From assembly GCA_025617745.1 (NCBI GenBank), contig CM046855.1, positions 45,487,813-45,551,812 of the forward strand: a stretch of DNA of 64,000 nucleotides, read 5' to 3'. The notes under the pieces are model-generated. The model saw only the letters and a program-made list of their open reading frames with translations, was not told the DNA's origin and ran no database searches. Made by a program: the position numbers and the translations under genes. Below are positions 1 to 64,000 of the stretch, piece by piece; positions within the stretch are counted from its first letter, which is position 1; each line of letters starts with the position of its first letter. The stretch is from Heliocidaris erythrogramma. Lineage: Eukaryota; Echinodermata; Echinoidea; Camarodonta; Echinometridae.

Positions 1-900
1 AGACCCCTCACGAAAGTTTCATGTACGCAAAAATTTCTGGTTTTACAGTATAGAGGGATCCCCAGAAGCAGCCATGCTGGAGGACATAATAAAAACCTGT
101 GCACTAGACCATGAAAACAATGGGTTTTCATAGTCTGATGCACAGGTTTTTATTATGTCTTCCAGCATGGCTGCCGTGAAAACCCTCTATACCATGTTTT
201 ATTTTTATGGCACTTGCAAGGACTATACTTGAGCCGCCTTCTTTTTCATGAAATATCCATTTGATTATATAATCCCATATCATACATCCTTTCCGTCAAT
301 AATTTTCATCTTCACCTTCATCTTTCTCTCTCTCTAATTCTAGTCTCTTTTTCTTCTCACTTTCCCCAGTCTCTCCCGCTCTTTTCCTTTCCATCTCTAT
401 TTCCATCTCTTTTCCCCCTCCGTCTTCTTCCTCGTTTCCCTTTCTCTTGTATCTACAACCTACCTTTCCTGCTTGCTCTGTATTTGTTTTTTATCCTTTT
501 TACTCTTCTCATCTCTCATTTCCCTTCTTTCACTTTTGCCCCTTTTGCTCTTCCTCTCCATTTCTTCATTCTCCAAGCCTTTTCCTACCAACTGTCGCAT
601 TTATCTAGTACATCTATTCATCTAACATTTTCTCCCCCTCCCCCGGTCCGTAAATGAAATCAGGGTACAACATAAAAATCCTTGCTGGTTTCCCTGAAAT
701 GGCTTGAGTGTATAAGGGTCCTGACCCCCCTTTTTTTGCTTGTCTGTTGTGATAAACCTTTGTTTATCAGAGATTTAGGGTGAATTAGACACCATGTTTT
801 TTCAAACAAAATCCTTGATCCGCCCTGAATTCTGTGGGCATGTCAATTTGTAAAACCAGCAATGAACTGTCACAAATCATTGTCGGCAAAACAATATTTC
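1..900. other. Downstream intergenic sequence with a MITE and a pyrimidine-rich stretch
   Basis: It holds a hairpin MITE at 49-191. From about 300 to 640 the plus strand is strongly pyrimidine-rich (many CTCTTTCC-type runs), which looks like degenerate simple sequence. I see no gene. Confidence 0.6.
49..191. mobile_element. Hairpin MITE, 143 bp
   Basis: Ends TATAGAGGG and CCCTCTATA are inverted. Inside, the arms pair over most of their length (GCAGCCATGCTGGA and ACATAATAAAAACCTGTGCA appear in both orientations) around a short loop. TA at both edges fits a TA target duplication, typical of Tc1/mariner-type MITEs. It is non-coding. Confidence 0.8.
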
Positions 901-3692
901 ATTTGACTTCTTCAGGTAACTCAGTTTTATTGATGGAAAAAAAAAAACAAGATACAACATACAAGCATAACATTTTCAATTATCCATCTAAACAATATAC
1001 ACAAGTAACATAATCAGGTTGCTACATACAAAATAAATTTCACCATGAAGATATTCTCTTGTTTCAAACTAAACTGCAAAAATGTCTCCCTCCAAAGAGA
1101 AATGAAAAGTGGATTGAATGACAGATAAATGGGATGTAATTGTAAGGCACGGTTAGATCATACCCACCAATTTAGAGTTTAGAATTTGAACACTTGCTCT
1201 TTAAAAGAGCATTATTGCTTAATAACTAACCTGGTAATGGCAAATATTTATGTCATGCGATACAAACAAGCAATATTCTGAAAGTTAGTTTTTATAGTCA
1301 AACATGCGTTCAAGGTTTTTCTTTTGTAATTGAACAGTCAATGTTATACATAGGATGAAAGTTATAAAATTGGATAGATTTTCAAATTCAAGATTATACT
1401 GGGATTTGTTATATTATAACCATATACGTTGGTACAAGAATTATTTACAATAAAAATATAGTCATTTTTGTAAATCCATTTAACATTTTTTGTTCAGGTC
1501 TGTCTTTTTTAAAAGATTTCTGCACCTTACAAGAAGTCTTAAGTCTTGGTCTAGGAATGGACCAAAATACTAGGCCGGGATTAAGCGTGATGGTCCGTTC
1601 CTAGAAGCCATAATAAACATCAGCATTCATCAAGCAGATCCAACAATATTTTTTTTTTTGACAAAACAAAAATTACAAATGTCAGTTCACATAATCACAG
1701 CTATACATTCAATTTCCTTTTCACTCCATCATAATACATATATATTTATAAGTTATGCAAAATATGCTAAATTGAATTCATTACTACATTAAATTCCATT
1801 CTGTAAATAATGCAAATGCTACAAGTTAAATTAAATTCTACATTTTGAGAGGCTTTTTCAAATTCAATATCTTACACATGATAGTGGTTTTTAAATTTTT
1901 CTTTCATGATTTATATTCATGCAGAGTGCATTGTCACAAGCTAAAAGTTTGCAAGTAATATTTTGATAACTATGTCGGGTAAAGTTACCAAAATCACTAC
2001 TGCAGAACTAGCATCACACATTTATCGTTTTATCCATTCTCATAGGGTTCAACTTTTCATCATATTCAAGGTGAACGTACATTATTTCCTCCACCATTTT
2101 TGGGGGGGTTCTTGAATATCGTTCATGCCTCTTTGTCAAGTGACAATCAAATAAATAAATATGAACTTTGCAGACAGAAATGAAAATAGTTCACGTCACT
2201 AAAATGGATGCAAACACCTGCATTTTCGTTAACATCTTATCGTCTGGAATTTATATGACAGAATAGGAATTCCAAGTCAGCAAGTTTCTTTAAATGTTTC
2301 TGCAAAAAAATGTCATTTAATAGTTCTAACCCTGTTTCTTAAACATACATAGACATATGTGCAGGTAATAGGCATAAGGCACTCTTTTAAACAATCATTT
2401 GGAGCATAATAAAAATGGTTAAACATTTACACGTGTACAAAATGCGATATCATACATCAAAACTGATACCTCCTTGGTGAGATACACAGTATGCTTTGCA
2501 GCGAACGGGTTGTGAGGTGACGTAAATTCCTTAGATGCTACAAAAAGCACGACTAAATCCAATTCAATAGCAAGGTTCTCAAAAACTGTTTTATTATAAA
2601 TAGATAAAATTCACACCCCTTCCCCTGTACTCAAGGCTTCAGATGTGAAACTGACAATTATAATCAACCGATTAAGAAGATCGATCCTTTTCTATTTCTT
2701 ATCTGGAGGATGACTTTGAAGCAAAACTAATGCCTCAGTTTTGAAAGACTTTTCATAAGGTTGTAACAATGTGTAAAAGCTTTACTATCGAAGGCTAAGG
2801 CTCCTTCGATTTTCCGGTTTTAACTGGAGGTAACAAATTTTGGGAAATAACCTTTCTAGACAATAAAAATCAAGGTCAGAGAGTGAAGGTGAACATGTCA
2901 CCTCCTTATAAAGAGGTGAGCAATATTATCTGTGGTATAAAGCTGAAATTCTACAAAAATCTATCCTTTTACAGGGAAAGGGGTGAAAGATGTCATATAA
3001 AGTAATAACTTCTTGAATAGAAACAATATACAAGAAAAAATTAAGCTTTTGAAATATTGTAGGTTAGCACAAACTAAAATTTGAACATTTTAGTAAGTTG
3101 AAAGTTAATGAAAAAGTATGATGGATCATTCCAACTCTGGTTGACAGAATAAAAACTGTCCACTTAAATTCTGCAATTTGCCAAATTTATACAAATAGCA
3201 TGGATCCTTACATGAAATAAAATAATCAGATGATTCCAGAAATACAAATGATTAGATTGAATATCACCACTAACTAGCATTTGATGAACTAAAAGTATGT
3301 GCTAATTCAACCATATTTTTCTTTGTAGCTCTGCGATCTTAAATCCATACAAGTGATACATTTTTACTACAATTATTGGTCCTATTCCGTTAAAAACGTC
3401 CCACAACTCCCAATTTTTCCCAGTTTTCAAAAGGCCTTTATGCACTAATAGTGAAAGGTTAAGATCAGTATCCCACTTGTTATCTTCTCAAGAATCAAAA
3501 ATCATTACAAAAAAGTACAACTGAAATAGCTACTTATACCTAGATGTTTCAACATCTGAAAACATGCTTAGACATATAAACCTACATATTTTTTCATATA
3601 AAACAGCTGTACAGGGTTTAATCTGACTATTCTTGGGGTTCAGTCCCTTGGTTAGAAGTGTTCAGCAAGTGAGTGGTTGACACTAGCTGCCC
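900..3692 (-). other. Probable 3' untranslated region of the AHNAK-like gene
   Basis: About 2.8 kb after the stop codon is AT-rich with no reading frame of note on either strand. Candidate polyadenylation signals (AATAAA on the minus strand) are at 2590-2595 and 926-931; the lower one would place cleavage near 896-916. No cDNA is available, so the true end is uncertain. Apart from short A/T runs I see no repeat element here. Confidence 0.4.
926..931 (-). terminator. Candidate polyadenylation signal AATAAA
   Basis: The plus-strand TTTATT at this site reads AATAAA on the gene strand. It is the last canonical hexamer before the sequence changes to pyrimidine-rich intergenic DNA. A second candidate is at 2590-2595. 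Confidence 0.35.
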
Positions 3693-6600
3693 TCATTCAC
3701 TTAGCCTCTGCTCCGGTGTCCCCGATGAGATGGTTGTTGCGGCTTGGACTGGTACAGGCGGCATTCCTCCTGACATGGCTTGGGTCATGGGGTGTCCCTG
3801 CATAGGAAAAGGTACAGTAGAATATGGCTGATAATTGCCCACAGGGTACATTCCAGAGAGTTGCACACTTTGGGGAGGCATACGGGGGTGGACATAGAAC
3901 ATGGGTTGTTGGACGGGTGGGACCATGCTAGAAGTGGTAGGGGCAATGACCATGCTAGGGTGAGTGAACATGTAAGGTAAGCCTGCCACAGGGGGTTGCG
4001 AAGGGACTGAGGATTGTTGTGAGGGGACACTTGAGGTAACAGTTGTAAGGTTTGTGGTTGTTTGGACAGCCTGGAGCTGCACTGCCTGCATTTGCTGCCT
4101 CAGAAGCCTCATTTCCTGCTGCTGCTGCAGGAGTAATTTCTGGAGATCCATCTTGTCCATAGCCATGAATTCTTTTACATCGTCGGGCAGGGACTCGTCA
4201 CTGGCTGAAGGCTGGGTAGCGAGATTGGACAATGAGCTTGATAAACCTGATGATTCCTTTAGTGATGCAGTTCTACCGACTCTGCTCTCTGGCACAAATG
4301 CTTTACTTTTAGCACTGACCCTCCCAAACAGTTTTTCTTCCAGGCTAGCTGTACTTGTATTCCCATGCTTCCAAGGGGCAGGTTTGCTACTTGAAATGAG
4401 TGCATCAGGTTCAACGGAAGAAGAAATATCAGAGAACCCAGAATCCATTCTAGGAATCACTGTCGTCGTTGATACATCAGACATGTCATTTTCAGATGAA
4501 CTGTCCTTGTCTGAAAAATCATCAGTAGAGCTAAGTGGAAAGACACCTCTCCTTACTCCATATGCCTTTTTCTTCTGTTTTCGCATCATCCTTGCTTGAT
4601 TTGCCAGACTTGGTGACATGTTCCATGGAATATCTATTGAGGCATCTGTTAAAGTAGTATCAGTATCCTCCCCTGTGCGATCACTTTCATTAATCATATT
4701 CCGCACAGCAGTCAAATCAAAGTCAATGTTTGGACTAGATCTTGCTTTCCGTCTCTTTTCTCGCAATCTTGCTCTAGCCTCCGTGTCCCTGAGGGCGATG
4801 GTGGAATCATCTCCTGGTTTTGGTGCAGACTGCTGGGTTGAACTTGATCTTGCCTCGACCAAGGAGTTCTGAGCTCTTATTACGGAAAGGATACTCTCTG
4901 TTCGCTGGTGAATTTCATGGAAACGACTTAAGTGATATGAATCATCTGGTTTCACCTTGTCTTCGTCTGAGCCACTAGATTTTTGTCTCATATTCTGTAA
5001 CATCTCCTTGGTATCATCTGTTGACTGATCAGACAAAATTTCCACGGTATCCAGCAATAGTTCTTCCTCTGTCATTTGTGTCTTTTGAAGTTGGCTTTTC
5101 TGGTTGTCTGTAAAATCTTGATTTGAAACAACTTCAATTGTTTGAACAGTCTCTGCTGTTGTTTTTTCATCTATGCCATCATTCACATCGTCCCGACCTA
5201 TAGTTTCAGAAATAACGTCGATGCTATTTGGTGTGGGAGTAGACTTTAGAATGACTCCACCACTGGACACCTCCATGGAACCAACATCTGTATCTGCAGG
5301 ATTTCTGGACAATCGTCGGATATTTTTTCTTGCCTGCATAATCAAGTTAAAATGTTGTTCTTCTTGATCATCCTCTACTTTTTTAGGCCTGGACTCTACC
5401 ACTTTCTTCTTTTCTTGTTCTTCCATTTTCTTCTTTTTCAAAGCTTCCTTCCATGGCACAACTGTGGATGATGAAGATGCCTGTGCTTTGTCAGCGTTAA
5501 CTTCCTCTTTCATTTTTCGCTCTGTAGCAGTTTTAAGTTTGACATCTTTCCAGGGCACAGAAGATTTTTCACTCACTTCTTGTCTTTTATTTATTTGTGG
5601 AACTGGCTTTGATGACTTCTTTTCATCAGCAGTTTCAACATTTTTCCGCTTGATCAAAGAGTCTTTCCACCACGCGTCAGATTTTGCTTCATCTTTTCTA
5701 GTCGAGTCATTCTCGGATTTCTTGGTCTCCAATGAAGTCCTCTTTTTAAGAACATCCCTCCATGGATTTTTAACATCCTCAGAACCTGTAGACTTCTTTG
5801 GATTAGTCAACTGCTTGGGTTTCTCTTCGACTTTATCATTTGAAGTTAAAGGAACGCTATCAGACTTTGTTTTCAGTGATCCTTTTTTTGTTCTGCTCAA
5901 GTTGTCACCCTCAGGCTGTGTCTTGTCTTTTCCAAACATATTGCGTGTGCTCCGGACCATACTGCGACTTGCAAGCTTTGCCAACTCCTTCTGGTCTTGT
6001 GTGAGAGGTTTCCCTTTGCTTGTCTGTTCTTGTGTTAGACTTCCTATATTTTGTGATGAGTCTCTCATATATCTGCTTTTAAGAACATCCCATCCACCTT
6101 GTCTCTCTGATGAGGTTGATGCCTTATACATAGATCTGGTTCCAGTTGTCTTCTTTGCTTCTCTATCATCTTCAGCTTCCTTACTTTTACTGTCCGAAAT
6201 GGCAACTGGAGAACTACTGATACTGATGAGAGAACCACTTTTCTCCACTTTACCCAACAGGGTATTCCTTGGTTTGGCATCTATATCATCTGTTTCTGGT
6301 GCAGTTATGTCCACTTTACTGGACAGGATAATGCTGGGTACAGTGTCTACATCTTGTGTTTCTGGTGTACATATGTCCACTTCACTTGACAGTGTAATTT
6401 TTGTTTTGGTATTTCCATTTCGTGTTTCTAGTCCAGTCGAGTCCACTTTACTTGATAGGGTAACGCTGGGTTCAGTATCTTTGTAGTCTACTTCTGGTAC
6501 TGTCCTATCTGCAAGCTGATCTTCAACATTCTTTACTTTTTCTACTTTCATGTTTTCAATGAGACTTTCAGTTTTTGAATGAACAGGAGTTTCAAGTTCC

Positions 6601-9600
6601 ATTTGTATGCTAGCTTCCAACAATTCATTATTTTCAAGTTCAATTTGTCCATTGTCAATTTTAAATTTATCTCCAGTCTGTCCACTCTGAACTTTAGATT
6701 CAACTCCGTCACTCTGAGCCTCCTGCTTGTAACCACTTGTATCAATGGGAGCTCCCATTAAATGAGACAGTCCTTCTCGTAACATTCTTCTGTTATCAGC
6801 AGAGCGGTCACGTTTCAGTACTGCAGCACCCCTAGCCATGTGGAGGGCTAGAGATATACCAGATCCACTTTTGTCAATATCTTTCAATGATACCGACTTT
6901 CTTCGAACATATGGTAGCTCTTCTTCCAAACGTGATTCATTTTGTTCATCTGTCTTGGATGTTTCCATTGGAGAAGAAACTTCTTGTCCAGAATACCCAC
7001 TCGCAGTGTCAATGCTGCTAGATACATTTTCCAGCTTTGCATGTATGTCTCTAACTTCGAAGACCTTGTCAGTTTTGACCTCCCTTTTAGGAGCTGTAAT
7101 ATCCATTTTGCCTGCTGTTATTACTTCAGATACTGTACCTCCTACAGATTCCTTGGCTTGAAAATTGTACGTTGGTGAATCATCACCTGAAGGAATATTG
7201 CCAGTGGTATATTCACGTAAAATTTCTCCAAGAAGGGAATCGCGTGATGATTCAGACTGCCATTTCTTAGATTCCAGATTTGGTCGTCTCTCTGGTTTAC
7301 GGGATTGATCCCTTCGTAAAATCACATCTGGTTCATCTGCTCCAGGAGTGACATCTACTTCTGCACTATAATGAGGAGACACGGACTCATGCACTGCAAC
7401 AGATTGGTTAATAAGCACATCAGACACAGCAGGAACGGTCTCATAAAGCAGGTCAATTTGAGTGGGAGATGCATTAACACGTTTGGGTTTAGGGGGTGGC
7501 GCACCATACGGGAGTGGCATGCTCTTCACAACTTCATAAATTTCATGCATATTTTCATCATGCATGCTTTCTTCATCAACACCAGCTATCACAACAGGTG
7601 TTGATGAAGGGGGACATAAATCTGGTTCAGACTCGACAGACAACACAAGTGCATTTGCATTCAAAGGGTAGGGTTGTGCAGACTGAGGGTGTTCACACGA
7701 AACTTCACCAATAGAACTTACCATGACTTTTTCTGTTGCTGGCAACTCTCTCCTGGGAATCTTGCTCTCCTGTGGCGCTGAGGTTAATGGTGTCGTCTTC
7801 GAAGCTGATGATGGCATGGACTCGAGTGATGTTGTTGATGGCCAAGAACCTTCTGAGATGGAATCACGAGATATTGAAGCCAGTCTTTCTGATGGAGGTA
7901 GAGGTGCTCTCCTCTTCTTGTTTTTGCTCTTTGGTGCTTCTACTTCTGCTGCTGCTACTTCTGGTGAGCTTGGAAGAAATTCTGCTCTTGAGTACTGTGA
8001 GGGTACTGTGGCTTGTTGGGATAGTGGTGTGTCTGTGCTGCTTTGAAGTTCTGATAGAGGCCTGCGCTGTTCGTCACTGGGTCTCCCGTCTGTAGCTTCA
8101 GCTGGAATTTCCAGCATGACATCGCGCGACTTCCTCTTGCCTCCAAACAATTTGCTGAGACCTTTCCTCTTGCCCTTGTCACTTGATTCTTTCTTGTGTT
8201 TCCCTTCAGGCTTCAAATGGGAAGGACTTGTTCCAGCAGCTCCGGCCACCTCATCATCATTTGCATTGTTGTTGTGATTCACTTGGACTTCAATATCTGA
8301 ATTGTTGTTGTTGATGTTTAGTACATTGCTATTGTTATTATTTGAGTTTGGGTTTTCATCTTTATCAGAGTCTGAGGAGAGACCAATTGCACTCTTGATT
8401 TTTGAGAAGAAACCATCTTCTGAATCAGATGATGAAGACGAGGATGAAGACGAGGATGAAGATGAGGAGCTTCCAGATCCATCACCTATTCCAACAGCTC
8501 CAAGAAGACTGAATCCGGACTTCTTCTTCTTCTTCTCTTTTTTGTCTTTTTTGTCTTCCTTCTCTTTGTCCTCGCCTCTGTCTTTCTTGCCCTTCTTCCT
8601 CTTTTTCTTCTTCTCCTTCTTTCCCCCACCTATACCAAGGCTTCCTCCAATGCTAATACCACCCTCAGGCATTTCTACATTAATACCAGCACCTCCATCA
8701 CCACCTGCTGAGACATCTGCACTCAAGGCTCCACCACCACCAAGAGATGCAGAAGGAATGTTGGAAGATAAGTCACCACCAGTATTAACATCTCCACCCA
8801 AGCCCAATGTCATATCACCCTTTCCATCCGCGTCAACTCCACCAATGCCAAGGCTGCCACCTCCAACACTGATTCCACCTCCAAAGCCACCGACGTCCAT
8901 ATCCGCTCCTCCCCCAATGCCTCCTTGTCTGCCGATGCTGAAATCTGGCTTGTCAACATCTGTCCCAACTTCTATTCCTACTCCGTCAAGGCTACCTCCA
9001 AGCCCTCCACCGATTCCACCTCCTCCTAGGCTGATGTCTGGTTTGTCAACATCAGCACCAATTTCAATTTCGCCTCCACCAATATCAAGTCCTCCTCCTC
9101 CACCTCCTAGACCGATGTCTGGTTTGCCAACATCGACATCAATTTCCATTCCACCTCCGCCAAGACTTCCTCCAAGCCCTGCTCCAATTCCTCCTCCTCC
9201 GCCTCCAAGGCTGATGTCCGGTTTGTCAACTTTGGAATCAACATCTATTCCTCCTCCTAGATTTCCTCCAAGTCCGCCTCCAAATCCAATACCTCCTCCT
9301 CCTCCTCCTAAGCTGATATCTGGCTTGTCAACATCAGCACCAATTTCAATTCCATCTCCGCCAAGACTGCCTCCAAGTCCTCCTCCGATTCCTCCTCCTC
9401 CTCCTAAGCTGATATCTGGCTTGTCAACATCAGCACCAATTTCAATTCCATCTCCGCCAAGACTGCCTCCAAATCCTCCTATTCCCCTTCCTCCACCCAT
9501 ACTGAAGTCTGGTTTGTCAACTTCGGCTCCAATTTCAATTCCACCTCCGCCAAGACTTCCTCCAAGCCCTCCTCCGATTCCTCCTCCTCCTAGGCTGATG

Positions 9601-12600
9601 TCTGGTTTGTCAACTTTGGAATCAACATCTATTCCTCCTCCTCCTCCTAGACTTCCTCCAAGTCCACCTCCAAATCCAATACCACCTCCTCCTCCCAAGC
9701 TGCCTCCAAGTCCTCCTCCGATTCCTCCTCCTCCTAGGCTGATGTCTGGTTTGTCAACTTTGGAATCAACATCTATTCCTCCTCCACCTCCTAGACTTCC
9801 TCCAAATCCAATACCACCTCCTCCTCCTCCTCCCAAGCTGCCTCCAAGTCCTCCTCCGATTCCTCCTCCTCCTAGGCTGATGTCTGGTTTGTCAACTTTG
9901 GAATCAACATCTATTCCTCCTCCTCCTCCTCCTAGACTTCCTCCAAGTCCACCTCCAAATCCAATACCTCCTCCTCCCAAGCTGATATCTGGCTTGTCAA
10001 CATCAGCACCAATTTCAATTCCACCTCCACCAAGACTGCCTCCAAGCCCTCCTCCAATTCCTCCTCCTCCTAGGCTGATGTCTGGTTTGTCAACTTTGGA
10101 ATCAACATCTATTCCTCCTCCTCCTATACTTCCTCCAAGTCCACCTCCGAATCCAATACCACCTCCTCCTCCTCCCAAGCTGATATCTGGCTTGTCAACA
10201 TCAGCACCAATTTCAATTCCACCTCCACCAAGACTGCCTCCAAGCCCTCCTCCGATTCCTCCTCCTCCTAGGCTGATGTCTGGTTTGTCAACTTTGGAAT
10301 CAACATCTATTCCTCCTCCACCTCCTAGACTTCCTCCAAATCCAATACCACCTCCTCCTCCTCCCAAGCTGCCTCCAAGTCCTCCTCCGATTCCTCCTCC
10401 TCCTAGGCTGATGTCTGGTTTGTCAACTTTGGAATCAACATCTATTCCTCCTCCTCCTAGACTTCCTCCAAGTCCACCTCCAAATCCAATACCTCCTCCT
10501 CCCAAGCTGATATCTGGCTTGTCAACATCAGCACCAATTTCAATTCCACCTCCACCAAGACTGCCTCCAAGCCCTCCTCCAATTCCTCCTCCTCCCAAGC
10601 TGATATCTGGCTTGTCAACATCAGCACCAATTTCAATTCCACCTCCACCAAGACTGCCTCCAAGTCCTCCTCCGATTCCTCCTCCTCCTAGGCTGATGTC
10701 TGGTTTGTCAACTTTGGAATCAACATCTATTCCTCCTCCTCCTAGACTTCCTCCAAGTCCACTTCCGAATCCAATACCACCTCCTCCACCTCCTCCTCCC
10801 AAGCTGATATCTGGCTTGTCAACATCAGCACCAATTTCAATTCCACCTCCACCAAGACTGCCTCCAAGCCCTCCTCCGATTCCTCCTTCTCCTAGGCTGA
10901 TGTCTGGTTTGTCAACTTTGGCATCAACATCTATTCCTCCTCCTCCCAGACTTCCTCCAAGTCCACCTCCGAATCCAATACCACCTCCTCCTAAGCTGAT
11001 ATCCGGCTTGTCAATATCAGCACCAATTTCAATTCCACCTCCGCCAAGACTGCCTCCAAGTCCTCCTCCGATTCCTCCTCCTCCTCCTAGGCTGATATCT
11101 GGCTTGTCAACATCAGCACCAATTTCAATTCCACCTCCACCAAGACTGCCTCCAAGCCCTCCTCCGATTCCTCCTTCTCCTCCTAGGCTGATGTCTGGTT
11201 TGTCAACTTTGGAATCAACATCTATTCCTCCTCCAAGTCCACCTCCGAATCCAATACCACCTCCTCCACCCATACTGAAGTCTGGCTTGTCAACATCAGC
11301 ACCAATTTCAATTCCACCTCCGCCAAGACTTCCTCCAAGCCCTCCTCCTAGGCTGATGTCTGGTTTGTCAACTTTGGCACCAACATCTATTCCTCCTCCT
11401 CCTAAGCTGATATCTGGTTTGTCAATGTCAGTACTTACATCGAGACCTCCTCCTCCACCTAGGTCTCCTCCAATTCCTATTCCACCTCCAACATCAGGTT
11501 TTGGTACGTCTACATCAACATCTCCCTTTCCTCCAAAACCAAATCCAAATCCAAATCCCTTTTTACCCTTCTTTTTCTTCTTCTCCTTTTTGGATTTTTT
11601 CTTTCCTTCTGCATCACTGGAATCTGAACTGCTGCTGCTTGAGGAACTGCTGGAACTACTGGAACCATCTTTTTTCGATTTACCAAAGCCAAAGCCAAAG
11701 CCAAAGCCAAATTTTCCTTTACCATCAGCATCTCCATCAAGGTCTGGCTTGTCTACATCCACTTTAGCACCGATTCCTAATCCACCACTGGCATCTCCAC
11801 CTAGTTTACCACCTCCTCCAATGTTGATATCTGGTTTATCAACATCAACACCTCCAATGCCAAATCCTCCTACTCCTTTCACATCTACATCTGGTTTCTT
11901 GGCTTTAGCATCTATGTCAATGCCACCACCGATTCCTCCCAATTTCAGATCTGGCTTATCAATGTCTGGTCCACCTCCTCCCGCCACATTGACATCAATT
12001 TCTCCATTTGTTCCGGTACCAATTCCACCTCCAATATCTAGTTTAGGTTTGTCAACATCAACATCGAGATCTCCTACACCTATTGTGCCTCCAAACCCTC
12101 CACTTGGCTTACTGGATTTGATGCTTGCATCTATTTCAGGTTTAACAGATATATCTGCATCCACATCTCCATTGACATCTATTCCTCCTGATGGTAGTGA
12201 TGCATCAACTGCAGGTGGCTTGATGTCTACATCTGCCCCTCCTGAGCCTCCGAATCCCAGTTTCCCTCCGATCTTGAACTTTCCACTCTTGTCCTTCTTT
12301 CCAGAGCCATCTTTCTTTCCTTTCTTGCCAAACTTCATGCCAAATCCACCTTCAGGAACATCCATATCTACATCTCCCTTGCCATTGATGTCAACATCTC
12401 CAGAAGGAGCAGACACATCTACATCTGCATCTTTTCCCAGCTTCCCTCCAAGTTTGAATTTGCCTTTCTTGTCTTTCCTTCCTGAACCTTTCTTACCCTT
12501 CTTGCCAAAACCAAATCCAAAACCACCAGAGGGAGCATCAATTTCTGGACCTTTAACATCCAGAGAAGCATCTGGTGCCTTTACATCCACATCTGGCCCT

Positions 12601-15600
12601 TTTACAGACAGGTCTGCAGTACCTCCAATATCTGGTTTAGCCGTTTTGATATCTACATCAACCTCAGGTTTAACAGATATATCTGCATCACCACCTCCGC
12701 CTACATCAATGCTACCAGAAGGCAGGTTGATTTCTCCCTTCGGTGATTCTATATCCACATCTGCACCTCCTGATCCTCCAAATCCCAATTTTCCACCAAT
12801 ATTGAATTTTCCTTTCTTGTCCTTCTTTCCCGAGCCTCCTTTTTTGTCTTTCTTTCCGAAACCAAAGCCAAAGCCGCCAGATGGTGCATCTATGTCTGGG
12901 CCTTTAACATCAAGATCAACATCGGGGGAACTGACGTCACCGCTCAGATTGGCATCTCCTCCGATACCACCTGAAATTTCTGGGGCATCAAGATCGGCAT
13001 CTCCATTCACATGACCTTTGGCTCCACCGCCTAATTTTACTTTCCCAAAGTGAAATCCTCCACCTTTCCCCTTTCTGCCTGAACCTTTCTTCTTGCCACC
13101 AATGTTAAAGCCTCCTCCTATGTCTGCTTTTGGGCCTTCAATGTCAACATCTACATCTGGAGCATCTACTTTAACATCACCACCAGCACCAATGCCCCCG
13201 CCAATGTTAGCCTCTGGCTTGGATGACTTGATATTAATATCTGCTTCGGGCTTGACTACATCAAGGCCAGCATCTATGCCTGCAGAACCAATAGTAATGC
13301 CACCTCCACCAAGATTCACCTTCCCATCCAGTCCACCACTAAGATCAGCATCACCTTTTAGTTCAGGACCTTTAACATCAATGTCTGCACCTACGCCGCC
13401 ACCAAGTTTAACATCTTTCTTATCATCATCGGAGTCAGATCCACCAAAGCTGAGGTTCAAGCCAAAGAAACCTCCCTTCTTTTTGCTCTTTTTCTTCTTC
13501 CCCTTACCGCCAATATCAATTTTACCCTCTGGGGAACTCACACTCAAATCTCCTGACAGATCTGCATCTCCACCTCCTCCAAGAGACACATTGGGTCCTT
13601 TGATGTCGACATCACCTTTGGCTGACATGTCCATATCTGGCACTTCAGCAGACCCTTTTGCTGACTTTCCAAATTTGAGTTTTCCTCCAATGTCAAATCC
13701 TCCCTTTCCTTTCTTTCCTGATCCTTTTCCTTTTTTCCCAAATCCGAATCCAATTCCAGCATCTGGCGCATCGACATCAGGTGCATCAAGTTTCAGATCT
13801 GCTCCTGGTAGGTCAACATCAGGTTTTCCAGCACGAATGTTAATGTCAGTTTCTGGTTTTACAGACACATCTGGTCCATCAAGAGAGAGGCCTCCTGATG
13901 GAGCACTGATACCACCTCCAATTCCTCCAATGCCCCCAGAGATGTCAAGGTCTGGCTTATCAACATCTACATCTACTGATGGACCACTGATCTCACCCCC
14001 AATTCCTCCTCCAAGGCCGCCTCCAAGTCTGCCTCCTACTCCAAGCCCACCACTAATGTCCCCAGAGACATCTAGGTCTGGTTTGTTGACATCTACACCT
14101 ACAGATGGACCACTGATCTCTCCACCAATTCCTCTTCCAAGTCCGCCTCCAAGTCCACCACCAATGCCCCCCGAGACATCTAGGTCTGGCTTATCAACAT
14201 CTAAATTTACACCAAGTCCACCTTTTCCACCAACATCTAGGTCAGGTCCACCAATGCTAAGCCCTCCAGATGGGCCAGATATTCCACCACCTAACCCGAT
14301 TCCTCCAGCTCCACCTACATCAACATCAGGTGCTTCAACATTGATACCTCCACCAATGCCACCTTTGATTCCACCATCAAAATCTCCCGATAGGTCTGGT
14401 TTGTCTGCTTTTAACTTTGCATCAATTTCAGGGCCACTCACAGATATGCCACCCGAGGGTAGCGAGATTCCTCCAGATGGTGTGTCAATGCCTACACCAG
14501 CACCATCACCTCCTCCAATACCTATTCCTCCACCTGCACTAAGATCAGGCTTGTCAAGGCTCACACCTATTCCAACACCCCCTCCTATTCCTCCACCTCC
14601 TCCAATATCAGTCTTGACATCTGGTAATTCCCCATTGACGTCAACATTCATGTCGGGTCCTTTAACTTTTAAGTCGCTACCAGCATCTACTCCTCCTCCA
14701 AGCTTTGGACCTTTGAAGCCAAATCCAAAGCCCTTGCGGCCACCACCTTCTTCATCTGAGCTTGAACTTGAATCCGATGACGAGGAGGATGTGTGATCAC
14801 CACCTCCAAAGCCAAGCTTGAAGCCACCAAATCCAAACTTTTTGCTCTTTCTTTTCTTCTTCTTCTTCTTCCCTTTCACACCACCTTTAATGTTGACATC
14901 TGGTGCATTTACATCCAGGTCTCCTTTAAGATGTGGTCCTTTAACATCAGCATCAGCGTCTATATCTCCTCCTACTTTCATTTCTGGAGCATCAACAGAT
15001 ACGCCACCACTTGGAACATCCGCATCACCCCCTAGCTTGAACTTGCCACCAATACCAAAGCCCTCGTCTTTCTTTCCTCCTGAAATTTTGTATTTCTTTT
15101 TCTTCCCGCCAAGGCTAAATCCAGCATCCGGTGCATCTACATCAATACTTGCACCATTGACTGAAGCATCAGGGCCTTTTATTTTCCCGGCAGCTGATAT
15201 ATCAACATCTGGAGCATCAACATCAACTTTTCCAGAGAGATCGGCATCTGGGCCATGTCCTTTGGATCCAAATTTGAAGCCTCCCAATTTGAATTTCCCC
15301 TTGCCTTTGCTTCCTTTCTTTACTTTTGGTCCTTTGATATTTACATCAAGATCAGCATCAGGGCCATCAACATCAACATTTCCTACAGCTAAAGTTCCAC
15401 CAAGGCCACCTCCACCCCCAATATCTAGGTCTGGTTTTCCTGCTTTGATATTTATATCAGCTTCTGGTTTGATGTTAATGTCAGCTCCTCCCCCAATATC
15501 AGGGCCTGAGATACCACCTCCAGTTTTGGGTCCCTTTATGTCAATATCAGCACCACCAATATCTGGTCCATTTACATCTAGACCAACTCCTCCCCCAAGT

Positions 15601-18600
15601 CCAGCTTTTCCTCCAACATCAATTTCAGCTCCACCAGAGGGTAAGTTAATATCTAGATCAGCATCAGGCTTGGAAACATCAATATCTGCATCTACATCAA
15701 TATCACCTTTACCATGCCCTCCAAATCCGAAATTTGGTCCATGAATTTTGGGCATTTTTAATCCAAATCCAAATCCACCGCCTTTTTTCTTTCCACTTCC
15801 ACTGATGTCAAGATCAGGTCCACTTACATCAAGGTCTGGACCAGAGATGTCACCTTCAACTTTTGGTCCCTTGATGTCAACATCAGGACCTTCAATGGAA
15901 AGATTGGCATCTGGGCCTTTGGCATCAATGTCTACTCCTCCACCAATTCCTCCTCCTACATCCAGTCCTCCTCCAATGTCAGGCTTGCCAGTCTTCACGC
16001 TGACATCAACTTCAGGTTTGGCAATATCTGCATCTACATCAATATCACCTTTTCCATTGCCTCCAAATCCGAAATTCGGTCCATGAATTTTTGGCATTTT
16101 TAATCCGAATCCAAATCCACCTTTTTTCTTTCCACTTCCTTTGATTTTAGGGCCTTTGATATCAACATCGGGTCCATCAATGGAAACACCTCCTTTTGGT
16201 AGGTCAGCATCAATATCTGCTCCAGCTCCACCACTGATATCAAGGCCAACTCCTCCTGATGGAAGGTCTGCATCCCCACTGACATCCAGTTCAGGTTTGG
16301 AAACATCAACATCTGCATCTACATCTATATCACCTTTACCATGGCCTCCAAATCCGAAATTTGGACCATGAATTTTGGGCATTTTTAACCCAAATCCGAA
16401 TCCACCTTTGGGCTTCTTTCCACCTCCACTGATGTCAAGATCAGGTCCACTTACATCAAGGTCTGGACCCGAGATGTCACCTTCAACTTTTGGTCCCTTG
16501 ATGTCAACATTAGGACCTTCAATGGAGAGATCTGCATCTGGACCTGCGGCATCAATGTCTACTCCTCCACCAATTCCTCCTCCTACATCCAGTCCTCCTC
16601 CAATGTCAGGCTTGCCAGTCTTTATGTTGACATCAACTTCAGGTTTGGCAACGTCAACATCAGCATCTACATCTACTCCTGCCCCACCATGGCCTCCAAA
16701 TTTCGGTCCCTCAAACTTAGGCATTTTTAATCCAAATCCAAATCCGCCTTTTTTCTTTCCACTTCCTTTGATTTTAGGGCCTTTGATATCAACATCGGGT
16801 CCATCAATTGAAACATCTCCTTTTGGTAGGTCAGCATCAATATCAGCTCCAGCTCCACCGCTGATATCCAGGCCAACTCCTCCTGATGGAAGGTCTGCAT
16901 CCCCACTGACATCCAGTTCAGGTTTGGAAACATCAACATCTGCATCTACATCTATATCACCTTTACCATGGCCTCCAAATCCGAAATTTGGACCATGAAT
17001 TTTGGGCATTTTTAACCCAAATCCGAATCCACCTTTGGGCTTCTTTCCACCTCCACTGATGTCAAGATCAGGTCCACTTACATCAAGGTCTGGACCCGAG
17101 ATGTCACCTTCAACTTTTGGTCCCTTGATGTCAACATCAGGACCTTCAATGGAGAGATCTGCATCTGGACCTGCAGCATCAATGTCTACTCCTCCTCCAA
17201 TACCTCCTCCAAAATCCAGTCCTCCTCCAATGTCAGGCTTGCCGGTCTTCACGTTGACATCAACTTCAGGTTTGGCAACGTCAACATCAGCATCTACATC
17301 TACTCCTGCCCCACCATGGCCTCCAAATTTCGGTCCCTCAAACTTTGGCATTTTTAATCCAAATCCAAATCCACCGCCTTTTTTCTTTCCACTTCCACTG
17401 CCTTTGAGTTTAGGGCCTTTTATATCAACATCAGGTCCATCAATGGAAACATCTCCTTTTGGTAGGTCAGCATCAATATTTGCTCCAGCTCCACCACTGA
17501 TATCAAGGCCAACTCCTCCTGATGGAAGGTCTGCATCCCCACTGACATCCAGTTCAGGTTTGGAAACATCAACATCTGCATCTACATCGATATCACCTTT
17601 ACCATGGCCTCCAAATCCGAAATTTGGACCATGTATTTTGGGCATTTTTAACCCAAATCCAAATCCACCTTTGGGCTTCTTTCCACCTCCACTGATGTCA
17701 AGATCAGGTCCACTTACATCCAGGTCTGGACCTGAGATGTCACCTTCAACTTTTGGGCCCTTGATGTCAACATCAGGACTTTCAATGGAAAGATCTGCAT
17801 CTGGACCTGCGGCATCAATGTCTACTCCTCCACCAATTCCTCCTCCTATCCCTCCTCCAACATCCAGTCCTCCTCCAATGTCAGGCTTACCAGCCTTCAT
17901 GCTGACATCAACATCAGGTTTGGCAATATCAACATCTGCATCAATATCACCTTTACCATGTCCTCCAAATTTCGGTCCATGAAACTTGGGCATCTTAAAT
18001 CCAAATCCAAACTTGCTCTTTTTCTTTCCACTGGCTTTGAATTTAGGGCCTTTTATATCAACATCAGGTCCATCAATGGAAACATCTCCTTTTGGTAGGT
18101 CAGCATCAATATCTGCTCCAGCTCCACCGCTGATATCCAGGCCAACTCCTCCTGATGGAAGGTCTGCATCCCCACTGACATCCAGTTCAGGTTTGGAAAC
18201 ATCAACATCTGCATCTACATCAATATCACCTTTACCATGGCCTCCAAATCCGAAATTTGGACCATGAATTTTGGGCATTTTTAACCCAAATCCGAATCCA
18301 CCTTTGGGCTTCTTTCCACCTCCACTGATGTCAAGATCAGGTCCACTTACATCGAGGTCTGGACCCGAGATGTCACCTTCAACTTTTGGTCCCTTGATGT
18401 CAACATCGGGAGCTTCAATGGAAAGATCGGCATCTGGGCCTTTGGCATCAATGTCTACTCCTCCACCAATTCCTCCTCCTACATCCAGTCCTCCTCCAAT
18501 GTCAGGCTTGCCAGTCTTCACGCTGACATCAACTTCAGGTTTGGCAATATCTACATCTGCACCTGCATCTACATCAATATCACCTTTTCCATTGCCTCCA

Positions 18601-21600
18601 AATCCGAAATTCGGTCCATGAATTTTTGGCATTTTTAATCCGAATCCAAATCCGCCTTTTTGCTTTCCATTTCCACTGCCTTTGATTTTAGGGCCTTTGA
18701 TATCAACATCAGGTCCATCAATGGAAACATCTCCTTTTGGTAGGTCAGCTTCAATATCAGTTCCAGCTCCACCGCTGATATCCAGGCCAACTCCTCCTGA
18801 TGGAAGGTCTGCATCTCCACTGACATCCAGTTCAGGTTTGGAAACATCAACATCTGCATCTACATCGATATCACCTTTACCATGGCCTCCAAATCCGAAA
18901 TTTGGACCATGAATTTTGGGCATTTTCAACCCAAATCCGAATCCACCTTTAGGCTTCTTTCCACCTCCACTGATGTCAAGATCAGGTCCACTTACATCGA
19001 GGTCAGGGCCTGAGATGTCACCTTCAACTTTTCGTCCTTTGATGTCAACATCTGGACCTTTGGCATCGATGTCTACTCCTCCTCCAATACCTGATCCACC
19101 AATAGAGAGGTCAGCATCTGGTCCATTTGTATTAATGTCTACACCTCCTCCAAATCTTCCTCCTATTCCACCTCCAATGCCGCCCCTGGCATCTATATCA
19201 GGTTTTGCTGTTTTGACATTCATATCAACCTCTGGCTTGGTAATATCTAAATCTGGACCCTCAACATCGAGACCAGCTCCTCCACCAAGACCACCTCCAA
19301 TAGCTAGTCCTCCAGAAGGCACTTTCACATCACCACCCACATCAAGATCTGGTTTGTCAACATCAAGATCAATGTCTACTCCTCCTTTTCCACTGCCTCC
19401 AAATCCAAATTTGGGCATTCCAATCCCAAACTTTCCCTTCTTTCCTCCTCCACCGATATCTACATCAGGACCAGAGATGTTACCTTCCACTTTGGGACCT
19501 TTGATGTCGACTTCAGGACCCTTTACATCAATGTCTCCTTCTAATCCTGCTCCAACATCTGGCTTAGACATACCAGCATCAATGTCAAGATCTGCATCAC
19601 CATGCCCTTTGCCTCCAAAGCTGAAATTTGGTAGGTTAAAACCGAATTTGCCTTTCTTCTTGCCACCTTTAACATCAAGATCTGGACCAGAAATGTCACC
19701 TTTCATGTTTGGTCCCTTGATATCAACATCAGGACCATCAACTGAGAGATCTGCATCAGGGTTCTTTATGTCTACGCCACCTCCACCTCCTATCCCTCCT
19801 CCGATTCCTCCTCCAATGTCTGCTCCAACTCCGCCTGATGGTAAGTCAACATCTCCACTCAAATTAGGTTTAGCAGTTTTCACATTGACATCAACTTCAG
19901 GCTTGGCAACATCGATGTCAGCATCAACTCCAGCTCCACCATGACCTCCAAACTTGGGTCCTTTGAAGCCAAATCCAAACTTTCCCTTCTTCTTACCTCC
20001 TGCATCTACATCGACATCTGGACCACTTACGTCTCCTTTTAGCTTTGGAGCATCAACATCAACATCAATGTCGGCTCCACCCTTGACATCGGCATCTACA
20101 TCCATTTTGGCATCTCCTCCACCACCAAAGAAGTTAAAGTCAAATTTGGGAAACTTGAAGCTGAATCCACCCTTCTTTTTCTTCTTTGGTTTCACTCCAA
20201 GCTCCATATCAAGGTCTGCATCTGGAGCTTTAACTTTACCTCCAATACTTGGCCCAGCGAGTCCAATGTTCAAATCAGCATCAGGACCGTCAACTTTTCC
20301 TCCGATACCCCCACCGATACCTCCACCAATGTTGCCACCTGAAAGATCAACTTTAGCCCCACCTCCTGGAATGGATGCATCTGGAAGATCCACTTCACCT
20401 TTGGCATCAGGGCCCCTTACATCAAAACCTGCTCCACCTCCTAGATTGGCAGTGGGTAAATCAATCCCTCCACCAGCTCCTCCTCCAAATCCAATTTTGG
20501 GTGTGTCAACATCCATTCCAATCTTTCCTGATGGCATGTCAATGTCACCTCCGACTCCTCCTCCAATGTTGGCTGATGGAGCATCTATTCCACCTCCAAT
20601 GCCAATACCCCCTGAAGGTAAGGAAGCACCTCCTACGTCTCCTTTGATTCCAATACCTCCAGAAGGAAGATTTCCACCAACATTTAAGCCACCCGAGGGC
20701 GAATTTGCATCTATTCCTCCAGATCCTCCAATGCCTCCCTTTATACCAATGTCTCCTGAGGGCATGTCCATTCCACCACCAACCTTGATGTCACCGGATG
20801 GTAAGTTACCTCCAATATCCCCTCCTCCACCAATTCCTATGCTTCCTTTAGGCATCTTCACATCTCCACCAGCATTGATGTCTCCAGATGGCATGTCAAT
20901 ACCACCACCAACACCACCTCCAATACCTCCTCCAATGTTAGCAGATGGTGTATCAATTCCACCTCCAATTCCAATTCCTCCAGAAGGAAGACCTACACCT
21001 CCACCACCTCCAAGTCCTAGTCCTAGTCCTCCTTTTGGAGCATCAATTCCTCCAGATGGCAAGTTAACATCAACTCCTCCAGAGGGAAGTTTGGCATCTC
21101 CACCAGCATCTATGCCTATTTTGGGTGCATTTACATCTATGCCTCCTCCTCCAAGTCCAAATCCACCTTTAGGAGTATCAATATCTCCACCAATCTTTAC
21201 ATCAGCTGATGGCACATCACCTCCTACTTTCACGTCTCCAGACGGAAGATCAGCATCAACATTAAGTCCTCCTCCAAATCCGCCACCTATACCTCCGGAT
21301 GGCAAATCACCTTTCACATTAACATCTCCTGATGGTACATCAGCTTTTAGATCTGCCTTTGGACTTTTCCCTTTACCACCAAAGGAGAAAGATGGCATTT
21401 TGACACCAAACTTTCCTTTTTTTCCTATGTCTGCATCTCCATCAAGGTCTATTTTTGCATCTGGTCCTTTAACATCAACGTCAACACCTCCCCCAATACC
21501 ACCACCGATTTCTCCTCCAATGTCTGCTCCTCCACCTACAGAAACATCACCACTTGGAACTTCTCCCTTCACACCACCTCCAATGTTTGCATCACCTGAT

Positions 21601-22268
21601 CCACCAGACTTGAATGATGGCATGGACAATCCAAATCCAAATCCTTTCTTTGATTTTTTTGGTTTTCCCATTTTGACAGAAGCATCAATTTCTGGTTTCA
21701 CAGCTAACGATGCATCACCTGATGGTAATGATGCATCAATGTTTCCGCTTGGAGCATTAACATCGAGTCCTGCAGAAGCACCTCCTTGAGGTACATCAAT
21801 GTCCATTTTGGCATCACCGGAGACTCCTCCAAATTTAGGTCCTTTCATTTTAATCTTTCCTTCAGCTTCATCATCAGATGAGTCACTGGATGATGATGAT
21901 GATGATGAAGATGATGAGTCACCACCAAAACCTAACCTTGCAAAGAATCCCGGCCTCTTCCTCTTTCGTGGTTTTGATTTAGCTCCAAGTTCCAGTGAAA
22001 CATCTGCATCTGGTAAAGATGCATCAGCACTGATGCCTCCTTTGGCCGCTGCTCCTTTCTTTTTAAAGACTCCTCTTGGTGGTGAGCCTTTCCCCTTCTT
22101 ACCAGCCTGCACATGTGGTGTATCAACTTTCACAATGGCACCACCTCTTCCACCAATGTCCACATCTACATCTGGTGCTCCTCCCAGGTCAACTTTGGCT
22201 GATGGAGCATCTCCACTTAGACCAAAACCAGCTCCAGCCGAAACATCTGCACCAGCATTGCCACTCCC
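3693..22268 (-). CDS. Giant terminal exon (exon 4) of an AHNAK-like repeat protein
   Basis: This 18,576-nt exon encodes residues 175-6365 of the predicted protein and the stop codon at 3693-3695. It is open throughout despite being highly repetitive. The acceptor is a polypyrimidine stretch ending in CAG just above 22268; the next codon starts phase 0 (Gly-Ser-Gly), matching the phase-0 donor of exon 3. The ATG that opens this frame at 22304 lies in the intron and is not the start. The order of regions is: PSGGIGIGGG repeats (about residues 480-790), AHNAK-type repeats (about 880-2360), KKGKxGKFxxGGKLG repeats (about 3010-3510), a DKPDISLGGGG array (about 3780-4620), then non-repetitive sequence to the end. 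Segments such as GPDVDIKGPKVEGDISGPD and LKMPKIHGPN match the vertebrate AHNAK repeat style (GPEVDIKGPK, LKMPKI). AHNAK proteins are large scaffolds at the plasma membrane and cytoskeleton; that role is inferred here. Family assignment is strong; orthology is untested. Confidence 0.96.
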   Translation of the reverse strand, partial: GSGNAGADVSAGAGFGLSGDAPSAKVDLGGAPDVDVDIGGRGGAIVKVDTPHVQAGKKGKGSPPRGVFKKKGAAAKGGISADASLPDADVSLELGAKSKPRKRKRPGFFARLGFGGDSSSSSSSSSSSDSSDDEAEGKIKMKGPKFGGVSGDAKMDIDVPQGGASAGLDVNAPSGNIDASLPSGDASLAVKPEIDASVKMGKPKKSKKGFGFGLSMPSFKSGGSGDANIGGGVKGEVPSGDVSVGGGADIGGEIGGGIGGGVDVDVKGPDAKIDLDGDADIGKKGKFGVKMPSFSFGGKGKSPKADLKADVPSGDVNVKGDLPSGGIGGGFGGGLNVDADLPSGDVKVGGDVPSADVKIGGDIDTPKGGFGLGGGGIDVNAPKIGIDAGGDAKLPSGGVDVNLPSGGIDAPKGGLGLGLGGGGGVGLPSGGIGIGGGIDTPSANIGGGIGGGVGGGIDMPSGDINAGGDVKMPKGSIGIGGGGDIGGNLPSGDIKVGGGMDMPSGDIGIKGGIGGSGGIDANSPSGGLNVGGNLPSGGIGIKGDVGGASLPSGGIGIGGGIDAPSANIGGGVGGDIDMPSGKIGMDVDTPKIGFGGGAGGGIDLPTANLGGGAGFDVRGPDAKGEVDLPDASIPGGGAKVDLSGGNIGGGIGGGIGGKVDGPDADLNIGLAGPSIGGKVKAPDADLDMELGVKPKKKKKGGFSFKFPKFDFNFFGGGGDAKMDVDADVKGGADIDVDVDAPKLKGDVSGPDVDVDAGGKKKGKFGFGFKGPKFGGHGGAGVDADIDVAKPEVDVNVKTAKPNLSGDVDLPSGGVGADIGGGIGGGIGGGGGVDIKNPDADLSVDGPDVDIKGPNMKGDISGPDLDVKGGKKKGKFGFNLPNFSFGGKGHGDADLDIDAGMSKPDVGAGLEGDIDVKGPEVDIKGPKVEGNISGPDVDIGGGGKKGKFGIGMPKFGFGGSGKGGVDIDLDVDKPDLDVGGDVKVPSGGLAIGGGLGGGAGLDVEGPDLDITKPEVDMNVKTAKPDIDARGGIGGGIGGRFGGGVDINTNGPDADLSIGGSGIGGGVDIDAKGPDVDIKGRKVEGDISGPDLDVSGPDLDISGGGKKPKGGFGFGLKMPKIHGPNFGFGGHGKGDIDVDADVDVSKPELDVSGDADLPSGGVGLDISGGAGTDIEADLPKGDVSIDGPDVDIKGPKIKGSGNGKQKGGFGFGLKMPKIHGPNFGFGGNGKGDIDVDAGADVDIAKPEVDVSVKTGKPDIGGGLDVGGGIGGGVDIDAKGPDADLSIEAPDVDIKGPKVEGDISGPDLDVSGPDLDISGGGKKPKGGFGFGLKMPKIHGPNFGFGGHGKGDIDVDADVDVSKPELDVSGDADLPSGGVGLDISGGAGADIDADLPKGDVSIDGPDVDIKGPKFKASGKKKSKFGFGFKMPKFHGPKFGGHGKGDIDADVDIAKPDVDVSMKAGKPDIGGGLDVGGGIGGGIGGGVDIDAAGPDADLSIESPDVDIKGPKVEGDISGPDLDVSGPDLDISGGGKKPKGGFGFGLKMPKIHGPNFGFGGHGKGDIDVDADVDVSKPELDVSGDADLPSGGVGLDISGGAGANIDADLPKGDVSIDGPDVDIKGPKLKGSGSGKKKGGGFGFGLKMPKFEGPKFGGHGGAGVDVDADVDVAKPEVDVNVKTGKPDIGGGLDFGGGIGGGVDIDAAGPDADLSIEGPDVDIKGPKVEGDISGPDLDVSGPDLDISGGGKKPKGGFGFGLKMPKIHGPNFGFGGHGKGDIDVDADVDVSKPELDVSGDADLPSGGVGLDISGGAGADIDADLPKGDVSIDGPDVDIKGPKIKGSGKKKGGFGFGLKMPKFEGPKFGGHGGAGVDVDADVDVAKPEVDVNIKTGKPDIGGGLDVGGGIGGGVDIDAAGPDADLSIEGPNVDIKGPKVEGDISGPDLDVSGPDLDISGGGKKPKGGFGFGLKMPKIHGPNFGFGGHGKGDIDVDADVDVSKPELDVSGDADLPSGGVGLDISGGAGADIDADLPKGGVSIDGPDVDIKGPKIKGSGKKKGGFGFGLKMPKIHGPNFGFGGNGKGDIDVDADIAKPEVDVSVKTGKPDIGGGLDVGGGIGGGVDIDAKGPDANLSIEGPDVDIKGPKVEGDISGPDLDVSGPDLDISGSGKKKGGGFGFGLKMPKIHGPNFGFGGHGKGDIDVDADIDVSKPDADLDINLPSGGAEIDVGGKAGLGGGVGLDVNGPDIGGADIDIKGPKTGGGISGPDIGGGADINIKPEADINIKAGKPDLDIGGGGGLGGTLAVGNVDVDGPDADLDVNIKGPKVKKGSKGKGKFKLGGFKFGSKGHGPDADLSGKVDVDAPDVDISAAGKIKGPDASVNGASIDVDAPDAGFSLGGKKKKYKISGGKKDEGFGIGGKFKLGGDADVPSGGVSVDAPEMKVGGDIDADADVKGPHLKGDLDVNAPDVNIKGGVKGKKKKKKRKSKKFGFGGFKLGFGGGDHTSSSSSDSSSSSDEEGGGRKGFGFGFKGPKLGGGVDAGSDLKVKGPDMNVDVNGELPDVKTDIGGGGGIGGGVGIGVSLDKPDLSAGGGIGIGGGDGAGVGIDTPSGGISLPSGGISVSGPEIDAKLKADKPDLSGDFDGGIKGGIGGGINVEAPDVDVGGAGGIGLGGGISGPSGGLSIGGPDLDVGGKGGLGVNLDVDKPDLDVSGGIGGGLGGGLGRGIGGEISGPSVGVDVNKPDLDVSGDISGGLGVGGRLGGGLGGGIGGEISGPSVDVDVDKPDLDISGGIGGIGGGISAPSGGLSLDGPDVSVKPETDINIRAGKPDVDLPGADLKLDAPDVDAPDAGIGFGFGKKGKGSGKKGKGGFDIGGKLKFGKSAKGSAEVPDMDMSAKGDVDIKGPNVSLGGGGDADLSGDLSVSSPEGKIDIGGKGKKKKSKKKGGFFGLNLSFGGSDSDDDKKDVKLGGGVGADIDVKGPELKGDADLSGGLDGKVNLGGGGITIGSAGIDAGLDVVKPEADINIKSSKPEANIGGGIGAGGDVKVDAPDVDVDIEGPKADIGGGFNIGGKKKGSGRKGKGGGFHFGKVKLGGGAKGHVNGDADLDAPEISGGIGGDANLSGDVSSPDVDLDVKGPDIDAPSGGFGFGFGKKDKKGGSGKKDKKGKFNIGGKLGFGGSGGADVDIESPKGEINLPSGSIDVGGGGDADISVKPEVDVDIKTAKPDIGGTADLSVKGPDVDVKAPDASLDVKGPEIDAPSGGFGFGFGKKGKKGSGRKDKKGKFKLGGKLGKDADVDVSAPSGDVDINGKGDVDMDVPEGGFGMKFGKKGKKDGSGKKDKSGKFKIGGKLGFGGSGGADVDIKPPAVDASLPSGGIDVNGDVDADISVKPEIDASIKSSKPSGGFGGTIGVGDLDVDVDKPKLDIGGGIGTGTNGEIDVNVAGGGGPDIDKPDLKLGGIGGGIDIDAKAKKPDVDVKGVGGFGIGGVDVDKPDINIGGGGKLGGDASGGLGIGAKVDVDKPDLDGDADGKGKFGFGFGFGFGKSKKDGSSSSSSSSSSSSSDSSDAEGKKKSKKEKKKKKGKKGFGFGFGFGGKGDVDVDVPKPDVGGGIGIGGDLGGGGGLDVSTDIDKPDISLGGGGIDVGAKVDKPDISLGGGLGGSLGGGGIEIGADVDKPDFSMGGGGGIGFGGGLGGGIDVDSKVDKPDISLGGEGGIGGGLGGSLGGGGIEIGADVDKPDISLGGGGGIGGGLGGSLGGGGIEIGADIDKPDISLGGGGIGFGGGLGGSLGGGGIDVDAKVDKPDISLGEGGIGGGLGGSLGGGGIEIGADVDKPDISLGGGGGGGGIGFGSGLGGSLGGGGIDVDSKVDKPDISLGGGGIGGGLGGSLGGGGIEIGADVDKPDISLGGGGIGGGLGGSLGGGGIEIGADVDKPDISLGGGGIGFGGGLGGSLGGGGIDVDSKVDKPDISLGGGGIGGGLGGSLGGGGGGIGFGGSLGGGGGIDVDSKVDKPDISLGGGGIGGGLGGSLGGGGIEIGADVDKPDISLGGGGGGIGFGGGLGGSIGGGGIDVDSKVDKPDISLGGGGIGGGLGGSLGGGGIEIGADVDKPDISLGGGGIGFGGGLGGSLGGGGGGIDVDSKVDKPDISLGGGGIGGGLGGSLGGGGGGGIGFGGSLGGGGGIDVDSKVDKPDISLGGGGIGGGLGGSLGGGGGIGFGGGLGGSLGGGGGIDVDSKVDKPDISLGGGGIGGGLGGSLGGGGIEIGAEVDKPDFSMGGGRGIGGFGGSLGGDGIEIGADVDKPDISLGGGGGIGGGLGGSLGGDGIEIGADVDKPDISLGGGGGGIGFGGGLGGNLGGGIDVDSKVDKPDISLGGGGGGIGAGLGGSLGGGGMEIDVDVGKPDIGLGGGGGGLDIGGGEIEIGADVDKPDISLGGGGIGGGLGGSLDGVGIEVGTDVDKPDFSIGRQGGIGGGADMDVGGFGGGISVGGGSLGIGGVDADGKGDMTLGLGGDVNTGGDLSSNIPSASLGGGGALSADVSAGGDGGAGINVEMPEGGISIGGSLGIGGGKKEKKKKRKKGKKDRGEDKEKEDKKDKKEKKKKKSGFSLLGAVGIGDGSGSSSSSSSSSSSSSSSDSEDGFFSKIKSAIGLSSDSDKDENPNSNNNNSNVLNINNNNSDIEVQVNHNNNANDDEVAGAAGTSPSHLKPEGKHKKESSDKGKRKGLSKLFGGKRKSRDVMLEIPAEATDGRPSDEQRRPLSELQSSTDTPLSQQATVPSQYSRAEFLPSSPEVAAAEVEAPKSKNKKRRAPLPPSERLASISRDSISEGSWPSTTSLESMPSSASKTTPLTSAPQESKIPRRELPATEKVMVSSIGEVSCEHPQSAQPYPLNANALVLSVESEPDLCPPSSTPVVIAGVDEESMHDENMHEIYEVVKSMPLPYGAPPPKPKRVNASPTQIDLLYETVPAVSDVLINQSVAVHESVSPHYSAEVDVTPGADEPDVILRRDQSRKPERRPNLESKKWQSESSRDSLLGEILREYTTGNIPSGDDSPTYNFQAKESVGGTVSEVITAGKMDITAPKREVKTDKVFEVRDIHAKLENVSSSIDTASGYSGQEVSSPMETSKTDEQNESRLEEELPYVRRKSVSLKDIDKSGSGISLALHMARGAAVLKRDRSADNRRMLREGLSHLMGAPIDTSGYKQEAQSDGVESKVQSGQTGDKFKIDNGQIELENNELLEASIQMELETPVHSKTESLIENMKVEKVKNVEDQLADRTVPEVDYKDTEPSVTLSSKVDSTGLETRNGNTKTKITLSSEVDICTPETQDVDTVPSIILSSKVDITAPETDDIDAKPRNTLLGKVEKSGSLISISSSPVAISDSKSKEAEDDREAKKTTGTRSMYKASTSSERQGGWDVLKSRYMRDSSQNIGSLTQEQTSKGKPLTQDQKELAKLASRSMVRSTRNMFGKDKTQPEGDNLSRTKKGSLKTKSDSVPLTSNDKVEEKPKQLTNPKKSTGSEDVKNPWRDVLKKRTSLETKKSENDSTRKDEAKSDAWWKDSLIKRKNVETADEKKSSKPVPQINKRQEVSEKSSVPWKDVKLKTATERKMKEEVNADKAQASSSSTVVPWKEALKKKKMEEQEKKKVVESRPKKVEDDQEEQHFNLIMQARKNIRRLSRNPADTDVGSMEVSSGGVILKSTPTPNSIDVISETIGRDDVNDGIDEKTTAETVQTIEVVSNQDFTDNQKSQLQKTQMTEEELLLDTVEILSDQSTDDTKEMLQNMRQKSSGSDEDKVKPDDSYHLSRFHEIHQRTESILSVIRAQNSLVEARSSSTQQSAPKPGDDSTIALRDTEARARLREKRRKARSSPNIDFDLTAVRNMINESDRTGEDTDTTLTDASIDIPWNMSPSLANQARMMRKQKKKAYGVRRGVFPLSSTDDFSDKDSSSENDMSDVSTTTVIPRMDSGFSDISSSVEPDALISSSKPAPWKHGNTSTASLEEKLFGRVSAKSKAFVPESRVGRTASLKESSGLSSSLSNLATQPSASDESLPDDVKEFMAMDKMDLQKLLLQQQQEMRLLRQQMQAVQLQAVQTTTNLTTVTSSVPSQQSSVPSQPPVAGLPYMFTHPSMVIAPTTSSMVPPVQQPMFYVHPRMPPQSVQLSGMYPVGNYQPYSTVPFPMQGHPMTQAMSGGMPPVPVQAATTISSGTPEQRLSE
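4050..4190 (-). other. Gln-rich C-terminal coiled coil
   Basis: Encodes about residues 6200-6245: DLQKLLLQQQQEMRLLRQQM then AVQLQAVQ. Leu/Met/Val positions recur at roughly heptad spacing and no proline interrupts the segment. The last ~120 residues after it are Pro/Met/Ser/Val-rich and end in GTPEQRLSE. This suggests oligomerisation near the C-terminus. Confidence 0.6.
4360..6100 (-). other. Recurring W-K/R-D/E-x-L-K short motif in the C-terminal region
   Basis: Between about residues 5567 and 6139 a Trp-centred motif recurs: GGWDVLKSR, NPWRDVLKKR, AWWKDSLIKRK, VPWKDVKLK and VPWKEALKKKK, with weaker copies PWNMSP and APWKHG. The first five lie 30-110 residues apart in Lys/Glu/Ser-rich, probably disordered sequence. 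The spacing and conservation suggest several copies of one binding motif. It superficially resembles the DFRxxL actin-binding motif of smooth-muscle myosin light chain kinase, which is a hypothesis only. Confidence 0.6.
7890..7940 (-). other. KKRRAPLPP motif (KRAP-like, SH3-ligand type)
   Basis: At about residue 4959 the protein reads KSKNKKRRAPLPPSERLAS. Cordon-bleu proteins carry KKRRAP(x)PP 'KRAP' motifs that bind the syndapin/PACSIN SH3 domain; the match here is to the short motif only. A second proline ligand, APPPKPKRVN, occurs near 7440-7505. Binding partners are inferred. Confidence 0.5.
8380..8640 (-). other. Long basic tract plus Ser/Asp cluster 4
   Basis: Encodes about residues 4718-4803. 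A Lys-dominated tract (KKEKKKKRKKGKKDRGED, then KKDKKEKKKKKSGFSLLG) precedes a run of 15 Ser ending DSEDG. A short amphipathic-looking segment FFSKIKSAIGLSSDSD follows. It marks the junction between the repeat arrays and the non-repetitive C-terminal region. Confidence 0.75.
8930..11445 (-). repeat. Glycine-rich DKPDISLGGGG array (about 26 units)
   Basis: This array encodes about residues 3780-4620. About 26 units start with VDKPDISLGGGG, continue GIGGGLGGSLGGGG, and end in one of two linkers, IEIGAD or IDVDSK, that largely alternate. Unit length varies mainly by added Gly codons, as expected from slippage in GGA/GGT runs (CCT/CCA on the plus strand). Units 3, 20 and 26 carry the variant DKPDFS. 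A Pro-Asp-Ile-Ser core followed by flexible Gly-rich sequence suggests short beta-type segments on a spring-like chain; this is inference. Confidence 0.9.
11510..11730 (-). other. Basic-aromatic patches flanking Ser/Asp cluster 3
   Basis: Encodes about residues 3688-3760. A GKFGFGFGFGFGKSKKD segment precedes a run of 13 Ser and DSSDAEG; a second Lys-rich stretch (KKSKKEKKKKKGKKGFGFGF) follows. This is the only cluster with basic-aromatic patches on both sides. It lies immediately N-terminal of the DKPDISLGGGG array. Confidence 0.75.
12270..13760 (-). repeat. Lys-rich/aromatic repeat region (GFGFGKK-GKF-IGGKLG)
   Basis: This part of exon 4 encodes about residues 3010-3510. It repeats the pattern DAPSGGFGFGFGKK, then GSGKKDKKGKF, then an IGGKLGFGG-type end, separated by acidic blocks (ADVDIESP, DADISVKPEVDVDIKTAKPD). 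The units are clearly related but more divergent than the neighbouring arrays. Each unit carries a dense Lys cluster next to alternating Phe-Gly, so net charge swings strongly along the chain. Confidence 0.8.
14740..14880 (-). other. Basic-aromatic patch plus Ser/Asp cluster 2
   Basis: Encodes about residues 2640-2682. KKKKKKRKSKKFGFGGFKLGFGGG leads directly into DHTSSSSSDSSSSSDEEGGG. The order, basic then Phe-Gly then Ser/Asp/Glu, is the same as in module 1. It separates the AHNAK-type array from the following Gly-rich region. Confidence 0.75.
15740..20150 (-). repeat. AHNAK-type repeat array with a ~630-bp higher-order unit
   Basis: Within exon 4 this segment encodes about residues 880-2360. 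Two alternating half-units recur: one around GGFGFGLKMPKIHGPN...GDIDVDADVDVSKPELDVSG...DLPSGGVG, the other around KPDIGGGLDVGGG...GPDVDIKGPKVEGDISGPD. Matching half-unit boundaries fall near 16375, 17002, 17636, 18271 and 18916, so the dimer repeats every 627-645 bp (about 210 residues). Copies in 15740-19070 are almost identical at the DNA level; copies beyond 19100 are more diverged. This indicates recent duplication or homogenisation of whole dimers. Vertebrate AHNAK is known for repeats of about 128 residues; this unit is longer because it is compound. Confidence 0.9.
20430..21340 (-). repeat. PSGGIGIGGG / PSANIGGG repeat array near the start of exon 4
   Basis: This array encodes about residues 480-790. 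Short units of roughly 15-25 residues repeat LPSGGIGIGGGID, TPSANIGGGIGGG and MPSGDIGIKGG-like segments. The same LPS motif occurs twice in exon 3, so the array appears to continue across the intron. Copies are diverged, suggesting an older expansion than the DKPDISLGGGG array. Confidence 0.8.
21880..21980 (-). other. Basic-aromatic patch plus Ser/Asp cluster 1
   Basis: Encodes about residues 269-303: KPRKRKRPGFFARLGFGG immediately followed by a run of 11 Ser, then DSSDDEAEG. The serine run sits beside acidic residues, the context preferred by casein kinase 2. The basic-aromatic half resembles membrane-inserting effector segments. It is the first of four such modules in exon 4. Confidence 0.75.
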
Positions 22269-22460
22269 CTGTAGATTTGGAAAGAAAAGAAAAGAATGAA
22301 ACAAAATTACTACAAAGATACTATCAAAGTTGTAATGGCTACTTCATATTTGTTGATAAGTTTGTTCAATTCAGAAAGGACAAAGGATGTGGACCATTTC
22401 TTCTCTTGAGAGAAAAGTATAGAAATAACTGATGACATACGATCAACTGATACTCTAGAA

Positions 22461-23123
22461 CCTGGGTTCTTAATTATTTTGTCAGGCGGGCCAGAAATAT
22501 TCCTGAGATTACGTCGCAGGCCACTAGCACCGAGTATTACAAATACATACACAGTAATTGGACTGACGTCTCTTGCCCGAATACATTGTATATTAACTTT
22601 CTGGTTTTTCATTCAGCGAGTGAGCAAAGCTAGTGAAAAAAAGAAATGACACTATAGAACCGTGAAAATGTAATTTCGTCAAATTGTGATAATTTATAGA
22701 TATGATATAAAATAAAGATTTCACTTCCCGAAAATGAAGTGGTGGGTGCCCGAATACCGGGTGATATTGATATTCTGGGGGAAGGGGGCTGCAGCCCCCA
22801 TCCCAAAATCTAAGGATGGGACAATTTCAGGATATCCCTTCCGTTTTATATCACAAACAATTATCCTTATATTTTCTTTGATGTTTTTTTATTTATTCAA
22901 ACTGGCGTGGTAGGACAGGCTCGGGGAACGGATAATTATGATATGCTATTTGCGAACGAACAAAGCGAGCGAGCAAAAATGTTGATACCCTTAGACAGGT
23001 AGGTAGGATGATGCATTATGTATCCACCACATATTACATAAAACAGAAATTCTTTTTTTTTAAACTTGATATTTTTGCGGGCCGCATGAAATCGTCTTGC
23101 AGGCTGCACTTTAAGAACAGGGG
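22461..23123. mobile_element. Non-autonomous hAT (Charlie-like) element with 8-bp target duplication
   Basis: The element is flanked by perfect 8-bp duplications CTCTAGAA at 22453-22460 and 23124-23131. Its ends are inverted: CCTGGGTTCTTAA on the left and TTTAAGAACAGGGG on the right, with a second inverted match (GGCGGGCC / GCGGGCCGC) slightly inside. GGGTTCTTAAA-type ends and an 8-bp duplication are characteristic of hAT-Charlie elements. No transposase frame is present in its 663 bp. Confidence 0.8.
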
Positions 23124-23189
23124 CTCTAGAAGAATACAACTTCGATCTATCAGCTTTGAATGTTGATCTACAAAAAAATCTGTCCGATT

Positions 23190-23251
23190 CTAACGCCCTG
23201 CTACCCCTCCTTCACTGTCTAGGCAGTGGAGTAGGGGTAGCAGGGCGTTAG
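23190..23251. repeat. 62-bp terminal palindrome (left end of the TIR-bounded segment)
   Basis: Outer arms CTAACGCCCTGCTACCCCT and their reverse complement are perfect; the inner part (TTCACTG...CAGTGGA) pairs imperfectly around TCTAG. The first 48 bases recur inverted at 27278-27325. Confidence 0.85.
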
Positions 23252-25799
23252 ACGGAACTCATGACCTCCGCGCGTTATCAGCACGAAATTAAAAGCTCTC
23301 CCAATATTCTAAAGAATCCGGTCAAGTTAAGCGTTTGGACACAAATTATTAGTTAGTAGTTCCTAAGTATAATGATCTTGTTTTGTATTTGCTGTTTGCC
23401 TAATTAATGAATTATTATTTAACTCATACATAATTATGTTCTTTAATATTGTACAATTGATTTTAATACAGAGGACTTGTTGATAAGTTGGAGAATTGGT
23501 TTACCTTAATTTTAGAAATCATTTCGTGCTTGAATGAGGATCTGGCAATTTGTTTTGGTTTGCAAGAAGATATAAAAAGAAATAATATTGCGCTATAATG
23601 CATGTTAGGGTTTATGAATTGGGATATAGGCACAGGCTAGTCATAGATTTGATATTATTAAGGATAAGAAAGTAAGTATATATTGAACTAGGATTTAAGC
23701 CATTAATAAAGAGGATGAATGAGATAGGAATTGGCAACATTACAGTGACAGGTTTGGATCATTAAGATGTATTTGAGTTGACTTTCATTTACAAACTGTA
23801 GCGTTAAGATTTGTCCCATGGATATGAGTAGAGTTCAAAGGAACTGCTACATCCCCCTTCCCCTTTGGCATTCATGCTAGACGAGCATGGAATGCAGTAG
23901 TAGAAATGGCCAAAAATCATCCTAGGTTGGCACTACTGGACCTCCTTATTATACACGGAAGTTCGAAACAGGTATGTTGCTTTTGGATGCAGTTATTGGT
24001 CATGTTTAAGTGAATGTTGTGTGTTATATAATGATCATGTTGGTTTGTCTATAGACATATACCCACTGTGCGTGGAGCATGGGCATGACTTTATGTTTGT
24101 TCTATTTTTTTTAAAAGAATATTCTTTGGACTATGCTGAAGATATATTCTGGGTCCTCCGAATGAGCGACCCCGAGCGTTATATATATTATTATGTACTT
24201 TTTATGCTCGTGAAGAAATTCCGAGTCCTTCGCCATTATTTTTGTTGTATGTGTAACTGAAAGTCGGCTTACATGCTTCTTATGGTCCGGGTTGGTTATT
24301 GATGTTGCCTATTCTAAAAGTCAGATTCAGACATTTATTAGCAAGCTAATGAAGGAATTAATTACCGTAATGTAAGTTTGTAGGTCCCAGTAATGTTTTA
24401 ACATAACCTTTATTGAGGGGAGGGGCAAGGATTTATTAAATTGTAGAATATGGCAGAGAGTAGTTTTAATTGATAAAAGGATTTTATATCCACATAATCA
24501 CTGAGATCGATAAATTGTTTGGACGTTATACAGACCTGAGTATTGCACATGCTTAATGAAGATAGTAATGGGATACATTCTGATTGCGAGTAGTAGGGAT
24601 GCCTCAGATAAGTGAGGAAGAGAGTTTTTCTAGACACTCACAAAGATACCCGCCCTTTCAGATGTATAGGCTTATTTTATCATAGTTGGGTATGTACATG
24701 CTAGGCCGATAATTTACAAATATTTTGGAAATATTGTGTTTCCTATTTTTTTTACAGTATGTTGTTAGAATGTTAGCGGTTTTCTTGATTTGATTTTAGT
24801 TTTGAGGAGATAGTTTTGAGGAGATAGTTGTTGTTTTAAAAGAATTATTTTGTAGCCCATATAATCGGGAACAATTTAATTGCTTCGGAACTAATAGGTA
24901 TGGGATGGAGAAGGTATTCTAGAAATACCATTTGAAGGTATACAATTTTAGCATGTATATCAGCTTTTGTTTTAAACCATATTTTCTTTGGTTTATAGTT
25001 GTCACTCTGATTGAGCTTATTTCATCATCTGTTTAGATTTACTATGTAGGAGTGATATGAGTAGATGGTGGTCTATTGTTGGTTAGTTTTGAGCTTTTGT
25101 ACAAGAGTTCAACTCTAAATTTCATATAGCAGGATGTTTGTGTTGGTTTTTTTTTTAAGTCATGGCAAGTGGTATGATTTACTCTAGATAGTCAATGTAC
25201 CTTTATGCTTATAATAAGTTGGTGATATTATTTTATCAGCTTATATTGATGGCACATGCCACAACCTACCGTATTGTATTTTAGTTGGCGATTTAGATGG
25301 ATAATGTTCGCTCTCATGTTTATACTTGGTATAACAACAGTTTAAGAAATTGCAGTGGTTCAAAATTTCAAATATTAGTTTTCGTTAGGGCGTTTTGAGG
25401 AAGTGTTTTCTTATGAGGTTTTTAATTTATGGTTTTAATGGGTGGCTGTGGTTAATTTGTAATGGTGTAAATTATACATGTAGGACTACTATAATTACAC
25501 ATTTGGTCTGATTTGATTGTAGATTTACATTTGATATACATGCTAGTAAATGATGGTATAATATGTTTCGGTGTTTTTATTTTGTTGTTTTGTCATTTTC
25601 GGTTACTGTATTAGGTTATAAGGTGTCATGATGTAAGATATATTATAGGATGTTCTGTATAAATTGACATTACTTCTAATATACAAATATGTGATTACAA
25701 TTTTAAAAAGTTTAAATGCATAATATTTTTTTAGCGAATGGCGCGGACGCCATTCAGGTGGCAGAGGGGAAGGTGTAACAATGAGGAAGTTAGCCCCTT

Positions 25800-25970
25800 C
25801 AAATTATTCTCTCTTCTTCTCCCTCTCTATCTTATCCAATCTCGCTCCCTCTCTATCTCTATGAGTTAGCCCCTTCAATTCTTTCTTCTCTCTCTCTCTC
25901 TCTATCCAATCCCTCTCCCTCTCTCTCTCTCTCTATCCAATCCCTCTCCCTCTCTATCTCTATGTTTTGT
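25800..25970. repeat. CT-rich microsatellite/minisatellite
   Basis: Runs of TCTCTCTC interspersed with the recurring block TATCCAATC(C/T)CTC, present at least three times, plus two copies of GAGTTAGCCCCTTCAA-type sequence. It is a simple-sequence expansion inside the TIR-bounded segment. Confidence 0.8.
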
Positions 25971-26264
25971 AGCACATACTACATGTGAAGTATATAATCT
26001 TGTTTTCTCAAAAGTCCAGAAGTTATTATGTCCAGGCCTGGAGGATTATCTTCCAACCTGTGTAAACAAAACCCAAGAAGGGCTTGGATTAATGGAACAG
26101 ATGGTCAGAAGGTCGGAGTGGTCAAGGAATGTGATGATGTTGCAAAATTATTCTGACCCCTCCTACTAACTATTGACCAATGATAATTGTAGTTTCTTTC
26201 CTCATCCCACTTTCTGTAAATAATGTACCAATCAGCTTCAGACTGTTATGAATGTGTAATTAGG

Positions 26265-27101
26265 TATAAAACCAGACCCAACCCTGTTTTAACTCACTTG
26301 GCTCCCCATCCTTCCCAACTCCCATCTCCCCCTCCCGTACATCTTCAACTAACATTAATTCGCGACTTCAACATCAATGTGTCCAGATTATATACAGTAT
26401 TGCCGTCAGAGTACATTTTCAGAGCCCGAGCCAAGTCCAATATAACATATACTGTGGACTTTTATTCTACGAAACAACTCAGAAATTATTTAAGATACAT
26501 CACGCAACATAAGTTCTACCATATTGGAAAAGGCAAGTCGCTCCCGCTAATTATTTTGTTCCCGATTGTTCCTGTTAATTTGTTCCTGATTGTTCCTGAT
26601 TGTTCCTGTTTCATCCCGTTCCAGCTAGTTGATATAAAATCATGACAATGTTCCTGTCGTTCCTTTTTACGTTCTTCGTTCTCCTGTCCACTGACGCTAC
26701 TATTAGTACTATTACTTCCAATCGTCATCGACATCATCATCTCGTGTGTAACAACGTCATCATCCTTCCCGACCCCGCATCATCGTCCCCGCCGTCAGCA
26801 ACTGCCGCAAGTACAGTTCGACAGTATAAGTCGCGATATCGCGCAATTAAACAACCGCGTTGCATGTAAGTGGCCACACATTCTAATAATTTCATTTGCC
26901 CCACTAACTTACCCCCCCCCCTCCTTTGCCCCCTTATTAAGTGTATAGTGAAGCTGATTTATAAATGATTTAATTTTGTCTGCCAATTAATAACATACTT
27001 TGTTCATGGGGGTTGTTTAGATATCATTGGGAAAGTTGTTTGTACTTCTGGTTAAGTGGTATGAAAGAGGTCAGTGACCTGTAGTTTTAATTATAAATAA
27101 A
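26265..27101 (+). other. Candidate short transcription unit inside the TIR-bounded segment
   Basis: TATAAAA at 26265 is followed by a 75-codon frame (26642-26869) and an AATAAA at 27096-27101. The frame begins MTMFLSFLFTFFVLLSTDA, a plausible signal peptide, then a His-rich RHRHHH segment and a basic end. A GTAAGT overlaps its stop codon, so it could instead be a first exon. No family is recognised. It could be chance; signal-like N-termini arise readily from T-rich DNA. Confidence 0.2.
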
Positions 27102-27277
27102 TACGTCATGACACCTTAATCACTCGTGTCCTAGCGCTTCTTTTTGTGTCCTTTTGTACTTTTGACATACATTTCTATTTTGATACTTTTAATATATTTA
27201 ATCGGTGGTCTTTTGACTAACCCCTCACCGAGTTGGAACCACCCGCTAACAGACCAATCCCCGGTTCCTTCTCGGAT

Positions 27278-27325
27278 CCCCTACTCCACTGCCTAGACAG
27301 TGAAGGAGGGGTAGCAGGGCGTTAG
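27278..27325. repeat. Inverted copy of the 23190 terminal repeat (right end)
   Basis: 48 bases identical to the reverse complement of 23190-23237, ending GGGCGTTAG. The base outside each copy (T left, A right) extends the match to 49. Confidence 0.85.
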
Positions 27326-28321
27326 ATGATGAATAATTTTTAGTTATATTTAAAAGATGAAATGAGAAATAATTTAATGCTGTAGTGCTACTGCTTGGCA
27401 TTTAAAAATCAACACTTTTCCAACAATCATGAATTTTCACCTAACATCACACTGAAGTTTGAACAATGTCATCTTTTAAAAATAATTTTAAATGTAGAAT
27501 ACGTTTACACTATTTCACAAAGCACAGTCATGTTATCTGTATATCATTAATAACACCAATGCCAGAATAAGGTTTTGCTGCCCTATGCCTTTGAAAATTC
27601 ATGACTCTGGGTTTTAGTAAGTGTTCTGGAATGGTAGTTGTGATATATTGTGTTCAGAATCAATAGGTAATACACTCCTATCTTATGGCCTAGTCATAAA
27701 AAATATCCTGCATTTAAAATCATAACTTTGAAAATATTTAATTGAAAAATCATAATAAAACTTGCTTCAAATATATCTGTGAACTGTACAATGTGCAATC
27801 TGCAGCTTCATATACATGTCAGGAGACTAGCAAGAATAGGTAGGTATATTGATTTATTGCAGTAAATTCCCCATCCCCCCCCCCCCCAAGTTGAGGCCAG
27901 TCACAATAAACATGTATTGTTCACATGACTGACAACAGCTTTAAAAAAACCTAAACAAGCTTTACCCATTTGGTCCAAATCACACCCTTTTCCATATTTT
28001 GGGCACTATTTCTTCAAAAAATCCCCCAAACTATTTCAACCCTTTTGAACATATGCCCTAAACGAGGTCTACCTCAATTAAACCTCTAAAAGTGAACAGA
28101 CATACCTTTTTCTTGATTTTTAGCCTTGATATTTGATACCCAAAATGCGTCACGCGCCTTAACCAGCAAAAACTACCCTTTTAACACATTTTGGGGGTTG
28201 CGCGGGACAATCCCCCAGGGAATAAAAACATGTCCCCACCCCCTCCCCGGGATCCCCGCCCCAGCTCAACATCCTTTTTAATACTTGATGCAGTTTTACA
28301 TTGATCTCTTGAAATACTTAC

Positions 28322-28413
28322 CCCGACAGGGAGTGATGCTGAAGGCAAGCCGATTCCGACTGAAGCTGATGGTAGTTCACCGCCGACTGACCCCTCAACA
28401 GACATCCCGGCAC
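28322..28413 (-). CDS. Exon 3 of the AHNAK-like gene
   Basis: This 92-nt internal exon has acceptor TTACCTTCAG above 28413 and a perfect GTAAGT donor at 28321-28316. It completes a Ser codon with exon 2 and ends in phase 0. It encodes residues 144-174, beginning SAGMSVEGSVGGELPSASVG, with two LPSAS motifs. This is the same PS/G/V style as the LPSGG repeats that start exon 4, which supports its membership in the gene. The splice signals and the frame agreement at both junctions are the evidence; no separate domain is visible. Confidence 0.85.
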
Positions 28414-30847
28414 CTGAAGGTAAAGATAAGATGTATTTCACATGTTAATACTTTTTATAATAGTCATCATTCTCATACCACTACTACTGATAGGAATGAT
28501 AAAAATAATTACAAGCATATTCAGAGACATTTAATCAAAATACATTAAGTATGCAAATACTAAATATAATTAAACAATCTCCATGATATACATGGTCAAG
28601 AAAATAAAGTTTTTGTGATGCATGATATCATATTATACAAGTTGTATAAAAAAAAACTCAAAAAGCTACAACTTGTATCAAATTGAATATTTGCACATTG
28701 TCACAATGTACGACAATCCTTTGATTTTTACATTTTTCTTTACCTCTTCTGAGGTCATTTGTTCGATGCAATCAACAATACATTATTAAAATACATATAA
28801 ATATACATTCACTTCTCAACGAAAATCTTGAAATGAAAAAAATATAATCGGTTAAAATCATGGAGTAAATTGTTGAAGAGCATTTGATATAACATCTGAA
28901 ATGTTATCCAAATGTAATGTTTTAAAAGCATGCCATATTGTGAAGCTATTATAAGTTTTCCCCTGAAAGTAGTTCAACATTATACACTTTGTATATTGCA
29001 TATTGTGCATATATAATGACTATATTTATATCTTAGCATTTAAACATTTAGAATCTATACCTACAATCAAGTGTTTTTCATACAATATCAGTGTTTAGTA
29101 AATGAAGCTTGATGGGAGGAATTTTAATTTGTAAACAAATTTTTAGGCATTTTACTCCCAGTGTTAAAGATCGTATGCTCGATCTGTAATGAAAAACACA
29201 AGTCAGAAAAAATTGGAACCAGCGGGATTCCAATATCAGTGTTTGTTTGAAGTCATAACGAATAAATGTATCATGAATATGAATGACTTGATAACAAACT
29301 CACTTATATAGCGCATAATCAATTAAACACTGCTCCATGCGATTCTGAACACAAATACCCATTGTGTATCATTCCACAACACCTTATTCCAACACCATTA
29401 TCCTGAATTATTAATGGCAACTGGAAGAAAAAAAAATAGGCATTTTGGAATGACAGGTGTCATGTGCAATTATCACTGCTGTATTTTGAAGTGGCACATG
29501 CAGATTTCAAGGTTTTGATTTATCAAAAGGTGATTCACTTATTCAAATACTAAAAACAGAGTCAAATCCTTCAACTGTACCAAATATAATCTTCAATTTG
29601 ATAAGAGTTGTATTTTTTAAAAAGTTATTATAAATCATAAGACTATAACTGCTTTGACACCTAGTATTTCTTCATCTTCTTGTTCTTGCAACTTGGTAGA
29701 AATGACCCTGATATAACCCCAATTTGTATGTGCACACGCACTGGCATAGCCAGGATTTTTCAATAGGGGGGGGGGGTAAGAAGCAAATCTATTACTATTG
29801 CACGTATAATGGCTGAGAATAACCGATTTCAATATTTTTTAAATACGAGTCCTTGAGCATATTTCAAGGTTTGTATTGTGGGTGGATTGTTTATGATTTT
29901 CTAAAATGTTGGGAGGTGGAGGCGTAGAAAATGGCTTCCATGTATTCATGAATATTCAGCTGTCAAATCAAAAACACATTGCATGACTTTTTTTTTATCT
30001 TTGAAATGTTTCAAACGAAGGGATCGGGAGGATCTTTTCATGCTAGACAAAAGAGCATTGAATAAGTCAATAATAATGTATGCTTGTACATGCCTCAACG
30101 CCTGTGAAATTTTTTTGCGCAAACAAAAATATGAGGGGTTAGGCTCTGTGCAAGCTTTGGTATTTACTTACATGCTGATCTGAGTGTTGACAAAAAATGA
30201 GCTTATTTATCTTGCACAAATGCACTTTCAGAGATTAATGGTATTGTTACGTTATGATATGAAAGATAAAGTTGAGTTCTGGTCATGTGAGTAGATTGTG
30301 AAAGAAACCGTTTCAAAGCAACTGGAAAAGGTTGATCGTGTCTATCCAAGTATTGGTGCATACTGTGAGGTGTTGGTGTTTGTGTTTTAAGGCGCTTCTC
30401 ATGCACCATTTGTGAGGTGTTGGAATCAGAATTATTTTAAACAATAGACCCAGTCTCGCTAAAAGCACATGAACTTCACACAGAAATGGGTATTTATATA
30501 TTTATATACGGGACTGAAGAAACTTGTGGCATGAAAGTCGGGCCTGAACATTTCTCGTCATTTCTTAAATTTTAAATATAAAGGCATATAAAGATCAATC
30601 CTTTCGAAGCAACATTTCTACTGTGATATTCTTCCAAACTGACATCCCAGAACTCAACCTTCTCTTTAATTAGGAAATAAAATTATAGAATCCGAGCAAA
30701 TGTTCTGTACAAAAATAATTTAATGGAAATTGATAAATAGTGTAAACACAAGCTTGGGGGAAACAGGGGACGGGGTGGGGCTATAGTCCCCCCCCCCCCC
30801 ATCGTATGCCTTTGCCTGGAATGCAGATTCATGACCAGAACTCAGAA

Positions 30848-31069
30848 GGGTTCCCGCTCGCTATTCATAGAAAACCGATATTCATTTTACACACGTTATG
30901 AATAGTTATGAATAGTGGTCGTTATGAATAGAGGTCCTTATGAATAGCAAGGTAATTTGTTTATGGTTTGCTCGCTATTTAGAAGGACCGCTATTCATGC
31001 AAAACCGCTCACATTTATGGATAGCGGTCCTTATGAATAAGTGGTCCTTATGACTAGCGAGGTAACCCC
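30848..31069. mobile_element. MITE with 9-bp flanking duplication and TTATGAATAG motifs
   Basis: Flanked by AACTCAGAA at 30839-30847 and 31070-31078. Ends are inverted (GGGTTCCCGCTCGCTA on the left; TAGCGAGGTAACCCC on the right). Inside, a TTATGAATAG/GGTCCTTATGAATAG motif recurs about six times, with the complement CTATTCAT on the other arm. The flanking match could be read as an 8-bp duplication with one shared base, fitting hAT. Confidence 0.75.
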
Positions 31070-31899
31070 AACTCAGAATACCCTTTAATGGCTTTTCTGA
31101 AATGCAGACCTTTCTTCTCTTTAATTATTTTCTATAAATGGCTTTACTCGTAATTTGTCATTAATGTATTTTAATCAGTAAGGTGGTCTTTCTTTATCAG
31201 TTTGAAAGTTCAGTGAAACAACTTTACAGTCAAGGCTATAAAATAGGTGAAAATGTCACATTCTCCGGCATTTTCATCAAGGGTGTCAACCTTGCAGTCG
31301 AGATGGCGTTTCACTTTATATAACTTTTTAACCCCAGTACACAACTTTTCATGATAGAATACTAGCAGTTTTATGTCAAAATTTGTTACTAACTGTACAC
31401 ATGTGTTATGAGGAATTGAAAATTGTTAAAGCAGAACAGGGTACATTTAATGGGGAAATCTAGGTTTGCCCAGACAGATAAACCCAACCTATATTGTCCT
31501 CTCAGAGCTTTGAAAGATAACTGGAGATGAATATTTGATTTGGGATTAGATCAACGAGATGACCAACAAAAGGACATTTTCATTTAATCCATAACCTTAA
31601 CACACCTCTTTTGAGTGAAAGCACAATCGGTGACATCGAATTTTAAAGAATCCAGAACCTTTTCTTTCATTTTCAGCTTATGCAACAAAGCGTACAACAC
31701 ATGCTCCATAGACCATTGATCCTTGGCCAATACCCTAGTTATCCGTAAAATATTTGAATAGTTGATTTCAACCCTGGACCAAACACTTTACTGAACTCTT
31801 ACCCTTACCCTGAACAAAACCTAAAACCCAATTTCAACTCTAATCCTAACCATATTACTTTTACGAAATAAAGTCGGGAGCAATTGTTTTTGGAGCATA

Positions 31900-32108
31900 T
31901 ACAGCCATGGAAAAAATTAGACCAAAAATGGTCACCGATAGTGTTATTTTTGTGGTAAGAAGGAAATAAAATCGTAAAAGCAAGGTGTAATTGCTGGAAT
32001 TTGGTATTCATTCAGTGAAATACAAAGACAAATCAAGTTTATAATTGTTTGCATATTATAGTACCCTTATTACAGAAGCTTGGTCTAATAATTTTTTCCA
32101 GGGCTGTA
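31900..32108. mobile_element. Mariner/Tc1-like MITE next to exon 2
   Basis: Left end TACAGCCATGGAAAAAATTA and right end ATTTTTTCCAGGGCTGTA are inverted with few mismatches, and both continue into AGACCA / TGGTCT. Ends with TACAGCCATGGAAAAAATTA are typical of Tc1-like elements. It lies in intron 2 about 70 bp from the exon 2 donor and has no coding capacity. Confidence 0.65.
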
Positions 32109-32180
32109 TGTACGAGCACCAACCCAGCACATGGTTGCTCTTTAATGGATGTGGTATGGGAGTTTTTTCAGATTACTTAC

Positions 32181-32276
32181 TTGCGTCTGTATCAAGGTCT
32201 GGTTGGGCTTGTGCTAGTTCGTCTATTGCTAGTGGGGCCTTGCCCACTCCTCCACCCCTTGCACTTGCTCCGGCGC
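32181..32276 (-). CDS. Exon 2 of the AHNAK-like gene
   Basis: This 96-nt internal exon lies between a CTCTCTGCAG acceptor (above 32276) and a perfect GTAAGT donor (32180-32175). It enters in phase 1, completing a Gly codon with exon 1, and leaves in phase 1. It encodes residues 112-143 with no stop: Gly/Ala-rich at first (GAGASARGGGVGKAP), then an acidic, Gln-containing stretch (IDELAQAQPDLDTD). No known domain is recognised. The low-complexity Gly/Ala composition continues that of exon 1. The exon sits about 70 bp from a mariner-like MITE in intron 2. Confidence 0.8.
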
Positions 32277-33250
32277 CTGCAGAGAGATGAAAGAAAAACA
32301 TGAAATTATTACCAACCATGTTCCATATATTGTGCATTTATTTATATGCATAAAAATTTTATGCATGGGTTGAATATGGTATTTTTTTTTGTGGGTGCGC
32401 AGTTGGTGAATTAAAAGGGCAAAGCACCAACAGTAATAAGACTTCCTACATGAGCTTCATATCAGGAAATTGCTGCAACACAGATTCCTTTAACATTGTT
32501 ATGAAACACAGCCTATATAAGCATATAATAAAAAGAAACAAATTATTCATTTCCCTTACCAATCTATTCATATCTCAGAAAAATCAAGTGATGATCGAAA
32601 AGGGGAAATATATCAAATACATGTATTCAACAGAAAGCACATACATTTCAATACCCAAAAATGTGGACAGATATTATAATCCTACTCTAAATCTATAAGG
32701 ACACTAGCTGTTTTGGTAGGTAATTGATAAAATACCTATTTCTGTCAAAACTATTAAGTCTTCAGACAAAAAACAAACAAAAACCAAACAAAAACCAAAC
32801 ACCCCCAAAACAGAGGAGTGTATGCATAGGGAATATAAGAACTGAATATATACCTAATCATGCAATAAATCAACAATGCGGGCTTATAAATTAGTCATAT
32901 TTCAGTATTTGTTCAAAGCTTCTGCAACATTACACACTAACAATAAATAACCTTGTTTCAGCTGGAATCTAAGCCAAAAATCAATACAAATTGAAGAATT
33001 TTTTAAAGAGACAAACGTAAGCTACCTTTTATCTTTGTGGGAGTACAACAAATGTATTGGCCTACAAAGTGCCACATTTGCACTATCAAAAGATTTAGTT
33101 CCAACTATATTAAATGCATACCTGCATATGAATTCAAACAAAAATTGTATTTGCCTAAAAATGTGACTCAGTAGAGGCATGCATATTAGCATATTCCTTT
33201 ACAAAGTTTTTAAAAACACTACAGGGACCATGTCGCTTCACATGCACACT

Positions 33251-33953
33251 AAGAAAAAAACGTTAAAGTTTGCACCCTAAATGCAACACTGGCAGCACCT
33301 TTTTGGGTGCAACCTTGCACCCTACACGAAAAAGGTGCAAAAATGCACCTTTTTCTTCTTGTTTGCACCCTTTAACCCTTTCATAACAGCAATTATTTAA
33401 GGGCTAAATTGATCACATTTCGTTCTTCAAATTGACAATATTTTTTTTTAGTGCCACATGGTTCTAATGAATGTAATGTCTTTGAAAACAACATATGTAG
33501 TAACAAACTTTGTCAAAAAAGTTGAGAAATTGCCAATTTTGATTAAAAAATTATTTTGAACTTCTCAATGTGTTGCCAATTTAAGGATTTTGAAGCTTAT
33601 TCTCCTTTCAAAAATCCCTGGCATCAAACGCAATATGGTCATGCAACAGAAATGGACACACTGTGTGCAGAAATTTTTGCTCTTTCCACTCATGCATCAG
33701 GTTTATTTTTAAGAAGTCTGAATCAAAAGTTATTGAGCCAAACCACAAAATGTGGTCAATTGTCTCGAAAGGGTTAATACCCGTTTGCACCCTAAAAGGT
33801 GCAACTTTGCACCTTTAAGGGTGCAGAAATGTTAGCATCCAAAAAGTGCAAATTTGAACCTTTTCTAAAGGTTACAACTCTGTAGCTAACTGCACCCTTA
33901 AAGGTGCAACTTTTGTTGCATTTGAAGGGTGCAAACTTGTACCTTTTTTTCTT
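33251..33953. mobile_element. TIR element built from GGTGCAA / TTGCACC motifs, ~700 bp
   Basis: Ends AAGAAAAAAACG..AGTTTGCACCCT and AGGGTGCAAACTTG..TTTTTTTCTT are inverted. Both terminal parts carry many copies of GGTGCAA and TTGCACC in both orientations (33270-33370 and 33783-33930), flanking a different 400-bp core. It looks like a non-autonomous DNA transposon with repeated subterminal protein-binding-type motifs; its superfamily is unknown. Confidence 0.65.
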
Positions 33954-36900
33954 CTGCCCCCACTCCACCTCAACGAAAAATGCAAAATATATATGATTTG
34001 ATCTAAAAATCCGTTATCGTCACTGTGCCAGCATAAACGTTCAACAAATCATAACACATAATGGAACTAAAAATCTGAATGTTTCTGGTCATGCACGCAA
34101 AGACACACACCCACCCTCGCGCACACTGGACGCTCACCCCACAGATGATTAGTTCCATCCATAAAAATACTATCAAAACGCACATCAAATATTCATACCA
34201 CCACACACATATCCACGCAAAGCAAGCACCCATTGCATTCCACACACATAGAACTAAAAATTAATCAATTTGAGACAACTCTGGAGTGCAATACAAAAGC
34301 AAAATGTCTTCCCGAGGCAACAAAGCAAGTCACTCATACAAAGGATTTTCTTCTAGAAAAACACGGTAAACCCACAGAATAAAGAATGACAGGTGGACGG
34401 AGCACGAGTACCAGTCCTTGTCATGTCATGGACGAATGGAAAATAAAACGAGGCATGTCAAGTGAGCCATATCTGCCCATTTGGTTTGTCACTGGGCAGG
34501 ACTTGATATATCACGCATGTTCATTCTTTTGAACATTCCGGGATGCGAATTGTGACCAACATTTCATCCATTTCCCATGGTTTTCCGACATTTTTCTGTT
34601 CAACCAAAGAAAAAAAAACCCCACTCCCATCTGCAACTAAAATCCCTTGCATGACAACACATTTTGGTTTAGCAACAGTCTCAAAATATACTATACAAAC
34701 CATCATCATTTTCGTCAAATAATTCTGGCAGCCAACTTAAAAGTTGACCCATTATCTTTCCGGAAAAAAGCCTCCACAATTATGCCGAGAAACTGAGCAT
34801 TCCCTGCCCAAGGGAATGAGATATCCAACTTCTGCAAAATTGGTTTACATTTCAGTCACAGATAGAGGCCTTCAGTGAGAGATCTCAAAATGAATTCCTC
34901 AGGAAAATTGTACCAACATGAAAAGTTCTGATGAATAACACAAAGTATATGACAATCTCCGTATAGTATCCACAATATGCCAGTGGTATGGTCTACCATG
35001 ATATTCCACTCAAGTAAAACCAACCCTTGGAATCCAACCTTTTTTATACACTCATTAAACTACAACAATTGATGAAAGTCTGCCTTTGTTTGAATTTAAT
35101 ATTTGCCCAGACTCTTAAAACCTTTCCAAGCAGTACTTGTTAAAAACATAATCATAAAGAACACCCACCAATCAGCTCAAAGTCAATAATCTTTGACATT
35201 AAGCGAAGGACTGGAATGTGAAGTGCTCTCGAAAAGTTCAGAAATGTTAGCTTTCCTAAAAATGACAGATGTTTATTAATTCAAGAAGAGAGAATCCGTC
35301 CACTTTTCACTTTAAAAAAAAAATACAATCATCTAAGTACTACCATAAGTACAGTTCAAAAAGTCAACTCTTTGACTCGTAAATGGACTTGAATTAACCA
35401 CACTGGGCTCAAGGATAGCATCATTAATTAGACACTGCGTTCTCCACGAGAGGGACGCCATTTTAGTTTATACAAAGTGCGATGACCTGCCTAGAAAAAA
35501 AGAAATGCCATCCTAGAACAACTGAGCTTCTCACTTCTCTATTTCTGTTTTATTAAATACATTTTTAAAATCGCAAATTAGGCAAGTATGAAATATCCGT
35601 GGACATTTTTACTGATGTATTTCTTCCTTTTGAGTTTCTTCCCTTTCGCTTGGAGTTTATTTCTCAACCCCAATTTCTTTCTCATCTCAACGCGTCATTG
35701 GCACAACATCTGTTCCGATAATAATGAACGAATGAACACAAAGCGTCCTGTTACTGCTGCTAAACTCAGCGCGGCGAATCTGTTTATTGTATTCCAAAGC
35801 TTGGCATATCGAGCCCCAAAAGAGACCCTAAATTTCTGAGCTATTGCCTCGTCAATTCAATACCACTGCGCTTTGTTCCCCTGCGTTTTAGCTCTCTACG
35901 TAATATTCTGAGAGGGTTACATGAAAGTAACAAGAGTATGATCAAGCTGAAATTCACAACTATAATGTTCACGCACTGTCAAAATTTACTGTCTAAAGAT
36001 GATATTCAAGAAAATGAGTAAACTTGCCTGTTCTAAAACAACGAACTTGTTATAATCCTGTATCTCCTGTTTTGTACAAGCCATTAGATGCAATGATAAT
36101 CATTCGAAAACTCACGAGCGACCCAACGAAAAAATATATTCCAAGAGATGAAAGTCACATCTCAAAGATGGATTCAATGAAGAGGATGTTGTCATCCGAG
36201 ATATGATTTCACGTTTTGGACGGGTGATGCTACGATCAGGGCGTACTGGTATCGCACTGGTGGCATACCCCACTACGCACTCCACGCTTCTGGTTCCAAA
36301 CCCGACCACAGTGGTATACAAGGGCGTTTTCACGCAACGTAATTGAGCAGTGCCACAGAACGCTCACTCAAAAAGAGAACCATTCTCTTTTCTTTGTCGC
36401 TACTGCGCATAATAATAATGGGCCTTCAAGCACTAAAGAGACCAAATCGAGTTGAACTTATTCAAGTGTGGAAAGTGCACACTGATTCACCCCCCCCCCC
36501 CCTTCATTCTCTCTCGTTTTTACAACGCAAATAGGCATGCTTCACATTCCAGGTTTTTGTGGTCAAGAAAAGAGCTCCAGATTATCTCCGAATTTTATTC
36601 TTTTCTTTGAGCTCTTTTCAGTACTTTTCTTCCACGACACGGCGCGTTCTCATTCTCGCAATAGTTGATTTTATGATTGTATAAACGTACAAGTGATGCC
36701 AACAAATAGTTTGTTTTTCAAAAAGAATCGAAATTTTGATGACAAGATATTTGAAAGGATGAAGTGAAAGAGCGATTCCTTTTCCTCCATCTGAAATATG
36801 TAATCTGGAACCCCAGGCCAACATCACTATAGAAATAGCCGTTGGGAGAGTGCCACACTTCTAAGAGGCCCTTACGGATTGTGAGAGCAAATTAAAAACA

Positions 36901-39163
36901 GAAAATTAAATTGGTGGCGTCAGGGTCAAGGTGTAACTACAAGTAGTAGTGTGCCTCGTCAAGAAAACAAGTTGGATAAGGAGTTATTTGCTTTGATTCA
37001 AAAGACTACATAATATTACTTTAGTTTCATTATTGACATTCCATGATTTAATTATTCATATTCTATCTCTAATTCATTTTGAAAGCACCAACCATTTATT
37101 CATTATGCCAAAAATCAAATCGTATACGTCCATGTAGTGAATATTTTTTTTTACTGATTTGTAATAGTTTCGGAAATAATGTTATCCTTTCATTGACAAC
37201 GGTAAACAAGCTTGCGAACTTCCGAAAGTCTTGAACAAACCCTTTTATGAGATGTTTACCTGTTCCCTTCTTTGGGGCCTCGTCCAAATATTTCTCCCGT
37301 TTAGCTGTAAGCACCGGCTGTTTGATTTTGATATGGCTGGCATTGAAAGAGGACCTCCAAATCGTATGGAACCAACTCTTTCTTCTTCAGACCCACCATA
37401 ATTCAGCGATCTGACATCAACATGCAAGGTTTACTACGCCCGGGTCAAAGGGGAGCCTCTTTCTTCACAGACTTATATCTTGAAGGCCGAATTTCATCCC
37501 TCTCCCCCACCCCGTTCGACTAAACAGGCGTGTAATTGTAAAGGAATCCAAATGCCTTTGGTAGCAACATAATTTTTCTGGGTCATAGATCATGGATGGA
37601 TATGGACCTACTCCAAATAGCATATCGAATGGATGTACGATAATGTTGGAGATATTGAGAATTTCGTTAACTTCTCTGACAACACAGTACTGTTGAGAAT
37701 GTAATCTCATACTTCCATTCCAAACAGTCTCTACCCAAAGTTCCCATAATATTCCCATAAACCCAATACATTTGCATGAACAAAATAAATGGAATTGATT
37801 TTACTTATTTACACCCAATTTACGAGATTTGTAGGACCGCCTCTTTGGAGGGACGAATTACCAGGGGCGAACACTTCCCTGGTCAGAATAAGCATCGATC
37901 TGCTTCTACTACTAGTAACCCCTGCGAAGCGTTTACCCGTATTTGGTAATGGCCGCAAACCGCTATGGAAGACGTAAATTAACGACGCTTTAAGGTTGTT
38001 TAGATGTGAAATATATTCAAGTGAATACTTTGATGTAGTAAACTATAGCACTGCATATTTGAATAATCGTAAGCAACGAGATAACATGTTTTCTATATTT
38101 TTCATCTTTGATTTCTGATTCCTCTCAAAATTAATGCTGTTTCTCGGTTGGGTGTTTGACTTTGGCAGCTGTGTTTACATCTGAATTCAAAACGTGACCT
38201 CATTAGCAGGATTATTATTGCTACCATGCACGCCGGACAAAGAAGCACTAAATGTGGACATGAACTTGTCAAAATAATGACCCAATAACGTAAGAATTGT
38301 TTCAGAAGAAAGGCACGGCAATCGCTTGTCAAGGGGTACCATATAAATGGCAAATTTGAAAAATATCACCGCTAATACAAACAAGATTTCCCTAAACCAC
38401 ACGTTTTCGCCAAGTTCTAAATATTTAATCCAAATAATAATTGTTATAGGTTATAGACTAAAATCAAATTCCCTGACCTCCCTTACCCTCCTATTTAGTT
38501 TCTATACTGAAACGATGTGAGGTGTTTCTGTTCATCTTTTATGTCAGTAATGACAGCTGATATAGTATCGCGTCCAAATTGATTACTAAAGTGCAGGCAA
38601 TCATATTTTATGGGATTTGATATTCCCGCCTTTTGTACATTATTGTCGGGCGAAAATAACTTGTTCAGCTCCATCTGAATAACTCAAGATGATCATGATT
38701 TTACAGAACGCATGCACGATATAAAAGCAGAATGGCATTACCAGAAAGTTAAAACCTGCTATGATAATTTCCTTTAAACATCTATGCATCATTTCATTTC
38801 ACCTTCAGAATGGAGGGGAAAATGCTAAATTGTCTCAAGGTACGTGAAAATGTTTGTTTCAATCTAAAATAAGTGTCTCGAAGATCTGTTGAAACGAGGA
38901 GAATATAATGTAACACTTGGAATATATTATACGCTATCTGCAGGCATGGCCGGTGACCCTTTCCTACTACTATTGTGTTTGCTGGCCAGGCTATTGATTG
39001 AGAAAATCAGAAAATAAATAAAATGGCAACCCTGCTTTTTCGCAGACTCCACGGCCCGCGCTCAAACAATGCTTTTATAAGGGGGATATTGATCGGCGAA
39101 GAATGGGGGATTTAAAAGGCGTGCCTCAAAAGGCGTGCCTCGAACGCGCATTGTTGTTCGTAT

Positions 39164-40016
39164 CTAAGACCCCGTTTACACAGAGACTGAAGTCGACTTT
39201 AGTCGAATTTGAACTCGAGTTCATTTGTGTGTAAACAGGGTAGTCGCAATTGGAACTCGAGTTCAAAACTCGAATTCGAATGACGACCCAGAGCAACATT
39301 TATCGAATTCAAACTCGACTTTTATCGAATTTAAATTCGCTATTTGCTGTGTGAACGGACACGTAATTGAAAGTCGACTAGCAAATATCCAGCCAGTGAC
39401 CCCGTCATACGTCACTTCCGGTATTGCTAAGCAACGCGTCAGTATCCAACAAGTGAACCACAACGTACGAACGATCCTACAAAACCCGCCGAAGTCACCA
39501 GGACAATTCAGACAATACATCCAAATCAATAGAAAAAGCTGGCTATTTGAGCAATTTAGCTACAAGCAAATCTTTAAAATAAAATTTTATCCATTACGGC
39601 AGGTTTGTGGGAGCGGGTCACATATCGATTCTGACCCATGTACAAAAGGTAAATGTGTGAAAAACTGACATGGAGGCTTAACACGTTGCTGTCGCATATA
39701 ATTATTGATCAGGATATTCCTATTCCGACGTAAAATCATACGAAACCAGATCAAAATGACTGCGCTTACAATACTCGCTACCGCCATTTTGAACTCACTC
39801 GCGGGGTTTTCACAAATTTAACCCGGAAGTTGATAATCACGATATTCCCACCAAGCGAGGGCGTAATCAAGTCGAATTCACTTTCCTTCTGAATTCGAGT
39901 TCGTCCAACGCTTGGTGTAAACAGCCCACCGAAAATAATTTATGCTAATCCAAGGTCGCAATTGAATTCGCTGTCGAATTTGAACTCGAGTTCACTCTGT
40001 GTAAACGTGGTCTTAG
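39164..40016. mobile_element. Non-autonomous DNA transposon with GTTTACAC-type ends, 853 bp
   Basis: Ends CTAAGACCCCGTTTACACAG and CTGTGTAAACGTGGTCTTAG are inverted. Subterminal regions repeat GAACTCGAGTTC and TCGAATTTGAACTCGAG in both orientations on both sides. A 147-codon frame inside (39225-39668) resembles no transposase and crosses the repeats, so it is not called as a gene. No clear target duplication was seen. Confidence 0.75.
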
Positions 40017-40616
40017 TCTGCAAGAGGAATCCAGCGCAATCTTTACCACCAATTCACTGAATGCATCGTGGGTCGAATATCAGTCAACCGGACAAACTGG
40101 ACATTCGTCTAGACCGATGTGGCGGCGGAACCTGGATGGTCAGGCGCATTAAATCACGAAATTACACAACGAAGGTTTTTCTTCATAATCGTAGTTTACA
40201 GCTTCAAAGAATTATGTAATTCGGAATATTTCTTTCCTCCCCCGTAAACTTAAAACTCGGAATTGGTATGGCCAATAATGGATGGACAATAATGGATGGA
40301 CAATAGTAACAAGTGACTCAACTTATACAATTCAACAATGTAATTCCAAGTACTGTCAGGCTAACAATCAAACTCGAGTGTTCCATTATCATAGAACTGC
40401 GCGTAGGATGGCTACTTTGACCAAACATAATTGAGGATTTATAGGAAGCATTCCTTCAGTTTCCACATCATAGATTAGCCACTGTTTAAAGTGGTATGTG
40501 AAAGATAATATTGAAACGAATGAATGATTGTGGTACAGATTAAAACGTCATCCATTTAACTTTCACATATTACAGAACTAGTGGTTTAACCAGTATTGGG
40601 AGGGGGCGATGTCCGA

Positions 40617-40643
40617 CCCCCCCCCCCCCCCCCCCCCCCCCCC
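40617..40643 (+). repeat. C27 homopolymer
   Basis: Uninterrupted run of 27 C after GTCCGA. The length is unusual for an otherwise AT-rich intron and is prone to sequencing error. Confidence 0.9.
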
Positions 40644-41029
40644 GTTTGAAGAATAACCATATAAAGTAACTGCAACTTGATGTGCAAGTCGGGCAACCCA
40701 CCCCACCCCGTACATCCGAGGAAGATCCTACATCATCATGTTTACAAATTTATGGGTCCATCATTGTAGAACTGTTACGTATTTGCTTCATTTCAATTTA
40801 CCCTAGTACATTTTCAATTGAATAAAACTTAATTTCTTCTCATGCCAAAAGTATATCTTCCACCATTAAAAAAAAAAACATTTTCATCTTTTCCAACAAG
40901 GATTCCCCGCAAGGCCCTTTGGGCGCAAAAGCCAATGTTGAGGTCAATTTACTTATTATGCAATATGGTTTTATGGTCACCGCTTTTATATAATTAGAAT
41001 AGATAACACTTGACAGCTTCAACTTATTC

Positions 41030-41216
41030 ACTCTAAAAACTCAAATGTTTAAATCTACATTTAAAAGGTTGGAGGAGTGTCAATATTTTTAAAATGGTAA
41101 ATGGATCTAATAGTTTAAAGGTTGGATGCAGCATGTTAAAAGTGTTCATTTACCATTTTGAAAATGTTGTCACTCCAACCTTTTAAATGTAGATTTAACA
41201 TTTGAGTTTTTAGAGT
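41030..41216. mobile_element. MITE with ACTCTAAAAACTCAAATG ends
   Basis: Inverted terminal arms of about 55 bp: ACTCTAAAAACTCAAATGTT on the left and AACATTTGAGTTTTTAGAGT on the right, continuing through an AAATCTACATTTAAAAGGTTGGA match. The 187-bp element is non-coding. A central inverted TAAATG/CATTTA pairing continues the hairpin. Confidence 0.75.
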
Positions 41217-42121
41217 ATTGCTTGCAAATATTGTTCACCAATCATCATAGCGGTTAATTCACGTAATTTTAAACAAATTAATTATTCGCATACTGGTATG
41301 TGTGTTAATTAGGGAGCACTCAACATTTTATCGTAATTTTTGTAATTTTGGCATAAAATTTGAATAGACTTGGAGCAGATCGATCATACATTGACATGTC
41401 AGTATAACAGTTTAACAAATGGATATTACTTTCCAGATCCCTACTGACTAATTACAGTAATTTGTATGATATTATGGATGAATTCCATCTGTGTTTGGAA
41501 AGCCTCGTGCAAGATTTGGGTGGTCACGGACTATTTATCATCTAATAACATAAAATTTGAATACATTGACTGAATATGCCACTAATTTGCTACGAAATCC
41601 CAACCCATAATTCTGAAAAATAAATAACCATGAAGAAAAATATCGCGTTGCTAGTGCTTGCATTGCTACATGGCCAAAGGCACAAAACCAATGTCAACTA
41701 AACATCGTCTTTTCCTTAAATCCCATGGTATCAACTTAATTTTCCCGTTATCTGTTACAAGCTTGCAAAATAAATAACACAGAATGGGGTAAACCAATCG
41801 CAACGCGATCAATAAAAGCGGAATTAGGTCGTTGACACAAGTAGTCATAAAATCTACATCTGTTCGTCTGCTCTGTCAATCTTGACTTCGCGATAAACCG
41901 ATAAATGTTCGCAAATGACGATAGAATGGAACGACGGTTCAAATAATTAATAATAATCCAATTAAAGTCCACTCCAAATTTTATTAACCGAAATGGAAAT
42001 TCTTTTTGCCCAATTGATCATGTGCCCGGCAGCCACTGTGCAGCGCCAGATCGACGTGCTCTATATCCCTTCAATTGTTGAACGCAAAACAAGGTAGCAG
42101 CAACTCCCATCTTTTAACGTA

Positions 42122-42200
42122 TGTTGGTATGACGCGGTCGAGGTTCGAACCCACGACCTCCCGATTGTGAGGCGGACGCTCTACTGAGCCAACACATCGG
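42122..42200 (-). repeat. tRNA-derived SINE-like fragment
   Basis: On the minus strand TGGCTCAGTAGAG matches the RNA polymerase III A box and GGTTCGAACCTC the B box, with CCGCCTCACAATCGGG between them where the anticodon arm would be. The outer ends pair poorly as an acceptor stem and the anticodon stem is weak, so it is not called as a functional tRNA. Such tRNA-related heads are common in SINEs of marine invertebrates. Confidence 0.65.
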
Positions 42201-42459
42201 TGAACTGCAGGCAGGAAATTTGGGAGTGAGGGTGGAATATGTGGACTACAAGATAACTAAGCAAACATGCTTGACGAAATATCTCCTAGTTCCTTGTAAT
42301 GTATGTTAGGAGGAATTTGATAAATAAAGTGGGGATAAAGACGTAAAAATCACACTTGATGAGACCAAGGTCTTTCTACACAAGGAATATCCCATATCAG
42401 TGATTGGCAGAACACTGGCCATGTGGCAATCCTTCTAACGGGAATTGTCTACATTACAG

Positions 42460-42655
42460 AGGTCGCGTGCATGAGGATACCTTGTATTACGCAATGGTTA
42501 CCCCTCACACAACATCCCCAGGCCATGAAACTAAGGTCAGCCTACGCAACGAACAGAACATCTGCAGTTCAGAGGTCACACAAGGACACCGTATATGCAA
42601 TACTGAGGTCGCGTGAGGACACCTTACATTACGCAATGGTTACCCCTCACAGACC
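42460..42655 (+). repeat. Degenerate direct repeats
   Basis: AGGTCGCGTG..GAGGATACCTTGTATTACGCAATGG (42460-42500) recurs at 42606-42645 as a near copy, both followed by TTACCCCTCACA. A third, worse copy (AGGTCACACAAGGACACCGTA) lies between. The unit is roughly 60-140 bp. Confidence 0.65.
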
Positions 42656-42752
42656 CCGATAAAATCAGTGATTGGCAAGCCATGGGCTGTTGGAAAAATG
42701 TAAGTTCGCCTTAACAATGTCTTCCCTTTTTCTTCTTTCGATTGAATTGACA

Positions 42753-42789
42753 GTTATGATGGATGTATGGACCATACATCCATCATAAC
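42753..42789. repeat. Perfect 37-bp palindrome
   Basis: Two 18-base arms (GTTATGATGGATGTATGG and its exact reverse complement) flank one A. It could form a hairpin with almost no loop. Confidence 0.9.
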
Positions 42790-43779
42790 GCACAGTACGG
42801 TACCGCCACATAAAATTCATAAAAATTACCATTTAAAATTATGCAGCACATTGGATATGCTATTTTTAGCTTTAATACAGAAAACTATGATTCAACAATC
42901 AAGTCACTGATCTAATAAAATACAATTTTGCAGGCCTATTCCTCTAGCAAGATTTTGAAAGTAAAAATGAAAATGAAAATGCTCCTTTTATTTTTTTTTA
43001 TCCATTTAATACTACCAATGAAGGTCAATTTCTGAATCACTGAAATGAGGATACAATCATAACAGTAAAGTTGTCAACGTGTCTGAGAGTTGATACTAGT
43101 ATGGTGTTGGGGAGATTACTGCCATTCGCGTGTAACTTGTCCTCAAAACGGTGTAGTTAGCACGCTCTCAAATTGAACTTCTACCCTAGGGCGATTTCAT
43201 TCTCACTCTCTCCCTCTTTCTCTCTCTCTTACCCTCCATCGCTCTCCACTCTCTTCACCATTGGAATTCGGAAACCACCAAGCAGCACATTTTGGCCCAA
43301 TTGTTTCCACCGACACGGTCACACAAGGTCAACGGAGAAAACAAGATTCTGGAGCTAAACGCTCTTGGGCCAAGCACTTCCCTGGGCCAAGTGTGTGAAG
43401 ATGCCAATTTGAGACTGATAGGTAGGTAGAAGGGTGGGTGCGTGCACTGGTTAAGAAAAAAGATGGACTATGGATCCACTACGACAGTTGATAAAATATA
43501 CCGGCTTTGCATGGTGGGGGCAAACAAAAATATCTAATTTTAAAATTACGATAAAATTTTACGATAGAGTAATATTTAAGATTACCATCCCAGAAAGTTG
43601 TGCGAATTAACCGATTGTATGACATTCAAATTGTCATTAACATTAAAAAACAATCTATTCCAACTTTTGAAGCATTAAAATAAATCCTAATAAAATATCA
43701 CCTGTAATACAACTTTTAAACATATAAAATGCTCAAAATCTTTCTACTTCATTAAATTTTGTTCCTCTTACTGTTCGAG

Positions 43780-43930
43780 CAGTGGCGGCACCAAGGGGGG
43801 GGGCATGGGGGCATTTGCCCCCCCCCCCCAGTTGCCCCCAATAATTTTCGGAGTGAAAAAAAGTAAAAGGGTGGAAAGTTTTACTTTTAAAGAAAAAGTT
43901 CCCCTCCCCCCAAAAGTGGTGCCGCCACTG
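43780..43930. mobile_element. hAT-type MITE with 8-bp target duplication
   Basis: Ends CAGTGGCGGCACCA and TGGTGCCGCCACTG are exact inverted repeats. The element is flanked by TGTTCGAG at 43772-43779 and 43931-43938. An 8-bp duplication and CAGTGGCG ends fit hAT. The interior has G and C homopolymers and an AGTAAAAGGGTGGAAAGTTTTACTTTT hairpin-like portion; it is non-coding. Confidence 0.85.
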
Positions 43931-46900
43931 TGTTCGAGTCGTTGAAATACTAATTTATTATTCTGCATATTGCATGAACGCATATCGATCCAACCTCTAT
44001 TTGAACAGTAGTATATTCAAGAATTTTAAAAACTCATGTGATATATGATGGTCCTTTTTTTCTTTCGACATCCATTGTTTTCAGAATAGTTTTTGTCATC
44101 CCCAAAGACCTCAATGCAAAAGTAAAAAAGGGAACAGACCTAGAAGTTTTGCTGTTGTGAATTCACATTTCCCAGATGATGTAATCTGCGGGGAAAACTA
44201 CGAATAATACTTATTGCAGAGCATTTTTCCCCAACTGTGTTACAAAATCAATTTCATTATTCTTCTCTTCATCTGCTGAATAAAATCAAGGTGAAATCGA
44301 CGGCAAACATGAGTGTCAATGTGCAGAATATGTCAACCATTGACAGTGGCTGCAAGGCATATTTTTTTGCAATGATTTTAGTTTAATTGGATTAGAATCG
44401 TAAACTTCGAAAAAAGAAAGGAAAGTAAAATGTGATTTGCTACACTTAGGAGAATTTAACTTTGTGATAACTTATTTTCTCCATTGTCCTTTTATTTCTA
44501 GGGGGGTGCGTTGCTTTTCAAGTAACATTCCCGTTTTCCATCGTCCTGAGCAAAAAGCTTAGCCAATCTGGGGTCAAGGGTCACAGAGCCAACCCAAGGA
44601 GGACGGCGAGATGAAGTGGCGAGATGAAGTGTCGAATGAAGTCTCCCAAACTCATCTGTCTGACCTCCAGCTCCGACCTCCGAAATTCCTCTCGAATTGA
44701 AACTTGTTACCAGACATTACACCACCAGTCTTGTGAGGTTCCGTAAAACAACATGCATACTACTACTACACCCGGATACAAGAGCGTTCTAGCAGTTATG
44801 TTTTAAAAATTATAAACATGTTTACAATATTCAGTAACATCTATGACAGAAAACTGTTTACGTCAGGTGGCCATATACGTACATGTACGGGACTAAACAT
44901 GTTGAAAAATTACAAATCAAGTAACTGATTTTTGCAGTGCTAATTTGCGGTATATTTATGGCAAGCCTCTCTCCACGACTAAAAAAAGGGGGCACGAAAA
45001 TGTTAGATGTGGTGGACTATGTTCTTGCACGAAAAATAATCCAAAAAAATATTTCACATCATAAATGAGGATTAATTTTGAAGTTAATGTTAAGAATATT
45101 GATTCAAATAGGGTATAGGGCATAATATCTTGCATAAATGGAACTGCTTGGATATACGACGTACGAGTTAGAGCAAGGAGTTATTCACAGAGTAGTTGGA
45201 GTAGTATTCCTAATTCATGCCTTCAGGGTGGCGATTATTGACATATTTACTATGTTTTGATAAACCAGGGCCCAGTCTTCTGTTGTTTTAAGGATCAAAA
45301 TATTTTTGTTTCGTCTCACCGAATTTTTAATTGGCCTCCTTGACATGAGCCCCTCTACTTCAAGTATGGGCGGGGATGGGGTATGCTTGGTACTATGTAT
45401 TCTGTATTCCGTTGAAATTTTGTGAAATTTCCCCCCTCTTTTTTCAGTTAGGTCGCACAAACTCATGACTTAATTTAAAGTACGTGTTTCTATCTGACAT
45501 TGTGTCTACTTAAAGCATATAAAATTGCAATGAAACTAAAAAGTGAAAAATACCTACGCAATAACATTACCATACATGATTTTGATCTATAGGTTGAACG
45601 GTTAAAATATTGTAGGACTACAACGTGCATGTCGCGGGGCTACATTTTATCGCATCTGTCTGATCAGAAAGATAGGACCATAATGGATAACTTTATCCTC
45701 TTCAAGAGAAATATTAGGTAGAAGTGTTTCATTTTTACTGGAAATGTACTACATACCATCCCACATCAATGGCTTTGCATACAACACGGTTACATTTTGA
45801 TCCTGCCCTGTGGATTGGATACGCAGGCTTATTGGTTTGACTTCCGAGCTATTCACCCGGATTAAGAAAACATATTCCATGGGAAAGTGCTTTGGTCGGA
45901 AGTATTCTTCATGTTGGAGCCGTGAGCATTAATTTGTTTTGCATTTGACTTTGTCATCTTGCTGCAGCAAAAGTTTGAAGGAAGAATATTCGACACAAAA
46001 ATCTGAAGCCCCCGGTTGTGTTATAATGCATCTTACAGGGACTCGGGCACGTAGCTCAAAGAAACTGGGGGAGCAAATTGAATGAATTCCTGGAGAGGAC
46101 GTATTTGAGCAATACTCTGAATTTTGTTTTCTTTTATTTCTTTCTTAAATGGAAAAGAAAGGTAAAATCTAATTCTCTTTTTTGGACCGCGTGGAGCGAG
46201 GCCACCATAATCCGTAGCCTCTCTATTCACGCTGTGCATGCACACTACACCAAACGTATACTATCAGTGTTCAACAAGTAGCAGGGCGTGTCAATGGACC
46301 ATACCACTTACAATGAAGGGAGTTCCAGACTATCTTACTCGTGGTCTTGCCAGAATCGTGTACCGAAGTCGGTGATTTCTCCAAGTAAACATTTGCTTAA
46401 TAATATATCCCAATTTTATAGGTGCTCATTACACATGGATAGGCTATACGTCTCATTTCTTGACAATACCGGGATGTACAGTACCAAATAAGTGCATTCC
46501 ACATTTCATGATTATATTTTAACATCCCTTCTACCAAAGTAAAAATGTCCCGCGTGCTCAGTGGGTATGAAAGGCAACAATTCTCCACAAACCGCAAAGA
46601 AAAGAAGTCTTTTGAGTATTGCCTAAATAAAAGTATAATAGAGTGGTGGAATAGAACACATCGCTTTTCACGATGTATGCACAACCCAAGGCTAAATATG
46701 GACGCCATTATGGCGCTTTACGATATTTGATGTTGAAATCCAATGACAATTCGTGATAGTGATGGCAATGTCCTTTAATATGTAGCCCACTTTCGGGTGA
46801 ACTTCGTGTACAGTACATTATGAATAGCGAGTTTCAGTGTAAACTCCCCCCGCCCACCCCAACGTGTTCATTGAGATACAGTATACACGAGAAAGTTTTC

Positions 46901-47541
46901 GAAAATATGTATTCTCTTCCAAATGACTAAGTTTGGTGGATAATACACTCAAAACATAACTCCCGCGGGTCATTTCAAGTAACCAAAAGTAAGATCAAAC
47001 TTTTCCAACAACATTAAAGTTTGGAGGATAAAAAGGTCACATACCTAAGCGAATGGATGATGTTAAAGATCCCCGGCAGCACTGCATAATGGACTCCAAA
47101 ATAGGGGTATCCGAAAACTGACTATGCGTTCTCCCACTCATATTTACCGGGATGGGCTGGGCTTATCCATTCCCATGATCCACTCTAAACCACCACATTC
47201 CTTCAAACTACTGGACTATACATCGCCTCGGCCCTAATTATACAAAGCCCGCATTTTCGTTTCCATCAAAATCGACTCTTTTTTTTCTTGTGTGAAGCGA
47301 AGCGAGCCTTGTGAAGCACGTTGTGAATAGAAATGTTGATTGTGTCTATTCTAATACGGCTCTTAGCCAAGACTCGCCATGCATAGGATTTGTGATCTTA
47401 GTTATTTTTTTTAAGTGTATGTTTTATTAAATCAAAAGACAAAAATCAGTTACTTTAAACTCACTGCCCCCTTCTATACTCCCTAATACTATAAAGCCCT
47501 TGTGGTCAAGCTATGCGGAATGATGAAAATGGGATATTTAC

Positions 47542-47875
47542 CTCCTTTTGCTCCCACTCCAGCTCCCACTCCAGCGCCCACTCCAGCGCCCACGCCCACT
47601 CCAAGTCCAGCCCCAGCTCCAACTCCTGCAGATGTATCGATGTCCATATCGATGTTGGGCGTCTCGGCTTCCACACTGACATGCCCGCCCGCTTCGGCCT
47701 CTCGTCCTCCTTTGCGCTTACTTCGTCGTTCCCGGCCAGATCGACGAAATGAGTTACGGAGAACACGGTTGAAACTCAGCCGTCTCTTCTTCTTGACAGG
47801 TTCCCCCGCCGTCACATCGGCATCTGCCGAAGCCGATGCCTCGACTGAAAAACTTGCCGAGGGCTTATTCCCCAT
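47542..47875 (-). CDS. Exon 1: myristoylation signal and MARCKS-like basic domain of the AHNAK-like gene
   Basis: This exon encodes residues 1-111 plus the first base of codon 112. The start ATG at 47875-47873 has A at -3 and G at +4, and an in-frame TAA lies nine codons upstream. The protein begins MGNKPSAS: Gly2 and Ser6 fit the N-myristoyltransferase consensus. Residues 28-57 are strongly basic with embedded Ser/Phe (KKKRRLSF, then NSFRRSGRERRSKRK), which resembles the MARCKS effector domain that binds acidic phospholipid, calmodulin and actin and is phosphorylated by PKC. An acidic stretch (about residues 68-82, NIDMDID) and a Val/Ala/Gly dipeptide run (84-109) follow. The donor is GGAG|GTAAAT at 47541-47536. 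Joining to exon 2 forms a Gly codon and keeps the frame open. It belongs to the same gene because phases, Gly/Ala/Asp-rich composition and strand all agree; transcript evidence is lacking. Confidence 0.85.
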
Positions 47876-47932
47876 GCTGCTTGATCGAGTAGTCCAAACT
47901 TACAGCATGTATATAGATCGTTGAGTTCGTCT

Positions 47933-47952
47933 GGTTAGTATAGTATATATCC
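47933..47952 (-). promoter_or_regulatory. Candidate TATA element upstream of exon 1
   Basis: On the minus strand the sequence GGATATATACTATAC lies about 60-75 bp upstream of the exon 1 ATG. It would give a 5' UTR of about 40 nt. A second TATA-like site lies near 48328-48336. Which, if either, is used cannot be told from sequence. Confidence 0.25.
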
Positions 47953-49395
47953 CACGACGATGCTGGTTCAGATTAGTGTCCAAGCACTGCGTGATATCAC
48001 GAAGAGGTCGTTGAAGATTCACGGGCTCGAGTGCGATCAGGACTGGGTGGACGATGCTGTGATTTTACAGCCCTTGAAGACCTGTAGGTTTCAATGTAGA
48101 AAAGAGAGAAACGAGATAAGGACTGAATGCGGGGGTGCGCAAGGAGGGGCTTTGGTGTTACCCACTGAGCAAAGTCTCTGCGCGCAGACAATACAATGTA
48201 CCCCGTCGAAAATCGTTTTCAAGGCAGCTTTTTGACAATACACATTCAATAGAAAATGATTGGTGCGAAGCGAACGACCTCGATGTAGTCAACTGCTACT
48301 CAATAGTGAGGGCAATAAAAAGATGCAGTATATAAACCAAATGAGATAAATTGTGTTAAATGGCCATACCCATAAATCATGCTTCCAGACATTCACAACA
48401 GAATTATATAAATTTGCATCATTTTGCTATACACACTTAAAACCACTCACGAGAACAAATGTTAAAGACAGAGAAGCTGCAACAACCCACATTCGCCAAG
48501 ATTATGAAGAGAAAAAAAGAAACCCTCAAGAGCACTTATTCGACGTCCATCAAATTCGACATCAACACCGAGAGCGACATAAGCAAACATCCTCCATCGG
48601 CCGACATTTAGATGGAACATCCCGACACATTATCCCACCAAACGCTTGCAAACCTACTTCTTCAGTTCCATACCGCACCCTATACACGGGCACAGCACTT
48701 CCTTATGTACTAACTCTATACTAAATCAAACAGCCTACATGTACAACACGAATGAAAGAGGGGAATAATAAAGCAAAAATAAGTGAGACAAGAACAGCTT
48801 CGATGACTTGCCTTTGTTTACTCAGTAGAACAAAAGCAACTACGCAGTGTGGACACCTGAGATTTCACGTCTTCTAATGGCCATGCCATGACACAATGAA
48901 GAAGGCCGAGAAGACGGACACGCGAGCTATAATCCCACGCAAAACACAGAACTAAACATTATGTAAACCAAACATATCATATAAATTTATTTTTCAAGGT
49001 GCTAGGATTAGCGGTTAACCTAACTCACTATGATTTATATATTATTTGTCCATGCCTGGAATTCAATGACTTCCTAAAACTTCCTAAGACTCGACAGGCA
49101 TTATCATGAAATTGAAGAAAACTGTTGTAGGAAATGGTTCGGAAACGTATTTTTAAAACTGAATAATTATCATACATGCAATGCATAATATTATATCGCA
49201 CCACTGAACTAAAAATATCAGGTCATATGGCATTGTGATGATGGAAAGAGAGAAATCTGACCAAACCACAGCTCCAATCTCTCCCTCATTGTATACAGCG
49301 TACTACGGCAATGACCTAGCTTCATGGGAAGCATTCATCGATTCGTCACCATGGCAACTGGTGGAACTTGAGTACGGCGTGGGAGCGCAACAGGG

Positions 49396-49432
49396 AGAGA
49401 GTGTGTGTGAGAGAGAGAGAGGAGGCAGGGAC
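49396..49432 (+). repeat. GA/GT microsatellite
   Basis: GAGAGAGTGTGTGTGAGAG followed by more GA pairs and a GAGG end. Simple sequence; it produces Arg/Glu-rich spurious frames. Confidence 0.8.
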
Positions 49433-52400
49433 GGGGGAGGGGTGCGGTATAGTTCCGTTGTTTGGAAAAAGGGCAATTGTCGACACCTTTTTCAGTTTTA
49501 AAATAGCCGATATTATTAATTTTCAAATTGCAAGGGCTTCCCCTCAACTGAACTAATTCAGATTTACCATTTGATGATTAGAATGGTAATATCACTATGT
49601 TGATGTATCGTTTACTAGCGCTGGGAACCACAAGAAACGAGCACTGAGAAGAAAATGACTTACACTTTCCCCAATTCGCATAATCATTAATAACCTTTTG
49701 ATAGTATCAATTAATTTTTGACAGTAAAGAGACTTAATGTTGGAGAAGTGACATCGTTAATTTCAACGTGCTCACCTGTGTGACATAACCGGCCCCACGC
49801 TTCAAACAAACCCTTAAAACATGGATCCCAGCCGTGTAAACAATGTAATACAAAATAAACATTTACAAAAGTCTTAATGGAGCCCTTATTTGACCAGAAA
49901 TGGTCAAATAATATTTTCCCATTGTTGTCATCGATGAATGTTTTAAATTATATCATGATTATGTTGTGTTGATAAAGTACTTGTTTTACTATGCAAAAGC
50001 GCAAACATGAAAGTCGAAACTTTGTTCCTGTTTGAGAAAGAAGGAGCTACTCTGTAAGGCATTTTGGAGAATCAAATATGCAGTACACAGCTCTAGCGGA
50101 AAATTTGCACGTGTGAATTGCATCAACTGGTGGCTTATTTCTTGTTGAATATGGCTTTTTGTTGGTCCCTCTGTCAAGCACATCGCATAAGATTGTAATG
50201 GCAGGAGCAAGGATATTGAGAGGAGAACGAAGCTTGTGCAAACGCTCGAGGTCAGAGGTTATTATTCTGTTCGAATTACGTCGATGTTTGATCATGAACA
50301 TGGATTGCTTTGTTGGAAGATTTGCAGTCGAATGAGCCGTGACAGTGTTCAAACTGAAATTGAGATGGAAATGTGATTTCAACACGTGCGATGTTACTTT
50401 ATGCGGCAGTATCTAATATGTACAATGTACTTCTTGTTGACGACGTAAGGGTGTGAGAGCGGCAAAGGGCGGGGCAGATGTCGAGTTATGACAGCGTTTT
50501 ATCGAAATCAGCACTGAACATAATAGTTACATACACATCAATAAATAATAGATATATTACATACTGGACCTAAACACAACTTACAGTTGTGTAAGTTGTA
50601 ACGTCCAAACAGCAATGGAAAAGTACCATACGTGAAATAACATCCACACCAACATCCACAACAATAATACATGTATATACATGTATGGTGATAAGTGCCG
50701 TCTTATTCGGCTTTAGCCTGGTGTACATACAAAAAAAGCATGGGAAAATGTACACTGGATGGAGGGAACTATACTGGATAAAATTTGAGAGACCGATCTT
50801 TGAGAAATGAGAAAGCCATCTCCCGAGCAGCCCCAAAACGGTACATCAATGGCTCTGGGCTAGTTTACTCCTCCGCCTTGCACATTACTTGAGAAAATGC
50901 TACATCCATTCATGTTATTTGTTCGCATGGAGATAGAAGCCGCCCACTTCATTGTCTCGATTCAAATCAATTGGGAGGTATATCTGGTGTCACAAGAGAC
51001 CGATTTGTCAGTAAGCCCACCTTAATCGGGGCGACGTGCCGATTTGCCGAACGTCCTATCGACGGAAAATGACGATAAAGAGTGGGCATCTTCAACACCC
51101 CCATTCGCATTCGTTCGTGAAGAGACCGGATAAAAACACAAGATGTTATCTCACGAATTTAAAGGTATACCATCGGCTATAATTCCCTAAAAAAACTCAA
51201 AGTTAACGATAGCATTTAGCGGGATCCATTCTCACAATCAAAACACATCCCCAAAAATATGCCATTAATGGAAGTTATGCTAATTTGTGCATAATTATCG
51301 GTACTCGTTAATTTATTGGACAGCTGAACAATGCAAGAAGCATTGACAGTTCAATGCACAGTAAAAAGAAGAGGTCATGTGCACAACTTTGATATGAAAA
51401 TGAAATAAAAACCAGTTAAATATCAATGCGGCTACCTATGAAATTGAAGAAAATGGGTTCAAAACTTCTCGTATTCCAAAGGTGGTGTTTACACTCAGAA
51501 AATACCCCCTCCCCTTTATGCCCTAATGAAATACAGATATCACTAAGGATATCGCTAGTCCATAAACATATTCATGTTCTATTGGTGGTCCTCTTGAAAA
51601 TCCTGTATAAACAGGTTTGGGCAAAAAAATGGTCTTTGTCGGTCACGTTATTTATTTCATTTTGATCTGCAAATATTTGATTTCATACAATATGGTTTGG
51701 AGAGCTGGAGAGAAGGTAAGTTTACTTTGGTGCAGTTTCCTATCATGAAACATGGCCTCATATTCGTTGAGATGGCATGGGCAGAGATTAACCGAGATTA
51801 TTACGCAAATAAATATACTTTATTATTTTACAGCCCAAGATTACAGACTTTACATAAATAACGTTACCAGCATATAATCATGATATAGACCTAGGTCAAC
51901 CAAGCACTTCTTCGGAGGCCTCAAATGATGAAAATGAGTTTTCTGAAATAGTTGAAATATAGAGTGACTTATTTTCCACTGAATTGACAGTTATTTTGAA
52001 TATAGGCTTTAAACTTTAAAATAGTACGTGTATTGTTGCTGTTTTAACTTAGCCCTAAGACTTGGGTTTCATACAGAATATGGGAATATTCAATATCACG
52101 TGTGTTTTCTATGCCAAGATAGGCGTGGTACTAGCTAGAATTTCATTTCAAAACATGGCTACTATTTTAAAACAACTGGGAAGTGATAGTTTCTCATAGG
52201 TCACCGAAACCATGTCAGGTGGTCGTGTCTGTTCCTCGAGCTCACTCCCGCACATGGGATAGAGGCTCTTTCATTCCATGTTTCTTCTCCGTGATACAGA
52301 AAAGAAGTCACGGCGTGACATATGACACACCCATCATGCCCATGCACAAGAACATGGGTAAAACAACTGCCATGACTGCTGTTACTCGATCTCCCACAAG

Positions 52401-53300
52401 TCAGACAAAACATGACTTCTTGAACAAAAACAGGACTCTTAACTCCCCAAGACCACGCAGAGCCAAACATTCTTTTCACAAGCAGTTGTGGCACTGTAAC
52501 CTGGTAACACCTTCACAGAAGCTTGTTTAATCACTGAAATCCTAAACATAACTTTGCAATTAGAGAACGACTCCACAGGTAGTTGTTTTGTTTAAATTAA
52601 CATTTATCTCACTCCGCTATCTGTATCTGTCCCCTCTCTTCTTTGCCTCATATATTCCCACACAAACTACAGGCATTCTTTGTAGAATGTTTACAAGAAA
52701 CACATTTCCACCCTAGTTTATCATGAAAAATTACTGGTTTCCAAACAGAAAATACTGATTTCAGCATCTATAAAATCGAATGTTATTAAGGTAAAGGTGG
52801 TACTAGTTCTGGGATAAACATGTTGCAGGAATATGTCAAGAAAAAGACATTATTAGCATGTCAACCAATCTCCCCTCCCTGATTATCTCTTCGAGACTCT
52901 TCTTCAAGGGGGTCAAGCTAAACTGGTACGCACCGTGCACATTATATTCCAGAAGGAGACAATGGTTTTGTAGCAGCTTTCCAATAAAAGTTGGGCTTTT
53001 AAAGAGCTTCTCCTCAAAAAACGACCATCATTCGACAAAAGCCGTTCTCCTAATGGGGCTCTTCTGCGAATAGTCCTTCGGTTTGATAGTTTATGTTCTT
53101 ACTTTATCACAAAGACACAAAAGACAGCGTTTCTTTTTCAAGAACTCACAGATATAAATGTTCGGTAATTACGCCTCTCAGTCATACCCAAGTCACACCG
53201 CCAACCCGACTCCAAACCCACCGGTAAAATCGACAAAATCTTGGCAATTTAGGTTTGGTGTAATTTTTTGTTCAGTCTATCATCCGTCTATTGTCGGTCT

Positions 53301-53446
53301 GGGCCCGTTTCATAAAACTTTTTCATCAATGACAGGTTACAATAATTGTTATAAGCTACTGAAATCTTTGAATTGACTGGCTGAGAGCGAATTTGTCAAA
53401 GAAATGAGGCAGTTTTTATTGATAACAAGTTTTATGAAACGGGGTC
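53301..53446. mobile_element. MITE with GGGCCCGTTTCATAAAAC ends, 146 bp
   Basis: GGGCCCGTTTCATAAAACTT on the left is inverted at the right as GTTTTATGAAACGGGGTCC, and TTATTGATAA / TCATCAATG continues the match. Hairpin MITEs with CCCGTTTCATAAA ends are frequent in marine invertebrates. No coding capacity; target duplication not obvious. Confidence 0.75.
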
Positions 53447-54501
53447 CTGATGTCAGTCTCGTCGATGGGACTGGATACACTTTACGGTGCATGAAATGGA
53501 GGTGCATTATTATGTCAAATAGCCGCTTTGGCAGTCCACAAATGATCACGTGACGGGCTATATGCGTAATGAGCCGATTACGCCGTGTGTATGGTATGTA
53601 TTGTGAATGCGTAGTGTGACGATATGGAGTCGAGAAATTGTACGAAAGCGGCGAGACAGTACAAGGTTAATTAATGAAGTGCATCGTGTATTCGAGATAT
53701 GTGAATTAAGAATGTAAAGCTAATATTAAAAATGAGATATGGCTGCCTATTTAATCTAAAACACCAAACTTTGATGTACCATAACCACTTCAGAAGGAGT
53801 CATTTCAAACTGAACTTTACATCAAACGATTTTTTTTTAATGAAATACATCACGAAATTAATAGAAAATGCATTTGTTCTTCAATGAATTTAATGGACAA
53901 TTTCCTTTATTTATCGTCGGAATAATGTTTGTATATATCGTATGTGATCATTGCTATATCAGGCATATCTTGGAAGTTTAGATAGCTCCATGGGGTTACT
54001 ACAATGTCAACAGATAATCACGCACAATATTGAAAACCATAATCACAAGCAATGTCACTGTTACTATGATAATTGGCAATGTTTTTTGTAATCATTTGAA
54101 TGATAATGGCAAACTAAATTATATATTAATCTTTGAATAGGGTTATTGCCTTGATGATTCCGAATTTGTATTTTGGTCGATAAATGTGGGTATTGCCTTT
54201 GCTTTCAACAGAATGGTGACATGTGAGCGGCTGTCGAATCTCAAAGCTGAAGCCGCGTAATTTTCTTAGGATTTGCCTTGATTTCGGCACCTGGAAGCCT
54301 GCATGATGACAGACGGATATACCAAGGTATCTATATCATCGACATCTAGGCCATCGGAGAAAAGGCAAGAGAAACGGGGTGGCGAGGGAGAGGTGCATAT
54401 ATTGGAGTTTGATAGTGAGATAGAGATAGAAATAAAAGAAACAGACAGACAGACAAGCAAGTATAGGGAAAGACAGAAAGAGAATATTTAAGGATATTCT
54501 T

Positions 54502-54527
54502 AATATATATATATATATATATATATT
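54502..54527. repeat. AT dinucleotide microsatellite
   Basis: About twelve consecutive AT units after a GGATATTCTTA context. Confidence 0.9.
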
Positions 54528-55795
54528 ATGGGACAAAGAGAGATCTGAGTGGACAGGGCCACAACATTTATACAGCAGCATAGATTTACATGGGTTTTTT
54601 GCAAACGTGTGGGAATACAATACGTTAGAAGTAATTTACAATAAGAAAGTTTATGTGGAATACAGCACTGTTTAATCTTATATAATCATGATAAATAAGG
54701 GGAAAATAATAGGTAAAAACGAAATGAAGAAGCTTTATGATGTGCAGAGCGGAGGCGGTGCACTCTCATAAAAAGTTCGTTGACCTATATCAGTATTATG
54801 GCTATAGTTTCGTTCCTGTCTTTCTCGAAAAAAATTCGACTGTTTGTTCCCAAACTATCAAACACACAGATACCACTGATAAATACCGATTGCATTCAAG
54901 GCTCACCCACAAATCGCGTAAACTAATTTGCAATGGCAAAAAGAAAGAAGTCTGTGCATCTAGACGTAGATAATGATTTTTTCTTTTAAATAGTTTTTTA
55001 TAAAGCGCGTACCAAATTATGATGTAATTTCTCTATGTGCTTCCAAAATGTTTCGAAAATTATTTTTGGTAGTTATGTATCATTGCATATCATATATCAT
55101 ATCCAGGCAATGCCATTCACAATTTCACATAAATTTGATTACTCTTTAACTTTTCTAGTCATCAGACAAATCCCTTCCGAGTTTTATTTCGTTATCGTCG
55201 TTGTTACGACAAAGCTGATACCGAACTAATGACGTCGTTTCAGAACATAGCACAGAGCTACAAAACCACAAAAGTTGAGCATTATTTTTTATCAAATTCC
55301 AAAAAAAAGGCAAATAAAGTCAGTGTTGTTATTCATGAAAAAAGAAGGGTGAACTTTTACGATTGCGACGCTCGTTATGTTTAAGATGATTTTTTCCCCT
55401 TGATTTAGGTCTTTTCATTCTCTTTTCAAACGAACTATATATTCTTCCCAGGCTCTCCGACTATTGCAAACATAATTATCACAGACGTCTAGCACCACTC
55501 CCTTTCTTTACTGTTTTTTTGCTTTTCAAACCCTCGATAATCATAATACATATATTATTGAATAGGAAGTGAATGTCGGGATTTATTGACGTAACGTTCG
55601 GGATAAACATTATGTTCACCTGCATTTAATTCTTACCACGCTTGAGTCATTATAGTCCCTCGTGTTTTATAGTCTTAATTGTTCGTAAAGTTGGATGGGT
55701 GAATAATTGTACAGAAAGTTTTCCAATCAAATTGGTGCGGTTGAATTAGAGAGAAAATAACAGCCTCGCTATTCATTACTCAAAAGAAAAACATG

Positions 55796-55852
55796 AGAGA
55801 GAAATGGAGAGGGAGAGGGAGAGATAGGGAGAGGGAGAGATAGAGAGAGAGT
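55796..55852 (+). repeat. GA-rich simple repeat
   Basis: Repeated GGGAGAG and GATAG(A/G)GAGAG blocks. Purine-only on the plus strand. Confidence 0.8.
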
Positions 55853-58079
55853 TATTCAGCACTATCAGTGAATGAAAAAATATATATTTACAATTCGTTT
55901 CGGAAATCATGACATCAAATTAAATTTGTTACGGGTTAAAAATACATAGATTTATTGGGGTATTTTCTTTTTTTATATGAAAAGGCTTAATTCTATGAAG
56001 ATATTTACCGTACATGTTTAAACGCACTTCTTACTTTATAATTCAGAATTATTTGGAGACTTTAAACTTTAGCAAGAAAAGCAGAGGGCAATTCATATGT
56101 AATACGAATATTACTTTACTACTGTCGGGTGAAGACTGCATACAGATGCAGTTGCTAGGACCACAGATTCAAATCATGAAAAGAACTTTATATTTAAATC
56201 CTGGAAAACGCTGTAATTTGGTTTATTATGAATCCATGTACTTTTGTGTGCTTTAGTATATTCACAAATTCACAATCGGTATTACGAGCAACAACCATGA
56301 CAACGAGGGGGTGGAGGTATTTATTAATCACGGTTGAATCAATATGAAATCTCAATTAATTAGTCATCATGCACACTTGACTTCTTCTTTCATCTATTTT
56401 GTTTTTTCATGAGGAAATGAGCTGTCATAATCTAACAATGGATACTAATGCACAAGGGATTTTTTTTCTTCAACTGACTCAATATAGAACTAGAAATTGC
56501 CCTACCTTCATGTCTAAATCTCAAGTTCCATTCCGTGTAAGGTCCAACAAGTGTCATTGAAATGTCTTGTTTAACTCCATCAATTTATTTCGGTATTAGT
56601 TTATAATTAAAAAAACAAAAACGATCCTCTTTCCACTAATTTGTTTTCTTTTGGTTTCGTTTTCAGTTCAAAATGCCAACATGCAACATTTTTGTTTTTG
56701 CAGAAATTCATATTTTATCATTTCATCTATCGAATGATATTGATAAGGAAATAAACTCTGTTCGTAAAGAATACAAATTCAAATACTTGTGTCTCGTCTT
56801 TTTTTTTTTTTACTAAGTTAGAAGCAAAAATGTATTATCTGTAATGTGCCTTTTACATTTACACAAAAGTTAGGGTAATATTGAGCGAGGCGAAAATGTA
56901 AATCCATAAAATCACAAGTTTATGCAGCCTACTTCATTCTTCCAATGTATGTACAATAAACTATGTAGGGATGAAGATGATTCAATAACTTATTTTTTTT
57001 TTAAATCACAATTTATCCGTTCCGCACTGCTTCCACAGATCAAGGACGTCCAACAATTTACATTGTCTCATTGTTGCGATACAGTTCATCCTATCAAACT
57101 TCCTGCACAAATTTACTCAGCCAAGAAGTTGGGTTTTTTTGTTGCTTTCCACTCACTCTGCTCCAAAAGACTTTGTCCACTTAATCCCAATCTGGATTAG
57201 CCTCAATTTACAATCAATGGAAATTCATTTAGCAACTTATCGATCGGTCATGTTAAAAAAGGTCCATTTTGATGGCATTAAACTTGTGTAAGCGAAGATC
57301 GTTGTTTTCACCACGTACAAAACTGGCAAGCAGTACATAAAATCATTCCTTGGGAGTTGGGAGTTGGGGGCAGGGGACAGTTGCCTACCCCTCCCAATAG
57401 CTTTGGGATTAAATGTGTATCCTATTGAGAGGACACCTCATTAATTCACCCCCAAAATAAAAAATAAATAAATAACAAAATAAAAAATAATTAAAAAAAT
57501 GAACACATACTCCTTACAGATTTGTTGATAAGGGGGTTAAGAATGAGGCTTATATCATTTACGCCCATATAGGCTTTCAGCACCACAAATACATGTATAT
57601 TCGATGTGCCCCCTTTCTTATTTTTTCCGATTCAATTTTATCCCGTGTCTCTTCTTCTCTTTTCATATATCCTCCTTTTATTCATTACTCTCTCTCTCTT
57701 TCTGTCTTTCTCTTACCTCCTCTCTTTATCTCTATATGTTATCTTCAATGCAGTATGTTTTTCATCTACTGCGGGTTCTCATGCTTTCCTATGATGTCTG
57801 GATCATATGAAGATCTGAAAGCAATTTCCTTACTTCTTCCAAAACAACGCTCCCATACCACAAACTCTTTTTTTAATGCATATAGTATGCCAATAATATA
57901 TTCAACATTTCTTATCATTCTATCAGAAGCTGTAACCATCTTTCCAAAAGCAGTTTGTAACTGGCATCGAGTTCCCTCGATTTCCCTCTGCTCCTACAAC
58001 ATTATCAAATCCACATCCTATCTCCTTTTGCAGAATACACTTTAATGAGTAATAAAAAAGAAGTAGAACCAGAATGCAT

Positions 58080-58103
58080 AATCATAATCATAATCATAAT
58101 CAT
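58080..58103 (+). repeat. AATCAT hexamer repeat
   Basis: Four consecutive copies of AATCAT, ending at CATGCGCATGCA. Confidence 0.85.
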
Positions 58104-60101
58104 GCGCATGCACCATAGGAATTTTTAGCAGGAGACCCGTATCAGATTATAATATTATATTGGTGACAATTATTATAAGGATACATGTTCTCTGGATATA
58201 AAATCAGTTCTCACTCATTTTCCTTCAAGCATTAAATTTTTGATCAAAAACGCCAATTCGAATTGAAAGTCAACAACCAACTTCACGCACATCATAACAC
58301 ATATATACACAATTACAACATTTAACAACATTAATGATGTTGTGGGATACATCAGTTTTACCTCCAGTTTAAAGACTTTTACGGCGTCTTTTGGAGGATA
58401 TCAACCAAGTACCAAGTACCATGTAAGTACATTTTCTATGCACTATTTTTTCAAGATCGCTTCGCTTCCACCACTACAATCTTCGAGAATTTTGCTTGGA
58501 AAGGGAACCGCACTCACCACAGATTTAATCTGGCTCTCCGACGAAGACTATCATTCGAGGTCGACCTCCAACTGGATAAAGTCACATAGTCAAACACTCG
58601 TTTGGTAAAACAACCGCAAGTTCGACGAAAGCGAGAACGAAGATCAGCTCGTAAACTCGAACATTCCACATCTGCGTGTGGATCGTGGTATAAAGCTATT
58701 TTACCGAATACTGTATTCACAATGCAAAACTGACTAGGCTGGCGGCTTTATTCGCATCCGTTCAGGTATATCCAACGAAATTTAGACTGGCTCTAAAAAG
58801 TACCTAAGGCCTTCATGTTTTCTTATTCCTATTCACGCTTCAGCCCTCGGTTTGAAAAGGCTCAGAAATTCGTGGTATCTTTCTCTTTTGACTGTACATG
58901 GACAACCGATTATCTGTGCCCCTTTATAATCCGTTTGATAGGGATAATGTCTCCCATACCACAACTTTAATCCTTATTCTTCGGCATTCTACTGACATCT
59001 ACTTAAAGCCGTAAACGTGCTTATTTTACTTTAAAAATCCGAATTACTGACATTTCTTGGCCTGTGTTTACCCTTTTTTTCAAAATGAAAACCTTATGTC
59101 ATCATTGACTTTGCGTGTTTACAAATACATATGCGTAGTGGTCGTCAAATGATTAAATCTCGAGGCAGTTTCGTCGCCTTTTGGGGTGTAATTTGGCGTA
59201 AATCACTTTGGTTCTCGGTCCCTATAACCGAATATCTTCTGACCATAACCATTGATATAACCCAAACCACAATGATTAATGCCGAAAATTGGCAGATTAA
59301 ATTTTACTCAAAGCAAAGTCCGACAGGTGTGAAGAATGAAAATAAACAGCAAGTAAATCCAAAGAGATGTAATTCTTTGGCGATCAGGTAATAATCGATC
59401 ACGTTTCCACTACCAAGTAGACCATTGCATCACTGTATTTGGCTAATGCATAATTTGTCTAGACCAATATAATTATGATATTGAGGAGGGTCATGAGGCT
59501 AAGCACCACATGGAGGGCAAGGGTGTATTGATTTAAACTGTCGGTGTTAACAGACCAGTTTACATCTTGCACCTTAACAAGCATGACAAGTCGGACGCAC
59601 AAGGGTTATGTCACTATCAATATTGACATACTTTCCGAGCACTTGTATTGCAAACAGAATCGAAGCCATCGAATACAGATTCTGATGACATAGTAATAAT
59701 ACTGATGAATATACAACGTTGCAATTAGCTATTTCCATCTCTCCATTTTTCTTCCCCAACCTCGTTATTTTTCTTTAATCCCCTCTCCCTATTCACTATT
59801 CTTTCTGTTTCATTATGAGCATGGGCGTATACACCCTTCATAAGGCCAGTTTCGTAATGTACGCACAGACCATTAAACCCGATTACGTAATCGGAGGGTT
59901 GGACAAACAACGGTGACTGTCGGTGCGAAGCTGCTATTGTACATCATGTTTTACTGTGCAACTACTGCCCTTTCGCTAATGAACTGTTTGTTGCATTATT
60001 GTTTGAACATATTTTTGACCGATGAGATGGAGGGAAATTCAAAATGAAATTTTGGATATCTTTTTCAACAGACTATTTAATATTTCTAGCGTACTAACGG
60101 T

Positions 60102-60211
60102 CATGGGCGTTAATCGTTACGTAACTCTATTCATCATGGGGGGGGGGGGGGGGACGGCTATTGTGTCGTCCCCCCATGATGAATAGAGTTACGTAACGAT
60201 TAACGCCCATG
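60102..60211. mobile_element. Perfect-arm hairpin MITE with 8-bp target duplication and G16 loop
   Basis: The 110-bp element has 42-base arms that are exact inverted copies (outer bases CATGGGCGTTAATCG, inner bases ATTCATCATGGGGGG). The loop carries a 16-base G run and GACGGCTATTGTGTCGTC. Flanks are CTAACGGT at 60094-60101 and 60212-60219. An 8-bp duplication points to hAT mobilisation; identical arms point to a recent insertion or gene-conversion-like arm repair. Confidence 0.85.
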
Positions 60212-60219
60212 CTAACGGT

Positions 60220-63200
60220 TCAAACAAAGGTCGGAAAATGGGAAAACACTCAGCTTGTTGAATCCCACGGTAGAATCTCCTCTTTCTCGAAGAAAATCTT
60301 GTAAATTCTTCACACTAAACTTGTCAAATGACAGTAAGGAAGCCATCAAAACCAGGCATTACGTCATCACGCTCGCATCGCCGAAAAAATGGAGAATGAA
60401 GGGGGGGGGGTATGAATAGACCATCCCCAATCTTAATTAGATACTATGCATGTCTACGCTATGTTTAGCGGTTTTGCTTAAAATTACATTTCAATGCATC
60501 ATTTTCTTTACTTTATTACTAGATTTAATTCAGAGCATGAAAATACATGTGGACAAACAATTTCTAAAAATTAATGAAGTGGGATTATAATAGGCGACAG
60601 CACTATGCAATTATTTAGAAATATTTTCATGATCGTGTAAAAAATTTGAACAGAATCTTTAAACAAGCACGAAAACCCAATTCGGTTTCCTCTCCGTCAT
60701 CATACGAAACAACTCTGTAATTGCAATTCATGTTTGCTCATTCAGAGTTGTTTAACTGTTTGTATTCATCTTTAACCTAATTAAGAATGTTTGACAAGTA
60801 TATTGTGCAAAACCATACCACCACTAAAATATTTCAGCTATGTATTCCGCTTGTACTCATAAACGGAAGTCAAAAGTCAAGGAAAAAATGTGACCGATTT
60901 TCAGGAGAATAGGCAAGGAACTAAAATTGCATCGAATTCCGGAAAGAATATACTGCCCACTGATCCACTGAAGACTGATATTGATGCAAGAGTGCAGATA
61001 TCATTTATTTTTTTTTATAGAACGGTCTTTCTAAATCACTGCTGAATACCACGTAATAATGTATACACACAAAGATGAATACATACGCTTATATACCAAT
61101 ACAATATACATTGAAAACATTGTCTGAAATGCCTCTTCTCTAAAATAAAGTCACTTTAACACCTGAACCAACATATTGTATTAGTCCACCCGATACAGAC
61201 GTCATTAATGTGGGTTAAATCAAGCATGTACGCCTACATCAAATTCGATTGACCCAAAATAATGAGCACTGCATGGTCGTTATTACGAAACAAATTTTGT
61301 CTTCAAATATATAGGGGTTACGAGTCTGCCCTTTTTTGTATATCCAGAAAAGATATTCATCCTTAGATAGTAAGCAACTTTTTACAGATAAATTGCATAT
61401 CCAAGATATTCGTCCAGCCAAAACAAAGCCTTAATCATTAAATACATATCGGAGAAGAAATCACAAACCAATATTCACAGTATGTAAGTACGAAGGAAAC
61501 TGAAATAGTTCTCAGTTAATAACCTAAAACGAGCAAAGTCCATTTAAGATAAAACGAGACATTTTCATTGCTGTCTTGGTAATACTTTTTTTCTGTGTGG
61601 ATCGAATGTCTTGTTTTAATCTGCCTGTGTGTCTGCTTCAACGTGAATTCAACCAACTCCTACCCAGTTTTTCTCTCTTACCCTCGCTGTATATATTGTA
61701 TTAAATTCTCATTTGATACATACTTCTATTTCCCCACCAAAAAAAAGAAAAAAAGGCTCATTTTTCTCACATAAAAATTCGCAATTTCAATTAACAATGC
61801 CAGAAACACGCTTTGAAAATGACATGACTGTGTTCAGGAAACGGTGTGGTATAGTGATTAAGCAAATGAGGGGATTGTCCAACCACTAAACAAAGAAGTG
61901 TGTGAGGAAACGACCACAACTGTGGTAAAAAGAAATGCATCCTACACAGTGTGTTTTACACACACATGTAGTGTGGTTAAGATGCTCGCGATACCACAGT
62001 ACCCCACATTCTTGAAAAAGTGTTCGTTATTTTCAACATTATTAATCTATTCCGAATCAACTTTGTAGTGTACAAACTCCATGTTTCTCTCTGTGTCCAC
62101 AGTGTAAAAGGAATGTGACCACATAGTAAAAAACAACAACACTTTACCAAATAGCAAAGTGTTGTCAAATTCTATGTGAGATACACCTTTTTTCCGACGA
62201 GGCAAGCATTTAACAGTTTCAATTAGCTGATCTACTGCAAGATCGGGCCCCTCCTTTGAGTGTAATTTAAGTTATTTATCATGTTTATTATATAGAAGCT
62301 CCTTCTTTGGAACATATCCATTAGTAGAAGTATACCTCTCTATAAATGTTTGCTCGTAAAGAGGATACGAATCAAATTAGAATATGGGCAAAATGATTGT
62401 GGGTATATCTTCTTCGTAAGTTAATTAGGTCGATGCATATAAATCCAATTTATTTCGCGTAAGACCGTTAAGTGATTAGGATATATTGGGGATGCATAGA
62501 GCCTCGGAGATATGTTAACAACCATGTAGGCTACATCGGGAAAAGAAAGATTGGTTGCATTATAGCGTCGGAGGAGAAATGTTTCATCGCCTACTTCAAG
62601 TGTAAGCATGGCAATTACATACCGGTAAAGCAAGATATGATCATTTATTCATATCCTTGGAATGTAAAAAGAACACTTTTAAACACTGACTCTGAAAGAA
62701 AGTGAGAAAGTTTGCCAGACGTAGTCGAACTTGCACGTTCCTACGTGAACAATATAGCGCCCTCGTGACACATTCCAGAATTGATTTGCGGAAAAAAAAA
62801 TAAAAATAAAAATTAAGGAGAATCTTGCTGCAAATTTGAATTCCAACGGAATCTGTTAACCCAGAAAACATATCTCACGCGACATGCGATATGAATGGCG
62901 TGATAAATGCCACCAAAATTGCACTATGCACCAAGTGCATGCAATATTTCGTTTTATAGAGGTTTAAAAAGAGTCTTAAATTTCACGAGGTTTCAAGGCA
63001 GTCAATCGTGCTTATTTTAGTACTGAAACTGAAATACACCCAGGGAGATGGGCTGGTACAACTTTCATTCGGACAGAGTATTTTCATCAAGTTAAAGAAA
63101 CAGATGAAAAAGAAAAGGAACATCATATGGTACCAGCTTCCCAATATTTCAATAGACTGCTGTAAATATGGACACCTCTTATCGAAATAATGTCTGTGTC

Positions 63201-64000
63201 AGCATCGCAATAATCATTCTGATTCTGCCTCACCACAATTTTTCTTGATAACACATGTGGATTACACGATGAATCAATACATTTATTGAAAGATAAGCAC
63301 ACTATAATTACCCCTTCAAATCGCCCCTTCACTTTTAGAGACGCGCCATCCGAATATTCTGCTTCAGCTAAATGGCATCGGCTATCTCTTCATCAGTATT
63401 TCGTACATAATCATAAATGTATATTTAGACATGTAATCCAATAGTGGAATGATGTTTGCCTACTTTGCATGATATTTTCAAATAGATAAGCATCTACGAA
63501 GGCGCCATATCTATACACAGTAAATGTTGTTACATTTAGATATTCATTTGCTGACATACATGCATTACACCAAAGCACACACTTTGGACATATTGAATGG
63601 AAAACGGTCTGCTCTAGGCTACTAGGGTGTTATTACTCGTCCAACAGTGCGTATCAGCTATCAGTATAGAGAATGGCAGGACCGTGTCTAATTAAAAGCC
63701 TCACCTATTATGACAAGTAAATTATTTTCAACACTGGATACTCGAATTCCGCCAGTTGTTCCATCGTCTGACATGATCAACGTAGTTCTTAATTCCTCAG
63801 TTCACACTTTGTATCCATGTTTCCTAATTTGATTTGCTCTGAACAATGAAATAATTTCATATCTGCCACGATGTCGATGTTTTTTAATTATTTTTTTTGT
63901 ACAACATTCTTTCGGTTTTATTGATGCAGTCGTGCTATTAGCATGGACGAGTTTATTCATATTCAGGGCTAATATCTATATCGTATTGTCACATGACCCA
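60220..64000. other. Intergenic AT-rich stretch, no recognised gene
   Basis: No frame here exceeds about 90 codons and none is recognised. A weak tRNA-A-box-like motif (GTGGTATAGTGATTAAGC) occurs near 61846 and a related one (TAGTGTGGTTAAGATGC) near 61968, possibly SINE remnants. A G10 run lies near 60400. Confidence 0.5.

Follow-up and report, generated by a model that had tools for sequence, protein, structure and literature searches.

Vertebrate AHNAK begins with a PDZ domain and reaches the membrane together with S100A10/annexin A2. The gene of a second described system, MARCKS, carries its intron before the basic segment. According to PMC10682155, the AHNAK gene is built from small exons and one giant exon, and the repeat unit comprises 128 residues in AHNAK, where the repeats total 4,392 residues, and 165 residues in AHNAK2. 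S100 proteins, according to PMC7356379, occur in vertebrates alone, and therefore, an echinoderm counterpart of AHNAK would need another anchor. In echinoderms, sea cucumber genes named AHNAK are expressed (PMC6037860 and PMC11925454): a phosphopeptide, GPSLKGGADVEIPSGK, is given for an AHNAK-like protein in the former, and in the latter AHNAK is a marker gene of one cell group in another sea cucumber. Among the titles and abstract openings covered by a literature search, there is neither an AHNAK with a myristoylated N-terminus nor an account of an AHNAK origin outside vertebrates.

The window analyzed here, a stretch of 64,000 nucleotides from the echinoderm Heliocidaris erythrogramma, harbours what is, judged by its sequence, a real, single-locus gene for a giant AHNAK-like repeat protein. 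Mitochondrial codon use agrees with an echinoderm: in cox1 of C24, a 12.9-kb contig with mitochondrial genes, 3 of 4 AAA codons correspond to Asn in cattle and 4 of 4 AAG codons to Lys, in keeping with the echinoderm code. The assembly has 26 contigs, of which C22-C26 are shorter than 0.2 Mb and nine of C1-C21 were seen to measure 37-79 Mb; a set of about 21 large contigs fits a sea urchin. Four minus-strand exons at 47542-47875, 32181-32276, 28322-28413 and 3693-22268, all with GT-AG borders, join in phases 1, 1 and 0 into a reading frame that has no internal stop and codes for 6365 residues plus a stop codon. The initial annotation had arrived at the same four exons and the same protein length, and its exon structure was reproduced. 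Exon 1 starts at an ATG at 47875 (A at -3, G at +4) and codes for residues 1-111, which include the N-myristoylation motif MGNKPS, a basic segment and an Ala/Gly tract. After an intron of 15 kb come exon 2, which is in phase 1 at both borders and codes for residues 112-143 in 96 nt, and exon 3 (92 nt, residues 144-174). The giant exon 4 spans 18,576 nt, codes for residues 175-6365 plus the stop and lies within a single stop-to-stop frame of 6216 aa (3693-22343). Searched against the whole genome (1.06 Gb), neither a 209-residue repeat unit nor the C-terminal 1435 residues matched anything but this gene. The four-exon model is supported by computation, the splicing itself being predicted.

Most of the protein consists of repeats. 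Five AHNAK-like units, each about 209 residues long, stand in tandem at 15921-19079 (minus strand); they are 90-97% identical to the first unit, and their dN/dS values, 0.11-0.32 across ten pairs, are as expected of a translated frame under purifying selection. A glycine-rich VDKPDISLG array lies at about residues 3762-4640 (8871-11507, minus strand; borders set by eye), and glycine makes up 30% of residues 175-4640. The repeats were compared with one human AHNAK unit, against 200 block shuffles. The AHNAK type that the initial annotation had assigned to exon 4 emerged most clearly in residues 1001-2400 (z 8.9) and 2401-3700 (z 5.8), where none of the 200 shuffles was as good. The score was lower in residues 175-1000 (z 3.0, 1/200), and z was 2.2 both in residues 3701-4700 (8/200) and in residues 4701-6365 (7/200). 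Exon 4 also holds all 20 basic/aromatic segments of the protein, defined by a net charge of at least +6 and at least three aromatic residues per 25 residues; in 100 shuffles of the protein the mean number was 0.3 and the maximum 2. An AlphaFold model of the five repeat units together is poor (mean pLDDT 44.4) and has no secondary structure; it fits disorder, which it does not prove, and the repeats are probably disordered. Four poly-serine/acidic tracts occur in exon 4 (residues 292-308, 2668-2681, 3710-3726 and 4774-4792), each of them near a Lys/Arg-rich, Phe-containing stretch, like a recurring module that probably contains CK2 sites.

The assembly contains a second copy of exons 1-3, and the C-terminal 1435 residues are encoded once. 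Window positions 27386-64000 recur on the same contig (C3) at 45685748-45741812, in pieces that are 89-99% identical, and this second copy starts directly behind a 500-N gap, with its first base at 45685748. A tandem gene duplication was considered and rejected on account of the start right after the gap, the degree of identity and the single-copy C-terminus; from its sequence, the second copy is read as an uncollapsed haplotype. In both copies the reading frame has a TAA stop whose first base lies 27 nt upstream of the ATG. Exon 1 differs between the haplotypes by two substitutions, both amino-acid changing, and a 6-bp in-frame deletion, and the N-terminus of the haplotig copy reads MGNKSS. 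A test of selection on exon 1 from this comparison was too weak, as divergence was as low in 14% of 191 equally sized windows nearby and in 42% of 384 windows taken across the entire alignment. Exon 2 and its flanks are identical in the haplotig copy (216/216 bases). Exon 3 of that copy has a 1-bp deletion about 1 kb from the contig end, to be explained by a fault in the assembly or by a broken allele. Elsewhere in the assembly, a number of PDZ matches form near-equal pairs at similar spacing (about 315 kb on C8, 42.92-43.41 Mb), which suggests further uncollapsed haplotypes.

The small 5' exons are linked to the giant exon by splice sites, frame and sequence style. Candidate splice sites within the introns (minus strand, about 1400) were scored with simple weight matrices. 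The donor of exon 1 and the acceptor of exon 4 were scored as well, and the sites of exons 2 and 3 were ranked. The acceptor of exon 2 ranks first among 1327 AGs and its donor 13th among 1423 GTs, and the respective ranks of exon 3 are sixth and second. With a threshold of at least 6 at both sites, exon 3 is the sole candidate exon, and the donor of exon 2 (4.8) lies below that threshold. Seven peptide pieces of exons 1-3 were also aligned to exon 4, with 200 shuffles per piece. The repeat style of exon 4 is seen in residues 59-82, in exon 3 and in exon 1 as a whole (no shuffle as good in each case), and residues 1-27 were equalled by a single shuffle; the basic segment (33/200), the Gly/Ala tract (31/200) and exon 2 (55/200) did not stand out in this alignment. 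The predicted membership of exon 2 rests on its splice sites and frame.

For comparison, 221 other ORFs of at least 90 aa were collected from 264 kb around the gene, after removal of the exon 4 span, exon 1 and the haplotig exon 1. The raw score of exon 1 to exon 4 is 102, against 74 for the best of these ORFs. By z-score, exon 1 (5.8) is beaten by one of the 221, a Lys/Glu-rich EEF1G exon (6.1), and two ORFs, this one among them, reach a z of at least 5. In all, exon 1 is very probably the first coding exon of the giant-repeat gene. The 5' end of the model might be wrong, with exon 1 being part of a different transcript or exon 4 being preceded by other first exons, and the length of intron 1, the lack of a clear repeat likeness in exon 2 and the base missing from exon 3 of the haplotig copy can be cited in its favour. 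Yet the splice sites of exons 2 and 3 rank high, exons 1 and 3 are written in the repeat style of exon 4, the frame stays open through three introns, and no other gene was recognised by eye among the ORFs of at least 90 aa upstream in the window. We regard an error of this kind as very unlikely.

At the N-terminus, residues 1-7 (MGNKPSA) fit the N-myristoylation pattern PS00008, and the myristoylation consensus called by the initial annotation is borne out to this extent. The basic Ser/Phe segment, which had been likened to the effector domain of MARCKS, extends over residues 28-58 (KKKRRLSFNRVLRNSFRRSGRERRSKRKGGR; 47702-47794, minus strand). Its 31 residues are Arg-rich, carry a net charge of +15 and include four Ser and two Phe. 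Aligned to the MARCKS effector-domain sequence given in PMC11864169, the segment scores higher than any other part of the protein (43, with a 4-residue gap required), and 1 of 1000 shuffles did as well. Next comes a segment of exon 4, residues 2483-2516, with a score of 42 (2/1000); for each of the other 19 basic/aromatic segments of the repeats, at least 41 of 1000 shuffles did as well, and the best of the 221 other ORFs reaches 34. The resemblance of the basic segment to the effector domain beyond its composition is supported by these sequence comparisons. AlphaFold, applied to exon 1 alone, predicts one helix at residues 35-49 with low confidence (mean pLDDT 54.7), and the hydrophobic moment there ranks 11th among 6347 windows of the protein.

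The initial annotation had described the N-terminus as MARCKS-style, a description that stands for the effector-domain likeness and does not extend to the MARCKS family domain: the Pfam MARCKS profile, which covers the MH2 region, matched neither exon 1 nor residues 1-214 at E up to 1. The same profile matched nowhere in the genome and likewise nowhere in control genomes, so that this search is without a positive control; the same limit applies to a search with a 28-residue effector query for the MARCKS gene of this genome, which gave no match. From its sequence, the N-terminus, which by profile is not a MARCKS domain, plausibly works like that of MARCKS. A different function of the basic segment, as a signal for nuclear localisation or as a simple polybasic anchor that is constitutive and has no MARCKS-like switch, appears unlikely. 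Its dense Arg/Lys clusters and spacer do fit a bipartite nuclear localisation signal by eye, it contains just two Phe, and basic patches are common in this protein, since 20 other basic/aromatic segments occur. However, in 999 of 1000 shuffles the fit to the MARCKS effector domain is poorer than with the actual residue order, a myristoylation motif is found on the same N-terminus, and the model places a helix at residues 35-49.

The non-repetitive C-terminal region comprises about residues 4700-6365 (3696-8693, minus strand; border set by eye). It contains four W(K/R)(D/E) motifs in residues 5671-5790 (5421-5780, minus strand), three of which follow a Pro and most of which are followed by Leu and Lys; further single Trp motifs are found near them, and no known domain over cut-off lies there. 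A KKRRAPLPP stretch at residues 4958-4966 (7893-7919, minus strand) is similar to the KRAP motifs of Cordon-bleu. In Pfam, the last 1435 residues gave nothing over cut-off, the best match being CYAA_C (E 0.002, 18.8 bits, cut-off 22), and the other Pfam matches of the protein were likewise below cut-off (KRTAP, E 0.97; SR-25, 0.33; DUF6470, 0.47). Against the PDB, the best match of the last 1435 residues has an E of 0.33. As to the C-terminal peptide of AHNAK that binds S100A10/annexin A2, a phmmer search of the PDB with residues 175-2574 and the last 1435 residues gave no match to an AHNAK peptide, phmmer being weak for peptides of 20 residues.

The initial annotation had remarked that the protein does not start with a PDZ-like domain, and a Pfam search of residues 1-214 indeed gave nothing at E up to 1, PDZ included. 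Across the genome, the PDZ profile gave at least 141 matches at E up to 1 with 150 of 176 candidates scored, the nearest on C3 lying 2.9 Mb away; weak or split exons could be missed by this search. Because a PDZ domain, a defining feature of AHNAK, was looked for in these searches and not found, the gene is not classed as a member of the AHNAK family.

The neighbourhood suggests a counterpart. Genome-wide, the Pfam profile EF1G matches five times, in each case on C3 and on the minus strand. The first pair (45662365 and 45658843) lies 123 kb upstream of exon 1, and the second pair (45854840 and 45853576; 45853576-45855022) lies 147 kb upstream of the haplotig exon 1; a partial match is found at 45943867. 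The second pair is probably the other haplotype. The EEF1G exons upstream of the window gene (45653831-45666774, minus strand) were recognised as five ORFs, one of them at 45663761, of which two match EF1G over cut-off (E 6e-23 and 1.1e-12; 45658843-45662553). The other three have no Pfam match over cut-off and were assigned to EEF1G by eye. EEF1G is thereby placed upstream of exon 1, on the strand of the giant gene and 123 kb from it, an exact place that rests on scaffolding because the piece that carries EEF1G lies between two 500-N gaps. In human, AHNAK directly adjoins EEF1G at 11q12.3, with both genes on the minus strand and AHNAK at the lower coordinates; compared with this arrangement, order and orientation are the same here. 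MTA and INTS5, two more of the human neighbours, do not extend the synteny, since MTA lies on C3 at a distance of 18 Mb and INTS5 on C17. EEF1G is the best argument for an AHNAK counterpart over a look-alike, a reading that is supported.

Repeats of low complexity and like style might instead have arisen independently, with EEF1G nearby by chance, so that the gene would not be the counterpart of AHNAK. Such an origin would account for the missing PDZ match, the unit of about 209 rather than 128 residues, the 30% glycine in residues 175-4640, the tail without a match over cut-off and the distance of MTA and INTS5. It has to contend with EEF1G, found upstream on the same strand (as in human), and with an AHNAK unit that matches the repeats far above block shuffles. 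Small exons with one giant exon are, moreover, the plan of the AHNAK gene (PMC10682155). We judge an independent origin to be improbable, though with some weight. Given its small 5' exons, the AHNAK-type repeats of its one giant exon and an EEF1G gene close by in the same orientation, the gene may be an AHNAK counterpart, and we lean towards reading it as the positional counterpart of vertebrate AHNAK in an echinoderm, anchored by a myristoyl group and a basic helix. A positional counterpart in an echinoderm would date AHNAK before the split of echinoderms and chordates, and would mean that something other than the PDZ domain unites the AHNAK family.

The mechanism of a myristoyl switch is plausible only; it is derived from this anatomy and from printed accounts of MARCKS (PMC3660367). 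Gly2 is expected to be myristoylated, and an Arg/Lys-rich amphipathic helix with four serines would sit in the place of the PDZ domain. Lipid and basic helix would jointly hold the N-terminus on the acidic, PIP2/PS-rich plasma membrane, and release could occur by phosphorylation of Ser34, Ser42, Ser46 or Ser52, or by Ca-calmodulin. The repeats, probably disordered and with 20 basic/aromatic patches between acidic stretches, would form a submembrane scaffold. More tentatively, the AHNAK locus might predate the vertebrates and its N-terminal module might have been exchanged, with a MARCKS-type myristoyl-electrostatic switch in the echinoderm and PDZ plus S100A10/annexin A2 in vertebrates, and the repeats may add many basic/aromatic lipid-binding patches. 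If so, these additional patches would make the protein a multivalent PIP2 scaffold.

Compared with MARCKS, the protein of 6365 residues has an intron after rather than before the basic segment, and the segment is Arg-rich with two Phe, whereas that of MARCKS has five; no Pfam MARCKS match is found here. Like MARCKS and MARCKS-like 1, it has an N-terminal myristoylation consensus, a spacer with Ala and Asp/Glu, and a basic segment that aligns to the effector domain and has serines near basic residues. Compared with vertebrate AHNAK, AHNAK2 and periaxin, it has a myristoylation motif and a basic helix instead of a PDZ match, is glycine-rich and ends in a tail without a sequence match over cut-off; its units of about 209 residues also differ from the 128 or 165 residues of AHNAK and AHNAK2. 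If it is a counterpart, it would provide a testable case of one scaffold with two unrelated means of membrane attachment. In common with AHNAK, AHNAK2 and periaxin, it has a giant exon of tandem repeats behind small 5' exons, thousands of repeat residues in the style of DVDIKGPK and KMPKF, and a long C-terminal tail. The sea cucumber phosphopeptide cited above shows a similar GGADV..PSG style (PMC6037860), and the repeats total about 4,470 residues here and 4,392 residues in AHNAK (PMC10682155).
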